From Chamaelirium japonicum (taxonomy: Eukaryota > Streptophyta > Magnoliopsida > Liliales > Melanthiaceae), in assembly GCA_947650365.1 (NCBI GenBank), contig OX393551.1:90246697-90310696 (forward strand): a stretch of DNA of 64,000 bases. Direction: 5' to 3'. Positions 1 to 64,000 of the stretch are shown here, one piece after another. The number at the start of each line of letters is the position of its first letter. Position 1 is the first letter of the stretch. The notes below the pieces were generated by a model. The model worked only from the letters and a program-made list of their open reading frames with translations, was not told where the DNA came from and did no database searches. The translations under genes and the position numbers were made by a program.

Positions 1-735
1 AATTAGAATGGATCGTACGAATGAATTAGAATGGATTGTACGAAGGAATTAGAATGGATAGTACGAATGAATTAGAATGGATACCTTCGTGCAAATGAAA
101 TAGAATGGTTCGCACGAATGAATTAGAATGGATCGTACGAATGAATTAGAATGTATCGTATGAATGAATTAGATTGGATCGTATTAATGAATTAGAATGG
201 ATCGTACGAATGAATTAGAATAGATCGTACGAATGAATTAGAATGGATACGAATGGATCGTACGAATGAGTAAGAATGGATCGTACGAATGAAATAGAAT
301 GGATTGTATGAATGAATTAGAATGGATACATTCGTGCGAATGAATTAGGATAGATCGTATAAATGAATTAGAATGGATCGTACGAATGTATTAGAATGGA
401 TACATTCGTGCGAATGAATTAGAATGGATCGTATGAATCAATTAGAATCGATCGTACGAATGAATTACAATGGATCATGCGAATGAATTAGAATGGATCG
501 TGCGAATGAATTAGAATGGATCGTATGAATGAATTTGAATGGATCGTGCGAATGACTTAGAATGGATCGTACGAATGAATTAGAATAGATTGTGCGAATG
601 AATTAGAATGGATCGTACGAATGAATTAGAATGGATCGTACGAATGAATTAGAATGGATCGTATGAATGAATTAGAATGGATCGTGCGAATGAATTAGAA
701 TGGATCGTACGAATGACATAGAATGGATTCGAACG
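1..735 (+). repeat. Satellite block, F orientation
   Basis: About 32 F units, entered mid-array. It includes the signature GGATACCTTCGTGCAAATG near 76 (part of string A), a short GGATACGAATGG unit near 245, and 28-bp long units near 325 and 390. It ends in the GGATTC-AACGAATGTATCC flip junction at about 727-742. Confidence 0.93.
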
Positions 736-1039
736 AATGTATCCATTCTAATTTATTCGTACGATCCATTCTAGTTCATTCGTACAATCCATTCTAATTC
801 ATTCGCACGATCCATTCGTATTCACACAAACGATCCATTCTAATTCATTCATATGATCCATTCAAATTCATTCGCACGAATGTATCTATTCTAATTCATT
901 CGTACGATCCATTCTAATTCATTTGTACGAATGTATCTACTCTAATTCATTCATACGATCCATTCTAATTCATTCGCACGAATGTATCCATTCCAATTCT
1001 TTCGTACGATCAATTCTAATTCATTCACACGATCTATTC
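736..1039 (-). repeat. Satellite block, R orientation
   Basis: About 13 R units with three long units (near 870, 930, 985) and a variant of the CACTCAAACG marker near 820-835. It returns to F at TTCGAGAATGG, about 1037-1047, a flip I did not see copied elsewhere. Confidence 0.92.
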
Positions 1040-2740
1040 GAGAATGGATCGTATTAATGAATTAGAATGGATCGTGCGAATGAATTAGAATGGATCGTAC
1101 GAATGAGTAAGAATGGACCGTGCGAATGAATTAGAATGGATCGTGCGAATGAATTAGAATGGATCGTACGAATGAATTAGAATGTATACATTCGTGCGAA
1201 TGAATTAGAATGGATCGTATGAATGAATTAGAGTGGATACATTCGTACAAATGAATTAGAATGGATCGTACGAATGAATTAGAATGGATACATTCGTGCG
1301 AATGAATTAGAATGGATCATATGAATGAATTAGAATGGATCGTTTGAGTGAATGCGAATGGATCGTGCGAATGAATTAGAATGGATTGTACGAATGAATT
1401 AGAATGGATCGTACGAATGAATTAGAATGGATCGTATGAATGAATTAGAATGGATCGTACGAATGAATTAGAATGGATCGTACGAATGAATTAGAATGGA
1501 TTGAATTAGAATGAATCGTACGAATGTATTAGATTGGATCGTATGAATGAATTAGAATGGATCGTGCGAATGAATTAGAATGGATCGTGCGAATGAATTA
1601 GAATGGATCGTATGAATGAATTAGAATGGATCGTATGAATGAATTAGATTGGATCGTATTAATGAATTTGAATGGATCATACGAATGAATTAGAATAGAT
1701 CGTACGAATGAATTAGAATGGATACGAATGGATCGTACGAATGAGTAAGAATGGATCGTACGAATGAAATAGAATGGATTGTACGAATGAATTAGAATGG
1801 ATACATTCGTGCGAATGAATTAGGATGGATCGTATGAATGAATTAGAATGGATCATACGAATGAATTAGAATGGATACATTCGTGCGAATGAATTAGAAT
1901 GGATCGTATGAATGAATTAGAATCGATCGTACGAATGAATTAGAATGGATCATGCGAATGAATTAGAATGGATCGTGCGAATGAATTAGAATGGATCGTA
2001 TGAATGAATTAGAATGGATTGTATGAATGAAATAGAATGGATCGTGCGAATGAATTAGAATGGATCGTACGAATGAATTAGAATGGTTCGTACGAAGGAA
2101 TTAGAATGGATAGTACGAATGAATTAGAATGGATACCTTCGTGCAAATGAAATAGAATGGATCGTACGAATAAATTAGAATGGATCTTTTGAGTGAATGC
2201 GAATGGATCGTGCGAATGAATTAGAATGGATTGTACGAATGAAATAGAATGGATCGTATGAATGAATTAGAATGGATTAAATTAGAATGAATCGTACGAA
2301 TGAATTAGAATGAATCATACCGTACGAATAAATTAGAATGGATCATACGAAGGAATTAGAATGGATCGTACGAATGAATTAGAATGGATCGTACGAAGGA
2401 ATTAGAATGGATCGTACGAAGGAATTAGAATGGATAGTACGAATGAATTAGAATGGATACCTTCGTGCAAATGAATTAGATTGGATCGTACGAATGAGTA
2501 AGAATGGATCGTACGAATGAAATAGAATGGATCATATGAATGAATTAGAATGGATCGCGTGAATGAATTAGAATGGATCGTACGAATGAATTAGAATAGA
2601 TTGTGCGAATGAATTAGAATGGATCGTACGAATGAATTAGAATGGATCGTACAAATGAATTAGAATGGATCGTATGAATGAATTAGAATGGATCGTGCGA
2701 ATGAATTAGAATGGATCGTACGAATGAAATAGAATGGATT
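1040..2740 (+). repeat. Satellite block, F orientation, with strings D and A
   Basis: String D lies at about 1186-1378 (GAGTGGATACATTCG units followed by CGTTTGAGTGAATGCG). A second TTTGAGTGAATG marker is near 2186. String A begins near 2273 (15-bp short unit, then GAATCATACCGTACG) and runs to about 2540. The block ends in the GGATTCGCACGAATG flip junction at about 2738-2760. Confidence 0.93.
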
Positions 2741-2925
2741 CGCACGAATGTATCCATTCTAATTCATTCGTACGATCCATTCTAATTCATTCGTACAATC
2801 CATTCTAATTCATTTGCACGATCCATTCTAATTCATTCGCACGAATGAATCCATTCTAATTCATTCGTATGATCCATTCTAATTCATTAGCATGAATGTA
2901 TCCATTCTAATTCTAATTCATTCGT
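2741..2925 (-). repeat. Satellite block, R orientation
   Basis: About eight R units. The return to F is centred exactly on the palindrome TTCGTACGAA at 2921-2930. Confidence 0.92.
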
Positions 2926-4562
2926 ACGAATGAATTAGAATAGATTGTGCGAATGAATTAGAATGGATCGTACGAAGGAATTAGAATGGATAGTACGAAT
3001 GAAGTAGAATAGATTGTGCGAATGGATTAGAATGGATCATATGATTGAGTAAGAAAGGATTGTACGACTGAATTAGAATGAATTAGAATGGATTCATTCG
3101 TGCGAATGAATTAGAATGGATCATACGATTGAGTAAGAATGGATTGTACGAATGAGATAGAATGGATCGTTCGAATGAATTAGAATGGATCATATGAATG
3201 AATTAGAATGGATCGTATGAATGAATTAGAATGGATCGTGCGAATAAATTAGAATGGATCATATGCATGAATTAGAATGGATACGAATGAATTAGAATGG
3301 ATCGTATGAAAGAATTAGAATTGATCGTACGAAGGAATTAGAATGGATCGTGAATTAGAATGGATCGTACGAATGAATTAGAATGGATACATTCGTGCGA
3401 ATGAATTAGAATGGATCATATGAATGAATTAGAATGGATCGTTTGAGTGAATGCGAATGGATCGTACGAATGAAATAGAATAGATCGTACGGATAAATGA
3501 ATTTGGATCGTGCTAATGAAATAGAATAGATCGTACGAATGAATTAGAATGGATCGTACTAATGAATTATAATAGATTGTGCGAATGAATTAGAATGGAT
3601 CGTACGAATGAATTAGAAAGGATATATTCGTGTGAATGAATTAGAATAGATCGTACGAATGAGATAGAATGGATCGTACGAATGAATTAGAATGGATACA
3701 TTCATGCGAATGAATTAGAATGGATCATTCGAATGAATTAGAATGGATCGTACGAATGAAATAGAATGGATTGTACGAACGAGATAGAATGGATCGTATG
3801 AATGAATTAGAATGGATACATTCTTGCGAATGAATTAGAATGGATCGTACGAAGGAATTAGAATGGATCGTGCGAATGAATTAGAATGGATCATACGAAT
3901 GAATTAGAATGGATCGTACGAATGAAATAGAATGGATTGTACGAATGAGATAGAATGGATCGTGCGAATGAATTAGAATGGATCGTTTTAATGAATTAGA
4001 ATGGATCGTGCGAATGAATTAGAATGGATCGTACGAAGGAATTAGAATGGATAGTACGAATGAATTAGAATGGATACCTTCGTGCAAATGAATTAGAATG
4101 GATCGTACGAATGAAATAGAATGGATCGTGCGAATGAATTAGAATGGATCGTACGAATGAATTAGAATGGATCGTACGAATGACTTAGAATGGATCGTTC
4201 GAATGAATTAGAATAGATTATGCGAATGAATTAGAATGGATCGTACGAATGAATTAGAAAGGATACATTCGTGCGAATGAATTAGAATGGATTGTATGAG
4301 TGTGAATGAATTAGAATGGATTGTGCGAATGAATTAGAATGGATCGTACGAATGAATTAGAATGGATCGTACGAATGAATTAGAATGGATCGTACGAATG
4401 AATTAGAATGGATACATTCGTGCAAAAGAATTAGAATGGATCGTGCGAATGAATTAGAATGGATCGTGCGAATGAATTAGAATGGATCGTACGAATAAAT
4501 TAGAATGGATCGTACGAATGAATTAGAATTGATCGTACGAATGAATTAGAAAGGATACATTC
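2926..4562 (+). repeat. Satellite block, F orientation, with string C
   Basis: Holds string C near 3010-3160 (GTGCGAATGGATTAG then GATTGAGTAAGAAAGG), the GGATAAATGAATTTGG marker near 3490, and GTATGAGTGTGAATG near 4295. It flips at GATACATTCGAATTC, 4553-4567. Confidence 0.93.
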
Positions 4563-5203
4563 GAATTCATTCGTACGATCCATTCTAATTCCTTCGTACG
4601 ATCCATATTCTAATTCATTCGCACGATCCATTCTAATTCATTCATACGATCCATTCTAATTTATTGGCACGATCCATTCTAATTCATTCGTACGATCCAT
4701 TCTAATTCATTCGCACAATCTATTCTAATTCATTCGAACGATCCATTCTAATTCATTCATACGATCCATCCTACTTCATTCGTACGATCTATTCTATTTC
4801 ATTCGTACAATCCTTTCTTCCTCAATCGTATGATCCATTCTAATCCATTCCCACAATCAATGCTAATTCATTCGTACGATCCTTTCTAATTCATTCGTAC
4901 GATCCATTCTAATTCCTTCGTATGATCCATTCTAATTCATTCGTACAGTATGATCCATTCTAATTCATTCGCACAATCTATTCTAATTCATTCGTATGAT
5001 CCATTCTAATCCATTCTACGATCCATTCTAATTCATTCGTACGTTCCATTCTAATTCATTAGCACGATCAATGCTAATTCATTCGTACGATCCATTCTAT
5101 TTCATTCGCACGATCCATTCTAATTCATTTGCACGATCCATTCTAATTCATTCATATAATCCATTCTAATTCTTTTGCACGAATGTATCCATTCTAATTC
5201 ATT
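4563..5203 (-). repeat. Satellite block, R orientation
   Basis: Contains string C reversed near 4780-4860 (CTCAATCGTATGATCC, then CTAATCCATTCCC). It returns to F at ATTCATTACGAATGAG near 5200. Confidence 0.92.
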
Positions 5204-5869
5204 ACGAATGAGTAAGAATGGATTGTACGAATGAATTAGAATGGATACATTCGTGCGAATGAATTAGAATGGATCATACGAATGAGAAAGAATGGATCGT
5301 ACGAATGAAATATAATGGATTGTACGAATGAATTAGAATGGATCGTACGAATGAATTAGCATTGATCGTGCTAATGAATTAGAATGGAACGTACGAATGA
5401 ATTAGAATGGATCGTAGAATAAATTAGAATGGATCGTACGAATGAATTAGAATAGATTGTGCGAATGAATTAGAATGGATCATACCGTACAAATGAATTA
5501 GAATGGATCATACGAAGGAATTAGAATGGATCGTACGAATGAATTAGAAAGGATCGTACGAATGAATTAGCATTGATTGTGCGAATGGATTAGAATGGAT
5601 CATACGATTGAGTAAGAAAGGATTGTACGAATGAAATAGAATAGATCATACGAATGAATTAGAATGGATCGTATGAATGAATTAGAATGGATCGTTCGAA
5701 TGAATTAGAATAGATTGTGCGAATGAATTAGAATGGATCGTACGAATGAATTAGAATGGATCGTGCGAATAAATTAGAATGGATCGTATGAATGAATTAG
5801 AATGGATCGTGCGAATGAATTAGAATATGGATCGTATGAAGGAATTAGAATGGATCGTACGAATGAATT
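5204..5869 (+). repeat. Satellite block, F orientation, with string C
   Basis: String C recurs near 5575-5650. The block ends at GAATGAATTCGAATGTATCC (about 5861-5880), a junction also found near 23404 and 36251 and, complemented, near 4556. Confidence 0.93.
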
Positions 5870-7317
5870 CGAATGTATCCTTTCTAATTAATTCGTACGA
5901 TCCATTCTAATTCATTCGTACGATCCATTCTAATTAATTCATACGATCCATTCTAATTCATTCGCACGATCCATTCTAATTCATTCGCACGATCCATTCT
6001 AATTCATTCATACAATCCATTCTAATTCTTTTGCACGAATGTATCCATTCTAATTCATTCGTACGATCCATTCTAATTCATTCGTACGATCCATTCTAAT
6101 TCATTCGCACAATCCATTCTAATTCATTCACTCATACGATCCATTCTAATTCATTCGCACGAATGTATCCTTTCTAATTCATTTGTACGATCCATTCTAA
6201 TTCATTCGCACAATCTATTCGAATTCATTCAAACGATCCATTCTAAGTCATTCGAACGATCCATTCTAATTCATTCGTACGATCCATTCTAATTCATTCG
6301 CACGATCCATTCTATTTCATTCGTACGATCCATTCTAATTCATTTGCACGAAGGTATCCATTCTAATTCATTCGTACTATCCATTCTAATTCCTTCGTAC
6401 GATCCATTCTAATTCATTCGCACGATCCATTCTAATTCATTAATACGATCCATTCTAATTCATTCGCACGATCCATTCTATCTCATTCGTACAATCCATT
6501 CTATTTCATTCGTACGATCCATTCTAATTCATTCGTATGATCCATTCTAATTCATTCGCACGATCCATTCTAATTCATTCGTACGATCCATTCTAATTCA
6601 TTCGCATGAGTGTATCCATTCTAATTCATTCGTACGATCCATTCTATCTCATTCGTACAATCCATTCTATTTCATTCGTACGATCCATTCTAATTCATTC
6701 GTATGATCCATTCTAATTCATTCGCATGAATGTATCCATTCTAATTCATTTGTACGAACCATTCTATCTCATTCGTACGATCTATTCTAATTCATTCGCA
6801 CGAATATATCCTTTCTAATTCATTCGTACGATCCATTCTAATTCATTCGCACAATCTATTCTAATTCATTAGTACGATCCATTCTAATTCATTCGTACGA
6901 TCCATTCTAATTCATTAGCACGATCCAAATTCATTTATCCGTACGATCTATTCTATTTCATTCGTACGATCCATTCGCATTCACTCAAACGATCCATTCT
7001 AATTCATTCATATGATCCATTCTAATTCATTCGCACGAATGTATCCATTCTAATTCATTCGTACGATCCATTCTAATTCACGATCCATTCAAATTCCTTC
7101 GTATGATCCATTCGAATTCATTCGTACGATCCATTCTAATTCATTCATACAATCCATTCTAATTCATTCGCACAATCTATTCTAATTCATTCGTACGATC
7201 CATTCTAATTCATTCGCACGATCCATTCTAATTCATTCGAACGATCCATTCTATTTCATTCGTAAGATCCATGCTAATTCATTCGTACGATCCATTCTAA
7301 TTCATTCGTACATTCGT
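5870..7317 (-). repeat. Longest R block of the window
   Basis: About 63 R units without a flip. String A reversed is at about 6323-6395 (CATTTGCACGAAGGTATCC, CGTACTATCC, CCTTCGTACG). GATCCAAATTCATTTATCC is near 6925 and CATTCACTCAAACG near 6970. The return to F is centred on TTCGTACGAA at 7313-7322. Confidence 0.93.
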
Positions 7318-7876
7318 ACGAAGGAAATAGAATGGAGAATGGATCATGCGAATGAATTAGAATAGATCGTGCGATAAGAATGGATCGTACGAATGAATTA
7401 GAATGGATACATTCGTGCAAATGAATTAGAATGGATCATATGAATGAATTAGATTGGATCGTATGAATGAATTAGAATGGATCGTGTGAATGAATTAGAA
7501 TGGATCGAACGAATGAATTAGAATGGATCGTACGAATGAATTAGAATGGATACATTCGTGCAAAAGAATTAGAATGGATCGTATGAATGAAATAGAATAG
7601 ATCGTACGAATGAATTAGAATGGATCATGCTAATGAATTAGAATTGATCGTACGAATGAATTATAATAGATTGTGCGAATGAATTAGAATGGATCGTACG
7701 AATGAATTGGAATGGATACATTCGTGCGAATGAATTAGAATGGATCGTTTGAATGAATTAGAGTGGATACATTCGTACAAATGAATTAGGATGGATCGTA
7801 TGAATGAATTAGAGTGGATACATTCGTACGAATGAATTAGAATGGATCGTACGAATGAAATAGAATGGATTCGCAC
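7318..7876 (+). repeat. Satellite block, F orientation, with string B
   Basis: Has the CGATAAGAATGG length variant near 7371 and string B at about 7700-7850 (GAATTGGAATGG, GAGTGGATACATTCGTAC, AATTAGGATGG). A 75-codon open frame at 7661-7888 on the minus strand is a repeat by-product. It ends in the GGATTCGCACGAATG junction near 7868. Confidence 0.92.
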
Positions 7877-8912
7877 GAATGTATCCATTCTAATTCATTC
7901 GTACGATTCATTCTAATTCATTCGCACGATCCATTCTAATTCATTCGCACGAATGTATCCATTCTAATTCATTCGTATGATCCATTCTAATTCATTCATA
8001 CGAATGAATTAGAATGGATACATTCGTGCGAATGAATTAGAATGGATCGTGCGAATGAATTAGAATGGATCGTACGAATGAATTAGAATGGATACATTCG
8101 TGCGAATCCATTCTATTTCATTCGTACGATCCATTCTAATTCATTCGCACGATCCATTCTAATTCATTCATATGATCCATTCTAATTCATTCGTACGATC
8201 CATTCTAATTCATTCGTACGATCCATTCTAATTCATTCGCACAATCTATTCTAATTCATTCGTACGATCCATTCTAATTCATTCGCACAATCCATTCTAA
8301 TTCATTCGAACGATCCATTCTGATTCATTCGCACGATCGTATGAATGAATTAGAATGGATACATTCGTACGAAGGAATTAGAATGGATCGTGCGAATGAA
8401 TTAGAATGGATCGTGCGAATGAATTAGAATGGATTCATTCGTGCGAATGAATTAGAATGGATCGTACGAATGAGTAAGAATGGATCGTACGAATGAATTA
8501 GAATGGATTGAATTAGAATGAATCGTACGGATGAATTAGAATGGATCGTATGAATGAATTAGAATGGATCGTACGAATGAATTAGAATGGATTGAATTAG
8601 AATGAATCGTACGAATGAATTAGAATGAATCATACCGTACGAATGAATTAGAATGGATCGTACGAATTGAATAGAATGGATTCGCACGAATGTATCCATT
8701 CTAATTCATTCGTACTATCCATTCTAATTACTTCGTACGATCCATTCTAATTCATTCGCACGAATGTATCCATTCTAATTCATTCGTATGAATGAATTAG
8801 AATGGATCATACGAATGAATTAGAGTGGATACATTCGTGCGAATGAATTAGAATGGATCATTCGAATGAATTAGAATGGATCGTACGAATGAATTTGAAT
8901 GGATACATTCGT
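7877..8912. repeat. Mosaic of short alternating blocks
   Basis: R 7877-7999, F 8000-8104, R 8105-8337, F 8338-8685, R 8686-8786, F 8787-8912. The F-to-R edges use the 28-bp junction in both of its orientations (near 8091, 8679 and 8899). R-to-F edges at 8000 and 8787 sit on CATTCATACGAATG and CATTCGTATGAATG, palindrome variants. The start of string A (short unit, CATACCGTACG) is at 8500-8645. Confidence 0.88.
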
Positions 8913-9546
8913 GCGAATCCATTCTATTTCATTCGTACGATCCATTCTAATTCATTTGCACGATCCATTCTAATTCATTCATACGATCCATTCTAATTCA
9001 TTCGCACGATCCATTCTAATTCATTCGCACAATCCATTCTAATTCATTAATACGATTCATTCTAATTCATTCGCACGATCCATTCTAATTCATTCACACT
9101 CATACGATCCATTCTAATTCATTCGTATGATCCATTCTAATTCATTCGCACAATCTATTCTAATTCATTCGTACGATCCATTCTAATTCATTCGCACGAT
9201 CCATTCTAATTCATTCATACGATCCATTCTATTTCATTCGTACAATCCATTCTTACTCATTCGTACGATCCATTCTAATTCATTTGCGCGAAGGTATCCA
9301 TTCTAATTCATTCGTACAATCCATTCTAATTCCTTCGTACGATCCATTCTAATTCATTCGTACGATCCATTCTAATTCATTCGTACGATCCATTCTAATT
9401 CATTCGCACGATCCATTCTAATTCATTCATACGATCCATTCTATTTCATTCGTATGATCCATTCTAATTCATTCGTACGGTATGATTCATTCTAATTCAT
9501 TCGTACGATTCATTCTAATTCAATCCATTCTAATTCATTCGTACGA
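8913..9546 (-). repeat. Satellite block, R orientation, with reversed string A
   Basis: CATTCACACTCATACG is near 9092, and string A reversed runs from about 9210 to 9540, including GTACGGTATGATTC near 9475 and a 15-bp short unit near 9520. The return to F is centred on GTACGATCGTAC at 9541-9552. Confidence 0.92.
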
Positions 9547-9970
9547 TCGTACGAATGAAATAGAATGGATCGTACGAATGAGTTAGAATGGATCGTATGA
9601 ATGAATTAGAATGGATCGTGCGAATGAATTAGAATGGATCGTACGAATGAAATAGAATGGATTCGCCCGAATGTATCCATTCTAATTCATTTGTACGATC
9701 CATTCTATCTCATTCGTAGAATCCATTCTATTTCATTCGTACGATCCATTCTAATTCATTCATACGATCCATTCTAATTTATTCGCACGATCCATTCTAA
9801 TTCATTCATACGATCCATTCTAATTCATTCATATGATCCATTCTAATTCATTCGCATGATCCATTCTAATTCATTCGTACGATCCATTCTAATTCATTCG
9901 CACGATCCATTCTAATTCATTCGCACGATCCATTCTAATTCATTCATACGATCCATTCTAATTCATTCGT
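9547..9970. repeat. Short F block then R block
   Basis: F 9547-9667 followed by R 9668-9970. The F-to-R edge is a GGATTCGCCCGAATG variant of the 28-bp junction near 9659; the R-to-F edge is CATTCGTACAAATG near 9965. Confidence 0.88.
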
Positions 9971-12884
9971 ACAAATGAATTAGAATAGATCGTACGAATG
10001 AATTAGAATGGATACGAATGGATCGTACGAATGAGTAAGAATGGATCGTACGAATGAAATAGAATGGATTGTACGAAGGAATTAGAATGGATCATACGAA
10101 TGAATTAGAATGGATTCATTCGTGCGAATGCATTAGAATGGATCGTACGAATGGGTAGAATGGATCGTGCGAATGAATTAGAATAGATCGTACGAATGAA
10201 ATAGAATGGATTGTACGAATGAGATAGAATGGATCGTACGAATGAATTAGAATGGATACATTCATGCGAATGAATTAGAATGGATCATACGAATAAATTA
10301 GAATGGATTCATTCAGGCGAATGAATTAGAATGGATCATACGAATGAGTAAGAATGGATCGTACGAATGAATTAGAATGGATTGAATTAGAATGAATCGT
10401 ACGAATGAATTTGAATGGATCGTACGAATGAATTAGAATGGATCGTACGAATGAATTAGAATGGATTGAATTAGAATGAATCGTACGAATGAATTAGAAT
10501 GAATCATACCGTACGAATGAATTAGAATGGATCATACGAAGGAATTAGAATGGATCGTACGAATGAATTAGAATGGATCGTAGGAATGAATTAGAATGGA
10601 TCGTACGAAGGAATTAGAATGGATCGTACGAAGGAATTAGAATGGATAGTACGAATTAATTAGAATGGATACCTTCGTGCAAATGAATTAGAATGGATCG
10701 TACGAATGAGTAAGAATGGATCGTACGAATAAAATAGAATGGATCGTACGAATGAATTAGAATAGATTGTGCAAATGGATTAGAATGGATCATACGATTG
10801 AGTAAGAAAAGATTGTACGAATGAATTAGAATGGATTGTACGAATAAATTAGAATGGATCGTACGAATGAATTAGAATAGATTGTACGAATGAATTAGAA
10901 TGGATCGTACGAATGAGTAAGAATGGATCGTACGAATGAATTAGAATGGATTGTACGAATGAATTAGAATGGATCGTACGAATGAAATAGAATGGATCGT
11001 ATGAATGAATTAGAATGGATCGTGCGAATGAATTAGAATGGATCGTACGAATGAAATAGAATGGATTCGCACGAATGAATTAGAATGGATCGTTCGAATG
11101 AATTAGAATAGATTGTGCGAATGAATTAGAATGGATCGTCCGAATGAATTAGAAAGGATATATTCATGCGAATGAATTAGAATAGATCGTATGAATGAAT
11201 TAGATTGGATCGTATTAATGAATTAGAATGGATTGTGCGAATGAATTAGAATGGATCGTACGAATGAATTAGAATGGATACATTCGTGCGAATGAATTAG
11301 AATGGATCGTATGAATGAATTAGAATCGATCGTACGAATGAAATAGAATGGATTGTACGAATGAGATAGAATGGATCTTGTACGAATGAGATAGAATGGA
11401 TCGTACGAATGATTTAGATTGGATCGTGCGAATGAATTAGAATTGATCGAATGAATGAATTAGAATGGATACAATCGTACGAATGAATTAGAATGGATCG
11501 TACGAATGAATTAGAATGGATCGTACGAAGGAATTAGAATGGATCGTACGAAGGAATTAGAATGGATACGTTCGTGCAAATGAATTAGAATGGATCGTGC
11601 GAATGAATTAGAATGTATCGTGCGAATGAATTAGAATGGATCGTGCGAATGAATTAGAATGGATCGTACGAATGAATTAGAATGGATCATACGAAGGAAT
11701 TAGAATGGATCGTGCTAATGAATTAGAATGGATCGTACGAATGAATTAGAATGGATCGTACTAATGAATTAGAATAGATTGTGCGAATGAATTAGAATGG
11801 ATCGTACGAATGAATAAGAATGGATCATGCTAATGAATTAGAATGAGATAGAATGGATCGTGCAAATGAATTAGAATGGATCGTACAAATGAATTAGAAT
11901 GGATCGTACGAATGAATTAGAATGGATCGTATGAATGAATTAGAATTGATCGTGCTAATGAAATAGAATGGATTGTACGAATGAGATAGAATGGATCGTA
12001 CGAATGAATTAGAATGGATACATTCATGCGAATGAATTAGAATGGATCATACGAATGAATTAGAATGGATCGTATGAATGAATTAGAATTGATCGTGCGA
12101 ATGAATTAGAATGGATCGTGCGAATGAATTAGAATGGATCGTACGAATGAATTAGAATGGATCGTATGAATGAATTAGATTGGATCGTATTAATGAATTA
12201 GAATGGATCGTGCGAATGAATTAGAATGGATCGTACGAATGACTTAGAATGGATCGTTCGAATGAATTAGAATAGATTGTGCGAATGAATTAGAATGGAT
12301 CGTACGAATGAATTAGAATGGATACATTCGTGCGAATGAATTAGAATGGATCATACGAATGAATTAGAATGGATTGTGCGAATGAATAAGAATGGATCGT
12401 ACGAATGAATTAGAATGGATCGTATGAATGAATTAGAATGGATCGTACGAATGAATTAGAATGGATCGTACGAATGAATTAGAATGGATTGAATTAGAAT
12501 GAATCGTACGAATGAATTAGGATTGATCGTGCTAATGAATTAGAATGGAACGTACGAATGAATTAGAATGGATCGTAGAATGGATCGTATGAATGAATTA
12601 GAATGGATCGTATGAATGAATTAGAATGGATCATGCGAATGAATTAGAATGGATCGTACGAATGAATTAGAATAGATTGTGCGAATGAATTAGAATGGAT
12701 CGTACGAATGAATTAGAATGGATCGTACGAATGAATTAGAATGGATCGTATGCATGAATTAGAAAGGATCGTGCGAATGAATTAGAATGGATCGTACGAA
12801 GGAATTAGAATGGATCGTATGAATGAATTAGAATGGACTGTGCGAATGAATTAGAATGGATCGTACGAATGAAATAGAATGGAT
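9971..12884 (+). repeat. Longest block of one orientation (F, 2.9 kb)
   Basis: About 127 F units with no flip. 10200-10745 (string A with a preceding GATTCATTC section) matches 38517-39062 at a constant offset of 28317. A string C fragment lies near 10765-10830. GGATTCGCACGAATGAATTAG near 11060 shows the left half of the 28-bp junction without an actual flip. The block ends in that junction near 12880. Confidence 0.94.
10200..10745 (+). repeat. Duplicated segment with string A, copy 1
   Basis: Matches 38517-39062 at a constant offset of 28317 (checked at 10258, 10505 and 10671). It holds the fullest F copy of string A. Confidence 0.87.
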
Positions 12885-13313
12885 TCGCACGAATGTATCC
12901 ATTCTAATTCATTCGTACGATCCATTCTAATTCATTCGTACAATCCATTCTAATTCATTCATACAATCCATTCTAATTCATTCGCACGATCCATTCTAAT
13001 TCATACGATCCATTCTAATTCATTCGTACGATCCATTCTAATTCAATCCATTCTAATTCATTCGTACGATCCATTCTTACTCGCACAATCTATTCTAATT
13101 CATTTGTACGATCCATTCTAATTCATTCATACGATCCATTCGTATCCATTCTAATTCATTCATACGATCTATTCTAATTCATTCGTACGATCCATTCTAA
13201 TTCATTAATACGATCCATTCTAATTCATTCATACGATCCATTCTATTTCATTCGTACGATCCTTTCTTACTCATTCGCGCGATCCATTCTAATTCATTCG
13301 TACGATCCATTCT
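12885..13313 (-). repeat. Satellite block, R orientation
   Basis: Includes one 15-bp short unit near 13045 and CTTACTC variants. The return to F is centred on the perfect palindrome CCATTCTAGAATGG at 13307-13320, which I did not see at any other flip. Confidence 0.92.
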
Positions 13314-13877
13314 AGAATGGATTGTATGAATGAATTAGAATGGATCGTGCGAATGAATTAGAATGGATCGTACGAATGAATTAGATTGGATACATTCGTG
13401 CGAAAGAATTAGAATAGATCGTATGAATGAATTAGAATGGATCGTGCGAATGAATTAGAATGGATCGTACGAATGAAATAGAATGGATTGTACGAATGAG
13501 ATAGAATGGATCGTACGAATGAATTAGAATGGATACATTCATGCGAATGAATTAAAATGGATCGTATGAATGAATTAGAGTGGATACATTCGTACAAATG
13601 AATTAGGATGGATCGTATGAATGAATTAGAGTGGATACATTCGTATGAATGAATTAGAATAGATTGTGCGAATGAATTAGAATGGATCGTACGAATGAAT
13701 TAGAGTGGATCGTGCGAATGAATTAGAATGGATCGTATTAATGAATTAGAATGGATCGTGCGAATAAATTAGAATGGATCGTACGAATGAGTAAGAATGG
13801 ATTATGCGAATGAATTAAAATGGATTGTACGAATGAATTAGAATGGATCGTACAAATGAATTAGAATGGATACATTC
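13314..13877 (+). repeat. Satellite block, F orientation, inverted partner of 31.6 kb
   Basis: 13330-13650 is the reverse complement of about 31585-31900: coordinates sum to 45235 at several checked points (for example GGATG at 13606-13610 and CATCC at 31625-31629). It ends in the complement form of the 28-bp junction near 13868. Confidence 0.92.
13330..13650 (+). repeat. Inverted duplicate, arm 1
   Basis: Complementary to 31585-31900. The 62-codon frames at 13409-13597 (minus) and 31638-31826 (plus) translate to sequences that differ at one residue, which is only possible if the DNA was copied. Confidence 0.88.
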
Positions 13878-14845
13878 GTGCGAATCCATTCTATTTCATT
13901 CGTACGATCCATTCTAATTCATTCGCACGATCCATTCTAATTCATTCATACGATCCATTCTAATTCATTCGTACGATCCATTCTAATTCATTCGTACGAT
14001 CCATTCTAATTCATTCGCACAATCTATTCTAATTCATTCGTACGATCCATTCTAATTCATTCGCACAATCCATTCTAATTCATTCATACGATCCATTCTA
14101 TTTCATTCGTACGATCCATTCCTACTCATTCGTACGATCCATTCTAATTCATTTGCACGAAGGTATCCATTCTAATTCATTCGTATGATCCATTCTAATT
14201 CATTCTCATGAATGTATCCATTCTAATTCATTCGTACGATCCATTCTATCTCATTCGTACAATCCATTCTATTTCATTCGTACGATCCATTCTAATTCAT
14301 TCGCACGATCCATTCTACTCATTCGTACGATCCATTCTAATTCATTCGCACGAATGAATCCATTCTAATTCATTCGTATGATCCATTCAAATTCATTCGT
14401 ACAATCCATTCTATTTCATTCGTACGATCCATTCTTACTCATTCGTACGATCCATTCGTATCCATTCTAATTCATTCGTATGATCCATTCTAATTCATTC
14501 GCACAATCTATTCTAATTCATTCGTACGATCCATTCAATTTCATTCGTACGATCCATTCTAATTCATTCGCACGATCCATTCTAATTCATTCGTACGATC
14601 CATTCTACTCATTCGTACGATCCATTCTAATTCATTCGCACGAATGAATCCATTCTAATTCATTCGTATGATCCATTCTAATTCATTCGTACAATCCATT
14701 CTATTTCATTCGTACGATCCATTCTTACTCATTCGAACTATCCATTCGTATCCATTCTAATTCATTCGTACGATCCATTCTAATTCATTCGCACAATCTA
14801 TTCTAATTCATTCGTACGATCCATTCTAATTCATTCGCACGGTAT
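13878..14845 (-). repeat. Satellite block, R orientation, with internal duplication
   Basis: Reversed string A fragment near 14085-14200. Two similar runs with TCTACTCATTCG (a 4-base-shorter unit) and CACGAATGAATCC occur near 14310-14500 and 14600-14790, a local duplication of about 290 bp. It ends at CGCACGGTATGATTAG, 14836-14851, a flip inside the string-A marker. Confidence 0.91.
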
Positions 14846-15142
14846 GATTAGAATGGATCATACGAATGAATTAGAATGGATACATTCATGCTAATGAATT
14901 AGAATGGATCATACGAATGAATTAAAATGGATTCATTCGTGTGAATGAATTAGAATGGATCGTACGAATGAGTAAGAATGGAATTAGAATGGAAAGTACG
15001 AATGAATTAGAATGGATACCTTCGTGCAAATGAATTAGAATGGATCGTATGAATGTATCCATTCTAATTCATTCGTACGATCCATTCTAATTCATTCTAA
15101 TTCACCATTCTATTTCATTCGTACGATCCATTCTAATTCATT
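14846..15142. repeat. Short F block then R micro-block
   Basis: F 14846-15052 carries the GGATACCTTCGTGCAAATG signature near 15014. R 15053-15142 has a garbled TTCATTCTAATTCACC near 15085-15105. The flip back is CTAATTCATTGGATCG near 15133. Confidence 0.85.
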
Positions 15143-16480
15143 GGATCGTACGAATGAATTAGAATCGATCGTACAAATGAATTAGAATGGAAAATATGAA
15201 TGAATTAGAATGGATCGTGCGAATGAATTAGAATGGATCGTACGAATGAAATAGAATGGATCGTACAAATGAATTAGAATAGATTGTGCGAATGGATTAG
15301 AATGGATCATACGATTGAGTAAGAAAGGATTGTACGAATGAATTAGAATGGATTGTAGGAATAAATTAGAATGGATCGTACGAATGAATTAGAATAGATT
15401 GTACGAATGAATTAGAATAGATTGTGCGAATGAATTAGAATGGATCGTACGAATGAATTGGAATGGATATATTCGTGCGAATGAATTAGAATGGATCGTA
15501 TGAATGAATTAGAGTGGAAACATTCGTACAAATGAATTAGGATGGATCGTATGAATGAATTAGAGTGGATACATTCGTACGAATGAATTAGAATAGATTG
15601 TGCGAATGAATTAGAATGGATCGTACGAATGAATTAGAATGGATACATTCATGCGAATGAATTAGAATTGATCATACGAATGAATTAGAATGGATCGTAT
15701 GAATGAATTAGAATGGATCGTGCGAATGAATTAGAATGGATCGTGCGAATGAATTAGAATGGATCGTACGAATGAATTAGAATGGATCGTATGAATGAAT
15801 TAGATTGGATCGTATTAATGAATTAGAATGGATCGTGCGAATGAATTAGAATGGATCGTACGAATGAATTAGAATGGATCGTACGAATGACTTAGAATGG
15901 ATCGTTCGAATGAATTAGAATAGATTGTGCGAATGAATTTGAATGGATCGTACGAATGAATTAGAAAGGATACATTCGTGCGAATGAATTATAATGGATC
16001 GTATGAGTGTGAATGAATTAGAATGGATCATGCGAATGAATTAGAATGGATCGTACGAATGAAATAGAATGGATTTGCACGAATGTATCCATTCTAATTC
16101 AATGGATCGTGCGAATGAATTAGAATGGATCGTACGAATGAATTAGACTGGATCGTACGAAGGAATTAGAATGGATCGTACGAATGAATTAGAATGGATC
16201 GTACGAATGAATTAGAATGGATCGTACGAATGAATTAGAATAGATTGTGCGAATCAATTAGAATGGATCGTACGAATGAATTAGAATGGATCGTATGAGT
16301 GTGAATGAATTAGAATGGATCGTGCGAATGAATTAGAATGGATCGTATTAATGAATTAGAATGGATCGTGCGAATGAATTAGAATGGATCGTGCGAATGA
16401 ATTAGAATGGATCGTATGAATGAATTAGAATGGATCGTGCGAATGAATTAGAATGGATCGTACGAATGAAAAAGAATGGA
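15143..16480 (+). repeat. F block with one 21-bp reversal, strings C and B
   Basis: String C is near 15270-15340 and string B at about 15450-15610. The micro-reversal 16080-16100 belongs to the recurrent compound junction (28-bp junction followed by CTAATTCAATGGATCG). GTATGAGTGTGAATG occurs near 16000 and 16290. Confidence 0.91.
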
Positions 16481-16815
16481 TTCGCACGAATGTATCCATT
16501 CTAATTCATTCGTACGATCCATTCTAATTCATTCGCACGATCCATTCTAATTCATTCGCACGAATGTATCCATTCTAATTCATTCGTATGATCCATTCTA
16601 ATTCATTCATACGAATGAATTAGAATGGATACATTCATGCGAATGAATTAGAATGGATCGTACGAAGGAATTATAATGGATAGTACAAATGAATTAGAAT
16701 GGATACATTCGTGCGAATCCATTCTATTTCATTCGTACGATCCATTCTAATTCATCCGTTCGGTATGATTAGATCCATTCTAATTCATTCGCACAATCCA
16801 TTCTAATTCATTCGC
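16481..16815. repeat. Mosaic of short alternating blocks
   Basis: R 16481-16609, F 16610-16711, R 16712-16815. Inside the last, CGGTATGATTAGATCC at 16761-16776 is a remnant of the string-A marker flip, also seen at 14840. Confidence 0.86.
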
Positions 16816-17735
16816 ACGAATGAATTAGAATGGATCGTACGAATGAATTAGAATGGATGGAATTAGAATGAATCGTACGAATGAATTAGAATGAATCATA
16901 CCGTACGAATGAATTAGAATGGATCATACGAAGGAATTAGAATGGATCGTACGAATGAATTAGAATGGATCATACGAATGAATTAGAATGGATCGTACGA
17001 AGGAATTATAATGGATCGTACAAAGGAATTAGAATGGATAGTACGAATGAATTAGAATGGATACCTTCGTGCAAATGAATTAGAATGGATCGTACGAATG
17101 AAATAGAATGGATCGTATGAATGAATTAGAATGGATCGTGCGAATGAATTAGAATGGATCGTACGAATGAATTAGAATAGATTGTGCGAATGAATTAGAA
17201 TGGATCGTACGAAAGAATTAGAATGGATCGTACGAATGAATTAGAATGAATCATACGCATGAATTAGAATGGATCGTGCGAATGAATTAGAATTGATCGT
17301 ACGAATGAATTAGTTTGGATCGTACGAATGAATTAGAATGGATCGTATGAATGAATTAGATTGGATCGTATTAATGAATTAGAATGGATCGTACGAATGA
17401 ATTAGCATGGATTGAATTAGAATGGATCATACGAATGAGTAAGAATGGATCGTACGAATGAATTAAAATGGATCGTACGAATGAATTAGAATGGATCGTA
17501 TGCATGAATTAGAATGGATCGTACGAATGAATTAGAATGGATCGTGCGAATGAATTAGAATGGATCATATGAATGAATTAGAATGGATCGTATGAATGAA
17601 TTAGAATGGATCGTGCGAATAAATTAGAATGGATCGTATGAATGAATTAGAATGGATCGTGCGAATGAAATAGAATGGATTGTACGAATGAGATAGAATG
17701 GATCGTGCGAATGAATTAGAATGGATACATTCGTG
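16816..17735 (+). repeat. Satellite block, F orientation, with string A
   Basis: String A runs from about 16855 to 17110: short unit, CATACCGTACG near 16895, AAGG units, AGTACG unit, ACCTTCGTGCAAATG near 17060. It ends in the complement form of the 28-bp junction near 17722. Confidence 0.92.
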
Positions 17736-17854
17736 CAAATCCATTCTATTTTATTCGTACGATCCATTCTAATTCATTCGCACGATCCATTCTAATTCAT
17801 TCATACGATCCATTCTAATTCATTCGTACGATCCATTCTATTTCATTCGTACGA
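17736..17854 (-). repeat. Short R block
   Basis: Five R units. The return to F is centred on GTACGATCGTAC at 17849-17860, the same junction as at 9541. Confidence 0.9.
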
Positions 17855-18475
17855 TCGTACGAATGAATTAGAATGGATTGAATTAGAATGAATCGTACGA
17901 ATGAATTAGAATGAATCATACCGTACGAATGAATTAGAATGGATCATACGAATGAAATAGAATGGATCGTATGAATGAATTAGAATGGATCGTGCAAATG
18001 AATTAGAATGGATTGTATGAATGAATTAGAATGGATCGTACGAATGAATTAGCATGGATTGAATTAGAATGAATCGTACGAATGAATTAGAATGAATCAT
18101 ACCGTATGAATGAATTAGAATGGATCATACGAAGGAATTAGAATGGATCGTACGAATGAATTAGAATGGATCATACGAATGAATTAGAATGGATTGTATG
18201 AATGAAATAGAATAGATCGTACAAATGAATTAGAATGGATCGTAGAATTAGAATGGATCTTATGAATGAATTAGAATGGGTTCATACGAATGAAGTAGAA
18301 TGGATCGTATGAATGAATTAGAATGGATCGTGCGAATGAATTAGAATGGATCGTATGAATGAATTAGAATGGATCATATGAATGAATTAGAATGGATCGT
18401 AGTAATGAATTAGAATGGATCCTACGAAAGAATTAGAATAGATTGTGCGAATGAATTTGAATGGATCTGGATCGT
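17855..18475 (+). repeat. Satellite block, F orientation
   Basis: Carries the CATACCGTACG marker near 17915 and CATACCGTATG near 18095, each preceded by a short unit, so the start of string A is duplicated about 180 bp apart. It ends at GGATCTGGATCGTGTATCC near 18464, the third recurrent junction type. Confidence 0.91.
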
Positions 18476-19724
18476 GTATCCATTCTAATTCATTCGTACG
18501 ACCCATTCTAATTCATTCGCACGATCCATTCTAATTCATTCGTACGATCCATTCTAATTCATTCGTACGATTCATTCTAATTCAATCCATTCTAATTCAT
18601 TCATACGATCCATTCTAATTCATTCGTACGATCCATTCTAATTCATTCGCATGATCCATTCTAATTCATTCATACGACCCATTCTATTTCATTCGTACGA
18701 TCCATTCTTACTAATTCGTACGATCCATTCTAATTCATTTGCACGAAGGTATCCATTCTAATTCATTCGTACTATCCATTCTAATTCCTTCGTACGACCC
18801 ATTCTAATTCCTTCGTACGATCCATTCTAATTCATTCGCACGATCCATTCTAATTCATTCATACGATCCATTCTAATTCATTCGTGCGATCCATTCTAAT
18901 TCATTACTACGATCCATTCTAATTCATTCGTACGATCCATTCTAATTCATTCATACGATCCATTCTAATTTATTCGCACGATCCATTCTAATTCATTCAT
19001 ACGATCCATTCTAATTCATTCATATGATCCATTTTAATTCCTTCGTACGATCCATTCTATTTCATTCGTACGATCCATTCTAATTCATTCATACGATCTA
19101 TTCGTATCCATTCTAATTCATTCGTACGATCCATTCTAATTCATTCATACGATCCATTCTAATTCCTTCGTACGATCCATTCTAATTCATTCGTACGATC
19201 CATTCTAATTCATTCGCACGATCAATTCTAATTCATGCATACGATCCATTCTAATTCATTCGTACGATCTATTCTATTTCATTCGTACAATCCATTCTTA
19301 ATCAATCGTATGATCCATTCTAATCCATTCGCACAATCTATTCTAATTCATTCGTACGATCCATTCTATTTCATTCGTACGATCCATTCTATTTCATTCA
19401 TACGATCCATTCTAATTCATTCGTACAATCCATTCTAATTCATTCGTACGATCCATTCTAATTCATTCATACGATCCATTCTATTTCATTCGTACGATCC
19501 ATTCTTACTCATTCGTACGATCCATCCTAATTCATTTGCACGAAGGTATCCATTCTAATTCATTCGTACGATCCATTCTAATTCATTCATACGATCCAAT
19601 CTAATTCATTCATACGATCCATTCTAATTCATTCGCACGAATGTATCCATTCTAATTCATTCGCACGATCCATTCTAATTCATTCATACAATCCATTCTA
19701 ATTCTTTTGCACGAATGTAACCAT
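18476..19724 (-). repeat. Satellite block, R orientation, reversed strings A and C
   Basis: Reversed string A at about 18670-18810 and again at 19480-19560; string C at about 19260-19350 (CTATTTCATTCGTAC, ATCAATCGTATG, CTAATCCATTCGC), which recurs at 53640, 60520 and 63460. It ends at GTAACCATTAGAATG near 19717, a flip shared with 37580. Confidence 0.92.
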
Positions 19725-20287
19725 TAGAATGAATTAGAATGGATCGTACGAATGAATTAGAATGGATCGTACGAATGAATTAGAATGGATTGAATTAGAA
19801 TGAATCGTACGAATGAATTAGAGTTGATACATTCGTGTGAATGAATTAAAATGGATAATACGAATGAATTAGAATGGATTGTATAATGAATTAGAATGGA
19901 TCGTGCGAATGAATTAGAATGGATACATTCGTGCGAATGAATTAGAATGGATCGTATGAATGAATTAGATTGGATAGTATGCATGAATTGAATGGATCGT
20001 GTGAATGAATTAGAATGGATCGTACGAATGAATTAGAATGGATCGAACGAATGAATTACAATGGATCGTATGAATGAGTAAGAATGGATCGTACGAATGA
20101 ATTAGAATGGATCGTACGAATGAATTAGAATGGACACATTCGTGCGAATGAATTAGAATGGATCATATGAATGAATTAGAATGGATCGTTTGAGTGAATG
20201 CGAATGGATCGTGCGAATGAATCAGAATGGATTGTATGAATGAATTAGAATGGATCGTACGAATGAATTAGAATGGATACATTCGTG
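19725..20287 (+). repeat. Satellite block, F orientation
   Basis: Contains GAGTTGATACATTCGTGTG near 19820 (also at 22047, 22142, 34609 and 34705), a 3-base-shorter GTATAATG unit near 19882, and CGTTTGAGTGAATGCG near 20188. It ends in the complement form of the 28-bp junction near 20276. Confidence 0.91.
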
Positions 20288-20919
20288 CGAATCCATTCTA
20301 TTTCATTCGTACGATCCATTCTAATTCATTCGCACGATCCATTCTAATTCATTCATACGATCCATTCTAATTCATTCGTACGATCCATTCTAATTCATTC
20401 GTACGATCCATTCTAATTCATTCGCACAATCTATTCTAATTCATTCGTACGATCCATTCTAATTCATTCGCACGATCCATTCTAATTCATTCATACGATC
20501 CATTCTAATTCATTCGCACGAATGTATCCATTCCAATTCATTCGTACGATCCATTCTAATTCATTCGCACAATCTATTCTGATTCATTCGTACGATCAAT
20601 TCTAATTCATTCGCACGTATCCATTCTAATTCATTCATACGATCCATTCTATTTCATTCGTACGATCCATTCTTACTCATTCGTACGATCCATTCTAATT
20701 CATTCGTACGATCCATTCTAATTCATTCGTACGATCCATTCTAATTCATTCGCACGATCTATTCTAATTCATTCATACGATCCATTCTAATTCGTTCGCA
20801 CGATCCATTCTAATTCATTCGCACGATCCATTCTAATTCATTCATACAATCCATTCTAATTCTTTTGCACGAATGTATCCATTCTAATTCATTCGTACGA
20901 TCCATTCTAATTCATTCGT
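20288..20919 (-). repeat. Satellite block, R orientation
   Basis: About 27 R units with one CGCACGTATCC short unit near 20612. The return to F is centred on TTCGTACGAA at 20915-20924. Confidence 0.92.
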
Positions 20920-22343
20920 ACGAAGGAATTAGAATGGATCGTATGAATGAATTAGAATGGATCGTATGAATGAATTAGAATGGATCGTACGAATGAATTA
21001 GAATGGATCGTACGAATGAATTAGAATGGATCGTACGAATGAGTAAGAATGGATCATACGAATGAAATAGAATGGATCGTATGAATGAATTAGAATGGAT
21101 ACGTGCGAATGAATTAGAATTGATCGTACGAATGAATTAGAATAGATTGTGCGAATGAATTAGAATGGATCGTACGAATGAATTGGAATGGATACATTCG
21201 TGCGAATGAATTAGAATGGATCGTATGAATGAATTAGAATGGATCGTGCGAATGAATTAGAATGGATCATACGAATGAATTAGAATAGATTGTGCGAATG
21301 AAATAGAATGGATCGTACGAATGAATTAGAATGGATCGTACGAATGAATTAGAATGGATCGTATGAATGAATTAGAATGGATCGTGCGAATGAATTAGAT
21401 TGGATCGTACGAATGAAATAGAATGGATTAGAATGAATTAGAATGGATCGTATGAATGAATTAGAATGGATCATACGAATGAAATAGAATGGATTCGCAC
21501 GAATGTATCCATTCTAATTCAATGGATCGTGCGAATGAATTAGAATGGATCGTACGAATGAATTAGAATGGCTCGTACGAAGGAATTAGAATGGATCGTA
21601 CGAATGAATTAGAATGGATCGTACGAATGAATTAGAATGGATCGTACTAATGAATTAGAATAGATTGTGCGAATGAATTAGAATGGATCGTACGAATGAA
21701 TTAGAATGGATCGTACGAATGAATTAGAATGAATTAGAATGGATCGTACGAATGAATTAGAATGGATCGTACGAATGAAATAGAATGGATCGTATGAATG
21801 AATTAGAATGGATCGTGCGAATGGATTAGAATGGATCGTACGAATGAAATAGAATGGATTCGCACGAATGTATCCATTCTAATTCAATGGATCGTGCGAA
21901 TGAATTAGAATGGATCGTACGAATGAATTAGAATGGATCGTACGAAGGAATTAGAATGGATCGTACGAATGAATTAGAATGGATCGTACGAATGAATTAG
22001 CATGGATCGTATGAAGGAATTAGAATGGATCGTACGAATGAATTAGAGTTGATACATTCGTGTGAATGAATTAAAATGGATAATACGAATGAATTAGAAT
22101 GGATTGTATGAATGAATTAGAATGGATCAGCGAATGAATTAGAGTTGATACATTCGTGTGAATGAATTAAAATGGATAATACGAATGAATTAGAATGGAT
22201 TGTATGCATGAATTAGAATGGATCGTACGAATGAAATAGAATGGATCGTACGAAGGAATTAGAATGGATCGTACGAATGAATTAGAATGGATCGTGCGAA
22301 TGAATTAGAATGGGTCGTACGAATGAATTAGAATGGATACACG
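20920..22343 (+). repeat. F block with two 20-bp reversals
   Basis: The compound junction occurs twice, with R micro-segments at 21498-21519 and 21859-21877, and GAATGGCTCGTACGAAGG near 21565. GAGTTGATACATTCGTGTG occurs near 22047 and 22142. It ends at GGATACACGATCCAGATCC near 22335, the complement of GGATCTGGATCGTGTATCC. Confidence 0.91.
21482..21535 (+). repeat. Compound flip junction, form a (representative)
   Basis: AAATAGAATGGAT, then TCGCACGAATGTATCC, then a 20-bp R stretch, then AATGGATCGTGCG. Other copies lie near 16066, 21840, 34431, 43615, 44970 and 47240. Confidence 0.9.
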
Positions 22344-22985
22344 ATCCAGATCCATTCTAATTCATTCGCACAATCTATTCTAATTCATTCGAAGGATCCA
22401 TTCTAATTCATTACTACGATCTATTCTAATTCATTCGCACGATCCATTCTAATTCATTCGTACGATCCATTCTAATTCATTCGCACGATCCATTCTAATT
22501 CATTCATACAATCCATTCTAATTCATTCGCACGAATGTATCCATTCTAAATGAATTAGAATGGATCGTACGAATGAGTAAGAATGGATCGTGCGAATGAA
22601 TTAGAATTGATCATATGAATGAATTAGAATGGATCGTATGAATGAATTAGAATGGATCGTGTGAATAAATTAGAATGGATCGTATGAATGAATTAGAATC
22701 GATCGTACGAATGAATTAGAATGGATCATGCTAATGAATTAGAATGGATCGTGCGAATGAATTAGAATGGATCGTCCGAATGAAATAGAATGGATTGTAC
22801 GAATGAGATAGAATGGATCGTACGAATGACTTAGAATGGATAATTCATGCGAATGAATTAGAAATGATCATACGAATGAATTAGAATGGATTCATTCGTG
22901 CGAATGAATTAGAATGGATCGTACGAATGAGTAAGAATGGATCGTACGAATGAATTAGAATGGATTGAATTAGAATGAATCGTAC
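22045..22985. repeat. Duplicated segment, copy 1
   Basis: Matches 34608-35548 at offset 12562-12563 (checked at 22049, 22341, 22841 and 22961). Just upstream the GAATGGCTCG anchor gives offset 12950, so about 387 bp holding an extra compound junction is present here and absent from the other copy. Confidence 0.86.
22344..22549 (-). repeat. Short R block
   Basis: Includes CGAAGGATCC and ATTACTACGATC variants near 22390-22420, matched at 34953-34985. Returns to F at CCATTCTAAATGAATTAG near 22542. Confidence 0.91.
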
Positions 22986-23408
22986 GAATGAATTAGAATG
23001 GATCGTATGAATGAGTTAGAATGGATCGTACGAATGAATTAGAATGGATCGTACGAAGGAATTAGAATGGATCGTGCGAATGAATTAGAATGGATCGTAC
23101 GAATGAATTAGAATGGATCGTACGAATAAATTAGAATGGATCGTATGAATGAATTAGATTGGATCGTATTAATGAATTAGAATGGATCGTACGAATGAAT
23201 TAGAAAGGATCATACGAAGGAATTAGAATGGATCGTACGAATGAATTAGAATGGATCGTACGAATGAATTAGAATGGATCGTACGAAGGAATTAGAATGG
23301 ATCGAACGAATGAATTAGAATGGATAGTGCGAATGAGTAAGAATGGATCGTACGAATGAATTAGAATGGATCGTACGAATGAATTAGAAAGGATCGTACG
23401 AATGAATT
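22550..23408 (+). repeat. Satellite block, F orientation
   Basis: 22045-22985 matches 34608-35548 at offset 12563, including the rare GGATAATTCATGCG near 22839 and 35402. It ends at GAATTCGAATGCATCC near 23405, a junction shared with 5865 and 36255. Confidence 0.91.
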
Positions 23409-24183
23409 CGAATGCATCCATTCTAATTCATTCATACGATCCATTCTAATTCATTCGAATGAATTAGAATGGATTTGCACGAATGTATCCATTCTAATTC
23501 ATTCATACGATCCATTCTAATTCATTTGTACGATCCATTCTTACTCATTCGTATGATCCAGTCTAATTCATTCGCACGAATGAATCCATTCTAATTCATT
23601 CATATGATCCATTCTAATTCATTCGCATGAATGTATCCATTCTAATTCATTCGTACGATCCATTCTAATTCATTTGCACGAATGTATCCATTCTAATTCA
23701 TTCATACGATCCATTCTAATTCATTCATACAATCTATTCTAATTCATTCGTACGATCCATTCTACGATCCATTCTAATTCATTCGTACGTTGCATTCTAA
23801 TTCATTCATACAATCCATTCTAATTCATTCGCACGATCCATTCTAATTCATTCGCATGATCCATTCTAATTCATTCATACGATCCATTCTAATTCATTCG
23901 TATGAATCCATTCTTACTCATTCGTACGATCCATTCTAATTCATTCGCACGATCCATTGAATTAGAATGGATACATTCGTGCGAATCCATTCTATTTCAT
24001 TTGTACGATCCATTCTAATTCATTCGCACGATCCATTCTAATTCATTCATACGATCCATTCTAATTCATTCGTACGATCCATTCTAATTCATTCGTACGA
24101 TCCATTCTAATTCTTTCATACAATCCATTCTAATTCTTTTGCACGAATGTATCCATTCTAATTCATTCATACGATCCATTCTT
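23409..24183 (-). repeat. R block with two short F insertions
   Basis: F micro-segments are 23458-23477 and 23958-23979; the second is the complement form of the compound junction. The unit CTACGATCC near 23763 followed by GTACGTTGC has its counterpart near 48771. The segment duplicated at about 48477 starts inside this block near 23470. Confidence 0.9.
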
Positions 24184-24628
24184 ACGAATGAATGAGAATG
24201 GATACATGCGAATGAATTAGAATTATGAATTAGAATGGATCATACGAAGGAATTAGAATGGATCGTGCTAATGAATTAGAATGGATTGTGCGAATGAATT
24301 AGAATGGATCGTACGAATGACTTAGAATGGATCGTTCGAATGAATTAGAATAGATTGTGCGAATGAATTAGAATGGATCGTACGAATGAATTAGAAAGGA
24401 TACATTCGTGCGAATGAATTAGAATGGATCGTATGAGTGTGAATGAATTAGAATGGATCGTGCGAATGAATTAGAATGGATCATATTAATGAATTAGAAT
24501 GGATCGTGCGAATGAATTAGAATAGATCGTACGAATGAGTAAGAATGGATCGTGCGAAAGAATTAGAATGGATTGTACGAATGAATTAGAATGGATCGTA
24601 CGAATGAATTAGAATGGATATATTCGTG
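24184..24628 (+). repeat. F block shared by three loci
   Basis: The order GATACATGCG, AATTATGAATTAG, GTGCTAATG, GACTTAG, GATCGTTCG, GTATGAGTGTGAATG is repeated at 49310-49755 and 58745-59177. Ends in the complement form of the 28-bp junction near 24616. Confidence 0.92.
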
Positions 24629-25972
24629 CGAATCCATTCTATTTCATTCGTACGATCCATTCTAATTCATTCGCGCGATCCATTCTAATTCATTCATACG
24701 ATCCATTCTAATTCATTCGTACGATCCATTCTAATTCATTCGTACAATCCATTCTAATTCATTCGTACGATCCATTCTAATTCATTCATACGATCCATTC
24801 TAATTCATTAGCACAATCTATTCTAATTCATTCGTACGATCCATTCTAATTCATTCGCACGATCCATTCTAATTCATTCGCACGAATGTATCCATTCTAA
24901 TTCATTTGTACGAATGTATCCACTCTAATTCATTCGTACGATCCATTCTAATTCATTAGCACGATCCATTCTAATTCATTCGTATGATCCATTCTAATTC
25001 ATTTATACGATCCAATCTAATTCATTCATACGATCCATTCTAATTCATTCGTACGATCCATTCTAATTCATTCGTACGATCCATTCTAATTCGTGCGAAT
25101 GTATCCATTCTAATTCATTTGTACGATCCATTAGAATGAATCCATTCTAATTCATTCGTATGATCCATTCTAATTCATTCGTACGATCCATTCTAATTCA
25201 TTCGTACGATCCATTCTAATTCATTCTAATTCATTCGCACGATCCATTCTTTCATTCGTACGATCCATTCTAATTCATTCGTACGATCCATTCTAATTCA
25301 TTCGCACAATCTATTCTAATTCATTCGTACGATCCATTCTAATTCATTCGCACGACCCATTCTAATTCATTTGTACGATCCATTCTAATTCATTCGTACG
25401 ATCCATTCTAATTCATTCGTACGATCCATTCTAATTCATTCGCACGATCCATTCTAATTCATTCATACGATCCATTCGTTTTTATTCGTACGATCCATTC
25501 TAATTCATTCGTACGATCCATTCTAATTCATTCGTACGATTCATTCTAATTCAATCCATTCTAATTCATTCGTACGATCCATTCTTACTCATTCGCACAA
25601 TCTATTCTTATTCATTCGTACGATCCATTCTAATTCATTCGCACGATCCATTCTAATTCATTCATACGATCCATTCTATTTCATTTGTACGATCCATTCT
25701 TACTCATTCGTACGATCCATTCTAATTCATTTGCACGAAGGTATCCATTCTAATTCATTCGTACTATCCATTCTAATTCCTTCGTACGATCCATTCTAAT
25801 TCCTTCGTACGATCCATTCGGATACATTCGTGCGAATGCATTCTATTTCATTCGTACAATCCATTCTTATTCATTCGCACGAGCCATTCTAATTCATTCA
25901 TACGATCCATTCTAATTCATTCGTACGATCCATTCTAATTCATTCGTACAATCCATTCTAATTCATTCGTAC
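24629..25972 (-). repeat. Satellite block, R orientation, reversed strings D and A
   Basis: String D reversed at about 24880-25110 (CATTTGTACGAATGTATCC, ATTAGCACG, CATTTATACG, AATTCGTGCGAATG). Tiny F fragments are at 25130-25140 and 25820-25838. Reversed string A is at about 25670-25815. Returns to F at CATTCGTACGTATGAATTAG near 25965, as at 51015. Confidence 0.91.
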
Positions 25973-26775
25973 GTATGAATTAGAATGGATACATTCATGC
26001 GAATGAATTAGAATGGATCGTACGAATAAAATAGAATGGATCGTGCGAATGAATTAGAATGGATCGTACGAATGAATTAGAATGGATCGTACGAATGACT
26101 TAGAATGGATCGTTCGAATGAATTAGAATAGATTGTGCGAATGAATTAGAATGGATCGGACGAATGAATTAGACTGGATCTGGATCGTACGAATGATTCA
26201 TTCTATGAACGGATCGTACGAATGAATTAGAATGGATCTGGATCGTTTATCCATTCTAATTCCTTCGTACGATCCATTCTAATTCTTTTCGTACTATCCA
26301 TTCTAATTCATTCGCACGATCCATTCTAATTCATTCGCATGAATGTATCCATTCTAATTCATACGTACGATCTATTCTAATTCATTCGTACGATCCATTC
26401 TAATTCATTCGCACAATCCATTCTAATTCATTTGCACGATCCATTCTAATTCATTCATACAATCCATTCAAATTCTTTTGCACGAAGGTATCCATTCTAA
26501 CTCATTCGTGCTATCCATTCTAATTATCCGTACGATCTATTCTATTTCATTCGTACGATCCATTCTTATCGTACGAATGAATTAGAATGGATCGTACGAA
26601 TGAATTAGAATGGATAGTACGAATGAATTAAAATGGATACATTCATGCGAATGGATCATACAATCCATTCTAATTCATTCGCATGATCCATTCTAATTCA
26701 TTCGCACGATCCATTCTAATTCATTCATACGATCCATTCTAATTCATTCATACGATCCATTCTAATTCATTCGTA
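25973..26775. repeat. Mosaic of alternating blocks
   Basis: F 25973-26245, R 26246-26569, F 26570-26659, R 26660-26775. GATTCATTCTATGAA at 26195 is an 8- to 10-bp reversal inside F, repeated at 51221 and 61978. The GGATCTGGATCGTTTATCC junction is near 26234. CTTATCGTACGAATG near 26564 is the R-to-F edge. Confidence 0.88.
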
Positions 26776-27179
26776 CGGATAAATGAATTTGGATCGTGCT
26801 AATGAATTAGAATGGATCGTACGAATGAATTAGAATGGATTGTGCGAATGAATTAGAATGGATCGTACGAATGAATTAGAATGGATCGTACGAATGAATT
26901 AGAATGGATCGTACGAAGGAATTAGAATGGATCGTATGAAGGAATTAGAATGGATAGTACGAATGAAGTAGAATGGATACCTTCGTGGAAATGAATTAGA
27001 ATGGATCGTACGAATGAGTAAGAATGGATCGTACGAATGAATTAGAATGGATCGTACGAATGAATTAGAATAGATCTTACGAATGAATTAGAATGGAACA
27101 TATAGATTGTGCGAATGAATTAGAATGGATCGTACGAATGAATTAGAATGGATCGTACGAATGAATTAGAATGGATCGC
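26776..27179 (+). repeat. Satellite block, F orientation
   Basis: Opens with GGATAAATGAATTTGG at 26777 (partner at 51779, offset 25002) and contains the GAACATATAGATTGTGCG variant near 27094. String A parts are at 26925-27030. Flips at GATCGCACGAATGTATCC near 27176. Confidence 0.91.
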
Positions 27180-27728
27180 ACGAATGTATCCATTCTAATT
27201 CATTTGTACGAATGTATCCACTCTAATTCATTCGTACGATCCATTCTAATTCATTAGCACGATCCATTCTAATTCATTCGTATGATCCATTCTAATTCAT
27301 TTATACGATCCAATCTAATTCATTCATATGATCCATTCTAATTCATTCGTACGATCCATTCTAATTCATTCGTACGATCGATTCTAATTCGTGCGAATGT
27401 ATCCATTCTAATTCATTCGTACGATCCATTCTAATTCATTCGCACGAATGTATCGATTCTAATTCATTTGTACGAATGTATCCACTCTAATTCATTCGTA
27501 CGATCCATTCTAATTCATTAGCACGATCCATTCTAATTCATTCGTACGATCCATTCTAATTCATTTATACGAATCAATCTAATTCATTCGAACGATCCAT
27601 TCGCATTCACTCAAACGATCCATTCTAATTCATTCATATGATCCATTCTAATTCATTCGCACGAATGTATCCATTCTAATTCATTAGCACGATCCATTCT
27701 AATTCATTAGCACGATCCAAATTCATTT
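27180..27728 (-). repeat. R block carrying reversed string D twice
   Basis: The CATTTGTACGAATGTATCC section occurs at about 27200 and 27465, about 265 bp apart, each followed by ATTAGCACG and CATTTATACG units; CATTCACTCAAACG is near 27604. It ends at AAATTCATTTACGAATG near 27718, as at 52744. Confidence 0.91.
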
Positions 27729-28088
27729 ACGAATGAAATAGAATAGATCGTACGAATGAATTAGAATGGATCGTGCGAATAAATTAGAATGGATCATATG
27801 AATGAATTAGAATGGATCGTGCGAATGAATTAAAATATAGATCGTACGAATGAATTAGAATGGATCGTATGAATGAACTAGAATGGATCGTGCGAATGAA
27901 TTAGAATGGATCGTACGAATGAAATAGAATTGATCGTACGAATGAAATAGAATTGATCGTACGAATGGATCGTACGAATGAATTAGAATGGATCGTACGA
28001 ATGAATTAGAATGGATCGTATGAATGAATTAGAATAGATCGTACGAATGAATTAGAATGGATCGTACGAATGAAATAGAATGGATTCG
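27729..28088 (+). repeat. Satellite block, F orientation
   Basis: Contains AAATATAGATCGTACG near 27831, GAACTAGAATGG near 27875 and two AAATAGAATTGATCG units; all recur at 52855-52975 (and GAACTAG at 55965). Ends in the 28-bp junction near 28083. Confidence 0.91.
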
Positions 28089-28710
28089 CATGAATGTATC
28101 CATTCTAATTCATTCGTACGATCCATTCTAATTCATTCGCACAATCTATTCTAATTCATTTGAACGATCCATTCTAAGTCATTCGAACGATCCATTCTAA
28201 TTCATTCGTACGATCCATTCTAATTCATTCGCACGATCCATTCTATTTCATTCGTACGGTTCATTCTAATTCAATCCATTCTAATTCATTCATACGATCC
28301 ATTCTAATTCATTCGCACGATCCATTGAATTAGAATGGATACATTCGTGCGAATGAATTAGAATGGATCGTGTGAATGAATTAGAATGGATACATTCGTG
28401 CGAATCCATTCTAATTCATTCATACGATCCATTCTAATTCATTCGCACGATCCATTCTAATTCATTCATACGATCCATTCTATTTCATTCGTATGATCCA
28501 TTCTAATTCATTCGTACGGTATGATTCATTCTAATTCATTCGTACGATTCATTCTAATTCAATCCATTCTAATTCATTCGTACGATCCATTCTAATTCAT
28601 TCGTACGATCCATTCTAATTCCTTCGTACGATCCATTCTAATTCATTCGCACGATCCATTCTATTTCATTCGTACGATCCATTCTAATTCATTCGTACGA
28701 TCCATTCTAA
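28089..28710 (-). repeat. R block with one F insertion
   Basis: F insertion 28328-28397 is an expanded complement form of the compound junction, two units longer than its relatives. GTACGGTATGATTC with short units is near 28500-28570. The return to F is centred on TTCTAATTAGAA at 28705-28716. Confidence 0.91.
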
Positions 28711-29295
28711 TTAGAATAGATTGTCCGAATGAATTAGAATGGATCGTACGAATGAAATAGAATTGATCGTATGAATGAATTAGAATGGATCGTACGAATG
28801 AATTAGAATGGATCGTACGAATGAATTAGAATGGATTGAATTAGAATGAATCGTACGAATGAATTAGAATGAATCATACCGTACGAATGAATTAGAATGG
28901 ATCATACGAATGAAATAGAATGGATCGTATGAATGAATTAGAATGGATCGTGCGAATGAATTAGAATGGATCGTATGAATGAATTAGAATGGATCGTGCG
29001 AATGAATTAGAATGGATCGTACGAATGAAATAGAATGGATTCGTACGAATGAATTAGAATGGATCGTAGAAGGAATTAGAATGGATCGTACGAATGAATT
29101 AGAATGGATCGTACGAATGAATTAGAATGGATTGAATTAGAATGAATCGTACGAATGAATTAGAATGAATAATACCGTACGAATGAATTAGAATGGATCA
29201 TACGAATGAAATAGAATGGATCGTATGAATGAATTAGAATGGATCGTGCGAATGAATTAGAATGGATCGTACGAATGAATTAGAATGGATTCGCA
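28711..29295 (+). repeat. F block with string A start twice
   Basis: Short unit plus CATACCGTACG near 28825-28880 and again (AATACCGTACG) near 29120-29180. From about 28985 the sequence matches 33051 onward at offset 4066. Confidence 0.91.
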
Positions 29296-30110
29296 CGAAT
29301 GTATCCATTCTAATTCATTCGTACGATCCATTCTAATTCATTCGCACGATCCATTCTAATTCATTCGCACGAATGTATCCATTCTAATTCATTTGTTTGA
29401 GTGAATGCGAATGGATCGTGCGAATGAATTAGAATGGAATGAATTAGAATGGATTGAATTAGAATGGATCGTACGAATAAATTAGAATGGATCGTATGAA
29501 TGAATTAGAATGGATCGTACGAATGAGTAAGAGTGGATCGTGCGAATGAATTAGAATGGATTGTACGAATGAATTAGAATGGATCGTACGAATGAATTAG
29601 AATGGATCGTACGAAGGAATTAGAATGGATCGTACGAATGAATTAGAATGGATCGTGCGAATAAATTAGAATGGATCATATGAATGAATTAGAATGGATC
29701 GTGCGAATGAATTAGAATATGGATCGTACGAAGGAATTAGAATGAATCGTACGAACGAATTAGAATGGATCGTGCGAATGAATTAGAATGGATCGTACGA
29801 ATGAAATAGAATGGATTCGCAGGAATGGATCGTATGAATGAATTAGAATGGATACATTCGTGCAAAAGAATTAGAATGGATTGTATGAATGAATTAGAAT
29901 GGATCGTTTGAGTGAATGCGAATGGATCATGTGAATGAATTAGAATGGAATGAATTAGAATGGATTGAATTAGAATGAATCGTACAAATGAATTAGAATG
30001 GATCGTACAAATGAATTAGAATGGATTGTACGAATGAATTAGAATAGATTGTGCGAATGAATTAGAATGGATCGTACGAATGAATTAGAATGGATCGTAC
30101 GAATGAATTA
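28985..30110. repeat. Duplicated segment, copy 1
   Basis: Matches 33051-34176 at a constant offset of 4066 (checked at 29435 and 30045), with the R block 29296-29393 inside both copies. One 15-bp short unit differs near 33188. Confidence 0.86.
29296..29393 (-). repeat. Short R block
   Basis: Four R units between a 28-bp junction (near 29288) and the CATTTGTTTGAGTGAATGCG edge near 29391; same layout at 33361-33459. Confidence 0.91.
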
Positions 30111-30283
30111 GAATGGATCGTGCGAATGAATTAGAATGGATCGTACGAATGAAATAGAATGGATTCGCACGAATGAATTAGAATGGATCGTACGAATGAA
30201 TTAGAATGAATACATTCGTGCGAATGAATTAGAATGGAACGTACGAATGAATTAGAATGGATCATAGAATGAATTAGAATGGA
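29394..30283 (+). repeat. Satellite block, F orientation
   Basis: Contains TTTGAGTGAATGCG at 29396 and 29907, GGAATGAATTAGAATGG 18-bp units near 29436 and 29950, and AATATGGATCG near 29715. Matches 33460-34176 at offset 4066. Ends on the palindrome GAATGGATCCATTC at 30277-30290, not seen elsewhere. Confidence 0.92.
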
Positions 30284-31132
30284 TCCATTCTAATTCATTC
30301 GCACGATCCATTCTAATTCATTCGTACAATCCAATCTAATTCATTCGTACTATCCATTTTAATTCCTTCGTACGATCCATTCTAATTCCTTCGTACGATC
30401 CATTCTAATTCATTCGTACGATCCATTCTAATTCATTCCTATGAATCATTAGAATGGATCGTACGAATGAATTAGAATGGATCGTATGAATGAATTAGAA
30501 TGGATACATTCGTGCGAATACATTCTATTTCATTCGTACGATCCATTCTAATTCATTCGCACGATCCATTCTTACTCATTCGTACAATCCATTCTAATTC
30601 ATTTGCACGAAGGTATCCATTCTAATTCATTCGTACTATCCATTCTAATTCATTCGTACGATCCATTCTATTTCATTCGTACGATCCATTCTATTTCATT
30701 CGTACGATCCATTCTAATTCATTCTTACAATCCATTCTAATTCATTCGTACGATCCATTCTAATTCATTCGCACAATCTATTCTAATTCATTCGAACGAT
30801 CCATTCTAAGTCATTCGTACGATCCATTCTAATTCATTCGTACGATCCATTCTAATTAATTCGTACGATCCATTCTAATTAATTCGCACGATCCATTCTA
30901 TTTCATTCGTACGATCCATTCTAATTCATTCGCACGATCCATTCTAATTCATTCATACGATCCATTCGAATTCATTCGCACGATCCATTCTAATTCATTC
31001 GTACGATCCATTCTAATTCATTCGTACGATCCATTCTAATTCATTCGCACAATCTATACGTTCCATTCTAATTCATTCGTAAGGTCCATTCTAATTCATT
31101 CGCACAATCTATTCTAATTGAATAGATTCTAA
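30284..31132 (-). repeat. R block with a 74-bp F insertion
   Basis: F 30441-30514 lies between ATGAATCATTAGAATGG and a degraded 28-bp junction (GCGAATACATTC near 30513). Reversed string A fragment at about 30565-30650. The end, 31111-31133, scrambles several 6- to 8-bp flips (AATTGAATAG, ATTCTAATTAGAATGG). Confidence 0.89.
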
Positions 31133-31425
31133 TTAGAATGGATCATACGAATGAATTAGAATGGATCGTACGAAGGAATTAGAATGGATCATACGAATGA
31201 AATAGAATGGATCGTATGAATGAATTAGAATGGATCGTGCGAATGAATTAGAATGATCCATTCTAATTCATTCGCACGAATGTATCCATTCTAATTCATT
31301 CGTATGAATGAATTAGAATGGATCATACGAATGAATTAGAATGGATACATTCGTGCGAATGACTTAGAATGGATCGTGCGAATGAATTAGAATGGATCGT
31401 ACGAATGAATTAGAATGGATACATT
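31133..31425. repeat. Mosaic of short alternating blocks
   Basis: F 31133-31256, R 31257-31303, F 31304-31425. Edges are GAATGATCCATTC near 31252, CATTCGTATGAATG near 31298, and the complement form of the 28-bp junction near 31417. Confidence 0.88.
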
Positions 31426-32326
31426 CGTGCGAATCCATTCTATTTCATTCGTACGATCCATTCTAATTCATTCGCACGATCCATTCAAATTCATTCATAC
31501 GATCCATTCTAATTCATTCGTACGATCCATTCTAATTCATTCGTACGATCCATTCTAATTCATTCGCTCAATCGATTCTAATTCATTCGTACGAATGTAT
31601 CCACTCTAATTCATTCATACGATCCATCCTAATTCATTTGTACGAATGTATCCACTCTAATTCATTCATACGATCCATTCTAATTCATTCGCACGAATGT
31701 ATACATTCTAATTCATTCGTACGATCCATTCTATCCCATTCGTACAATCCATTCTATTTCATTCGTACGATCCATTCTAATTCATTCGCACGATCCATTC
31801 TAATTTATTCATACGATCTATTCTAATTCTTTCGCACGAATGTATCCATTCTAATTCATTCGTACGATCCATTCTAATTCATTCATACGATCCATTCTAA
31901 TTCATTCGTACGATCTATTCTATTTCATTCGTACAATCCATTCTTACTCAATCGTGTTATCCATTCTAATTCATTCGCATGATCCAATCTAATTCATTCG
32001 TACGATCGATTCTAATTCATTCATACGAATGTATCCATTCTAATTCATTCGTACGATCCATTCTATCTCGTTCGTACAATTCATTCTATTTCATTCGTAC
32101 GATCCATTCTAATTCATTCGCACGATCCATTCTACTCATTCGTACGATCCATTCTAATTCATTCGCACGAATGAATCCATTCTAATTCATTCGTATGATC
32201 CATTCTAATTCATTCGTACAATCCATTCTATTTCATTCGTACGATCCATTCTTACTTATTCGTACGATCCATTCGTATCCATTCTAATTCATTCGTACGA
32301 TCTATTCTAATTCATTCGTACGATCC
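31426..32326 (-). repeat. Satellite block, R orientation, inverted partner of 13.3 kb
   Basis: About 31585-31900 is complementary to 13330-13650. Further right, CTACTCATTCG and CACGAATGAATCC near 32133-32180 resemble 14310-14355. Ends at CGATCCTACGAATG near 32322, as at 55230. Confidence 0.91.
31585..31900 (-). repeat. Inverted duplicate, arm 2
   Basis: Complementary to 13330-13650 with coordinate sum 45235. Confidence 0.88.
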
Positions 32327-32982
32327 TACGAATGAATTAGAATAGATTGTGCGAATGAATTAGAATGGATCTGGATCGTGTATCCATTCTAATTCATTCG
32401 TACGACCCATTCTAATTCATTCGTACGATCCATTCTAATTCATTTGCACAATCGATTCTAATTCATTCGTACGATCCATTCTATCTCATTCGTTCAATCT
32501 ATTCTATTTCATTCGTACGATCCATTCTAATTCATTCGTACGATCTATTCTAATTCATTCGCACGATCCATTCTAATTCATTCGTACGATCCATTCGTAC
32601 GATCAATTCTATTTCATTCGTACGATCCATTCTAATTCATTCGCACGATCCATTCTAGTTCATTCATACGGTCCATTCTAATTCATTCGTACGATCTATA
32701 TTCTAATTCATTCGCACGATCCATTCTATCTCATTCGTACAATCCATTCTAATTCATTCGTACGATCCATTCTAATTCATTCGCATGATCCATTCTAATT
32801 CATTCGCACGATCCATTCTAATTCATTCGTACGATCCATTCTAATTCATTCATACGATCCATTCTAATTCATTCGTACGTTCCATTCTAATTCATGCGCA
32901 CAATCTATTCTAATTCAATCGCACAATCTATTCTAATTCATTCGTACGATCCAATCTAATTCATTCGTACGATCCATTCTAA
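32327..32982. repeat. 50-bp F segment then R block
   Basis: F 32327-32376 ends in GGATCTGGATCGTGTATCC near 32366, then R 32377-32982. The pairing of CCTACGAATG with this junction about 50 bp later recurs at 55230-55290. The R block ends in TTCTAATTAGAA at 32977-32988, as at 28705. Confidence 0.89.
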
Positions 32983-33360
32983 TTAGAATGGATACATTCG
33001 TACGATCGAATTAGAATGGATCGTACGAATGAATTAGAGTGGATCGTGCGAATGAATTAGAATGGATCGTACGAATGAAATAGAATGGATTCGTACGAAT
33101 GAATTAGAATGGATCGTACGAAGGAATTAGATTGGATCGTACGAATGAATTAGAATGGATCGTACGAATGAATTAGAATGGATTGAATTAGAATGGATTG
33201 AATTAGAATGAATCGTACGAATGAATTAGAATGAATCATACCGTACGAATGAATTAGAATGGATCATACGAATGAAATAGAATGGATCGTATGAATGAAT
33301 TAGAATGGATCGTGCGAATGAATTAGAATGGATCGTACGAATGAATTAGAATGGATTCGC
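32983..33360 (+). repeat. Satellite block, F orientation
   Basis: Begins with an odd GGATACATTCGTACGATCG near 32991-33008, then continues in register with 28985-29295 (offset 4066), with an added 15-bp short unit near 33188. Ends in the 28-bp junction near 33355. Confidence 0.91.
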
Positions 33361-34176
33361 ACGAATGTATCCATTCTAATTCATTCGTACGATCCATTCT
33401 AATTCATTCGCACGATCCATTCTAATTCATTCGCACGAATGTATCCATTCTAATTCATTCGTTTGAGTGAATGCGAATGGATCGTGCGAATGAATTAGAA
33501 TGGAATGAATTAGAATGGATTGAATTAGAATGGATCGTACGAATAAATTAGAATGGATCATATGAATGAATTAGAATGGATCGAACGAATGAGTAAGAAT
33601 GGATCGTGCGAATGAATTAGAATGGATTGTACGAATGAATTAGAATGGATCGTACGAATGAATTAGAATGGATCGTACGAAGGAATTAGAATGGATCGTA
33701 CGAATGAATTAGAATGGATCGTGCGAATAAATTAGAATGGATCGTATGAATGAATTAGAATGGATCGTGCGAATGAATTAGAATATGGATCGTACGAAGG
33801 AATTAGAATGAATCGAACGAATGAATTAGAATGGATCGTGCGAATGAATTAGAATGGATCGTACAAATGAAATAGAATGGATTCGCACGAATGAATCGTA
33901 TGAATGAATTAGAATGGATACATTCATGCAAAAGAATTAGAATGGATTGTATGAATGAATTAGAATGGATCGTTTGAGTGAATGCGAATGGATCGTGCGA
34001 ATCAATTAGAATGGAATGAATTAGAATGGATTGAATTAGAATGAATCGTACGAATGAATTAGAATGGATCGTACAAATGAATTAGAATGGATCGTACGAA
34101 TGAATTAGAATAGATTGTGCGAATGAATTAGAATGGATCGTACGAATGAATTAGAATGGATCGTATGAATGAATTA
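33051..34176. repeat. Duplicated segment, copy 2
   Basis: Direct partner of 28985-30110. Confidence 0.86.
33361..33459 (-). repeat. Short R block
   Basis: Counterpart of 29296-29393, same flanking junctions. Confidence 0.91.
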
Positions 34177-34906
34177 GAATGGATCGTACGAATGAATTAG
34201 AATGGATCGTACGAATGAATTAGAAAGGATACATTCGTATAAATGAATTAGAAAGGATCGCACGAATGAATTAGAGTGGATACGTTCGTGCAAAAGAATT
34301 AGAATGGATTGTATGAATGAATTAGAATGGATCATACGAATGAATTAGAATGGATCGTATGAATGAAATAGAATGGATTAGAATGAATTAGAATGGATCG
34401 TATGAATGAATTAGAATGGATCATACGAATGAAATAGAATGGATTCGCACGAATGTATCCATTCTAATTCAATGGATCGTGCGAATGAATTAGAATGGAT
34501 CGTACGAATGAATTAGAATGGCTCGTACGAAGGAATTAGAATGGATCGTTCGAATGAATTAGAATGGATCATACGAATGAATTAGCATGGATCGTACGAA
34601 TGAAATAGAGTTGATACATTCGTGTGAATAAATTAAAATGGATAATACGAATGAATTAGAATGGATTGTATGAATGAATTAGAATAGATCGTGCGAATGA
34701 ATTAGAGTTGATACATTCGTGTGAATGAATTAAAATGGATAATGCGAATGAATTAGAATGGATTGTATGCATGAATTAGAATGGATCGTATGAATGAAAT
34801 AGAATGGATCATACGAATGTATTGGAATGGATCGTACGAATGAATTAGAATGGATCATGCGAATGAATTAGAATGGGTCGTACGAATGAATCAGAATGGA
34901 TACACG
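33460..34906 (+). repeat. F block with one 21-bp reversal
   Basis: To about 34176 it follows 29394-30110. The compound junction is at 34431-34480 (R micro-segment 34450-34470) followed by GAATGGCTCG at 34517. GAGTTGATACATTCGTGTG-type units are near 34609 and 34705. Ends at GGATACACGATCCAGATCC near 34898. Confidence 0.91.
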
Positions 34907-35548
34907 ATCCAGATCCATTCTAATTCATTCGCACAATCTATTCTAATTCATTCGTAGGATCCATTCTAATTCATTACTACGATCCATTCTAATTCATTCG
35001 CACGATCCATTCTAATTCATTCGTACGATCCATTCTAATTCATTCGCACGATCCATTCTAATTCATTCATACGATCCATTCTAATTCATTCGCACGAATG
35101 TATCCATTCTAAATGAATTAGAATGGATCGTACGAATGAGTACGAATGGATCGTGCGAATGAATTAGAATAGATCATATGAATGAATTAGAATGGATCGT
35201 ATGAATGAATTAGAATGGATCGTGCGAATAAATTAGAATGGATCGTATGAATGAATTAGAATCGATCGTACGAATGAATTAGAATGGATCATGCGAATGA
35301 ATTAGAATGGATCGTGCGAATGAATTAGAATGGATCGTACGAATGAAATAGAATGGATTGTACGAATGAGATAGAATGGATCGTACGAATGACTTAGAAT
35401 GGATAATTCATGCGAATGAATTAGAATGGATCATACGAATGAATTAGAATGGATTCATTCGTGCGAATGAATTAGAATGGATTGTACGAATGAGTAAGAA
35501 TGGATCGTACGAATGAATAAGAATGGATTGAATTAGAATGAATCGTAC
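34608..35548. repeat. Duplicated segment, copy 2
   Basis: Direct partner of 22045-22985, including the short R block and both flips. Confidence 0.86.
34907..35111 (-). repeat. Short R block
   Basis: Counterpart of 22344-22549, with GTAGGATCC and ATTACTACG variants; returns to F at CCATTCTAAATGAATTAG near 35104. Confidence 0.91.
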
Positions 35549-36257
35549 GAATGAATTAGAATGGATCGTACGAATGAATTAGAATGGATCGTACGAATGA
35601 ATTAGAATGGATTGAATTAGAATGAATCGTACGAATGAATTAGAATGAATCATACCGTACGAATGAATTAGAATGGATCATACGAAGGAATTAGAATGGA
35701 TCCTGCGAATAAATTAGAATGGATCGTATGAATGAATTAGAATAGATCGTACGAATGAATTAGAATGGATCGTACGAATGAATTAGAATGGATACATTCG
35801 TGCGAATGAATTAGAATGGATCGTATGAATGAATTAGATTGGATCGTATGCATGAATTAGAATGGATCGTGCGAATGAATTAGAATGGATCGTACGAATG
35901 AATTAGAATGGATCGAACGAATGAATTAGAATGGATACATTCGTGCAAAAGAATTAGAATGGATTGTATGAATGAATTAGAATGGATCGTGCGAATGAAT
36001 TAGAATGGATCATACGAATGAATTAGAATGGATACATTCGTGCGAATGAATTAGAATGGATCGTATGAATGAATTAGATTGGACCGTATGCATGAATTAG
36101 AATGGATCGTGCGAATGAATTAGAATGGATCGTACGAATGAATTAGAATGGATCGAACGGATGAATTAGAATGGATCATACGAATGAGTAAGAATGGATC
36201 GTACGAATGAATTAGAATGGATCGTACGAATGAATTAGAATGGAACGTACGAATGAA
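35112..36257 (+). repeat. Satellite block, F orientation
   Basis: GGATAATTCATGCG at 35401 and string A start (CATACCGTACG near 35650). Two nearly equal runs near 35775-35920 and 36010-36155 (TTGGATCGTATGCATG or TTGGACCGTATGCATG, then GATCGAACG) are 235 bp apart. Ends on GAATTC at 36255-36260. Confidence 0.91.
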
Positions 36258-36415
36258 TTCGAATGTATCCATTCTAATTCATTCATACGATCCATTCTAT
36301 CTCATTCGTACTATCCATTCTAATTCATTCGTACGATCCATTCTAATTCATTCGTACGATCCATTCTATCCCATTCGTACAATCCATTCTAATTCAATCC
36401 ATTCTAATTCATTCG
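36217..36415 (+). repeat. Inverted duplicate across a flip, arm 1
   Basis: Complementary to 45193-45391; both arms contain the GAATTCGAATGTATCC flip (GAATTTGAATGTATCC in the other) and a 15-bp short unit. Confidence 0.83.
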
Positions 36416-37584
36416 TACGATCCATTCTAATTCATTCGTACGATCCATTCTAATTCATTCGTACGATTCATTCTAATTCCTTCGTACGATCCATATTCTA
36501 ATTCATTCGTACGATCCATTCTAATTCATTCGTACGATCCATTCTAAATCATTCGTACGATCCATTCTAATTCCTTCGTACGATCCATTCTAATTCATTC
36601 GTACGATCCATTCCAATTCATTCGTACGATCCATTCTAATTCCTTCGTACGATCCATTCTAATTCATTCGTACGATCCATTCTAATTCACTCGCACAATC
36701 CATTGAATTAGAATGGATACATTCGTGCGAATCCATTCTATTTCATTCGTACGATCCATTCTAATTCATTCGCACGATCCATTCTAATTCATTCATATGA
36801 TCCATTCTATTTCATTCATACGATCCATTCTAATTCATTCGTACGATCCATTCTAATTCATTCTAATTCATTCGTACGATCCATTCTAATTCATTCGTAC
36901 GATCCATTCTAATTCATTCGCACAATCTATTCTAATTCATTAGTACGATCCATTCTAATTCATTCGTACGATCCATTCTAATTCATTCGTACGATCCAAT
37001 CTAATTCATTCGTACGATCCATTCTAATTCATTCGCACGATCCATTCTAATTCATTCGCGCGATCCATTCTAATTCATTCATACGATCTATTCTAATTCC
37101 TTCGTACGATCCATTCTAATTCATTCGCACGATCCATTCTAATTCATGCATACGATCCATTCTAATTCATTCATACGATCCATTCTAATTCATTCGCACG
37201 ATCCATTCTATTTCATTCGTATGATCCATTCTATTTCATTCGCACAGTCTATTCTAATTCATTCAATAGATCCATTCTAATTCATTCGTACGAATGTATC
37301 AACTCTAATTCATTCGTACGATCGATTCTAATTCATTCGCACGATCCATTCTAATTCATTCGTACGATCCATTCTAATTCCTTCGTACGATCCATTTTAA
37401 TTCATTCGCACGATCCATTCTAATTCATTCATACGATCCATTCTAATTCATTCGTACGATCCATTCTAATTCCTTCGTACGATCCATTCTAATTCATTCG
37501 TACGATCCATTCTTACTCATTCGTACGATCCATTCTAATTCATTCATACAATCCATTCTAATTCTTTTGCACGAATGTATCCAT
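36258..37584 (-). repeat. R block with one 25-bp F insertion
   Basis: 36217-36415 is complementary to 45193-45391, flip included. The complement compound junction gives F 36704-36728. CAATAGATCC near 37263 is a rare variant. Ends at GTATCCATTAGAATG near 37576, as at 19717. Confidence 0.91.
36690..36748 (-). repeat. Compound flip junction, form b (representative)
   Basis: CGCACAATCCATTG, AATTAGAATGGATACATTCG, TGCGAATCCATTCTATTTC: the complement of form a, including its AAATAG marker unit. Other copies lie near 23945, 28315 (expanded), 48930, 53342, 56757 and 60254. Confidence 0.9.
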
Positions 37585-39116
37585 TAGAATGAATTAGAAT
37601 GGATCGTACGAATGAATTAGAATGGATCGTGCGAATGAATTAGAATGGATCATATGAATGAATTAGAATGGATCGTATGAATGAATTAGAATGGATCGTG
37701 CGAATAAATTAGAATGTATCGTATGAATGAATTAGAATAGTTTGTGCGAATGAATTAGAATGGATCATACGAATGAAATAGAATGGATCGTGCGAATGAA
37801 TTAGAATGGATCGTACGAATGAATTAGAATTGATCGTATGCATGAATTAGAATGGATCGTGCGAATGAATTAGAATGGATCGTACGAAGGAATTAGAATG
37901 GATCGTACGAAGGAATTAGAATGGATCGTATGAATGAATTAGAATGGATCGTGCGAATGAATTAGAATGGATCGTACGGATGAATTAGAATGGATCGTAC
38001 GAATGAATTAGAATGGATCGTACGAATGAATAAGAATGGATCATACTAATGAATTAGAATAGATTGTGCGAATGAATTAGAATGGATTGTACGAATGAAT
38101 TAGAATGGATCGTACGAATGAATTAGATTGGATCGTATTAATGAATTAGAATGGATCGTACGAATGAATTAGAAAGGATCATACGAAGGAATTAGAATGG
38201 ATCGTACGAATGAATTAGAATGGATCGTACGAATGAATTAGAATGGATCATATGAATGAATTAGAATGGATCGTATGAATGAATTTGAATGGATCGTACG
38301 AATGAATTAGAATGGGTCGTACGAATGAATTAAAACAGATTGTGCGAATGAATTAGAATGGATCGTGCGAATGAATTAGAATGGATCGTACGAATGAATT
38401 AGAATGGATCATGCTAATGAATGAATTAGAATGGATCGTGCGAATGAATTAGAATGGATCGTACGAATGAGTAAGAATGGATCGTGTGAATGAATTAGAA
38501 TGGATCGTACGAATGAAATAGAATGGATTGTACGAATGAGATAGAATCGATCGTACGAATGAATTAGAATGGATACATTCATGCGAATGAATTAGAATGG
38601 ATCATACGAATGAATTAGAATGTATTCATTCGTGCGAATGAATTTGAATGGATCGTACGAAGGAGTAAGAATGGATCGTACGAATGAATTAGAATAGATT
38701 GAGTTAGAATGAATCGTACGAATGAATTAGAATGGATCGTACGAATGAATTAGAATGGATCGTACGAATGAATTAGAATGGATTGAATTAGAATGAATCG
38801 TACGAATGAATTAGAATGAATCATACTGTACGAATGAATTATAATGGATCATACGAAGGAATTAGAATGGATCGTACGAATGAATTAGAATGGATCGTAC
38901 GAATGAATTAGAATGGATCGTACGAAGGAATTAGAATGGATCGTACGAAGGAATTAGAATGGATAGTACGAATGAATTAGAATGGATACCTTCGTGCAAA
39001 TGAATTAGAATGGATCGTACGAATGAGTAAGAATGGATCGTACGAATGATATAGAATGGATCGTATGAATGAATTAGAATGGATCGTATGAATGAATTAG
39101 AATGGATACATTCGTG
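37585..39116 (+). repeat. Satellite block, F orientation, with string A
   Basis: 38517-39062 matches 10200-10745 at offset 28317; the CATACTGTACG marker is near 38822 and ACCTTCGTGCAAATG at 38988. Near 38412 a 4-base-longer CTAATGAATGAATTAG unit occurs. Ends in the complement form of the 28-bp junction near 39109. Confidence 0.92.
38517..39062 (+). repeat. Duplicated segment with string A, copy 2
   Basis: Direct partner of 10200-10745. Confidence 0.87.
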
Positions 39117-40147
39117 CGAATCCATTCTATTTCATTCGTACGATCCATTCTAATTCATTCGCACGATCCATTCTAATTCAGTCATAAGATCCATTCTAAT
39201 TCCTTCGTACGATCCATTCTAATTCATTCGTACGATCCAATCTAATTCATTCATACGATCCATTCTAATTCATTCGTACGATCCATTCTAATTCATTCGT
39301 ACGATCCATTCTAATTCGTGCGAATGTATCCATTCTAATTCATTCGTACGATCCATTCTAATTCATTCGTACGAATGTATCCATTCTAATTCATTTGTAC
39401 GAATGTATCCACTCTAATTCATTCGTACGATCCATTCTAATTCATTCATACGATCCATTCTAATTCATTTATATGATCCAATCTAATTCATTCGCACGAT
39501 CCATTCGCATTCACTCAAACGATCCATTCTAATTCATTCATATGATCCATTCTAATTCATTCGCACGATCCATTCTAATTCATTCGCACGATCCATTCTA
39601 ATTCATTCATACGATCCATTCTATTTCATTCGTACGATCCATTCTAATTCATTCGTACGATCCATTCTAATTCATTCGTACGATCCATTCTAATTCATTC
39701 GCACAATCTATTCTAATTCATTCGTACGATCCATTCTAATTCATTCGCACGATCCATTCTAATTCATTCATACGATCCATTCTATTTCATTCGTACGATC
39801 CATTCTTACTCATTCGTACGATCCATTCTAATTCATTCGTACTATCCAATCTAATTCATTCATACGATCCATTCTAATCCATTCGTATCCATTCTAATTC
39901 TTTCGTACGATCCATTTTAATTCATTCGCACGATTCATTCTAATTCAATCCATTCTAATTCATTCGTACGATCCATTCTTACTCATTCGTACGATCCATT
40001 CTAATTCATTCGCACAATCCATTCTAATTCAATCCATTCTAATTCATTCGTACGATCCATTCTTACTCATTCGTACGATCCATTCTAATTCATTCGCACA
40101 ATCGATTCTAATTCATTTGCACGAAGGTATCCATTCTAATTCATTCG
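39117..40147 (-). repeat. R block with reversed string D and an 84-bp tandem copy
   Basis: String D at about 39250-39560 (AATTCGTGCGAATG, CATTTGTACGAATG, CATTTATATG, CACTCAAACG). An 84-bp run containing a 15-bp short unit and CTTACTC occurs twice in tandem at about 39935-40102. Returns to F at CATTCGTGCGAATG near 40142. Confidence 0.91.
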
Positions 40148-40523
40148 TGCGAATGAATTAGAATGGATCGTGCGAATGAATTAGAATAGATCGTGCGAAT
40201 GAATTAGAATGGATCGTACGAATGAAATAGAATGGATTGTACGAATGAGATAGAATGGATCGTACGAATGAATTAGAATCGATTGTGCGAATGAATTAGA
40301 ATGGATCATACGAAGGAATTAGAATGGATCGTACGAATGAATTAGAATGGATCGTACGAAGGAATTAGAATGGATCGTACGAATGAATTAGAATGGATCG
40401 TATGAATGAATTAGATTGGATCGTATTAATGAATTAGAATGGATCGTACAAATGAATTAGAATAGATCGTACGAATGAATTAGAATGGATACGAATGGAT
40501 CGTACGAATGAGTAAGAATGGAT
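40148..40523 (+). repeat. Satellite block, F orientation
   Basis: About 16 F units, closing with GGATACGAATGG near 40488 and a flip at GAATGGATCTATTC near 40517. Confidence 0.9.
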
Positions 40524-41073
40524 CTATTCTAATTCATTCATACGATCCATTCTAATTCATTCGTACGATCCATTCTAATTCATTCGCCCGCTATTCCAAT
40601 TCATTCGTAGGATCCATTCTAATTCATTCGTACGATCCATTCTAATTCATAAGTACGATCCATTCTAATTCATTCACACGATCCATTCTAACTCATTCAT
40701 ACGAATCCATTCTATTTCATTCGTACGATCTATTCTATTTCATTCATACAATCTATTCTAATTCATTCATACGATCCATTCTAATTCATTCGTACGATCC
40801 ATTCTAATTCATTCGCACGCTATTCTAATTCATTCGTAGGATCCATTCTAATTCATTACTACGATCCATTCTAATTCATTCATACGATCCATTCTAATTC
40901 ATTCGTACGATCCATTCTAATTCATTTGTATGATCCATGCTAATTCATTCGTACGATCCATTCTAATTCATGCGCACAATCTATTCTAATTCATTCGCAC
41001 AATCTATTCTAATTCATTCGTACGATCCATTCTAATTCATTCGTACGATCCATTCTAATTCATTCGCACGCTT
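40524..41073 (-). repeat. Satellite block, R orientation
   Basis: Contains CGCCCGCTATTCC near 40587 and CGCACGCTATTC near 40815, 5-bp deletion variants about 230 bp apart, each followed by GTAGGATCC. Ends with a third CGCACGCTTTTAGAATG near 41065. Confidence 0.9.
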
Positions 41074-42268
41074 TTAGAATGAATTAGAATGGATCGTATG
41101 AATGAATTAGATTGGATCGTATTAATGAATGAGAATGGATCGTACGAATGAATTAGAATAGATCGTACGAATGAATTCGAATAGATTGTGCGAATGAATT
41201 AGAATGGATCGTGCGAATGAATTAGAATGGATTGTATGAATGAATTAGAATGGATCGTGCGAATGAATTAGAATGGATCGTGCGAATGAATTAGAATAGA
41301 TCGTATGAATGAATTAGATTGGATCGTATTAATGAATTAGAATGGATTGTACGAATGAATTAGAATAGATCGTACGAATGAATTAGAATGGATCGTACGA
41401 ATGAATTAGAATGGATTGTACGAATGAATTAGAATGGATCGTACGAATGAATTAGAATGGATCGTATGAATGAATTAAAATGGATCGTGCGAATGAATTA
41501 GAATGGATCATACGAATGAAATAGAATGGATTCGCACGAATGAATTAGAATGGATCGTACGAATGAATTAGAATGGATTGTACGAATGAATTAGAATGGA
41601 TCGTGCGAATGAATTAGAATAGATCGTATGAATGAATTAGATTGGATCGTATTAATAAATTAGAATGGATCGTGCGAATGAATTAGAATGGATCGTATGA
41701 ATGAAATAGAATGGATCGTGCGAATGAATTAGAATGGATCGTACAAATGAATTAGAATCGATCGTACGAATGAATTAGAATGGATCATGCGAATGAATTA
41801 GAAAGGATCATGCGAATGAATTAGAATGGATCGTACGAATGAAATAGAATGGATCGTACGAATGAAATAGAATGGATTGTACGAATGAGATAGAATGGAT
41901 CGTACGAATGAATTAGAATGGATACTTTAATGCGAATGAATTAGAATGGATCATACGAATGAATTAGAAAGGATTCATTCGTGCGAATGAATTAGAATGG
42001 ATCGTACGAATGAGTAAGAATGGATCGTACGAATGAATTAGAATGGATTGAATTAGAATGAATCGTACGAATGAATTAGAATGAATCATACCGTACGAAT
42101 GAATTAGAATGGATCATACGAAGGAATTAGAATGGATCGTGCGAATAAATTAGAATGGATCGTATGAATGAATTAGAATAGATCGTACGAATGAATTAGA
42201 ATGGATCGTACGAATGAATTAGAATGGATACATTCGTACGAATGAATTAGAATAGATTGTGCGAATGA
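41074..42268 (+). repeat. Satellite block, F orientation
   Basis: About 52 F units. GATACTTTAATGCG near 41930, then GATTCATTCGTGCG and CATACCGTACG near 42090 parallel the section before string A. Ends at GAATGATCCATTC near 42264. Confidence 0.92.
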
Positions 42269-43426
42269 TCCATTCTAATTCATTCGCACGATCCATTCTA
42301 ATTCATTCGTACGATCCATTCTAATTCATTCGTACGATCCATTCTAATTCATTCGTACGATCCATTCTAATTCATTCGCACGAATGTATCCATTCTAATT
42401 CATTCGTACGATCCATTCTAATTCATTCCTACGATCTATTCTAATTCATTCATACGATCCATTCTAATTTATTCGCACGATCCATTCCAATTCCTTTGTA
42501 TGATCCATTATAATTCATTCGTACTATATGATTCATTCTAATTCATTCGTACGATTCATTCTAATTCAATCCATTCTAATTCATTCGTACGATCCATTCT
42601 AATTCATTCGTACGATCCATTCTATTTCATTCGTACGATCCATTCTTACTCATTCGTACGATCCATTCTAATTCATTCGTACGATCCATTCTAATTCATT
42701 CGCACGATCCATTCTAATTTATTCGCACGATCCATTCTAATTCATTCATACGATCCATTCTAATTCATTCGTATGAATCCATTCTAATTCATTCGTACGA
42801 TCCATTCTAATTCATTCATACGATCCATCCTAATTCATTCACACGAATGTATCCATTCTAATTCATTCGTACAATCCATTCTATTTCATTCGTACGATCC
42901 ATTCTTACTCATTCGTACGATCCATTCATATCCATTCTAATTCATTCATACGATCTATTCTAATTCATTCGTATGATCCATTCTAATTCATTAATACGGA
43001 TTCATACGATCCATTCTAATTCATTCGTACAATCCATTCTAATTCATTCATACTATCCATTCTATTTCATTCGTACGATCCATTCTTACTCATTCGTACG
43101 ATCCATCCTAATTCATTTGCACGAAGGTATCCATTCTAATTCATTCGCACGATCCATTCTAATTCATTCATACGATCCATTCTAATTCATTCGTACGATC
43201 CATTCTATTTCATTCGTACGATCCATTCTAAATTCATTCGCACAATCTATTCTAATTCATTCATACGAACCATTCTAATTCATTCGTACGATCCATTCTA
43301 ATTCATTCGTACGATCCATTCTAATTCATTCGCACGAATGAATCCATTCTAATTCATTCGTACGATCCATTCTAATTCATATGATCCATTCTAATTCATT
43401 CGCACGATCCATTCTAATTCATTCAT
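42269..43426 (-). repeat. Satellite block, R orientation
   Basis: GTACTATATGATTC near 42521 is a changed string-A marker with short unit near 42565. String A reversed recurs at 43040-43180, complementary to part of 38931-39125. Returns to F at CATTCATAATGAATCG near 43420. Confidence 0.91.
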
Positions 43427-43680
43427 AATGAATCGTACGAAGGAATTAGAATGGATCGTACGAATGAATTAGAATGGATCGTACGAATGAATTAGAATGA
43501 ATTAGAATGGATCGTACGAATGAATTAGAATGGATCGTACGAATGAAATAGAATGGATCATATGAATGAATTAGAATGGATCGTGCGAATGAATTAGAAT
43601 GGATCGTACGAATGAAATAGAATGGATTCGCACGAATGTATCCATTCTAATTCAATGGATCGTGCGAATGAATTAGAATG

Positions 43681-44080
43681 GATCATACGAATGAATTAGA
43701 ATGGATCGTATGAATGAATTAGAATGGATCGTGCGAATGAATTAGAATGGATCGTACGAATGAAATAGAATGGATCGTACGAATGAATTAGAATAGATTG
43801 TGCGAATGGATTAGAATGGATCATACGATTGAGTAAGAATGGATTGTACGAATGAAATAGAATAGATCGTACGAATGAATTAGAATGGATCGTATGAATG
43901 AATTAGAATGGATCGTGCGAATGAATTAGAATGGATCGTACGAATGAATTAGAATGGATCGTACGAAGGAATTAGAATGGATCGTACGAATGAATTAGAA
44001 TGGATCGTACGAATGAATTAGAATGGATACGAATGGATCGTATGAATGAATTAGAATGGATCGTATGAATGAATTAGAAT
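43681..44080 (+). repeat. Tandem duplication with 850-bp spacing, copy 1
   Basis: Includes string C; few differences from 44531-44930 (for example GTACG against GTATG near 43990). Confidence 0.87.
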
Positions 44081-44530
44081 GAATCGTACGAATGAGTAAG
44101 AATGGATCGTACGAATGAATTCTAATTCGTACGATCCATTCTAATCTATTCTATTTTATTCGTACGATCCATTCTTACGAATGAATTAGAATGGATCGTA
44201 TGAATGAAATAGATTGGATCATTCTAATCCATTCGCACGAATGTATCCATTCTAATTCAATGGATCGTGCGAATGAATTAGAATGGATCGTACGAATGAA
44301 TTAGAATGGATCGTACGAAGGAATTAGAATGGATCGTACGAATAAATTAGAATGGATCGTATGAATGAATTAGAATGGATTGAATTAGAATGAATCGTAC
44401 GAATGAATTAGAATGGATCGTACGAATGAATTAGAATGGATCGTACGAATGAAATAGAATGGATCGTATGAATGAATTAGAATGGATCGTGCGAATGAAT
44501 TAGAATGGATCGTACGAATGAATTAGAATG

Positions 44531-44930
44531 GATCGTACGAATGAATTAGAATGGATCGTATGAATGAATTAGAATGGATCGTGCGAATGAATTAGAATGG
44601 ATCGTACGAATGAAATAGAATGGATCGTACGAATGAATTAGAATAGATTGTGCGAATGGATTAGAATGGATCATACGATTGAGTAAGAATGGATTGTACG
44701 AATGAAATAGAATAGATCGTACGAATGAATTAGAATGGATCGTATGAATGAATTAGAATGGATCGTGCGAATGAATTAGAATGGATCGTACGAATGAATT
44801 AGAATGGATCGTACGAAGGAATTAGAATGGATCGTATGAATGAATTAGAATGGATCGTACGAATGAATTAGAATGGATACGAATGGATCGTATGAATCAA
44901 TTAGAATGGATCGTATGAATGAATTAGAAT
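44531..44930 (+). repeat. Tandem duplication with 850-bp spacing, copy 2
   Basis: Partner of 43681-44080; GAGTAAG anchors are at 43831 and 44681. Confidence 0.87.
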
Positions 44931-45192
44931 GGATCGTGCGAATGAATTAGAATGGATCGTACGAATGAAATAGAATGGATTCGCACGAATGTATCCATTC
45001 TAATTCAATGGATCGTGTGAATGAATTGGAATGGATCATACGAATGAATTAGAATGGATCGTACGAATGAATTAGAATGGATTGAATAAAATGAACCGTA
45101 CGAATGAAATAGAATGGATCGTGCGAATGAATTAGAATGGATCGTACGAATGAATTAGAATGGATCGTACGAATGACTTAGAATGGATCATT

Positions 45193-45391
45193 CGAATGAA
45201 TTAGAATGGATTGAATTAGAATGGATTGTACGATTGAGATAGAATGGATTGTGCGAATGAATTAGAATGGATCGTACGAATGAATTAGAATGGATTGTAC
45301 GAATGAGATAGAATGGATCGTATGAATGAATTAGAATGGATACATTCAAATTCATTCGTACGATCCATTCTAATTCATTCGTACGATCCAT
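45193..45391 (-). repeat. Inverted duplicate across a flip, arm 2
   Basis: Complementary to 36217-36415, coordinate sum about 81608. Confidence 0.83.
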
Positions 45392-46416
45392 TCTAATTCA
45401 TTCGTACGATCCATTCTTACTCATTCGCACTATCCATTCTAATTCATTCATTCGATCCATTCTAATTCCTTCGTACGATCCATTCTAATTCATTCGTATG
45501 ATCCATACTAATTCATTCGTACGATCCATTCTAATTCCTTCGTATGATCCTTTCTAATTCATTCGTATGATCCATTCTAATTCATTAATACGATCCAATC
45601 TAATTCATTCGTACGATCCATTCTAATTCATTCGTACGATCCATTCTAATTCATTCGTACGATCCATTCTAATTCATTCGTACGATCCATTCTTACTCAT
45701 TCGCACTATCCATTCTAATTCATTCATACGATCCATTCTAATTCATTCATATAATCCATTCTAATTCATTCGTACGATCCATTCTAATTCATTCGTACGA
45801 TCCATTCTAATTCCTTCGTATGATCCTTTCTAATTCATTCGTACGATCCATTCTAATTCATTAATACGATCCAATCTAATTCATTCGTACGATCCATTCT
45901 AATTCATTCGTACGATCCATTCTAATTCATTCGCACAATCTATTCTAATTCATTAGTACGATCCATTCTAATTCATTCGTACGATCCATTCTAATTCATT
46001 CGTACGATCCATTCTAATTCATTCGTACGATCCATTCTAATTCATTCGCACGATCCATTCCAATTCTTTCATACGATCCATTCTAATTCCTTCGTACGAT
46101 CCATTCTAATTCATTCGTACGATCCATTCTAATTCATTCGCACGATCCATTCTAATTCATGCATACGATCCATTCTAATTCATTCGTACGATCCATTCTA
46201 ATTCTTTCGCACGATCCATTCTATTTCATTCGTATGATCCATTCTAATTCATTCGCACAATCTTTTCTAATTCATTCATACGATCCATTCTAATTTATTC
46301 GCACGATCCATTCTAATTCATTCATACGATCCATTCTAATTCATTCATATGATCCATTCTAATTCATTCGCACGATCCATTCTAATTCATTCGTACGATC
46401 CATTCTAATTCATTCT
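45348..46416 (-). repeat. Satellite block, R orientation, with local duplication
   Basis: Runs near 45360-45640 and 45655-45900 share CTTACTCATTCGCACTATCC, CCTTCGTATGATCCTTTC and ATTAATACGATCC in the same order, a tandem duplication of about 290 bp. The left edge is the inverted partner of 36217-36415. Confidence 0.91.
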
Positions 46417-47657
46417 AATGGATACATTCGTGCAAAAGAATTAGAATGGATTGTATGAATGAATTAGAATGGATCGTACGAATGAGTAAGAATGGATCGT
46501 ACGAATGAATTAGAATGGATCGTACGAAGGAATTAGAATGGATCGTACGAATGAATTAGAATGGATCGTATGAATGAATTAGAATGGATCGTGCGAATGA
46601 ATTAAAATGGATCGTACGAAGGAATTAGAATGGATCGTACGAATGAATTAGAATGGATCGTGCGAATGAATTAGAATCGATCGTATGAATGAATTAGAGT
46701 TGATACATTCGTACGAATGAATTAGAATGGATCGTATGAATGAATTAGAATAGATTGTGCGAATGAATTAGAATGGACCATACAAATGAAATAGAATGGA
46801 TCGTGCGAATGAATTAGAATGGATCGTACGAATGAATTAGAATGGATCGTATGCATGAATTAGAATGGATCGTGCGAATGAATTAGAATGGATCGTACGA
46901 ATGAATTAGAATGAATCGTACGAAGGAATTAGAATGGATCGTATGAATGAATTAGAATGGATCGTGCGAATGAATTAGAATGGATCGTACGAATGAATTA
47001 GAATGGATCGTACGAATGAATTAGAATGGATCGTACTAATGAATTAGAATAGATTGTGCGAATGAATTAGAATGGATCGTACGAATGAATTAGAATGGAT
47101 CGTACGAATGAATTAGAATGAATTTGAATGGATCGTACGAATGAATTAAAATGGATCGTACGAATGAAATAGAATGGATCGTATGAATGAATTAGAATGG
47201 ATCGTGCGAATGAATTAGAATGGATCGTACGAATAAAATAGAATGGATTCGCACGAATGTATCCATTCTATTTCAATGGATCGTGCGAGTGAATTAGAAT
47301 GGATCGTACGAATGAATTAGAATGGATCGTACGAAGGAATTAGAATGGATCGTAGGAATGAATTAGAATGGATCGTACGAATGAATTAGAATGGATCGTA
47401 CGAAGAAATTAGAATGGATCGTATGAAGAAATTAGAATGGATCGTACGAATGAATTAGAATGGATCGTGGGATTAAATTGGAATGGATCGTATGAATGAA
47501 TTAGAATGGATCGTGCGAATGAATTAGAATATGGATCGTACGAATTAAGGAATTAGAATGAATCGTACGTACGAATTAGAATGGATCGTACGAATGAGTA
47601 AGAATGGATCTTGCGAATGAATTAGAATGGATCGTACGAATGAAATAGAATGGATTC
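46417..47657 (+). repeat. F block with one 22-bp reversal
   Basis: Opens at CATTCTAATGGATACATTCG near 46410. GAATGAATTTGAATGG (18-bp unit) near 47107. Compound junction near 47245-47285 (CTATTTCAATGGATCG). GAATTAAGGAATTAG near 47543 and CGTACGTACG near 47565 are small insertions. Confidence 0.91.
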
Positions 47658-48344
47658 GCACGAATGTATCCATTCTAATTCATTCATACGATCCATTCTA
47701 ATTCATTCGTACGATCCATTCTAATTTCTTCGTTTGATCTATTCTTATTTATTCGCACAATCTATTCTAATTCATTCGTACGATCCATTCTAATTCTTTC
47801 GCACGATCCATTCTAATTCATTCATACGATCCATTCTAATTCATTCGTACGATCCATTCTAATTCATTCGTACGATCCATTCTAATTCATTCGCACAATC
47901 TATTCTAATTCATTCGTACGATCCATTTTAATTCATTCGCACGATCCATTCTAATTCATTCGCATAATCTATTCTAATTCATTCGTACGATCCATTCTAA
48001 TTCATTCGCACGATCCATTCTAATTCATTCATACGATCCATTCTATTTCATTCGTACGATCCATTCTAATTCATTCGTACGATCCATTCTAATTAATTCG
48101 TACGATCCATTCTAATTCAATCCATTCTAATTCATTCGTACGATCCATTCTTACTCATTCGTACGATCCATTCTAATTCATTCGCACGAATGAATCCATT
48201 CTAATTCATTCGTATGATCCATTCTAATTCATTCGCATGAATGTATCCATTCTAATTCATTCGTACGATCCATTCTAATTCATTAATACGATTTAATCTA
48301 ATTCATTGGTACGATCCATTCAAATCCATTCGTATTCATTCGCA
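47658..48344 (-). repeat. Satellite block, R orientation
   Basis: CTAATTTCTTCGTTTGATC near 47720 has a relative near 57140; the whole block resembles 57078-57660. Short unit near 48115. Ends at CATTCGCATGGATTGAATTAG region near 48338, as at 56933. Confidence 0.91.
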
Positions 48345-48485
48345 TGGATTGAATTAGAATGGATCGTACGAATGAATTAGAATGGATCGTACGAATGAAT
48401 TAGAATGGATCGTACGAATGAGTAAGAATGGATCGTGCGAATGAATTAGAATGGATCGTACGAATGAAATAGAATGGATTTGCAT
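48345..48485 (+). repeat. Short F block
   Basis: Six units with GAGTAAG near 48419; nearly the same as 56940-57077. Ends in GGATTTGCATGAATGTATCC, a variant of the 28-bp junction, near 48477, the approximate start of the segment shared with 23470. Confidence 0.91.
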
Positions 48486-49309
48486 GAATGTATCCATTCT
48501 AATTCATTCATACGATCCATTCTAATTCATTCGTACGATCCATTCTTACTCATTCGTATGATCCATTCTAATTCATTCGCACGAATGAATCCATTCTAAT
48601 TCATTCGTATGATCCATTCTAATTCATTCGCATGAATGTATCCATTCTAATTCATTCGTACGATCCATTCTAATTCATTTGCACGAATGTATCCATTCTA
48701 ATTCATTCATACGATCCATTCTAATTCATTCATACAATCTATTCTAATTCATTCGTACGATCCATTCTACGATCCATTCTAATTCATTCGTACGTTCCAT
48801 TCTAATTCATTCGCACGATCCATTCTAATTCATTCGCATGATCCATTCTAATTCATTCATACGATCCATTCTAATTCATTCGTATGAATCTATTCTTACT
48901 CATTCGTACGATCCATTCTAATTCATTCGCACGATCCATTGAATAAGAATGGATACATTCGTGCGAATCCATTCTATTTCATTCGTACGATCCATTCTAA
49001 TTCATTCGCACGATCCATTCTAATTCATTCATACGATCCATTCTAATTCATTCGTACGATCCATTCTAATTCATTCGTACGATGTATTCTAATTCATTCG
49101 TACGATCCATTCTAATTCATTTGTACGATCTATTCTAATCCATTCGTACGATTCATTCTAATTCAATCCATTCTAATTCATTCCATTCTAATTCATTCGC
49201 ACGATCCATTCGCATTCACTCAAACGATCCATTCTAATTCATTCATACAATCCATTCCAAATCTTTTGCACGAATGTATCCATTCTAATTCATTCATACG
49301 ATCCATTCG
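48486..49309 (-). repeat. R block with one 23-bp F insertion
   Basis: Parallels 23478-24183. F 48941-48963 is the complement compound junction. An extra run near 49135-49255 (short unit, CATTCCATTC, CACTCAAACG) has no counterpart at 23.9-24.2 kb and shifts the offset by about 120 bp. Confidence 0.91.
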
Positions 49310-49755
49310 TGCGAAGGAATTAGAATGGATACGTGCGAATGAATTTGAATTGTGAATTCGAATGGATCATACGAAGGAATTAGAATGGATCGTGCTAATG
49401 AATTAGAATGGATTGTGCGAATGAATTAGAATGGATCGTACGAATGACTTAGAATGGATCGTTCGAATGAATTAGAATAGATTGTGCGAATGAATTAGAA
49501 TGAATCATACGAATGAATTAGAAAGGATACATTCGTGCGAATGAATTAGAATGGATCGTATGAGTGTGAATGAATTAGAATGGATCGTGCGAATGAATTA
49601 GAATTGATCGTATTAATGAATTAGAATGGATCGTGCGAATGAATTAGAATGGATCGTACGAATGAGTTAGAATGGATCGTGCGAATGAATTAGAATGGAT
49701 TGTACGAATGAATTAGAATGGATCGTATAAATGAATTAGAATGGATACATTCGTG
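49310..49755 (+). repeat. F block, second of three copies
   Basis: Same unit order as 24184-24628 and 58745-59177, with GTGCTAATG at 49392, GACTTAG near 49445 and GTATGAGTGTGAATG near 49558. Confidence 0.92.
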
Positions 49756-51021
49756 CGAATCCATTCTATTTCATTCGTACGATCCATTCTAATTCATTCG
49801 CACGATCCATTCTAATTCATTCATACGATCCATTCTAATTCATTCGAACGATCCATTCTAATTCATTCGTACAATCCATTCTAATTCATTCGTACGATCC
49901 ATTCTAATTCATTCATACGATCCATTCTAATTCATTAGCACAATCTATTCTAATTCATTCGTACGATCCATTCTAATTCATTCGCATGATCCATTCTAAT
50001 TCATTCGCACGAATGTATCCATTCTAATTCATTTGTACGAATGTATCCACTCTAATTCATTCGTACGATCCATTCTAATTCATTAGCATGATCCATTCTA
50101 ATTCATTCGTACGATCCATTCTAATTCATCCAATCTAATTCATTCATACGATCCATTCTAATTCATTCGTAAGATCCATTCTAATTCATTCGTACGATCC
50201 ATTCTAATTCGTGCGAATGTATCCATTCTAATTCATTCGTACGATCCATACGAATGAATCCATTCTAATTCATTCGTATGATCCATTCTAATTCATTCGT
50301 ACGATCCATTCTAATTCATTCGTACGATCCATTCTAATTCATTCTAATTCATTCGCACGATCCATTCTTTCATTCGTACGATCCATTCTAATTCATTCGT
50401 ACGATCCATTCTAATTCATTCGCACAATCTATTCTAATTCATTCGTACGATCCATTCTAATTCATTCGCACGACCCATTCTAATTCATTCGCACGATCCA
50501 TTCTAATTCATTCGTACGATCCATTCTAATTCATTCGTACGATCCATTCTAATTCATTCACACGATCCATTCTAATTCATTCATACGATCCATTCTATTT
50601 CATTCGTACGATCCATTCTAATTCATTCGTACGATTCATTCTAATTCAATCCATTCTAATTCATTCGTACGATCCATTCTTACTCATTCGCACAATCTAT
50701 TCTTATTCATTCGTACGATCCATTCTAATTCATTCGCACGATCCATTCTAATTCATTCATATGATCCATTCTATTTCATTTGTACGATCCATTCTTACTC
50801 ATTTGTACGATCCATTCTAATTTATTTGCACGAAGGTATCCAGTCTAATTTATTCGTACTATCCATTCTAATTCCTTCGTACGATCCATTCTAATTCCTT
50901 CGTACGATCCATTCGGATACATTCGTGTGAATCCATTCTATTTCATTCGTACGATCCATTCTAATTCATTCGCACGATCCATTCTAATTCATTCGTACGA
51001 TCCATTCTAATTCATTCGTAC
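49756..51021 (-). repeat. Satellite block, R orientation
   Basis: Parallels 24629-25972 including string D (about 50005-50220), the ATACGAATGAATCC interruption near 50248, the shortened CATTCTTTCATTCG unit near 50362, reversed string A (about 50755-50900) and the F fragment near 50914-50932. Confidence 0.91.
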
Positions 51022-51776
51022 GTATGAATTAGAATGGATACATTCGTGCGAATGAATTAGAATGGATCGTACGAATGAATTAGAATGGATCGTATGAATG
51101 AATTAGAATGGATCGTACGAATGACTTAGAATGGATCGTTCGAATGAATTAGAATGGATCGTGCGAATGAATTAGAATGGATCGGACGAATGAATTAGAC
51201 TGGATCTGGATCGTATGAATGATTCATTCTATGAATGGATCGTACGAATGAATTAGAATGGACCTGGATCGTTTATCCATTCTAATTCCTTCGTACGATC
51301 CATTCTAATTCATTCGTACGATCCATTCTAATTCATTCGCACGATCCATTCTAATTCATTCGCACGAATGTATCCATTCTAATTCATACGTACGATCTAT
51401 TCTAATTCATTCGTACGATCCATTCTAATTCATTCGCACAATCAATTCTAATTCATTTGCACGATCCATTCTAATTCATTCATACAATCCATTCTAATTC
51501 TTTTGAACGAAGGTATCCATTCTAATTCATTCGTACTATCCATTCTAATTATCCGTACGATCTATTCTATTTCATTCGTACGATCCATTCTTATCGTACG
51601 AATGAATTAGAATGGATCGTACGAATGAATTAGAATGGATAGTACGAATGAATTAGAATGGATACATTCATGCGAATGGATCATACGATCCATTCTAATT
51701 CATTCGCACGATCCATTCTAATTCTTTCATACGATCCATTCTAATTCATTCATACGATCCATTCTAATTCATTCGT
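51022..51776. repeat. Mosaic of alternating blocks
   Basis: F 51022-51267, R 51268-51594, F 51595-51682, R 51683-51776, the same succession as 25973-26775. GATTCATTCTATGAA is at 51221 and the GGACCTGGATCGTTTATCC junction near 51260. Confidence 0.89.
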
Positions 51777-52203
51777 ACGGATAAATGAATTTGGATCGTG
51801 CTAATGAATTAGAATGGATCGTACGAATGAATTAGAAAGGATTCTGCGAATGAATTAGAATGGATCGTACGAATGAATTAGAATAGATCGTACGAATGAA
51901 TTAGAATGGATCGTACGAAGGAATTAGAATGGATCGTACGAAGGAATTAGAATGGATAGTACGAATGAAGTAGAATGGATACCTTCGTGCAAATGAATTA
52001 GAATGGATCGTATGAATGAGTAAGAATGGATCGTACGAATGAATTAGAATGGATCGTACGAATGAATTAGAATGGATCTTACGAATGAATTAGAATGGAA
52101 CGTATAGATTGTGCGAATGATTTAGAATGGATCGTACGAATGAATTAGAATGGATCATACGAATGAATTAGATTGGATCGTGCGAATGAATTAGAATGGA
52201 TCG
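51777..52203 (+). repeat. Satellite block, F orientation
   Basis: Counterpart of 26776-27179: GGATAAATGAATTTGG at 51779, string A parts near 51925-52030, and GAACGTATAGATTGTGCG near 52097. Confidence 0.91.
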
Positions 52204-52752
52204 CACGAATGTATCCATTCTAATTCATTTGTACGAATGTATCCACTCTAATTCATTCGTACGATCCATTCTAATTCATTAGCACGATCCATTCTAATTC
52301 ATTCGTACGATCCATTCTAATTCATTTATACGATCCAATCTAATTCATTCATACGATCCATTCTAATTCATTCGTACGATCCATTCTAATTCATTCGTAC
52401 GATCCATTCTAATTCGTGCGAATGTATCCATTCTAATTCATTCGTACGATCCATTCTAATTCATTCGTACGAATGTATCCATTCTAATTCATTTGTATGA
52501 ATGTATCCACTCTAATTCATTCGTACGATCCATTCTAATTCATTAGCACGATCCATTCTAATTCATTCGTACGATCCATTCTAATTCATTTATACGATCC
52601 AATCTAATTCATTCGCATGATCCATTCGTATTCACTCAAACGATCCATTCTAATTCATTCATATGATCCATTCTAATTCATTCGCGCGAATGTATCCATT
52701 CTAATTCATTAGCACGATCCATTCTAATTCATTAGCACAATCCAAATTCATT
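52204..52752 (-). repeat. R block carrying reversed string D twice
   Basis: Counterpart of 27180-27728; ends at CAAATTCATTTACGAATG near 52743. Confidence 0.91.
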
Positions 52753-53091
52753 TACGAATGAAATAGAATAGATCGTACGAATGAATTAGAATGGATCATG
52801 CGAATAAATTAGAAAGGATCGTATGAATGAATTAGAATGGATCGTTCGAATAAATTAGAATATAGATCGTACGAATGAATTAGAATGGATCGTATGAATG
52901 AACTAGAATGGATCGTGCGAATGAATTAGAATGGATCGTACGAATGAAATATAATTGATCGTACGAATGGATCGTACGAATGAATTAGAATGGATCGTAC
53001 GAATGAATTAGAATGGATCGTATGAATGAATTAGAATAGATCGTACGAATGAATTAGAATGGATCGTAGGAATGAAATAGAATGGATTCGC
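52753..53091 (+). repeat. Satellite block, F orientation
   Basis: Counterpart of 27729-28088 (AATATAGATCG near 52857, GAACTAG near 52905), but with one fewer AAATAGAATTGATCG unit. Confidence 0.91.
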
Positions 53092-53936
53092 ACGAATGTA
53101 CCCATTCTAATTCATTCGTACGATCCATTCTAATTCATTCGCACAATCTATTGTAATTCATTCGAACGATCCATTCTAAGTCATTCGTACGATCCATTCT
53201 AATTCATTCGTACGATCCATTCTAATTCATTCGCACGATCCATTCTATTTCATTCGTACAGTTCATTCTAATTCAATCCATTCTAATTAATTCGTACGAT
53301 CCATTCTAATTCATTTGTACGATCCATTCTAATTCATTCGCACGATCCATTGAATTAGAATGGATACATTCGTGCGAATCCATTCTATTTCATTCGTACG
53401 ATCCATTCTAATTCATTCGCACGATCTATTCTAATTCATTCATACGATCCATTCTAATTCATTCATACGATCCATTCGTATCCATTCTAATTCATTCGTA
53501 CGATCCATTCTAATTCATTCGTACAATCCATTCTAATTCCTTCGTACGATCCATTCTAATTCATTCGTACGATCAATTCTAATTTATTCGCACGATCCAT
53601 TCTAATTCATTCATACGATCCATTCTAATTCATTCGTACGATCTATTCTATTTCATTCGTACAATCCATTCTTACTCAATCGTATGATCCATTCTAATCC
53701 ATTCGCACAATCTATTCTAATTCATTCGTACGATCCATTCGATTTCATTCGTACGATCCATTCTAATTCATTCGTACGATCTATTCTAATTCATTCATAC
53801 GATCCATTCTAATTCATTCGCACGATCCATTGTAATTCATTCGCATGATCCATTCTAATTCATTCGTACGATCGATTCTAATTCATTCATACGATCCATT
53901 CTAATTCATTCGCACGAATGTATCCATTCTAATTCA
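53092..53936 (-). repeat. R block with one 23-bp F insertion
   Basis: To about 53365 it parallels 28089-28345 (GTACAGTTCATTC near 53256 against GTACGGTTCATTC). F 53352-53374 is the complement compound junction. String C is at about 53635-53725. Ends at CTAATTCAATTGATCGTGCG near 53930. Confidence 0.91.
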
Positions 53937-54414
53937 ATTGATCGTGCGAATGAATTAGAATTCATTCTAATGGATCGTATGAATGAATTAGAATGGATCG
54001 TACTAATGAATTAGAATAGATTGTGCGAATAAATTAGAATGGATCGTATGAATGAATTAGAATGGATCATGCGAATGAATTAGAATATGGATCGTATGGA
54101 GGAATTAGAATGAATCGTACGAATGAATTAGAATGGATCGTACGAATGAATTAGAATGGATCGTACGAATGAATTAGAATGGATTGAATTAGAATGGATT
54201 GTACGAATGAGATAGAATGGATCGTGCGAATGAATTAGAATGGACCGTACGAATGAATTAGAATAGATTGTGCGAATGAATTAGAATGGATCTGGATCGT
54301 GTATCCATTCTAATTCATTCGTACGACCCATTCTAATTCATTCGTACGATCCATTCTAATTCATTCGCACGATCCATTCTTATTCATTCGCACGATCCAT
54401 TCTAATTCATTCGT
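53937..54414. repeat. F block, then short R block
   Basis: F 53937-54300 contains a tiny reversal GAATTCATTC near 53958-53968 and ends at GGATCTGGATCGTGTATCC near 54288. R 54301-54414 then returns to F at CATTCGTACGAATTG near 54408. Confidence 0.88.
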
Positions 54415-55062
54415 ACGAATTGATCGTACGAATGGATCGTACGAATGAATTAGAATGGATCGTTCGAATGAATTAGAATGGATCGTATGAATGAATTAGA
54501 ATGGATCGTAGTAATGAATTAGAATGGATCGTGCGAATGAATTAGAATGGATCGTACGAATGAAATAGAATTGATCGTACGAATGGATCGTACGAATGAA
54601 TTAGAATGGATCGTTCGAATGAATTAGAATGGATCGTACGAATGAATTAGAATGGATCATACGAATGAATTAGAATGGATCGTACGAATGAATTAGAATG
54701 GATCGTACGAATGAATTAGAAAGGATACATTCGTACAAATGAATTAGAATGGATCGTACGAATGAATTAGAGTGGATACGTTCGTACAAAAGAATTAGAA
54801 TGGATTGTATGAATGAATTAGAATGGATCGTACGAAGGAATTAGAATGGATAGTACGAATGAATTAGAATGGATACTACGAATGAATTAGAATGGATCGT
54901 ACGAATGAATTAGAGTGGATCATATGAATGAATTAGAATGGATCGTATGAATAAGTTAGAATGGATCGTGCGAATGAATTAGAATGGATCGTGCGAATGA
55001 ATTAGAATGGATCGTACGAATGAATTAGAATGGGTCGTACGAATGAATTAGAATGGATACAC
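54415..55062 (+). repeat. Satellite block, F orientation
   Basis: Two AATTGATCGTACGAATGG short units near 54417 and 54570, GAGTGGATACGTTCG near 54770, and an AAGGAATTAGAATGGATAG fragment of string A near 54836. Ends at GGATACACGATCCAGATCC near 55053. Confidence 0.91.
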
Positions 55063-55690
55063 GATCCAGATCCATTCAAATTCATTCGCACAATCTATTC
55101 TAATTCATTCGTATGATCCATTCTAATTCATTCATACGATCCATTCTAATTCTACGATCCATTCTTACTCATTCGTATTATCCATTTTAATTCATTCACA
55201 CGAATGTATCCATTCTAATTCATTCACACGATCCTACGAATGAATTAAAATAGATTGTGCGAATGAATTAGAATGGATCTGGATCGTGTATCCATTCTAA
55301 TTCATTCATACGATCCATTCTAATTCATTACTACGATCCATTCTAATTCATTCATACGATCCATTCTAATTCATTCGTACGATCCATTCTAATTCATTCG
55401 CACGATCCATTCTAATTCATTCATACGATCCATTCTAATTCATTCGTATGAATCCATTCTAATTCATTCATACGATCCATTCTAATTCATTCGCATGATC
55501 CATCCTAATTCATTCATACGATCCATTCTAATTCATTCGTACGATCTATTCTATTTCATTCGTACAATCCATTCTAATTCATTCGCACGATCCATTCTTA
55601 CTCATTCGTACGATCCATTCTAATTCATTTGCACGAATGTATCCATTCTAATTCATTCATATGATCCATTCTAATTCATTCGCACGATCC
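55063..55690. repeat. R blocks separated by a 50-bp F segment
   Basis: R 55063-55234, F 55235-55284, R 55285-55690. The F segment runs from CCTACGAATG to GGATCTGGATCGTGTATCC, as at 32327-32376. The last R block ends abruptly at GATCCGAATTAG near 55686. Confidence 0.89.
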
Positions 55691-56330
55691 GAATTAGAAT
55701 GGATCATACGAAGGAATTAGAATGGATCGTGCGAATAAAATAGAATGGATCGTATGAATGAATTAGAATATATTGTGCGAATGGATTAGAATGGATCATA
55801 CGATTGAGTAAGAATGGATTGTATGAATGAAATAGAATAGATCGTACGAATGAATTAGAATGGATCGTGCGAATAAATTAGAATGGATCGTATGAATGAA
55901 TTAGAATGTATCGTGCGAATGAATTAGAATATAGATCGTACGAATGAATTAGAATGGATCGTATGAATGAACTAGAATGGATCGTGCGAATGAATTAGAA
56001 TGGATCGTACGAATGAAATAGAATTGATCGTACGAATGGATCGTACGAATGAATTAGAATGGATCGTACGAATGAATTAGAATGGATACATTCGTGCGAA
56101 TCCATTATTATTCAAATGGATAATACGAATGAGTTAGAATGGATTCGTGCGAATGGATACATTCGTGCGAATGAATTAGAATGGATACATTCGTGTGAAT
56201 GAATTAAAATGGATAATACGAATGAGTAAGAATGGATCGTAGAATTAGAATGGATCGTATGAATAAATTAGAATGGATCATACGAATGAATTAGAATATA
56301 TTGTGCGAATGAATTAGAATGGATCTGGAT
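55691..56330 (+). repeat. F block with a 15-bp reversal
   Basis: String C fragment at about 55765-55840. 55850-56050 resembles 27760-27960 (AATATAGATCG, GAACTAG, AATTGATCG). CCATTATTATTC at 56102-56113 is a degraded micro-reversal. Ends at GGATCTGGATCGTGTATCC near 56322. Confidence 0.89.
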
Positions 56331-56939
56331 CGTGTATCCATTCTAAATCATTCGTACGACCAATTCTAATTCATTCGTACGATCCATTCTAATTCATTCG
56401 CATGATCCATTCTAATTCATTCGCACGATCCATTCTAATTCATTCATACGATCCATTCTAATTCATTCATATGATCCACTCTAATTCATTCGTACGATCC
56501 ATTCTAATTCATTCGTAGTATCCATTCTAATTCATTCGTACTATCCATTCTAATTCCTTCGTACGATCCATTCTAATTCATTCATACAATCCATTCTAAT
56601 TCTTTTGGACGAACGTATCCACTCTAATTCATTCGTACGATCCATTCTAATTCATTTGTACGAATGTATCCTTTCTAATTCATTCGTACGATCCATTCTA
56701 ATTCATTCGTATGATCCATTCTAATTCATTCGTACGATCCATTCTAATTCATTCGCATGATCCATTGAATTAGAATGGATACATTCGTGCGAATCCATTC
56801 TATTTCATTCGTACGATCTATTCTAATTCATTCGCACGATCCATTCTAATTCATTCATACGATCCATTCTATTTCATTCGTACGATCCAATCTAATTCAT
56901 TCGTACGATCCATTCTAATCCATTCATATTCATTCGCAT
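56331..56939 (-). repeat. R block with one 23-bp F insertion
   Basis: Starts with a CAATTC variant near 56370. F 56767-56789 is the complement compound junction. Ends at CATTCGCATGGATTG near 56932. Confidence 0.91.
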
Positions 56940-57077
56940 GGATTGAATTAGAATGGATCGTACGAATGAATTAGAATGGATCGTACGAATGAATTAGAAT
57001 GGATCGTACGAATGAGTAAGAATGGATCGTGCGAATGAATTAGAATGGATCGTATGAATGAAATAGAATGGATTCGC
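56940..57077 (+). repeat. Short F block
   Basis: Six units nearly the same as 48345-48485, ending in the 28-bp junction near 57068. Confidence 0.91.
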
Positions 57078-58242
57078 ACGAATGTATCCATTCTAATTCA
57101 TTCATACGATCCATTCTAATTCATTCGTACGATCCATTCTAATTTCTTCGTATGATCTATTCTTATTCATTCGCACAATCTATTCTAATTCATTTGTACG
57201 ATCCATTCTAATTCATTCGCACGATCCATTCTAATTCATTCATACGATCCATTCTAATTCATTCGTACGATCCATTCTAATTCATTCGTATGATCCATTC
57301 TAATTCATTCGCACAATCTATTCTAATTCATTCGTACAATCTATTCTAATTCATTCGAACGATCCATTCTAATTCATTCGCACAATCTATTCTAATTCAT
57401 TCGTACGATCCATTCTAATTCATTCGCACGATCCATTCTAATTCATTCATACGATCCATTCTATTTCATTCGTACGATCCATTCTAATTCATTCGTACGA
57501 TCCATTCTAATTCATTCGTACGATTCATTCTAATTCAATCCATTCTAATTCATTCGTACGATCCATTCTTACTCATTCGAACGATCCATTCTAATTCATT
57601 CGCACGAATGAATCCATTCTAATTCATTCGTATGATCCATTCTAATTCATTCGTACGATCCATTCTAATTGTTTCTAATTCATTCGCACGATCCATTCTT
57701 TCATTCGTACGATCCATTCTAATTCATTCGTACGATCCATTCTAATTCATTCGCACAATCTATTCTAATTCATTCGTACGATCCATTCTAATTCATTCGC
57801 ACGATCCATTCTAATTCATTCGCACAATCTATTCTAATTCATTCGTACGATCCATTCTAATTCATTCGCACGATCCATTCTAATTCATTCATACGATCCA
57901 TTCTAATTCATTCGTATGATCCATTCTAATTCATTCGTACGATCCATTCTTACTCATTCGTACGATCCATTCTTACTCATTCGTACGACCCATTCTAATT
58001 CATTCGTACGATCCATTCTTACTCATTCGCACAATCTATTCTAATTCATTCGTACGATCCATTCTAATTGTTTCGCACGATTCATTCTAATTCACTCATA
58101 CGATCCATTCTATTTCATTTGTACGATCCATTCTTACTCATTCGTACGATCCATTCTAATTCATTTCCACGAAGGTATCCATTCTAATTCATTCGTACTA
58201 TCCATTCTAATTCCTTCGTACGATCCATTCTAATTCCTTCGT
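57078..58242 (-). repeat. Satellite block, R orientation
   Basis: 57078-57660 follows 47658-48215. A shortened CATTCTTTCATTCG unit is near 57695. String A reversed at about 58085-58235. The return to F is centred on TTCGTACGAA at 58238-58247, which makes reversed and direct string A meet head to head here. Confidence 0.92.
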
Positions 58243-59177
58243 ACGAATGAATTAGAATGGATACCTTCGTGCAAATGAATTAGAATGGATCGTACGAATG
58301 AGTAAGAGTGGATCATACAAATGAAATAGAATGGATCGTATGAATGAATTAGAATGGATCGTGCGAATGAATTAGAATGGATCGTACGAATGAATTAGAA
58401 TAGATTGTGCGAATGAATTAGAATGGATCGTACGAATGAATTAGAATGGATGTTACGAATGAATTAGAATAGATCGTACGAAGGAATTAGAATTGATCGT
58501 ACGAATGAATTCGAATAGATTGTGCGAATGAATTAGACTGGATCGTACGAATGAATTGGATTGGATACATTCGTGCGAATGAATTAGAATGGATCGTATG
58601 AATGAATTAGAGTGGATACATTCGTACAAATGAATTAGAATGGATCGTACGAATGAATTAGAATGGATCGTATGAATGAATTAGAATGGATCGTACGAAT
58701 GAGTAAGAATGGATCGTACGAATGAAATAGAATGGATCGTATGAATGAAGATACGTGCGAATGAATTAGAATTGTGAATTAGAATGGATCATACGAAGGA
58801 ATTAGAATGGATCGTGCTAATGAATTAGAATGGATTGTGCGAATGAATTAGAATGGATCGTACGAATGACTTAGAATGGATCGTTCGAATGAATTAGAAT
58901 AGATTGTGCGAATGTATTAGAATGGATCGTACGAATGAATTAGAAAGGATACATTCGTGCGAATGAATTAGAATGGATCGTATGAGTGTGAATGAATTAG
59001 AATGGATCGTGCGAATGAATTAGAATGGATCGTATTAATGAATTAGAATGGATCGTGTGAATGAATTAGATTGGATCGTACGAATGAGTAAGAATGGATC
59101 GTGCGAATGAATTAGAATGGATTGTACGAATGAATTAGAATGGATCGTACGAATGAATTAGAATGGATACATTCGTG
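58243..59177 (+). repeat. F block, third of three copies at its right end
   Basis: Opens in string A (ACCTTCGTGCAAATG near 58262). String B units near 58550-58640. From 58745 it follows 24184-24628 and 49310-49755 to the complement form of the 28-bp junction near 59166. Confidence 0.92.
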
Positions 59178-59930
59178 CGAATCCATTCTATTTCATTCGT
59201 ACGATCCATTCTAATTCATTCGCACGATCCATTCTAATTCATTCCTACGATCCATTCTTATTCATTCGTACGATCCATTCTAATTCATTCGAACAATCCA
59301 TTCTAATTCATTCGTACGATCCATTCTAATTCATTCATACGATCCATTCTAATTCATTAGCACAATCTATTCTAATTCATTCGTACGATCCATTCTAATT
59401 CATTCGCACGATCCATTCTAATTCATTCGCACGAATGTATCCATCCTAATTCATTTGTACGAATGTAACCACTCTAATTCATTCGTACGATCCATTCTAA
59501 TTCATTAGCACGATCCATTCAAATTCATTCGTACGATACATTCTAATTCATTTATACGATCCAATCTAATTCATTCATACGATCCATTCTAATTCATTCG
59601 TACGATGCATTCTAATTCATTCGTACGATCCATTCTAATTCGTGCGAATGTATCCATTCTAATTCATTCGTACGATCCATTCTAATTCATTCGTACGAAT
59701 GTATCCATTCTAATTCATTTGTACGAATGTATCCACTCTAATTCATTCGTACGATCCATTCTAATTCATTAGCACGATCCATTCTAATTCATTCGTACGA
59801 TCCATTCTAATTCATTTATACGATCCAATCTAATTCATTCGCAAGATCCATTCGCATTCACTCAAACGATCCATTCTAATTCATTCATATGATCCATTCT
59901 AATTCATTCGCACGAATGTATCCATTCTAA
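58745..59930. repeat. Third, partial copy of the long segment
   Basis: GTGCTAATG at 58814 matches 49392 and 24265; the order GACTTAG, GATCGTTCG, GTATGAGTGTGAATG, junction, ATTAGCACAATC, string D follows. Beyond about 59640 it aligns better with 27420-27680 than with 25110 onward. Confidence 0.8.
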
Positions 59931-60803
59931 TTCATTCGTACGATCCATTCTAATTCATTCGTACGATCCATTCTTACTCATTCGTACGATCCATTCTAAT
60001 TCATTCGTACGACCCATTCTAATTCATTCGTACGATCCATTCGCATTCACTCAAACGATCCATTCTAATTCATTCATATGATCCATTCTAATTCATTCGC
60101 ACGAATGTATCCATTCTAATTTATTCGTACGATCCATTCTATATCAATCGTACGATCCATTCTTACTCATTCGTACGATCCATTCGTATCCATTCTAATT
60201 CATTCGTACGATCTATTCTAATTCATTCGTACGATCCATTCTAATTCATTCGCACGATCCATTGAATTAGAATGGATACATTCGTGCGAATCCATTCTAT
60301 TTCATTCGTACGATCCATTCTAATTCATTCGCACGATCCATTCTAATTCATTCGTACGATCCATTCTAATTCATTCATGCGATCCATTCTAATTTATTCG
60401 CACGATCCATTCTAATTCATTCATACGATCCATTCTAATTCATTCATATGATCCATTCTAATTCCTTCGTACGATCCATTCTAATTCATTCATACGATCC
60501 ATCCTAATTCATTCGTACGATCTATTCTATTTCATTCGTACAATCCATTCTTACTTAATCGTGTGATCCATTCTAATCCATTCGCACAATCTATTCTAAT
60601 TCATTCGTACGATCCATTCTATTTCATTCGTATGATCCATTCTAATTCATTCGTACAATCCATTCTAATTCATTCGTACGATCCATTCTAATTCATTCAT
60701 ACGATCCATTCTATTTCATTCGTACGATCCATTCTTACTCATTCGTACGATCCATCCTAATTCATTTGCACGAAGGTATCCATTCTAATTCATACGTACG
60801 ATC
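59178..60803 (-). repeat. R block with one 23-bp F insertion
   Basis: String D reversed at about 59430-59640 and 59690-59930 (AATTCGTGCGAATG, CATTTATACG, CATTCACTCAAACG), with CACTCAAACG again near 60050. F 60264-60286 is the complement compound junction. String C is near 60515-60610 and reversed string A near 60700-60790. Confidence 0.91.
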
Positions 60804-61046
60804 GAAATAGAATGGATTAGAATGGATCGTACTTATGAATTAGAATGGATACATTCGTATGAATGAATTAGAATGGATCGTATGAATGAATTAGAATGGA
60901 TCGTGCGAATGAATTAGAATGGATCGTACGAATGAATTAGAATGGATCGTGCGAATGAATTAGAATGGATCGTAGTAATGAATTAGAATGGATCCTACGA
61001 ATGAATTAGAATAGACTGTGCGAATGAATTAGAATGTATCAGGATC
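60804..61046 (+). repeat. Short F block
   Basis: Opens with GATCGAAATAGAATGGATTAG near 60800-60820 and ends in GTATCAGGATCGTGTATCC near 61036, a changed copy of the third junction type. Confidence 0.9.
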
Positions 61047-61753
61047 GTGTATCCATTCTAATTCATTCGTACGACCCATTCTAATTCATTCGCACGATCC
61101 ATTCTAATTCATTCGTACGATCCATTCTAATTCCTTCGTACGATCCATTCTAATTAATGCGCACAATCTATTCTAATTCATTCGCACAATCCATTCTAAT
61201 TCATTCGCACGAAGGTATCCATTCTAATTCATTCGTACTATCCATTCTAATTCCTTCATACGATCCATTCTAATTCATTCGCATGATCCATTCTAATTCA
61301 TTAATACGATCCATTCTAATTCATTCGCACGATCCATTCTATCTCATTCGTACAATCCATTCTATTTCATTCGTACGATCCATTCTAATTCATTCGTATG
61401 ATCCATTCTAATTCATTCGCACGATCCATTCTAATTCCTTCGTACGATCCATTCTAATTCATTCGCATGAATGTATCCATTCTAATTCATTCGTACGATC
61501 CATTCTATCTCATTCGTACAATCTATTCTATTTCATTCGTACGATCCATTCTAATTCATTCGTATGATCCATTCTAATTCTAATTCATTCGTACGATCCA
61601 TTCTAATTCATTCGTATGATCCTTTCTAATTCATTCGTACGATCCATTCTAATTTATTCGCACAATCTATTCTAATTCATTAGTACGATCCATTCTAATT
61701 CATTCGTACGATCCATTCTAATTCATTAGCACGATCCAAATTCATTTATCCGT
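61047..61753 (-). repeat. Satellite block, R orientation
   Basis: Reversed string A fragment near 61200-61265. Two CTATCTCATTCGTAC runs near 61330 and 61505 mark a local duplication of about 175 bp. Ends at AAATTCATTTATCCGTATG near 61738. Confidence 0.91.
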
Positions 61754-62029
61754 ATGAATGAATTAGAATGGATACATTCGTACGATTGAATTAGAATGGA
61801 TCGTACGAATGAAATAGAATGGATCGTGCGAATGAATTAGAATGGATCGTACGAATGAATTAGAATGGATCGTACGAATGACTTAGAATGGATCGTTCGA
61901 ATGAATTAGAATAGATTATGCGAATGAATTAGAATGGATCGTACGAATGAAGTAGAATGGATCTGGATCGTACGAATGATTCATTCTATGAATGGATCGT
62001 ACGAATGAATTAGAATGGATCTGGATCGT
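61754..62029 (+). repeat. Short F block
   Basis: GACTTAG near 61880 and GATTCATTCTATGAA at 61978 align it with 26090-26245 and 51115-51267; ends in GGATCTGGATCGTGTATCC near 62020. Confidence 0.91.
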
Positions 62030-62597
62030 GTATCCATTCTAATTCCTTCGTACGATCCATTCTAATTCATTCGTACGATCCATTCTAATTCATTCGCACA
62101 ATCCATTCTAATTCATTCGCACGAATGTATCCATTCTAATTCATACGTACGATCTATTCTAATTCATTCGTACGATCCATTCTAATTCATTCGCACAATC
62201 CATTCTATTTCATTTGCACGATCCATTCTAATTCATTCATACAATCCATTCTAATTCTTTTGCACGAATGTATCCATTCTAATTCATTCGCACGAATGTA
62301 TCCTTTCTAATTCATTCGTACGATCCATTCTAATTCATTCGCACAATCTATTCTAATTCATTCGAACGATCCATTCTAAGTCATTCGTACGATCCATTCT
62401 AATTCATTCGTACGATCCATTCTAATTCATTCGCACGATCCATTCTATTTCATTCGTACGATCCATTCTAATTCATTCGCACGAATGTATCCATTCCGAT
62501 TCATTCGTACGATCCATTCTAATTCATTCGCACAATCTATTCTAATTCATTCATACGATCAATTCTAATTCATTCGCACGTATCCATTCTAATTCAT
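62030..62597 (-). repeat. Satellite block, R orientation
   Basis: 62030-62280 follows 26246-26500 and 51268-51530; 62290-62460 follows 28105-28250. Ends at CTAATTCATACGAATG near 62590. Confidence 0.91.
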
Positions 62598-62852
62598 ACG
62601 AATGAATTAGACTAGATCGTACGAATGAATTAGAATGGATTGAATTAGAATGGATCGTACGATAAGAATGGATCGTACGAATGAAATAGAATAGATCGTA
62701 CGGATAAATGAATTTGGATCGTACGAATGAATTAGAAAGGATACATTCGTGCAAAAGAATTAGAATGGATTGTATGAATGAATTAGAATGGATCGTGCGA
62801 ATGAATTGGAATGCGAATGAATTAGAATGGATCGTACGAATGAATTAGAATA
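62598..62852 (+). repeat. Short F block
   Basis: Contains a 15-bp short unit near 62640, CGATAAGAATGG near 62661 and GGATAAATGAATTTGG near 62702, all markers seen elsewhere. Ends at ATATATCCTTCATACG near 62850. Confidence 0.9.
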
Positions 62853-64000
62853 TATCCTTCATACGATCTATTCTAATTCATTCTCACGAATATATCCTTT
62901 CTAATTCATTCGTACGATCCAAATTCATTTATCCGTACGATCTATTCTATTTCATTCGCACGATCCATTCTTATCGTACGATCCATTCTAATTCAATCCA
63001 TTCTAATTCATTCGTACGATCCATTCTAATTCATTCGTACGATCCATTCTATTTCATTCGAACGATCCATTCTAATTCATTCGTACGATCCATTCTAATT
63101 CATTCATACGATCCATTCGTACGACCCATTCTAATTCATTCGTACGATCCATTCTAATTCATTCATACGATCCATTCTATTTCATTCGTACGATCCATTC
63201 TTACTCATTCGTACGATCAATTCTAATTTATTAGCATGATCCATTCTAATTCATTCGTACGATCTATTCTATTTCATTCGTACAATCCATTCTTACTCAA
63301 TCGTACGATCCATTCTAATTCATACGATCCATTCTAATTCATTCGCACGAATGTATCCATTCTAATTCATTCGTACGATCCATTCTAATTCATTCGCACA
63401 ATCTATTCTAATTCATTCGTACGATCAATTCTAATCCATTAGCATGATCCATTCTAATTCATTCGTACGATCTATTCTATTTCTTTCGTACAATCCATTC
63501 TTACTCAATCGTATGATCCATTCTAATCCATTCGCACAATCTATTCTAATTCATTCATACGATCCATTCTATTTCATTCGTCCGATCCATTCTAATTCAT
63601 ACGATCCATTCTATTTCATTCATACGATCCATTTTACTTCATTCGCACGATCCATTCTAATTCATTCGTACTATCCATTCTAATTCATTCGTACTATCTA
63701 TTCTAATTCCTTCGTACGATCCATTCTAATTCCTTCGTACGATCCATTCTAATTCATTCGCACGATCCATTCTAATTCATTCGTACGATCCATTCTAATT
63801 CATTTATACGATCCATTCTAATTCATTCATACGATCCATTCTAATTCATTCGTACGATCCATTCTAATTCATTCGTACGATTCATACTAATTCAATCCAT
63901 TCTAATTCATTCGTACGATCCATTCTTACTCATTCGTACGATCCATTCTAATTCATTCGTACGATCCATTCTAATTCATTCGTACTATTCATTCTAATGG
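62853..64000 (-). repeat. Satellite block, R orientation, running to the window end
   Basis: ATCCAAATTCATTTATCC near 62918, CTTATCGTACG near 62970, string C near 63250-63310 and 63465-63550. CTAATGG at 63994-64000 may be the start of another flip, but too little is visible. Confidence 0.92.

Follow-up and report, generated by a model that had tools for sequence, protein, structure and literature searches.

Human alpha satellite is organised in higher-order arrays that run in tandem over megabases and evolve by the copying of segments, and most models of how satellites evolve presuppose unequal exchange among copies arranged head to tail. The array that we study shares with alpha satellite both the megabase tandem arrangement and the copying of segments. 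In the part of one report that deals with this point, alpha satellite typically keeps its orientation, with few inversions within higher-order units (PMC9859433), whereas the window described here (the whole stretch of DNA analysed, 64 kb) is made up of 146 blocks of alternating orientation and shows scant dependence of similarity on distance past ~1 kb. For human satellites 2 and 3 a passage of another report sets aside 1,738 reads that match both strands and may represent inversion breakpoints (PMC4022460); the likeness is that of a CATTC-rich satellite, while unit and species differ. Human fold-back inverted duplications, in the portion of their description relevant here, consist of inverted copies about a short unduplicated spacer (PMC3907307), and palindromes at 5215, 20859 and 28847 in our window resemble them, although in that same portion the human events are large, with spacers of 766 to 70,466 bp (PMC3907307), and the arms here measure 154-796 bp (1.9 kb at most) and lie inside satellite. 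Abundant satellites of Lathyrus sativus derive, according to part of the paper on them, from retrotransposon subrepeats and form long arrays, some with LTR insertions (PMC7004042); like ours they are abundant plant satellites in long arrays, and orientation switching inside arrays, a feature here, is not treated in that part. In a limited search of the open-access literature we met no account of one junction being reused in thousands of copies.

The array and its commonest junction

The 23-bp satellite fills all 64 kb of the window, with 1394 of its 2682 units in the F and 1288 in the R orientation.

1..64000, unstranded, 23-bp satellite array; F unit AATTAGAATGGATCGTACGAATG, 28-bp variant AATTAGAATGGATACATTCGTGCGAATG
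23473..28649, unstranded, direct segmental duplication of ~5.2 kb, second copy 48677-53567

Arrays of the satellite are present on three chromosome-size contigs (C1, C2 and C3), and between 89.9 and 91.5 Mb of C3 satellite identical in kind was seen at 10 of 12 sampled stretches; a long tandem array of a short unit, in many copies at several chromosomal places, is satellite DNA in the usual sense. No ORF of at least 150 aa and no Rfam family at gathering scores was found in the window, nor does the window show the greater likeness of neighbours together with a regular multi-unit period that marks a higher-order repeat. There is one strong repeat spacing, 25 kb, and its main source is a single duplication. 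Junctions and block orientation are read here from an assembled megabase satellite, in which assembly errors may occur.

Among the 73 F→R switches of the window, 42 (22 + and 20 −, with up to 2 mismatches tolerated in the 12-bp middle) carry one joint, junction A (GAATGGAT/TCGCACGAATGT/ATCCATTC; 28-bp form GAATGGATTCGCACGAATGTATCCATTC), in which an F unit is fused to an R-oriented 28-bp unit with, by inspection, an apparent 2-bp AT overlap. Its copies are as follows.

721..748, +, 1 mismatch
2732..2759, +, exact
7863..7890, +, exact
8086..8113, −, exact
8674..8701, +, exact
8897..8924, −, exact
9655..9682, +, 1 mismatch
12877..12904, +, exact
13864..13891, −, exact
16067..16094, +, 1 mismatch, short (micro-inversion) subtype
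16474..16501, +, exact
16697..16724, −, exact
17719..17746, −, 1 mismatch
20271..20298, −, exact
21487..21514, +, exact, short subtype
21852..21879, +, exact, short subtype
23467..23494, +, 1 mismatch, atypical left flank
23965..23992, −, exact, short subtype
24612..24639, −, 1 mismatch
28078..28105, +, 1 mismatch
28384..28411, −, exact; pairs with the flipped copy 29283-29310 across a local inverted duplication
29283..29310, +, exact; flipped partner of 28384-28411
30498..30525, −, mismatch outside the 12-bp middle
31413..31440, −, exact
33349..33376, +, exact
34437..34464, +, exact, short subtype
36711..36738, −, exact, short subtype
39100..39127, −, exact
43620..43647, +, exact, short subtype
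44973..45000, +, exact, short subtype
47241..47268, +, exact, short subtype
47648..47675, +, exact
48472..48499, +, 2 mismatches
48947..48974, −, exact, short subtype
49739..49766, −, exact
53080..53107, +, 1 mismatch
53358..53385, −, exact, short subtype
56080..56107, −, core (20 bp exact), atypical left flank
56773..56800, −, exact, short subtype
57066..57093, +, exact
59161..59188, −, exact
60270..60297, −, exact, short subtype

The sequence-only reading had described a single F-to-R junction reused about 40 times in both orientations, and the present count bears it out: all 37 of its positions (19 + and 18 −) fall within ~25 bp of junction A, 31 of them at exact copies, five at copies with one mismatch and one at a copy with two. 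Five copies, at 729, 9663, 23475, 30506 and 56088, were absent from its list. The figure of 40 refers to the window alone; over the 1.52-Gb genome to which the window belongs, exact copies number 12,282, of which 6125 are forward and 6157 reverse. Exact 28-bp copies in the window number 15 on the + and 16 on the − strand, and the reversed pattern, used as a control, occurs 0 times in the window and 0/0 times in the 1.52-Gb genome. With up to 2 mismatches the 20-bp core gives 99 matches in the window versus 0 in 100 dinucleotide shuffles, which are a weak null inside a satellite, random phase-matched array sites and the reversed pattern being better controls; a good many of these matches are ordinary 28-bp units in R orientation (TCATTCGCACGAATGTATCC) with no joint. 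The 12-bp middle, TCGCACGAATGT, occurs 49 times per strand in the window, joints counted in, and is unremarkable alone, since the 28-bp unit variant contains it. An atypical left flank is found in two of the 42 copies, 23475 and 56088.

Shared flanks and descent

AAATAG stands on the F side of 34 of the 42 copies, versus 191 of the 2682 units (7%) overall; the assertion that it is always on the same side is thus right for most copies and too strong for the set, with AATTAG in four, another sequence in four and an R-side position in one. Homology between the F flanks of different copies extends over a median of 115 bp as compared with 36 bp at random phase-matched sites (861 pairs), linked variants are found at −11, −43 and −65 and enriched columns reach out to −114, and of 76 exact junctions sampled from C1, C2 and C3 as many as 66 share one neighbour. 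The R-side flanks, when pooled, are no better in identity than random array sites because two subtypes are mixed, and inside the subtypes R flank is shared over medians of 58 bp (long) and 108 bp (short).

Flanks no more alike than random array segments had been named beforehand as the sign of repeated formation at a hot spot, where the same joint would re-form at a fragile unit sequence in copies unrelated by descent. That sign is missing on the F side and present on the pooled R side. The palindrome TCGTACGA is carried by many units (980 exact copies in the window) and inverted units are ubiquitous, so that strand switching should be easy. However, what a hot spot predicts is the same joint between unrelated flanks, and here the F-flank haplotype is common to the copies far past the joint and across contigs while R flanks are common within subtypes; moreover, the joint expected of a switch at that palindrome, GGATCGTACGATCC, has no copy in 84 kb of C3 or in 60 kb of C2, though 28 kb of C1 has two. 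We consider a hot spot very improbable indeed. That junction A had a single origin is well supported. Its starting point may have been a very small inverted insert within an F array, of which it formed one edge (L056 on C1), and not a large inversion.

Flipping and copying of the junction

On a tree built from the left 200 bp, the joint and the 14 bp to its right, the orientations intermix, as the sequence-only reading had asked to be examined, with 15 changes of orientation on the best tree versus 14.4 with shuffled labels. Resolution is poor (4 of 39 inner branches are starred as well supported and 22 are open), and the starred branches alone force three changes. Orientation is likewise unclustered among the junctions of C2 and C3, and the length of shared flank is equal in 421 same- and 440 opposite-orientation pairs (p = 0.95). 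Flips have therefore been repeated and it is the formation of the joint that is single, so that the proposal of one ancestral inversion in place of many stands for the origin of the joint, given its F flanks on three contigs, and finds no support for the flips. Most F→R switches in the window look like copies of one old joint, duplicated and flipped repeatedly, and the array accordingly seems to be copied regardless of direction.

Exact repeats of at least 60 bp number 3299 direct and 3314 inverted in the window, with 169 and 135 at 100 bp and 19 of each at 150 bp. Past ~1 kb the frequency of long exact repeats is near that predicted by uniform placement, and below 1 kb individual bins show an excess reaching 4.2-fold for direct and 5.3-fold for inverted repeats. 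Several inverted duplications can be delineated.

28345..29349, unstranded, local inverted duplication with junction A in both orientations; arms 28345-28712 and 28982-29349, 97.8%, gap 269
7831..8956, unstranded, local inverted duplication flipping a two-junction module; arms 7831-8147 and 8640-8956, 96.5%, gap 492
3285..7146, unstranded, large inverted duplication; arms of 1.9 kb, 96.1%, spacer 26 bp
54639..56755, unstranded, inverted duplication flipping a CTGGATCGTGT-type F→R switch; arms 54639-55225 and 56169-56755, 98.1%, gap 943

The first two carry junction A flipped. The third has a one-off R→F switch at its centre, near 5200, and flips another F→R type (4544, 5843), so that with the fourth two joint types besides junction A are seen to be flipped in this manner. 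The clear cases in the window have the near-identical inverted arms (96-98%) and short spacers (26-492 bp) of fold-backs. In a census of palindromes 37 of 301 switches, taken as a raw count, lie between arms of at least 150 bp and at least 95% identity with a gap below 500 bp, the arms being 154 to 796 bp long.

Amplification could in principle have been exclusively direct, in which case large inversions of array segments would have randomised orientation without any inverted copying. An inversion between F and R blocks does flip the junctions inside it and makes none new, and the 5.2-kb duplication is direct; both arms are retained in the local inverted duplications, unlike the outcome of simple inversion alone, and exact repeats are roughly as frequent in inverted as in direct orientation, which makes this account unlikely. 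Alternatively, pieces could be pasted at random places and in random orientation by illegitimate insertion, a new joint arising at each mismatched end. The diversity of R→F switches (n = 72, 30 types, 19 of them singletons) fits new joints, and the ends of long matches have a switch within 30 bp in either copy at rates of 0.33 (direct, 98 chains) and 0.38 (inverted, 107 chains), a small excess over the ~0.24 expected from the random per-copy rate of 0.13. Random pasting alone would, however, create many F→R types too, the top F→R share being 0.04 to 0.12 in simulations of unguided pasting as opposed to 45/73 in the window, and the majority of match ends lie more than 30 bp from any switch in both copies. 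Pasting of this kind strikes us as quite unlikely to be the main process.

The explanation that we hold to be probable as a whole is that junction A formed once and that pieces of the array were then copied and inverted mainly by homology-guided exchange, with local inverted duplication in addition. An F unit would have been joined a single time to an R-oriented 28-bp unit, perhaps through the 2-bp AT overlap as microhomology, and the satellite would have come to occupy at least three chromosome-size contigs only afterwards. With F and R blocks so widespread, an inverted donor can pair just as readily as one of like orientation, and such orientation-blind pairing would allow exchange between array segments to flip or copy the enclosed junctions with no new joint at the ends, both multiplying junction A and randomising its orientation. 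Local inverted duplication with a spacer, by fold-back or strand switching, would add further flipped copies and create new switches.

Fewer types of F→R than of R→F switch

The window has 11 types of F→R and 30 of R→F switch, and a 60-kb array elsewhere has 7 and 16. The size of the gap varies with the clustering threshold: beside junction A there are 9-12 other F→R types and 19-39 R→F types depending on threshold, clustering at edit distance 3 gives 10 and 19 with a top R→F class of 34/72, and with the threshold set to 15% of string length 61/99 on C3 fall in the largest R→F class. The three commonest F→R joints are common to C2 and C3.

In symmetric homology-guided simulations, taken at ~60 F→R and ~60 R→F switches, the commonest F→R class has a share of 0.2-0.3 and F→R types are as numerous as R→F types. 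Neither the 45/73 nor the 11 versus 30 of the window is matched by neutral symmetric copying, which does not predict an asymmetry in type number, so that there is too much of junction A and the model needs a further step, either polar or favouring. A favouring step would consist in amplification of the F-A-R piece for a putative function (protein binding, a hairpin or an origin), in line with the over-representation and with the fold of one junction stretch (2680-2800), far stabler than shuffles (z −15.8). A long hairpin is to be expected of every F→R switch in this satellite, and the fold therefore does not speak for junction A specifically; the window holds no long ORF or RNA family. We see amplification of this kind as rather unlikely. 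A polar model, its parameters scanned, comes closer to the window, with 9 and 29 types among 79 and 78 switches and top shares of 0.44 and 0.18. On a polar reading new switches would be almost solely R→F, arising when synthesis of the R strand on the more hairpin-prone F strand undergoes strand switching, F→R switches would stem from a few ancient joints, and orientation-blind copying would spread both. We put this forward tentatively, as a possibility with the odds clearly against it; R→F types are perhaps more numerous because the F strand folds better when single-stranded and stalls R-strand synthesis.

The junctions serve as natural tags, indicating copying that is indifferent to direction and, past ~1 kb, to distance, and they let the rate of new switches be compared with the copying of old ones. 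Should the excess of R→F types hold genome-wide, these tags could establish which strand switches template, something that is hard in ordinary satellites, and if the polar reading is true the balance of junction types would preserve, as a fossil record, how replication forks behaved in the satellite. Polarity among the local palindromes is weak, with 24 R→F and 13 F→R switches between their arms (p = 0.10).

A recurrent joint between forward and reverse units

The 64-kb window is a single unbroken array of a 23-bp unit, AATTAGAATGGATCGTACGAATG, accompanied by a 28-bp variant that contains ACATTCGTGCGAATG. Anchor parsing gives 2682 units, 1394 of them forward (F) and 1288 reverse (R), arranged in 146 blocks, so that the orientation switches 73 times from F to R (F→R) and 72 times from R to F (R→F). 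No fewer than 42 of the 73 F→R switches carry the same 12-bp middle, TCGCACGAATGT, with at most two mismatches; 22 of these face one way and 20 the opposite way. By inspection this recurrent joint, junction A, is an F unit (GAATGGAT) fused to an R-oriented 28-bp unit (ATTCGCACGAATGTATCC), with an AT that is common to both. The marker is the 28-bp joint itself, the 12-bp middle being ordinary satellite sequence; a special 12-bp loop was rejected, as the 12 bp are found 49 times per strand, joints included, within 28-bp units. Many of the 99 near-matches to the joint are likewise ordinary 28-bp units, and the absence of joints from dinucleotide shuffles is a weak null within a satellite. All 37 positions listed in the sequence-only reading have a joint within ∼25 bp (31 exact, five with one mismatch and one with two), and the list was incomplete, five copies having been overlooked. 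The same reading placed an AAATAG unit always beside the joint, which is too strong: the unit is there in 34 of the 42 copies, against a background of 191 in 2682 units.

Over the whole genome (1,518,659,071 bases in 3253 contigs) exact copies of the 28-bp joint number 6125 in forward and 6157 in reverse orientation, and a control pattern, reversed without complementing, is found 0 times. The first matches, those listed, lie on two chromosome-size contigs, C1 and C2, to which the window adds a third, C3. On C1 the joint lies at 21 places among the matches listed, from 1.75 to 134.9 Mb, so that the satellite is dispersed along this contig and not confined to one site; some of these loci have similar long flanks, with up to 2.6 kb in common within the 3-kb stretches compared. 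A viral, plasmid or prokaryotic source was rejected, as the pattern has no exact match in viral and genome contig collections from which own-genome records were possibly excluded; a 501-bp query from the window likewise had no match among plasmids, own-genome records again being possibly excluded. The genome to which the window belongs is, moreover, as large as that of a eukaryote. A coding or RNA function of the array was rejected as well, there being no ORF of at least 150 amino acids and nothing at Rfam gathering scores in the window. Orientation is typically kept in alpha satellite (PMC9859433), HSat2,3 reads matching both strands were noticed and then set aside (PMC4022460), and fold-back inverted duplications with spacers are described in human disease (PMC3907307). 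In the open-access literature searched we found no description of a single satellite joint that recurs by the thousand in both orientations, which does not prove that none exists.

Probable single formation and repeated flipping of junction A

Copies of junction A share far more than the joint. Over 115 bp the F flanks of the 42 junctions have an identity of 0.871, as compared with 0.745 for random phase-matched flanks, and by gapped extension the shared stretch has a median of 115 bp, as opposed to 36 bp in 861 random pairs, pairs not being independent. Variants at −11, −43 and −65 travel with the joint (frequencies of 0.88, 0.79 and 0.69 vs 0.06, 0.24 and 0.17). Repeated formation of the joint at a hot spot was rejected on the basis of these shared flanks. 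The chief argument against a naive reading comes from the right flanks, which when pooled are no better than random (identity of 0.716 vs 0.753), and this is explained by the mixing of two subtypes, a short one (13/42) in which one inverted unit is followed by F again, and a long one comprising the other 29/42. Within subtypes the right flank is common over a median of 108 bp in short pairs and 58 bp in long pairs, with 15 bp across subtypes. Among 76 exact joints from the three contigs (40 in 84 kb of C3, 15 in 60 kb of C2 and 21 C1 loci, excluding joints too close to ends) 66 have an AAATAG-type neighbour, and on a tree of these joints copies group by contig, with 13 changes as compared with 31.0 when shuffled. 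No surviving uninverted ancestor of the micro-inversion (the short subtype) was found in the window.

In keeping with the sequence-only reading the two orientations intermix on a quick tree of all 42 copies in the window, for which 200 bp to the left of each joint, the joint itself and 14 bp beyond it were used; orientation needs 15 changes as compared with a shuffled mean of 14.4 (377 of 500 shuffles as low); the tree is weak, 4 of its 39 inner branches being starred, and the starred branches force only 3 orientation changes. C2 (5 vs 4.3 shuffled) and C3 (13 vs 13.7) are alike in this respect; C1, with 17 plus and 4 minus copies, has 3 changes vs 3.9. Pairs of copies in the same orientation (421) and in opposite orientations (440) share flanks of equal length (p = 0.95), and exact repeats in the window are balanced between direct and inverted, 3299/3314 at 60 bp or more, 169/135 at 100 bp or more and 19/19 at 150 bp or more, with a frequency that changes little with distance from 1 to 64 kb and is in excess below 1 kb. 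Thus, it appears that the joint formed once and was flipped repeatedly. Of the earlier proposal, a single inversion copied in both directions in place of many inversions, the single formation of the joint is thus retained and the exclusion of many inversions is not. The longest exact repeat in the window is a 400-bp inverted repeat at 37317 and 46286.

Larger duplications in the window, several of which carry copies of A
28345-28712 / 28982-29349, inverted duplication, 97.8% identity, carries A at 28384 (−) and 29283 (+)
7831-8147 / 8640-8956, inverted duplication, 96.5%, a module of two A joints, flipped
3285-5203 / 5230-7146, palindrome with 1.9-kb arms, 96.1%, spacer of 26 bp, carries an F→R joint of a different type (4544 and 5843)
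54639-55225 / 56169-56755, inverted duplication, 98.1%, carries the CTGGATCGTGT type
23473-28649 / 48677-53567, direct duplication of 5.2 kb, A joints match in order and orientation

The centre of the palindrome at 3285-7146 is a one-off R→F switch.

Random pasting of pieces would create a new joint at every mismatched end. In simulations of pasting alone the top F→R share is 0.04 to 0.12, too low for the largest class observed, 45/73, which includes three joints besides the 42 of A. Of the match ends, 0.33 (direct) and 0.38 (inverted) lie no more than 30 bp from a switch in one or the other copy, where ∼0.24 is expected from a random rate of 0.13. From these statistics we infer a recombination pathway dominated by homology-guided exchange (conversion or inversion), F pairing with the complement of R, probably with some local fold-back duplication in addition. 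A symmetric simulation of homology-guided exchange underpredicts A, with a top share of 0.2 to 0.3 at about 60 switches. This failure to reproduce the dominance of A would be accounted for if A were favoured, that is, amplified for something that it does, which we nevertheless consider unlikely. Our preferred explanation, a single formation of A followed by copying and flipping that are blind to orientation, appears reasonably probable; we place it no higher because the starred branches force only 3 changes and because the symmetric simulations miss the dominance of A.

Asymmetry between F→R and R→F switches

The two kinds of switch differ in diversity. At edit distances of 1, 2 and 3 the F→R switches of the window fall into 13, 11 and 10 types and the R→F switches into 39, 30 and 19, and in 60 kb of C2 there are 7 types in 34 F→R as compared with 16 in 35 R→F switches. 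The F→R types that rank first to third in C2 (counts of 20, 7 and 3) also take the first three places in the window, in the same order. Centred 36-bp strings clustered at 10% give 13 F→R vs 35 R→F types in 84 kb of C3 and 7 vs 18 in C2, and spacing classes give 11 vs 22 and 5 vs 14, respectively; looser clustering, at 15% of string length, leaves 12 F→R and 21 R→F types in C3, with a top R→F class of 61/99. Under a common urn model a type difference of 19 has a probability of at most 0.0005 and a difference of 9 one of ∼0.05 to 0.12. Symmetric copying simulations produce equal numbers of F→R and R→F types. The observed numbers are approached more closely by a model that makes its new joints mostly as R→F, one example run having 79 F→R switches of 9 types (top share of 0.44) and 78 R→F switches of 29 types (0.18).

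At first look the best close palindromes of the window were almost all R→F. In a census over C1, C2 and C3, 24 palindromes were centred on R→F switches and 13 on F→R switches, a lean that is not significant (p = 0.10); with arms of at least 300 bp, a cut picked after the data were seen, there are 13 and 3. The local palindrome score, 22.1 at random centres, is 19.6 at F→R switches and 39.6 at R→F switches, but a single palindrome contributes much of the surplus at the latter. The census having weakened the palindrome evidence, the polarity rests on type counts and depends on the clustering threshold with which these vary. The F strand folds better than the R strand in 117 of 120 sampled stretches by a small gap (−0.084 vs −0.063 kcal/mol per base), and we hypothesize that better F folding could make R-strand synthesis stall and switch. 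Switching at the common palindrome in the F→R sense should produce the joint GGATCGTACGATCC, which is found twice in 28 kb of C1 but neither in the C3 sequence (84 kb) nor in that of C2 (60 kb).

A possible early form on C1 and the surroundings of the array

One C1 stretch, L056 (C1:28037001-28046000), is an F array with three inverted inserts, each with ∼36 bp of R and ∼3 to 4 kb apart.

L056:797, 4729 and 7777, inverted inserts, all beginning with A, one exact and two as one-base variants

The inserts run from A into CACTAGCACGATCG, the continuation after A, insert by insert, being CACTAGCACGATCGTACGAATTAATTAG. This CACTAGCACGATCG has a count of 12 across the 21 C1 loci and is absent from the C3 (84 kb) and C2 (60 kb) sequences. 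Since the inserts begin with A, the joint may at first have been the left edge of such a small insert, and L056 may preserve an early form.

The analysis as a whole covers the assembled sequence of a single assembly, from which three contigs were sampled. Around the window, at C3:90246697-90310696, the same satellite makes up 10 of 12 stretches sampled between 89.9 and 91.5 Mb. The two that differ, L004 and L012 (C3:90.18 and 90.38 Mb), encode Ty3/gypsy-type proteins, an integrase core in L004 and a retrotransposon gag in L012, and are pieces of LTR retrotransposons of this type within the satellite domain. Together with the size of the genome, these proteins suggest a eukaryotic source, probably a plant. 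At C3:85.0 Mb an F-only edge of satellite (L010:1-1695; 49 F anchors and 0 R) adjoins GC-richer non-satellite sequence and could be an array boundary or origin.
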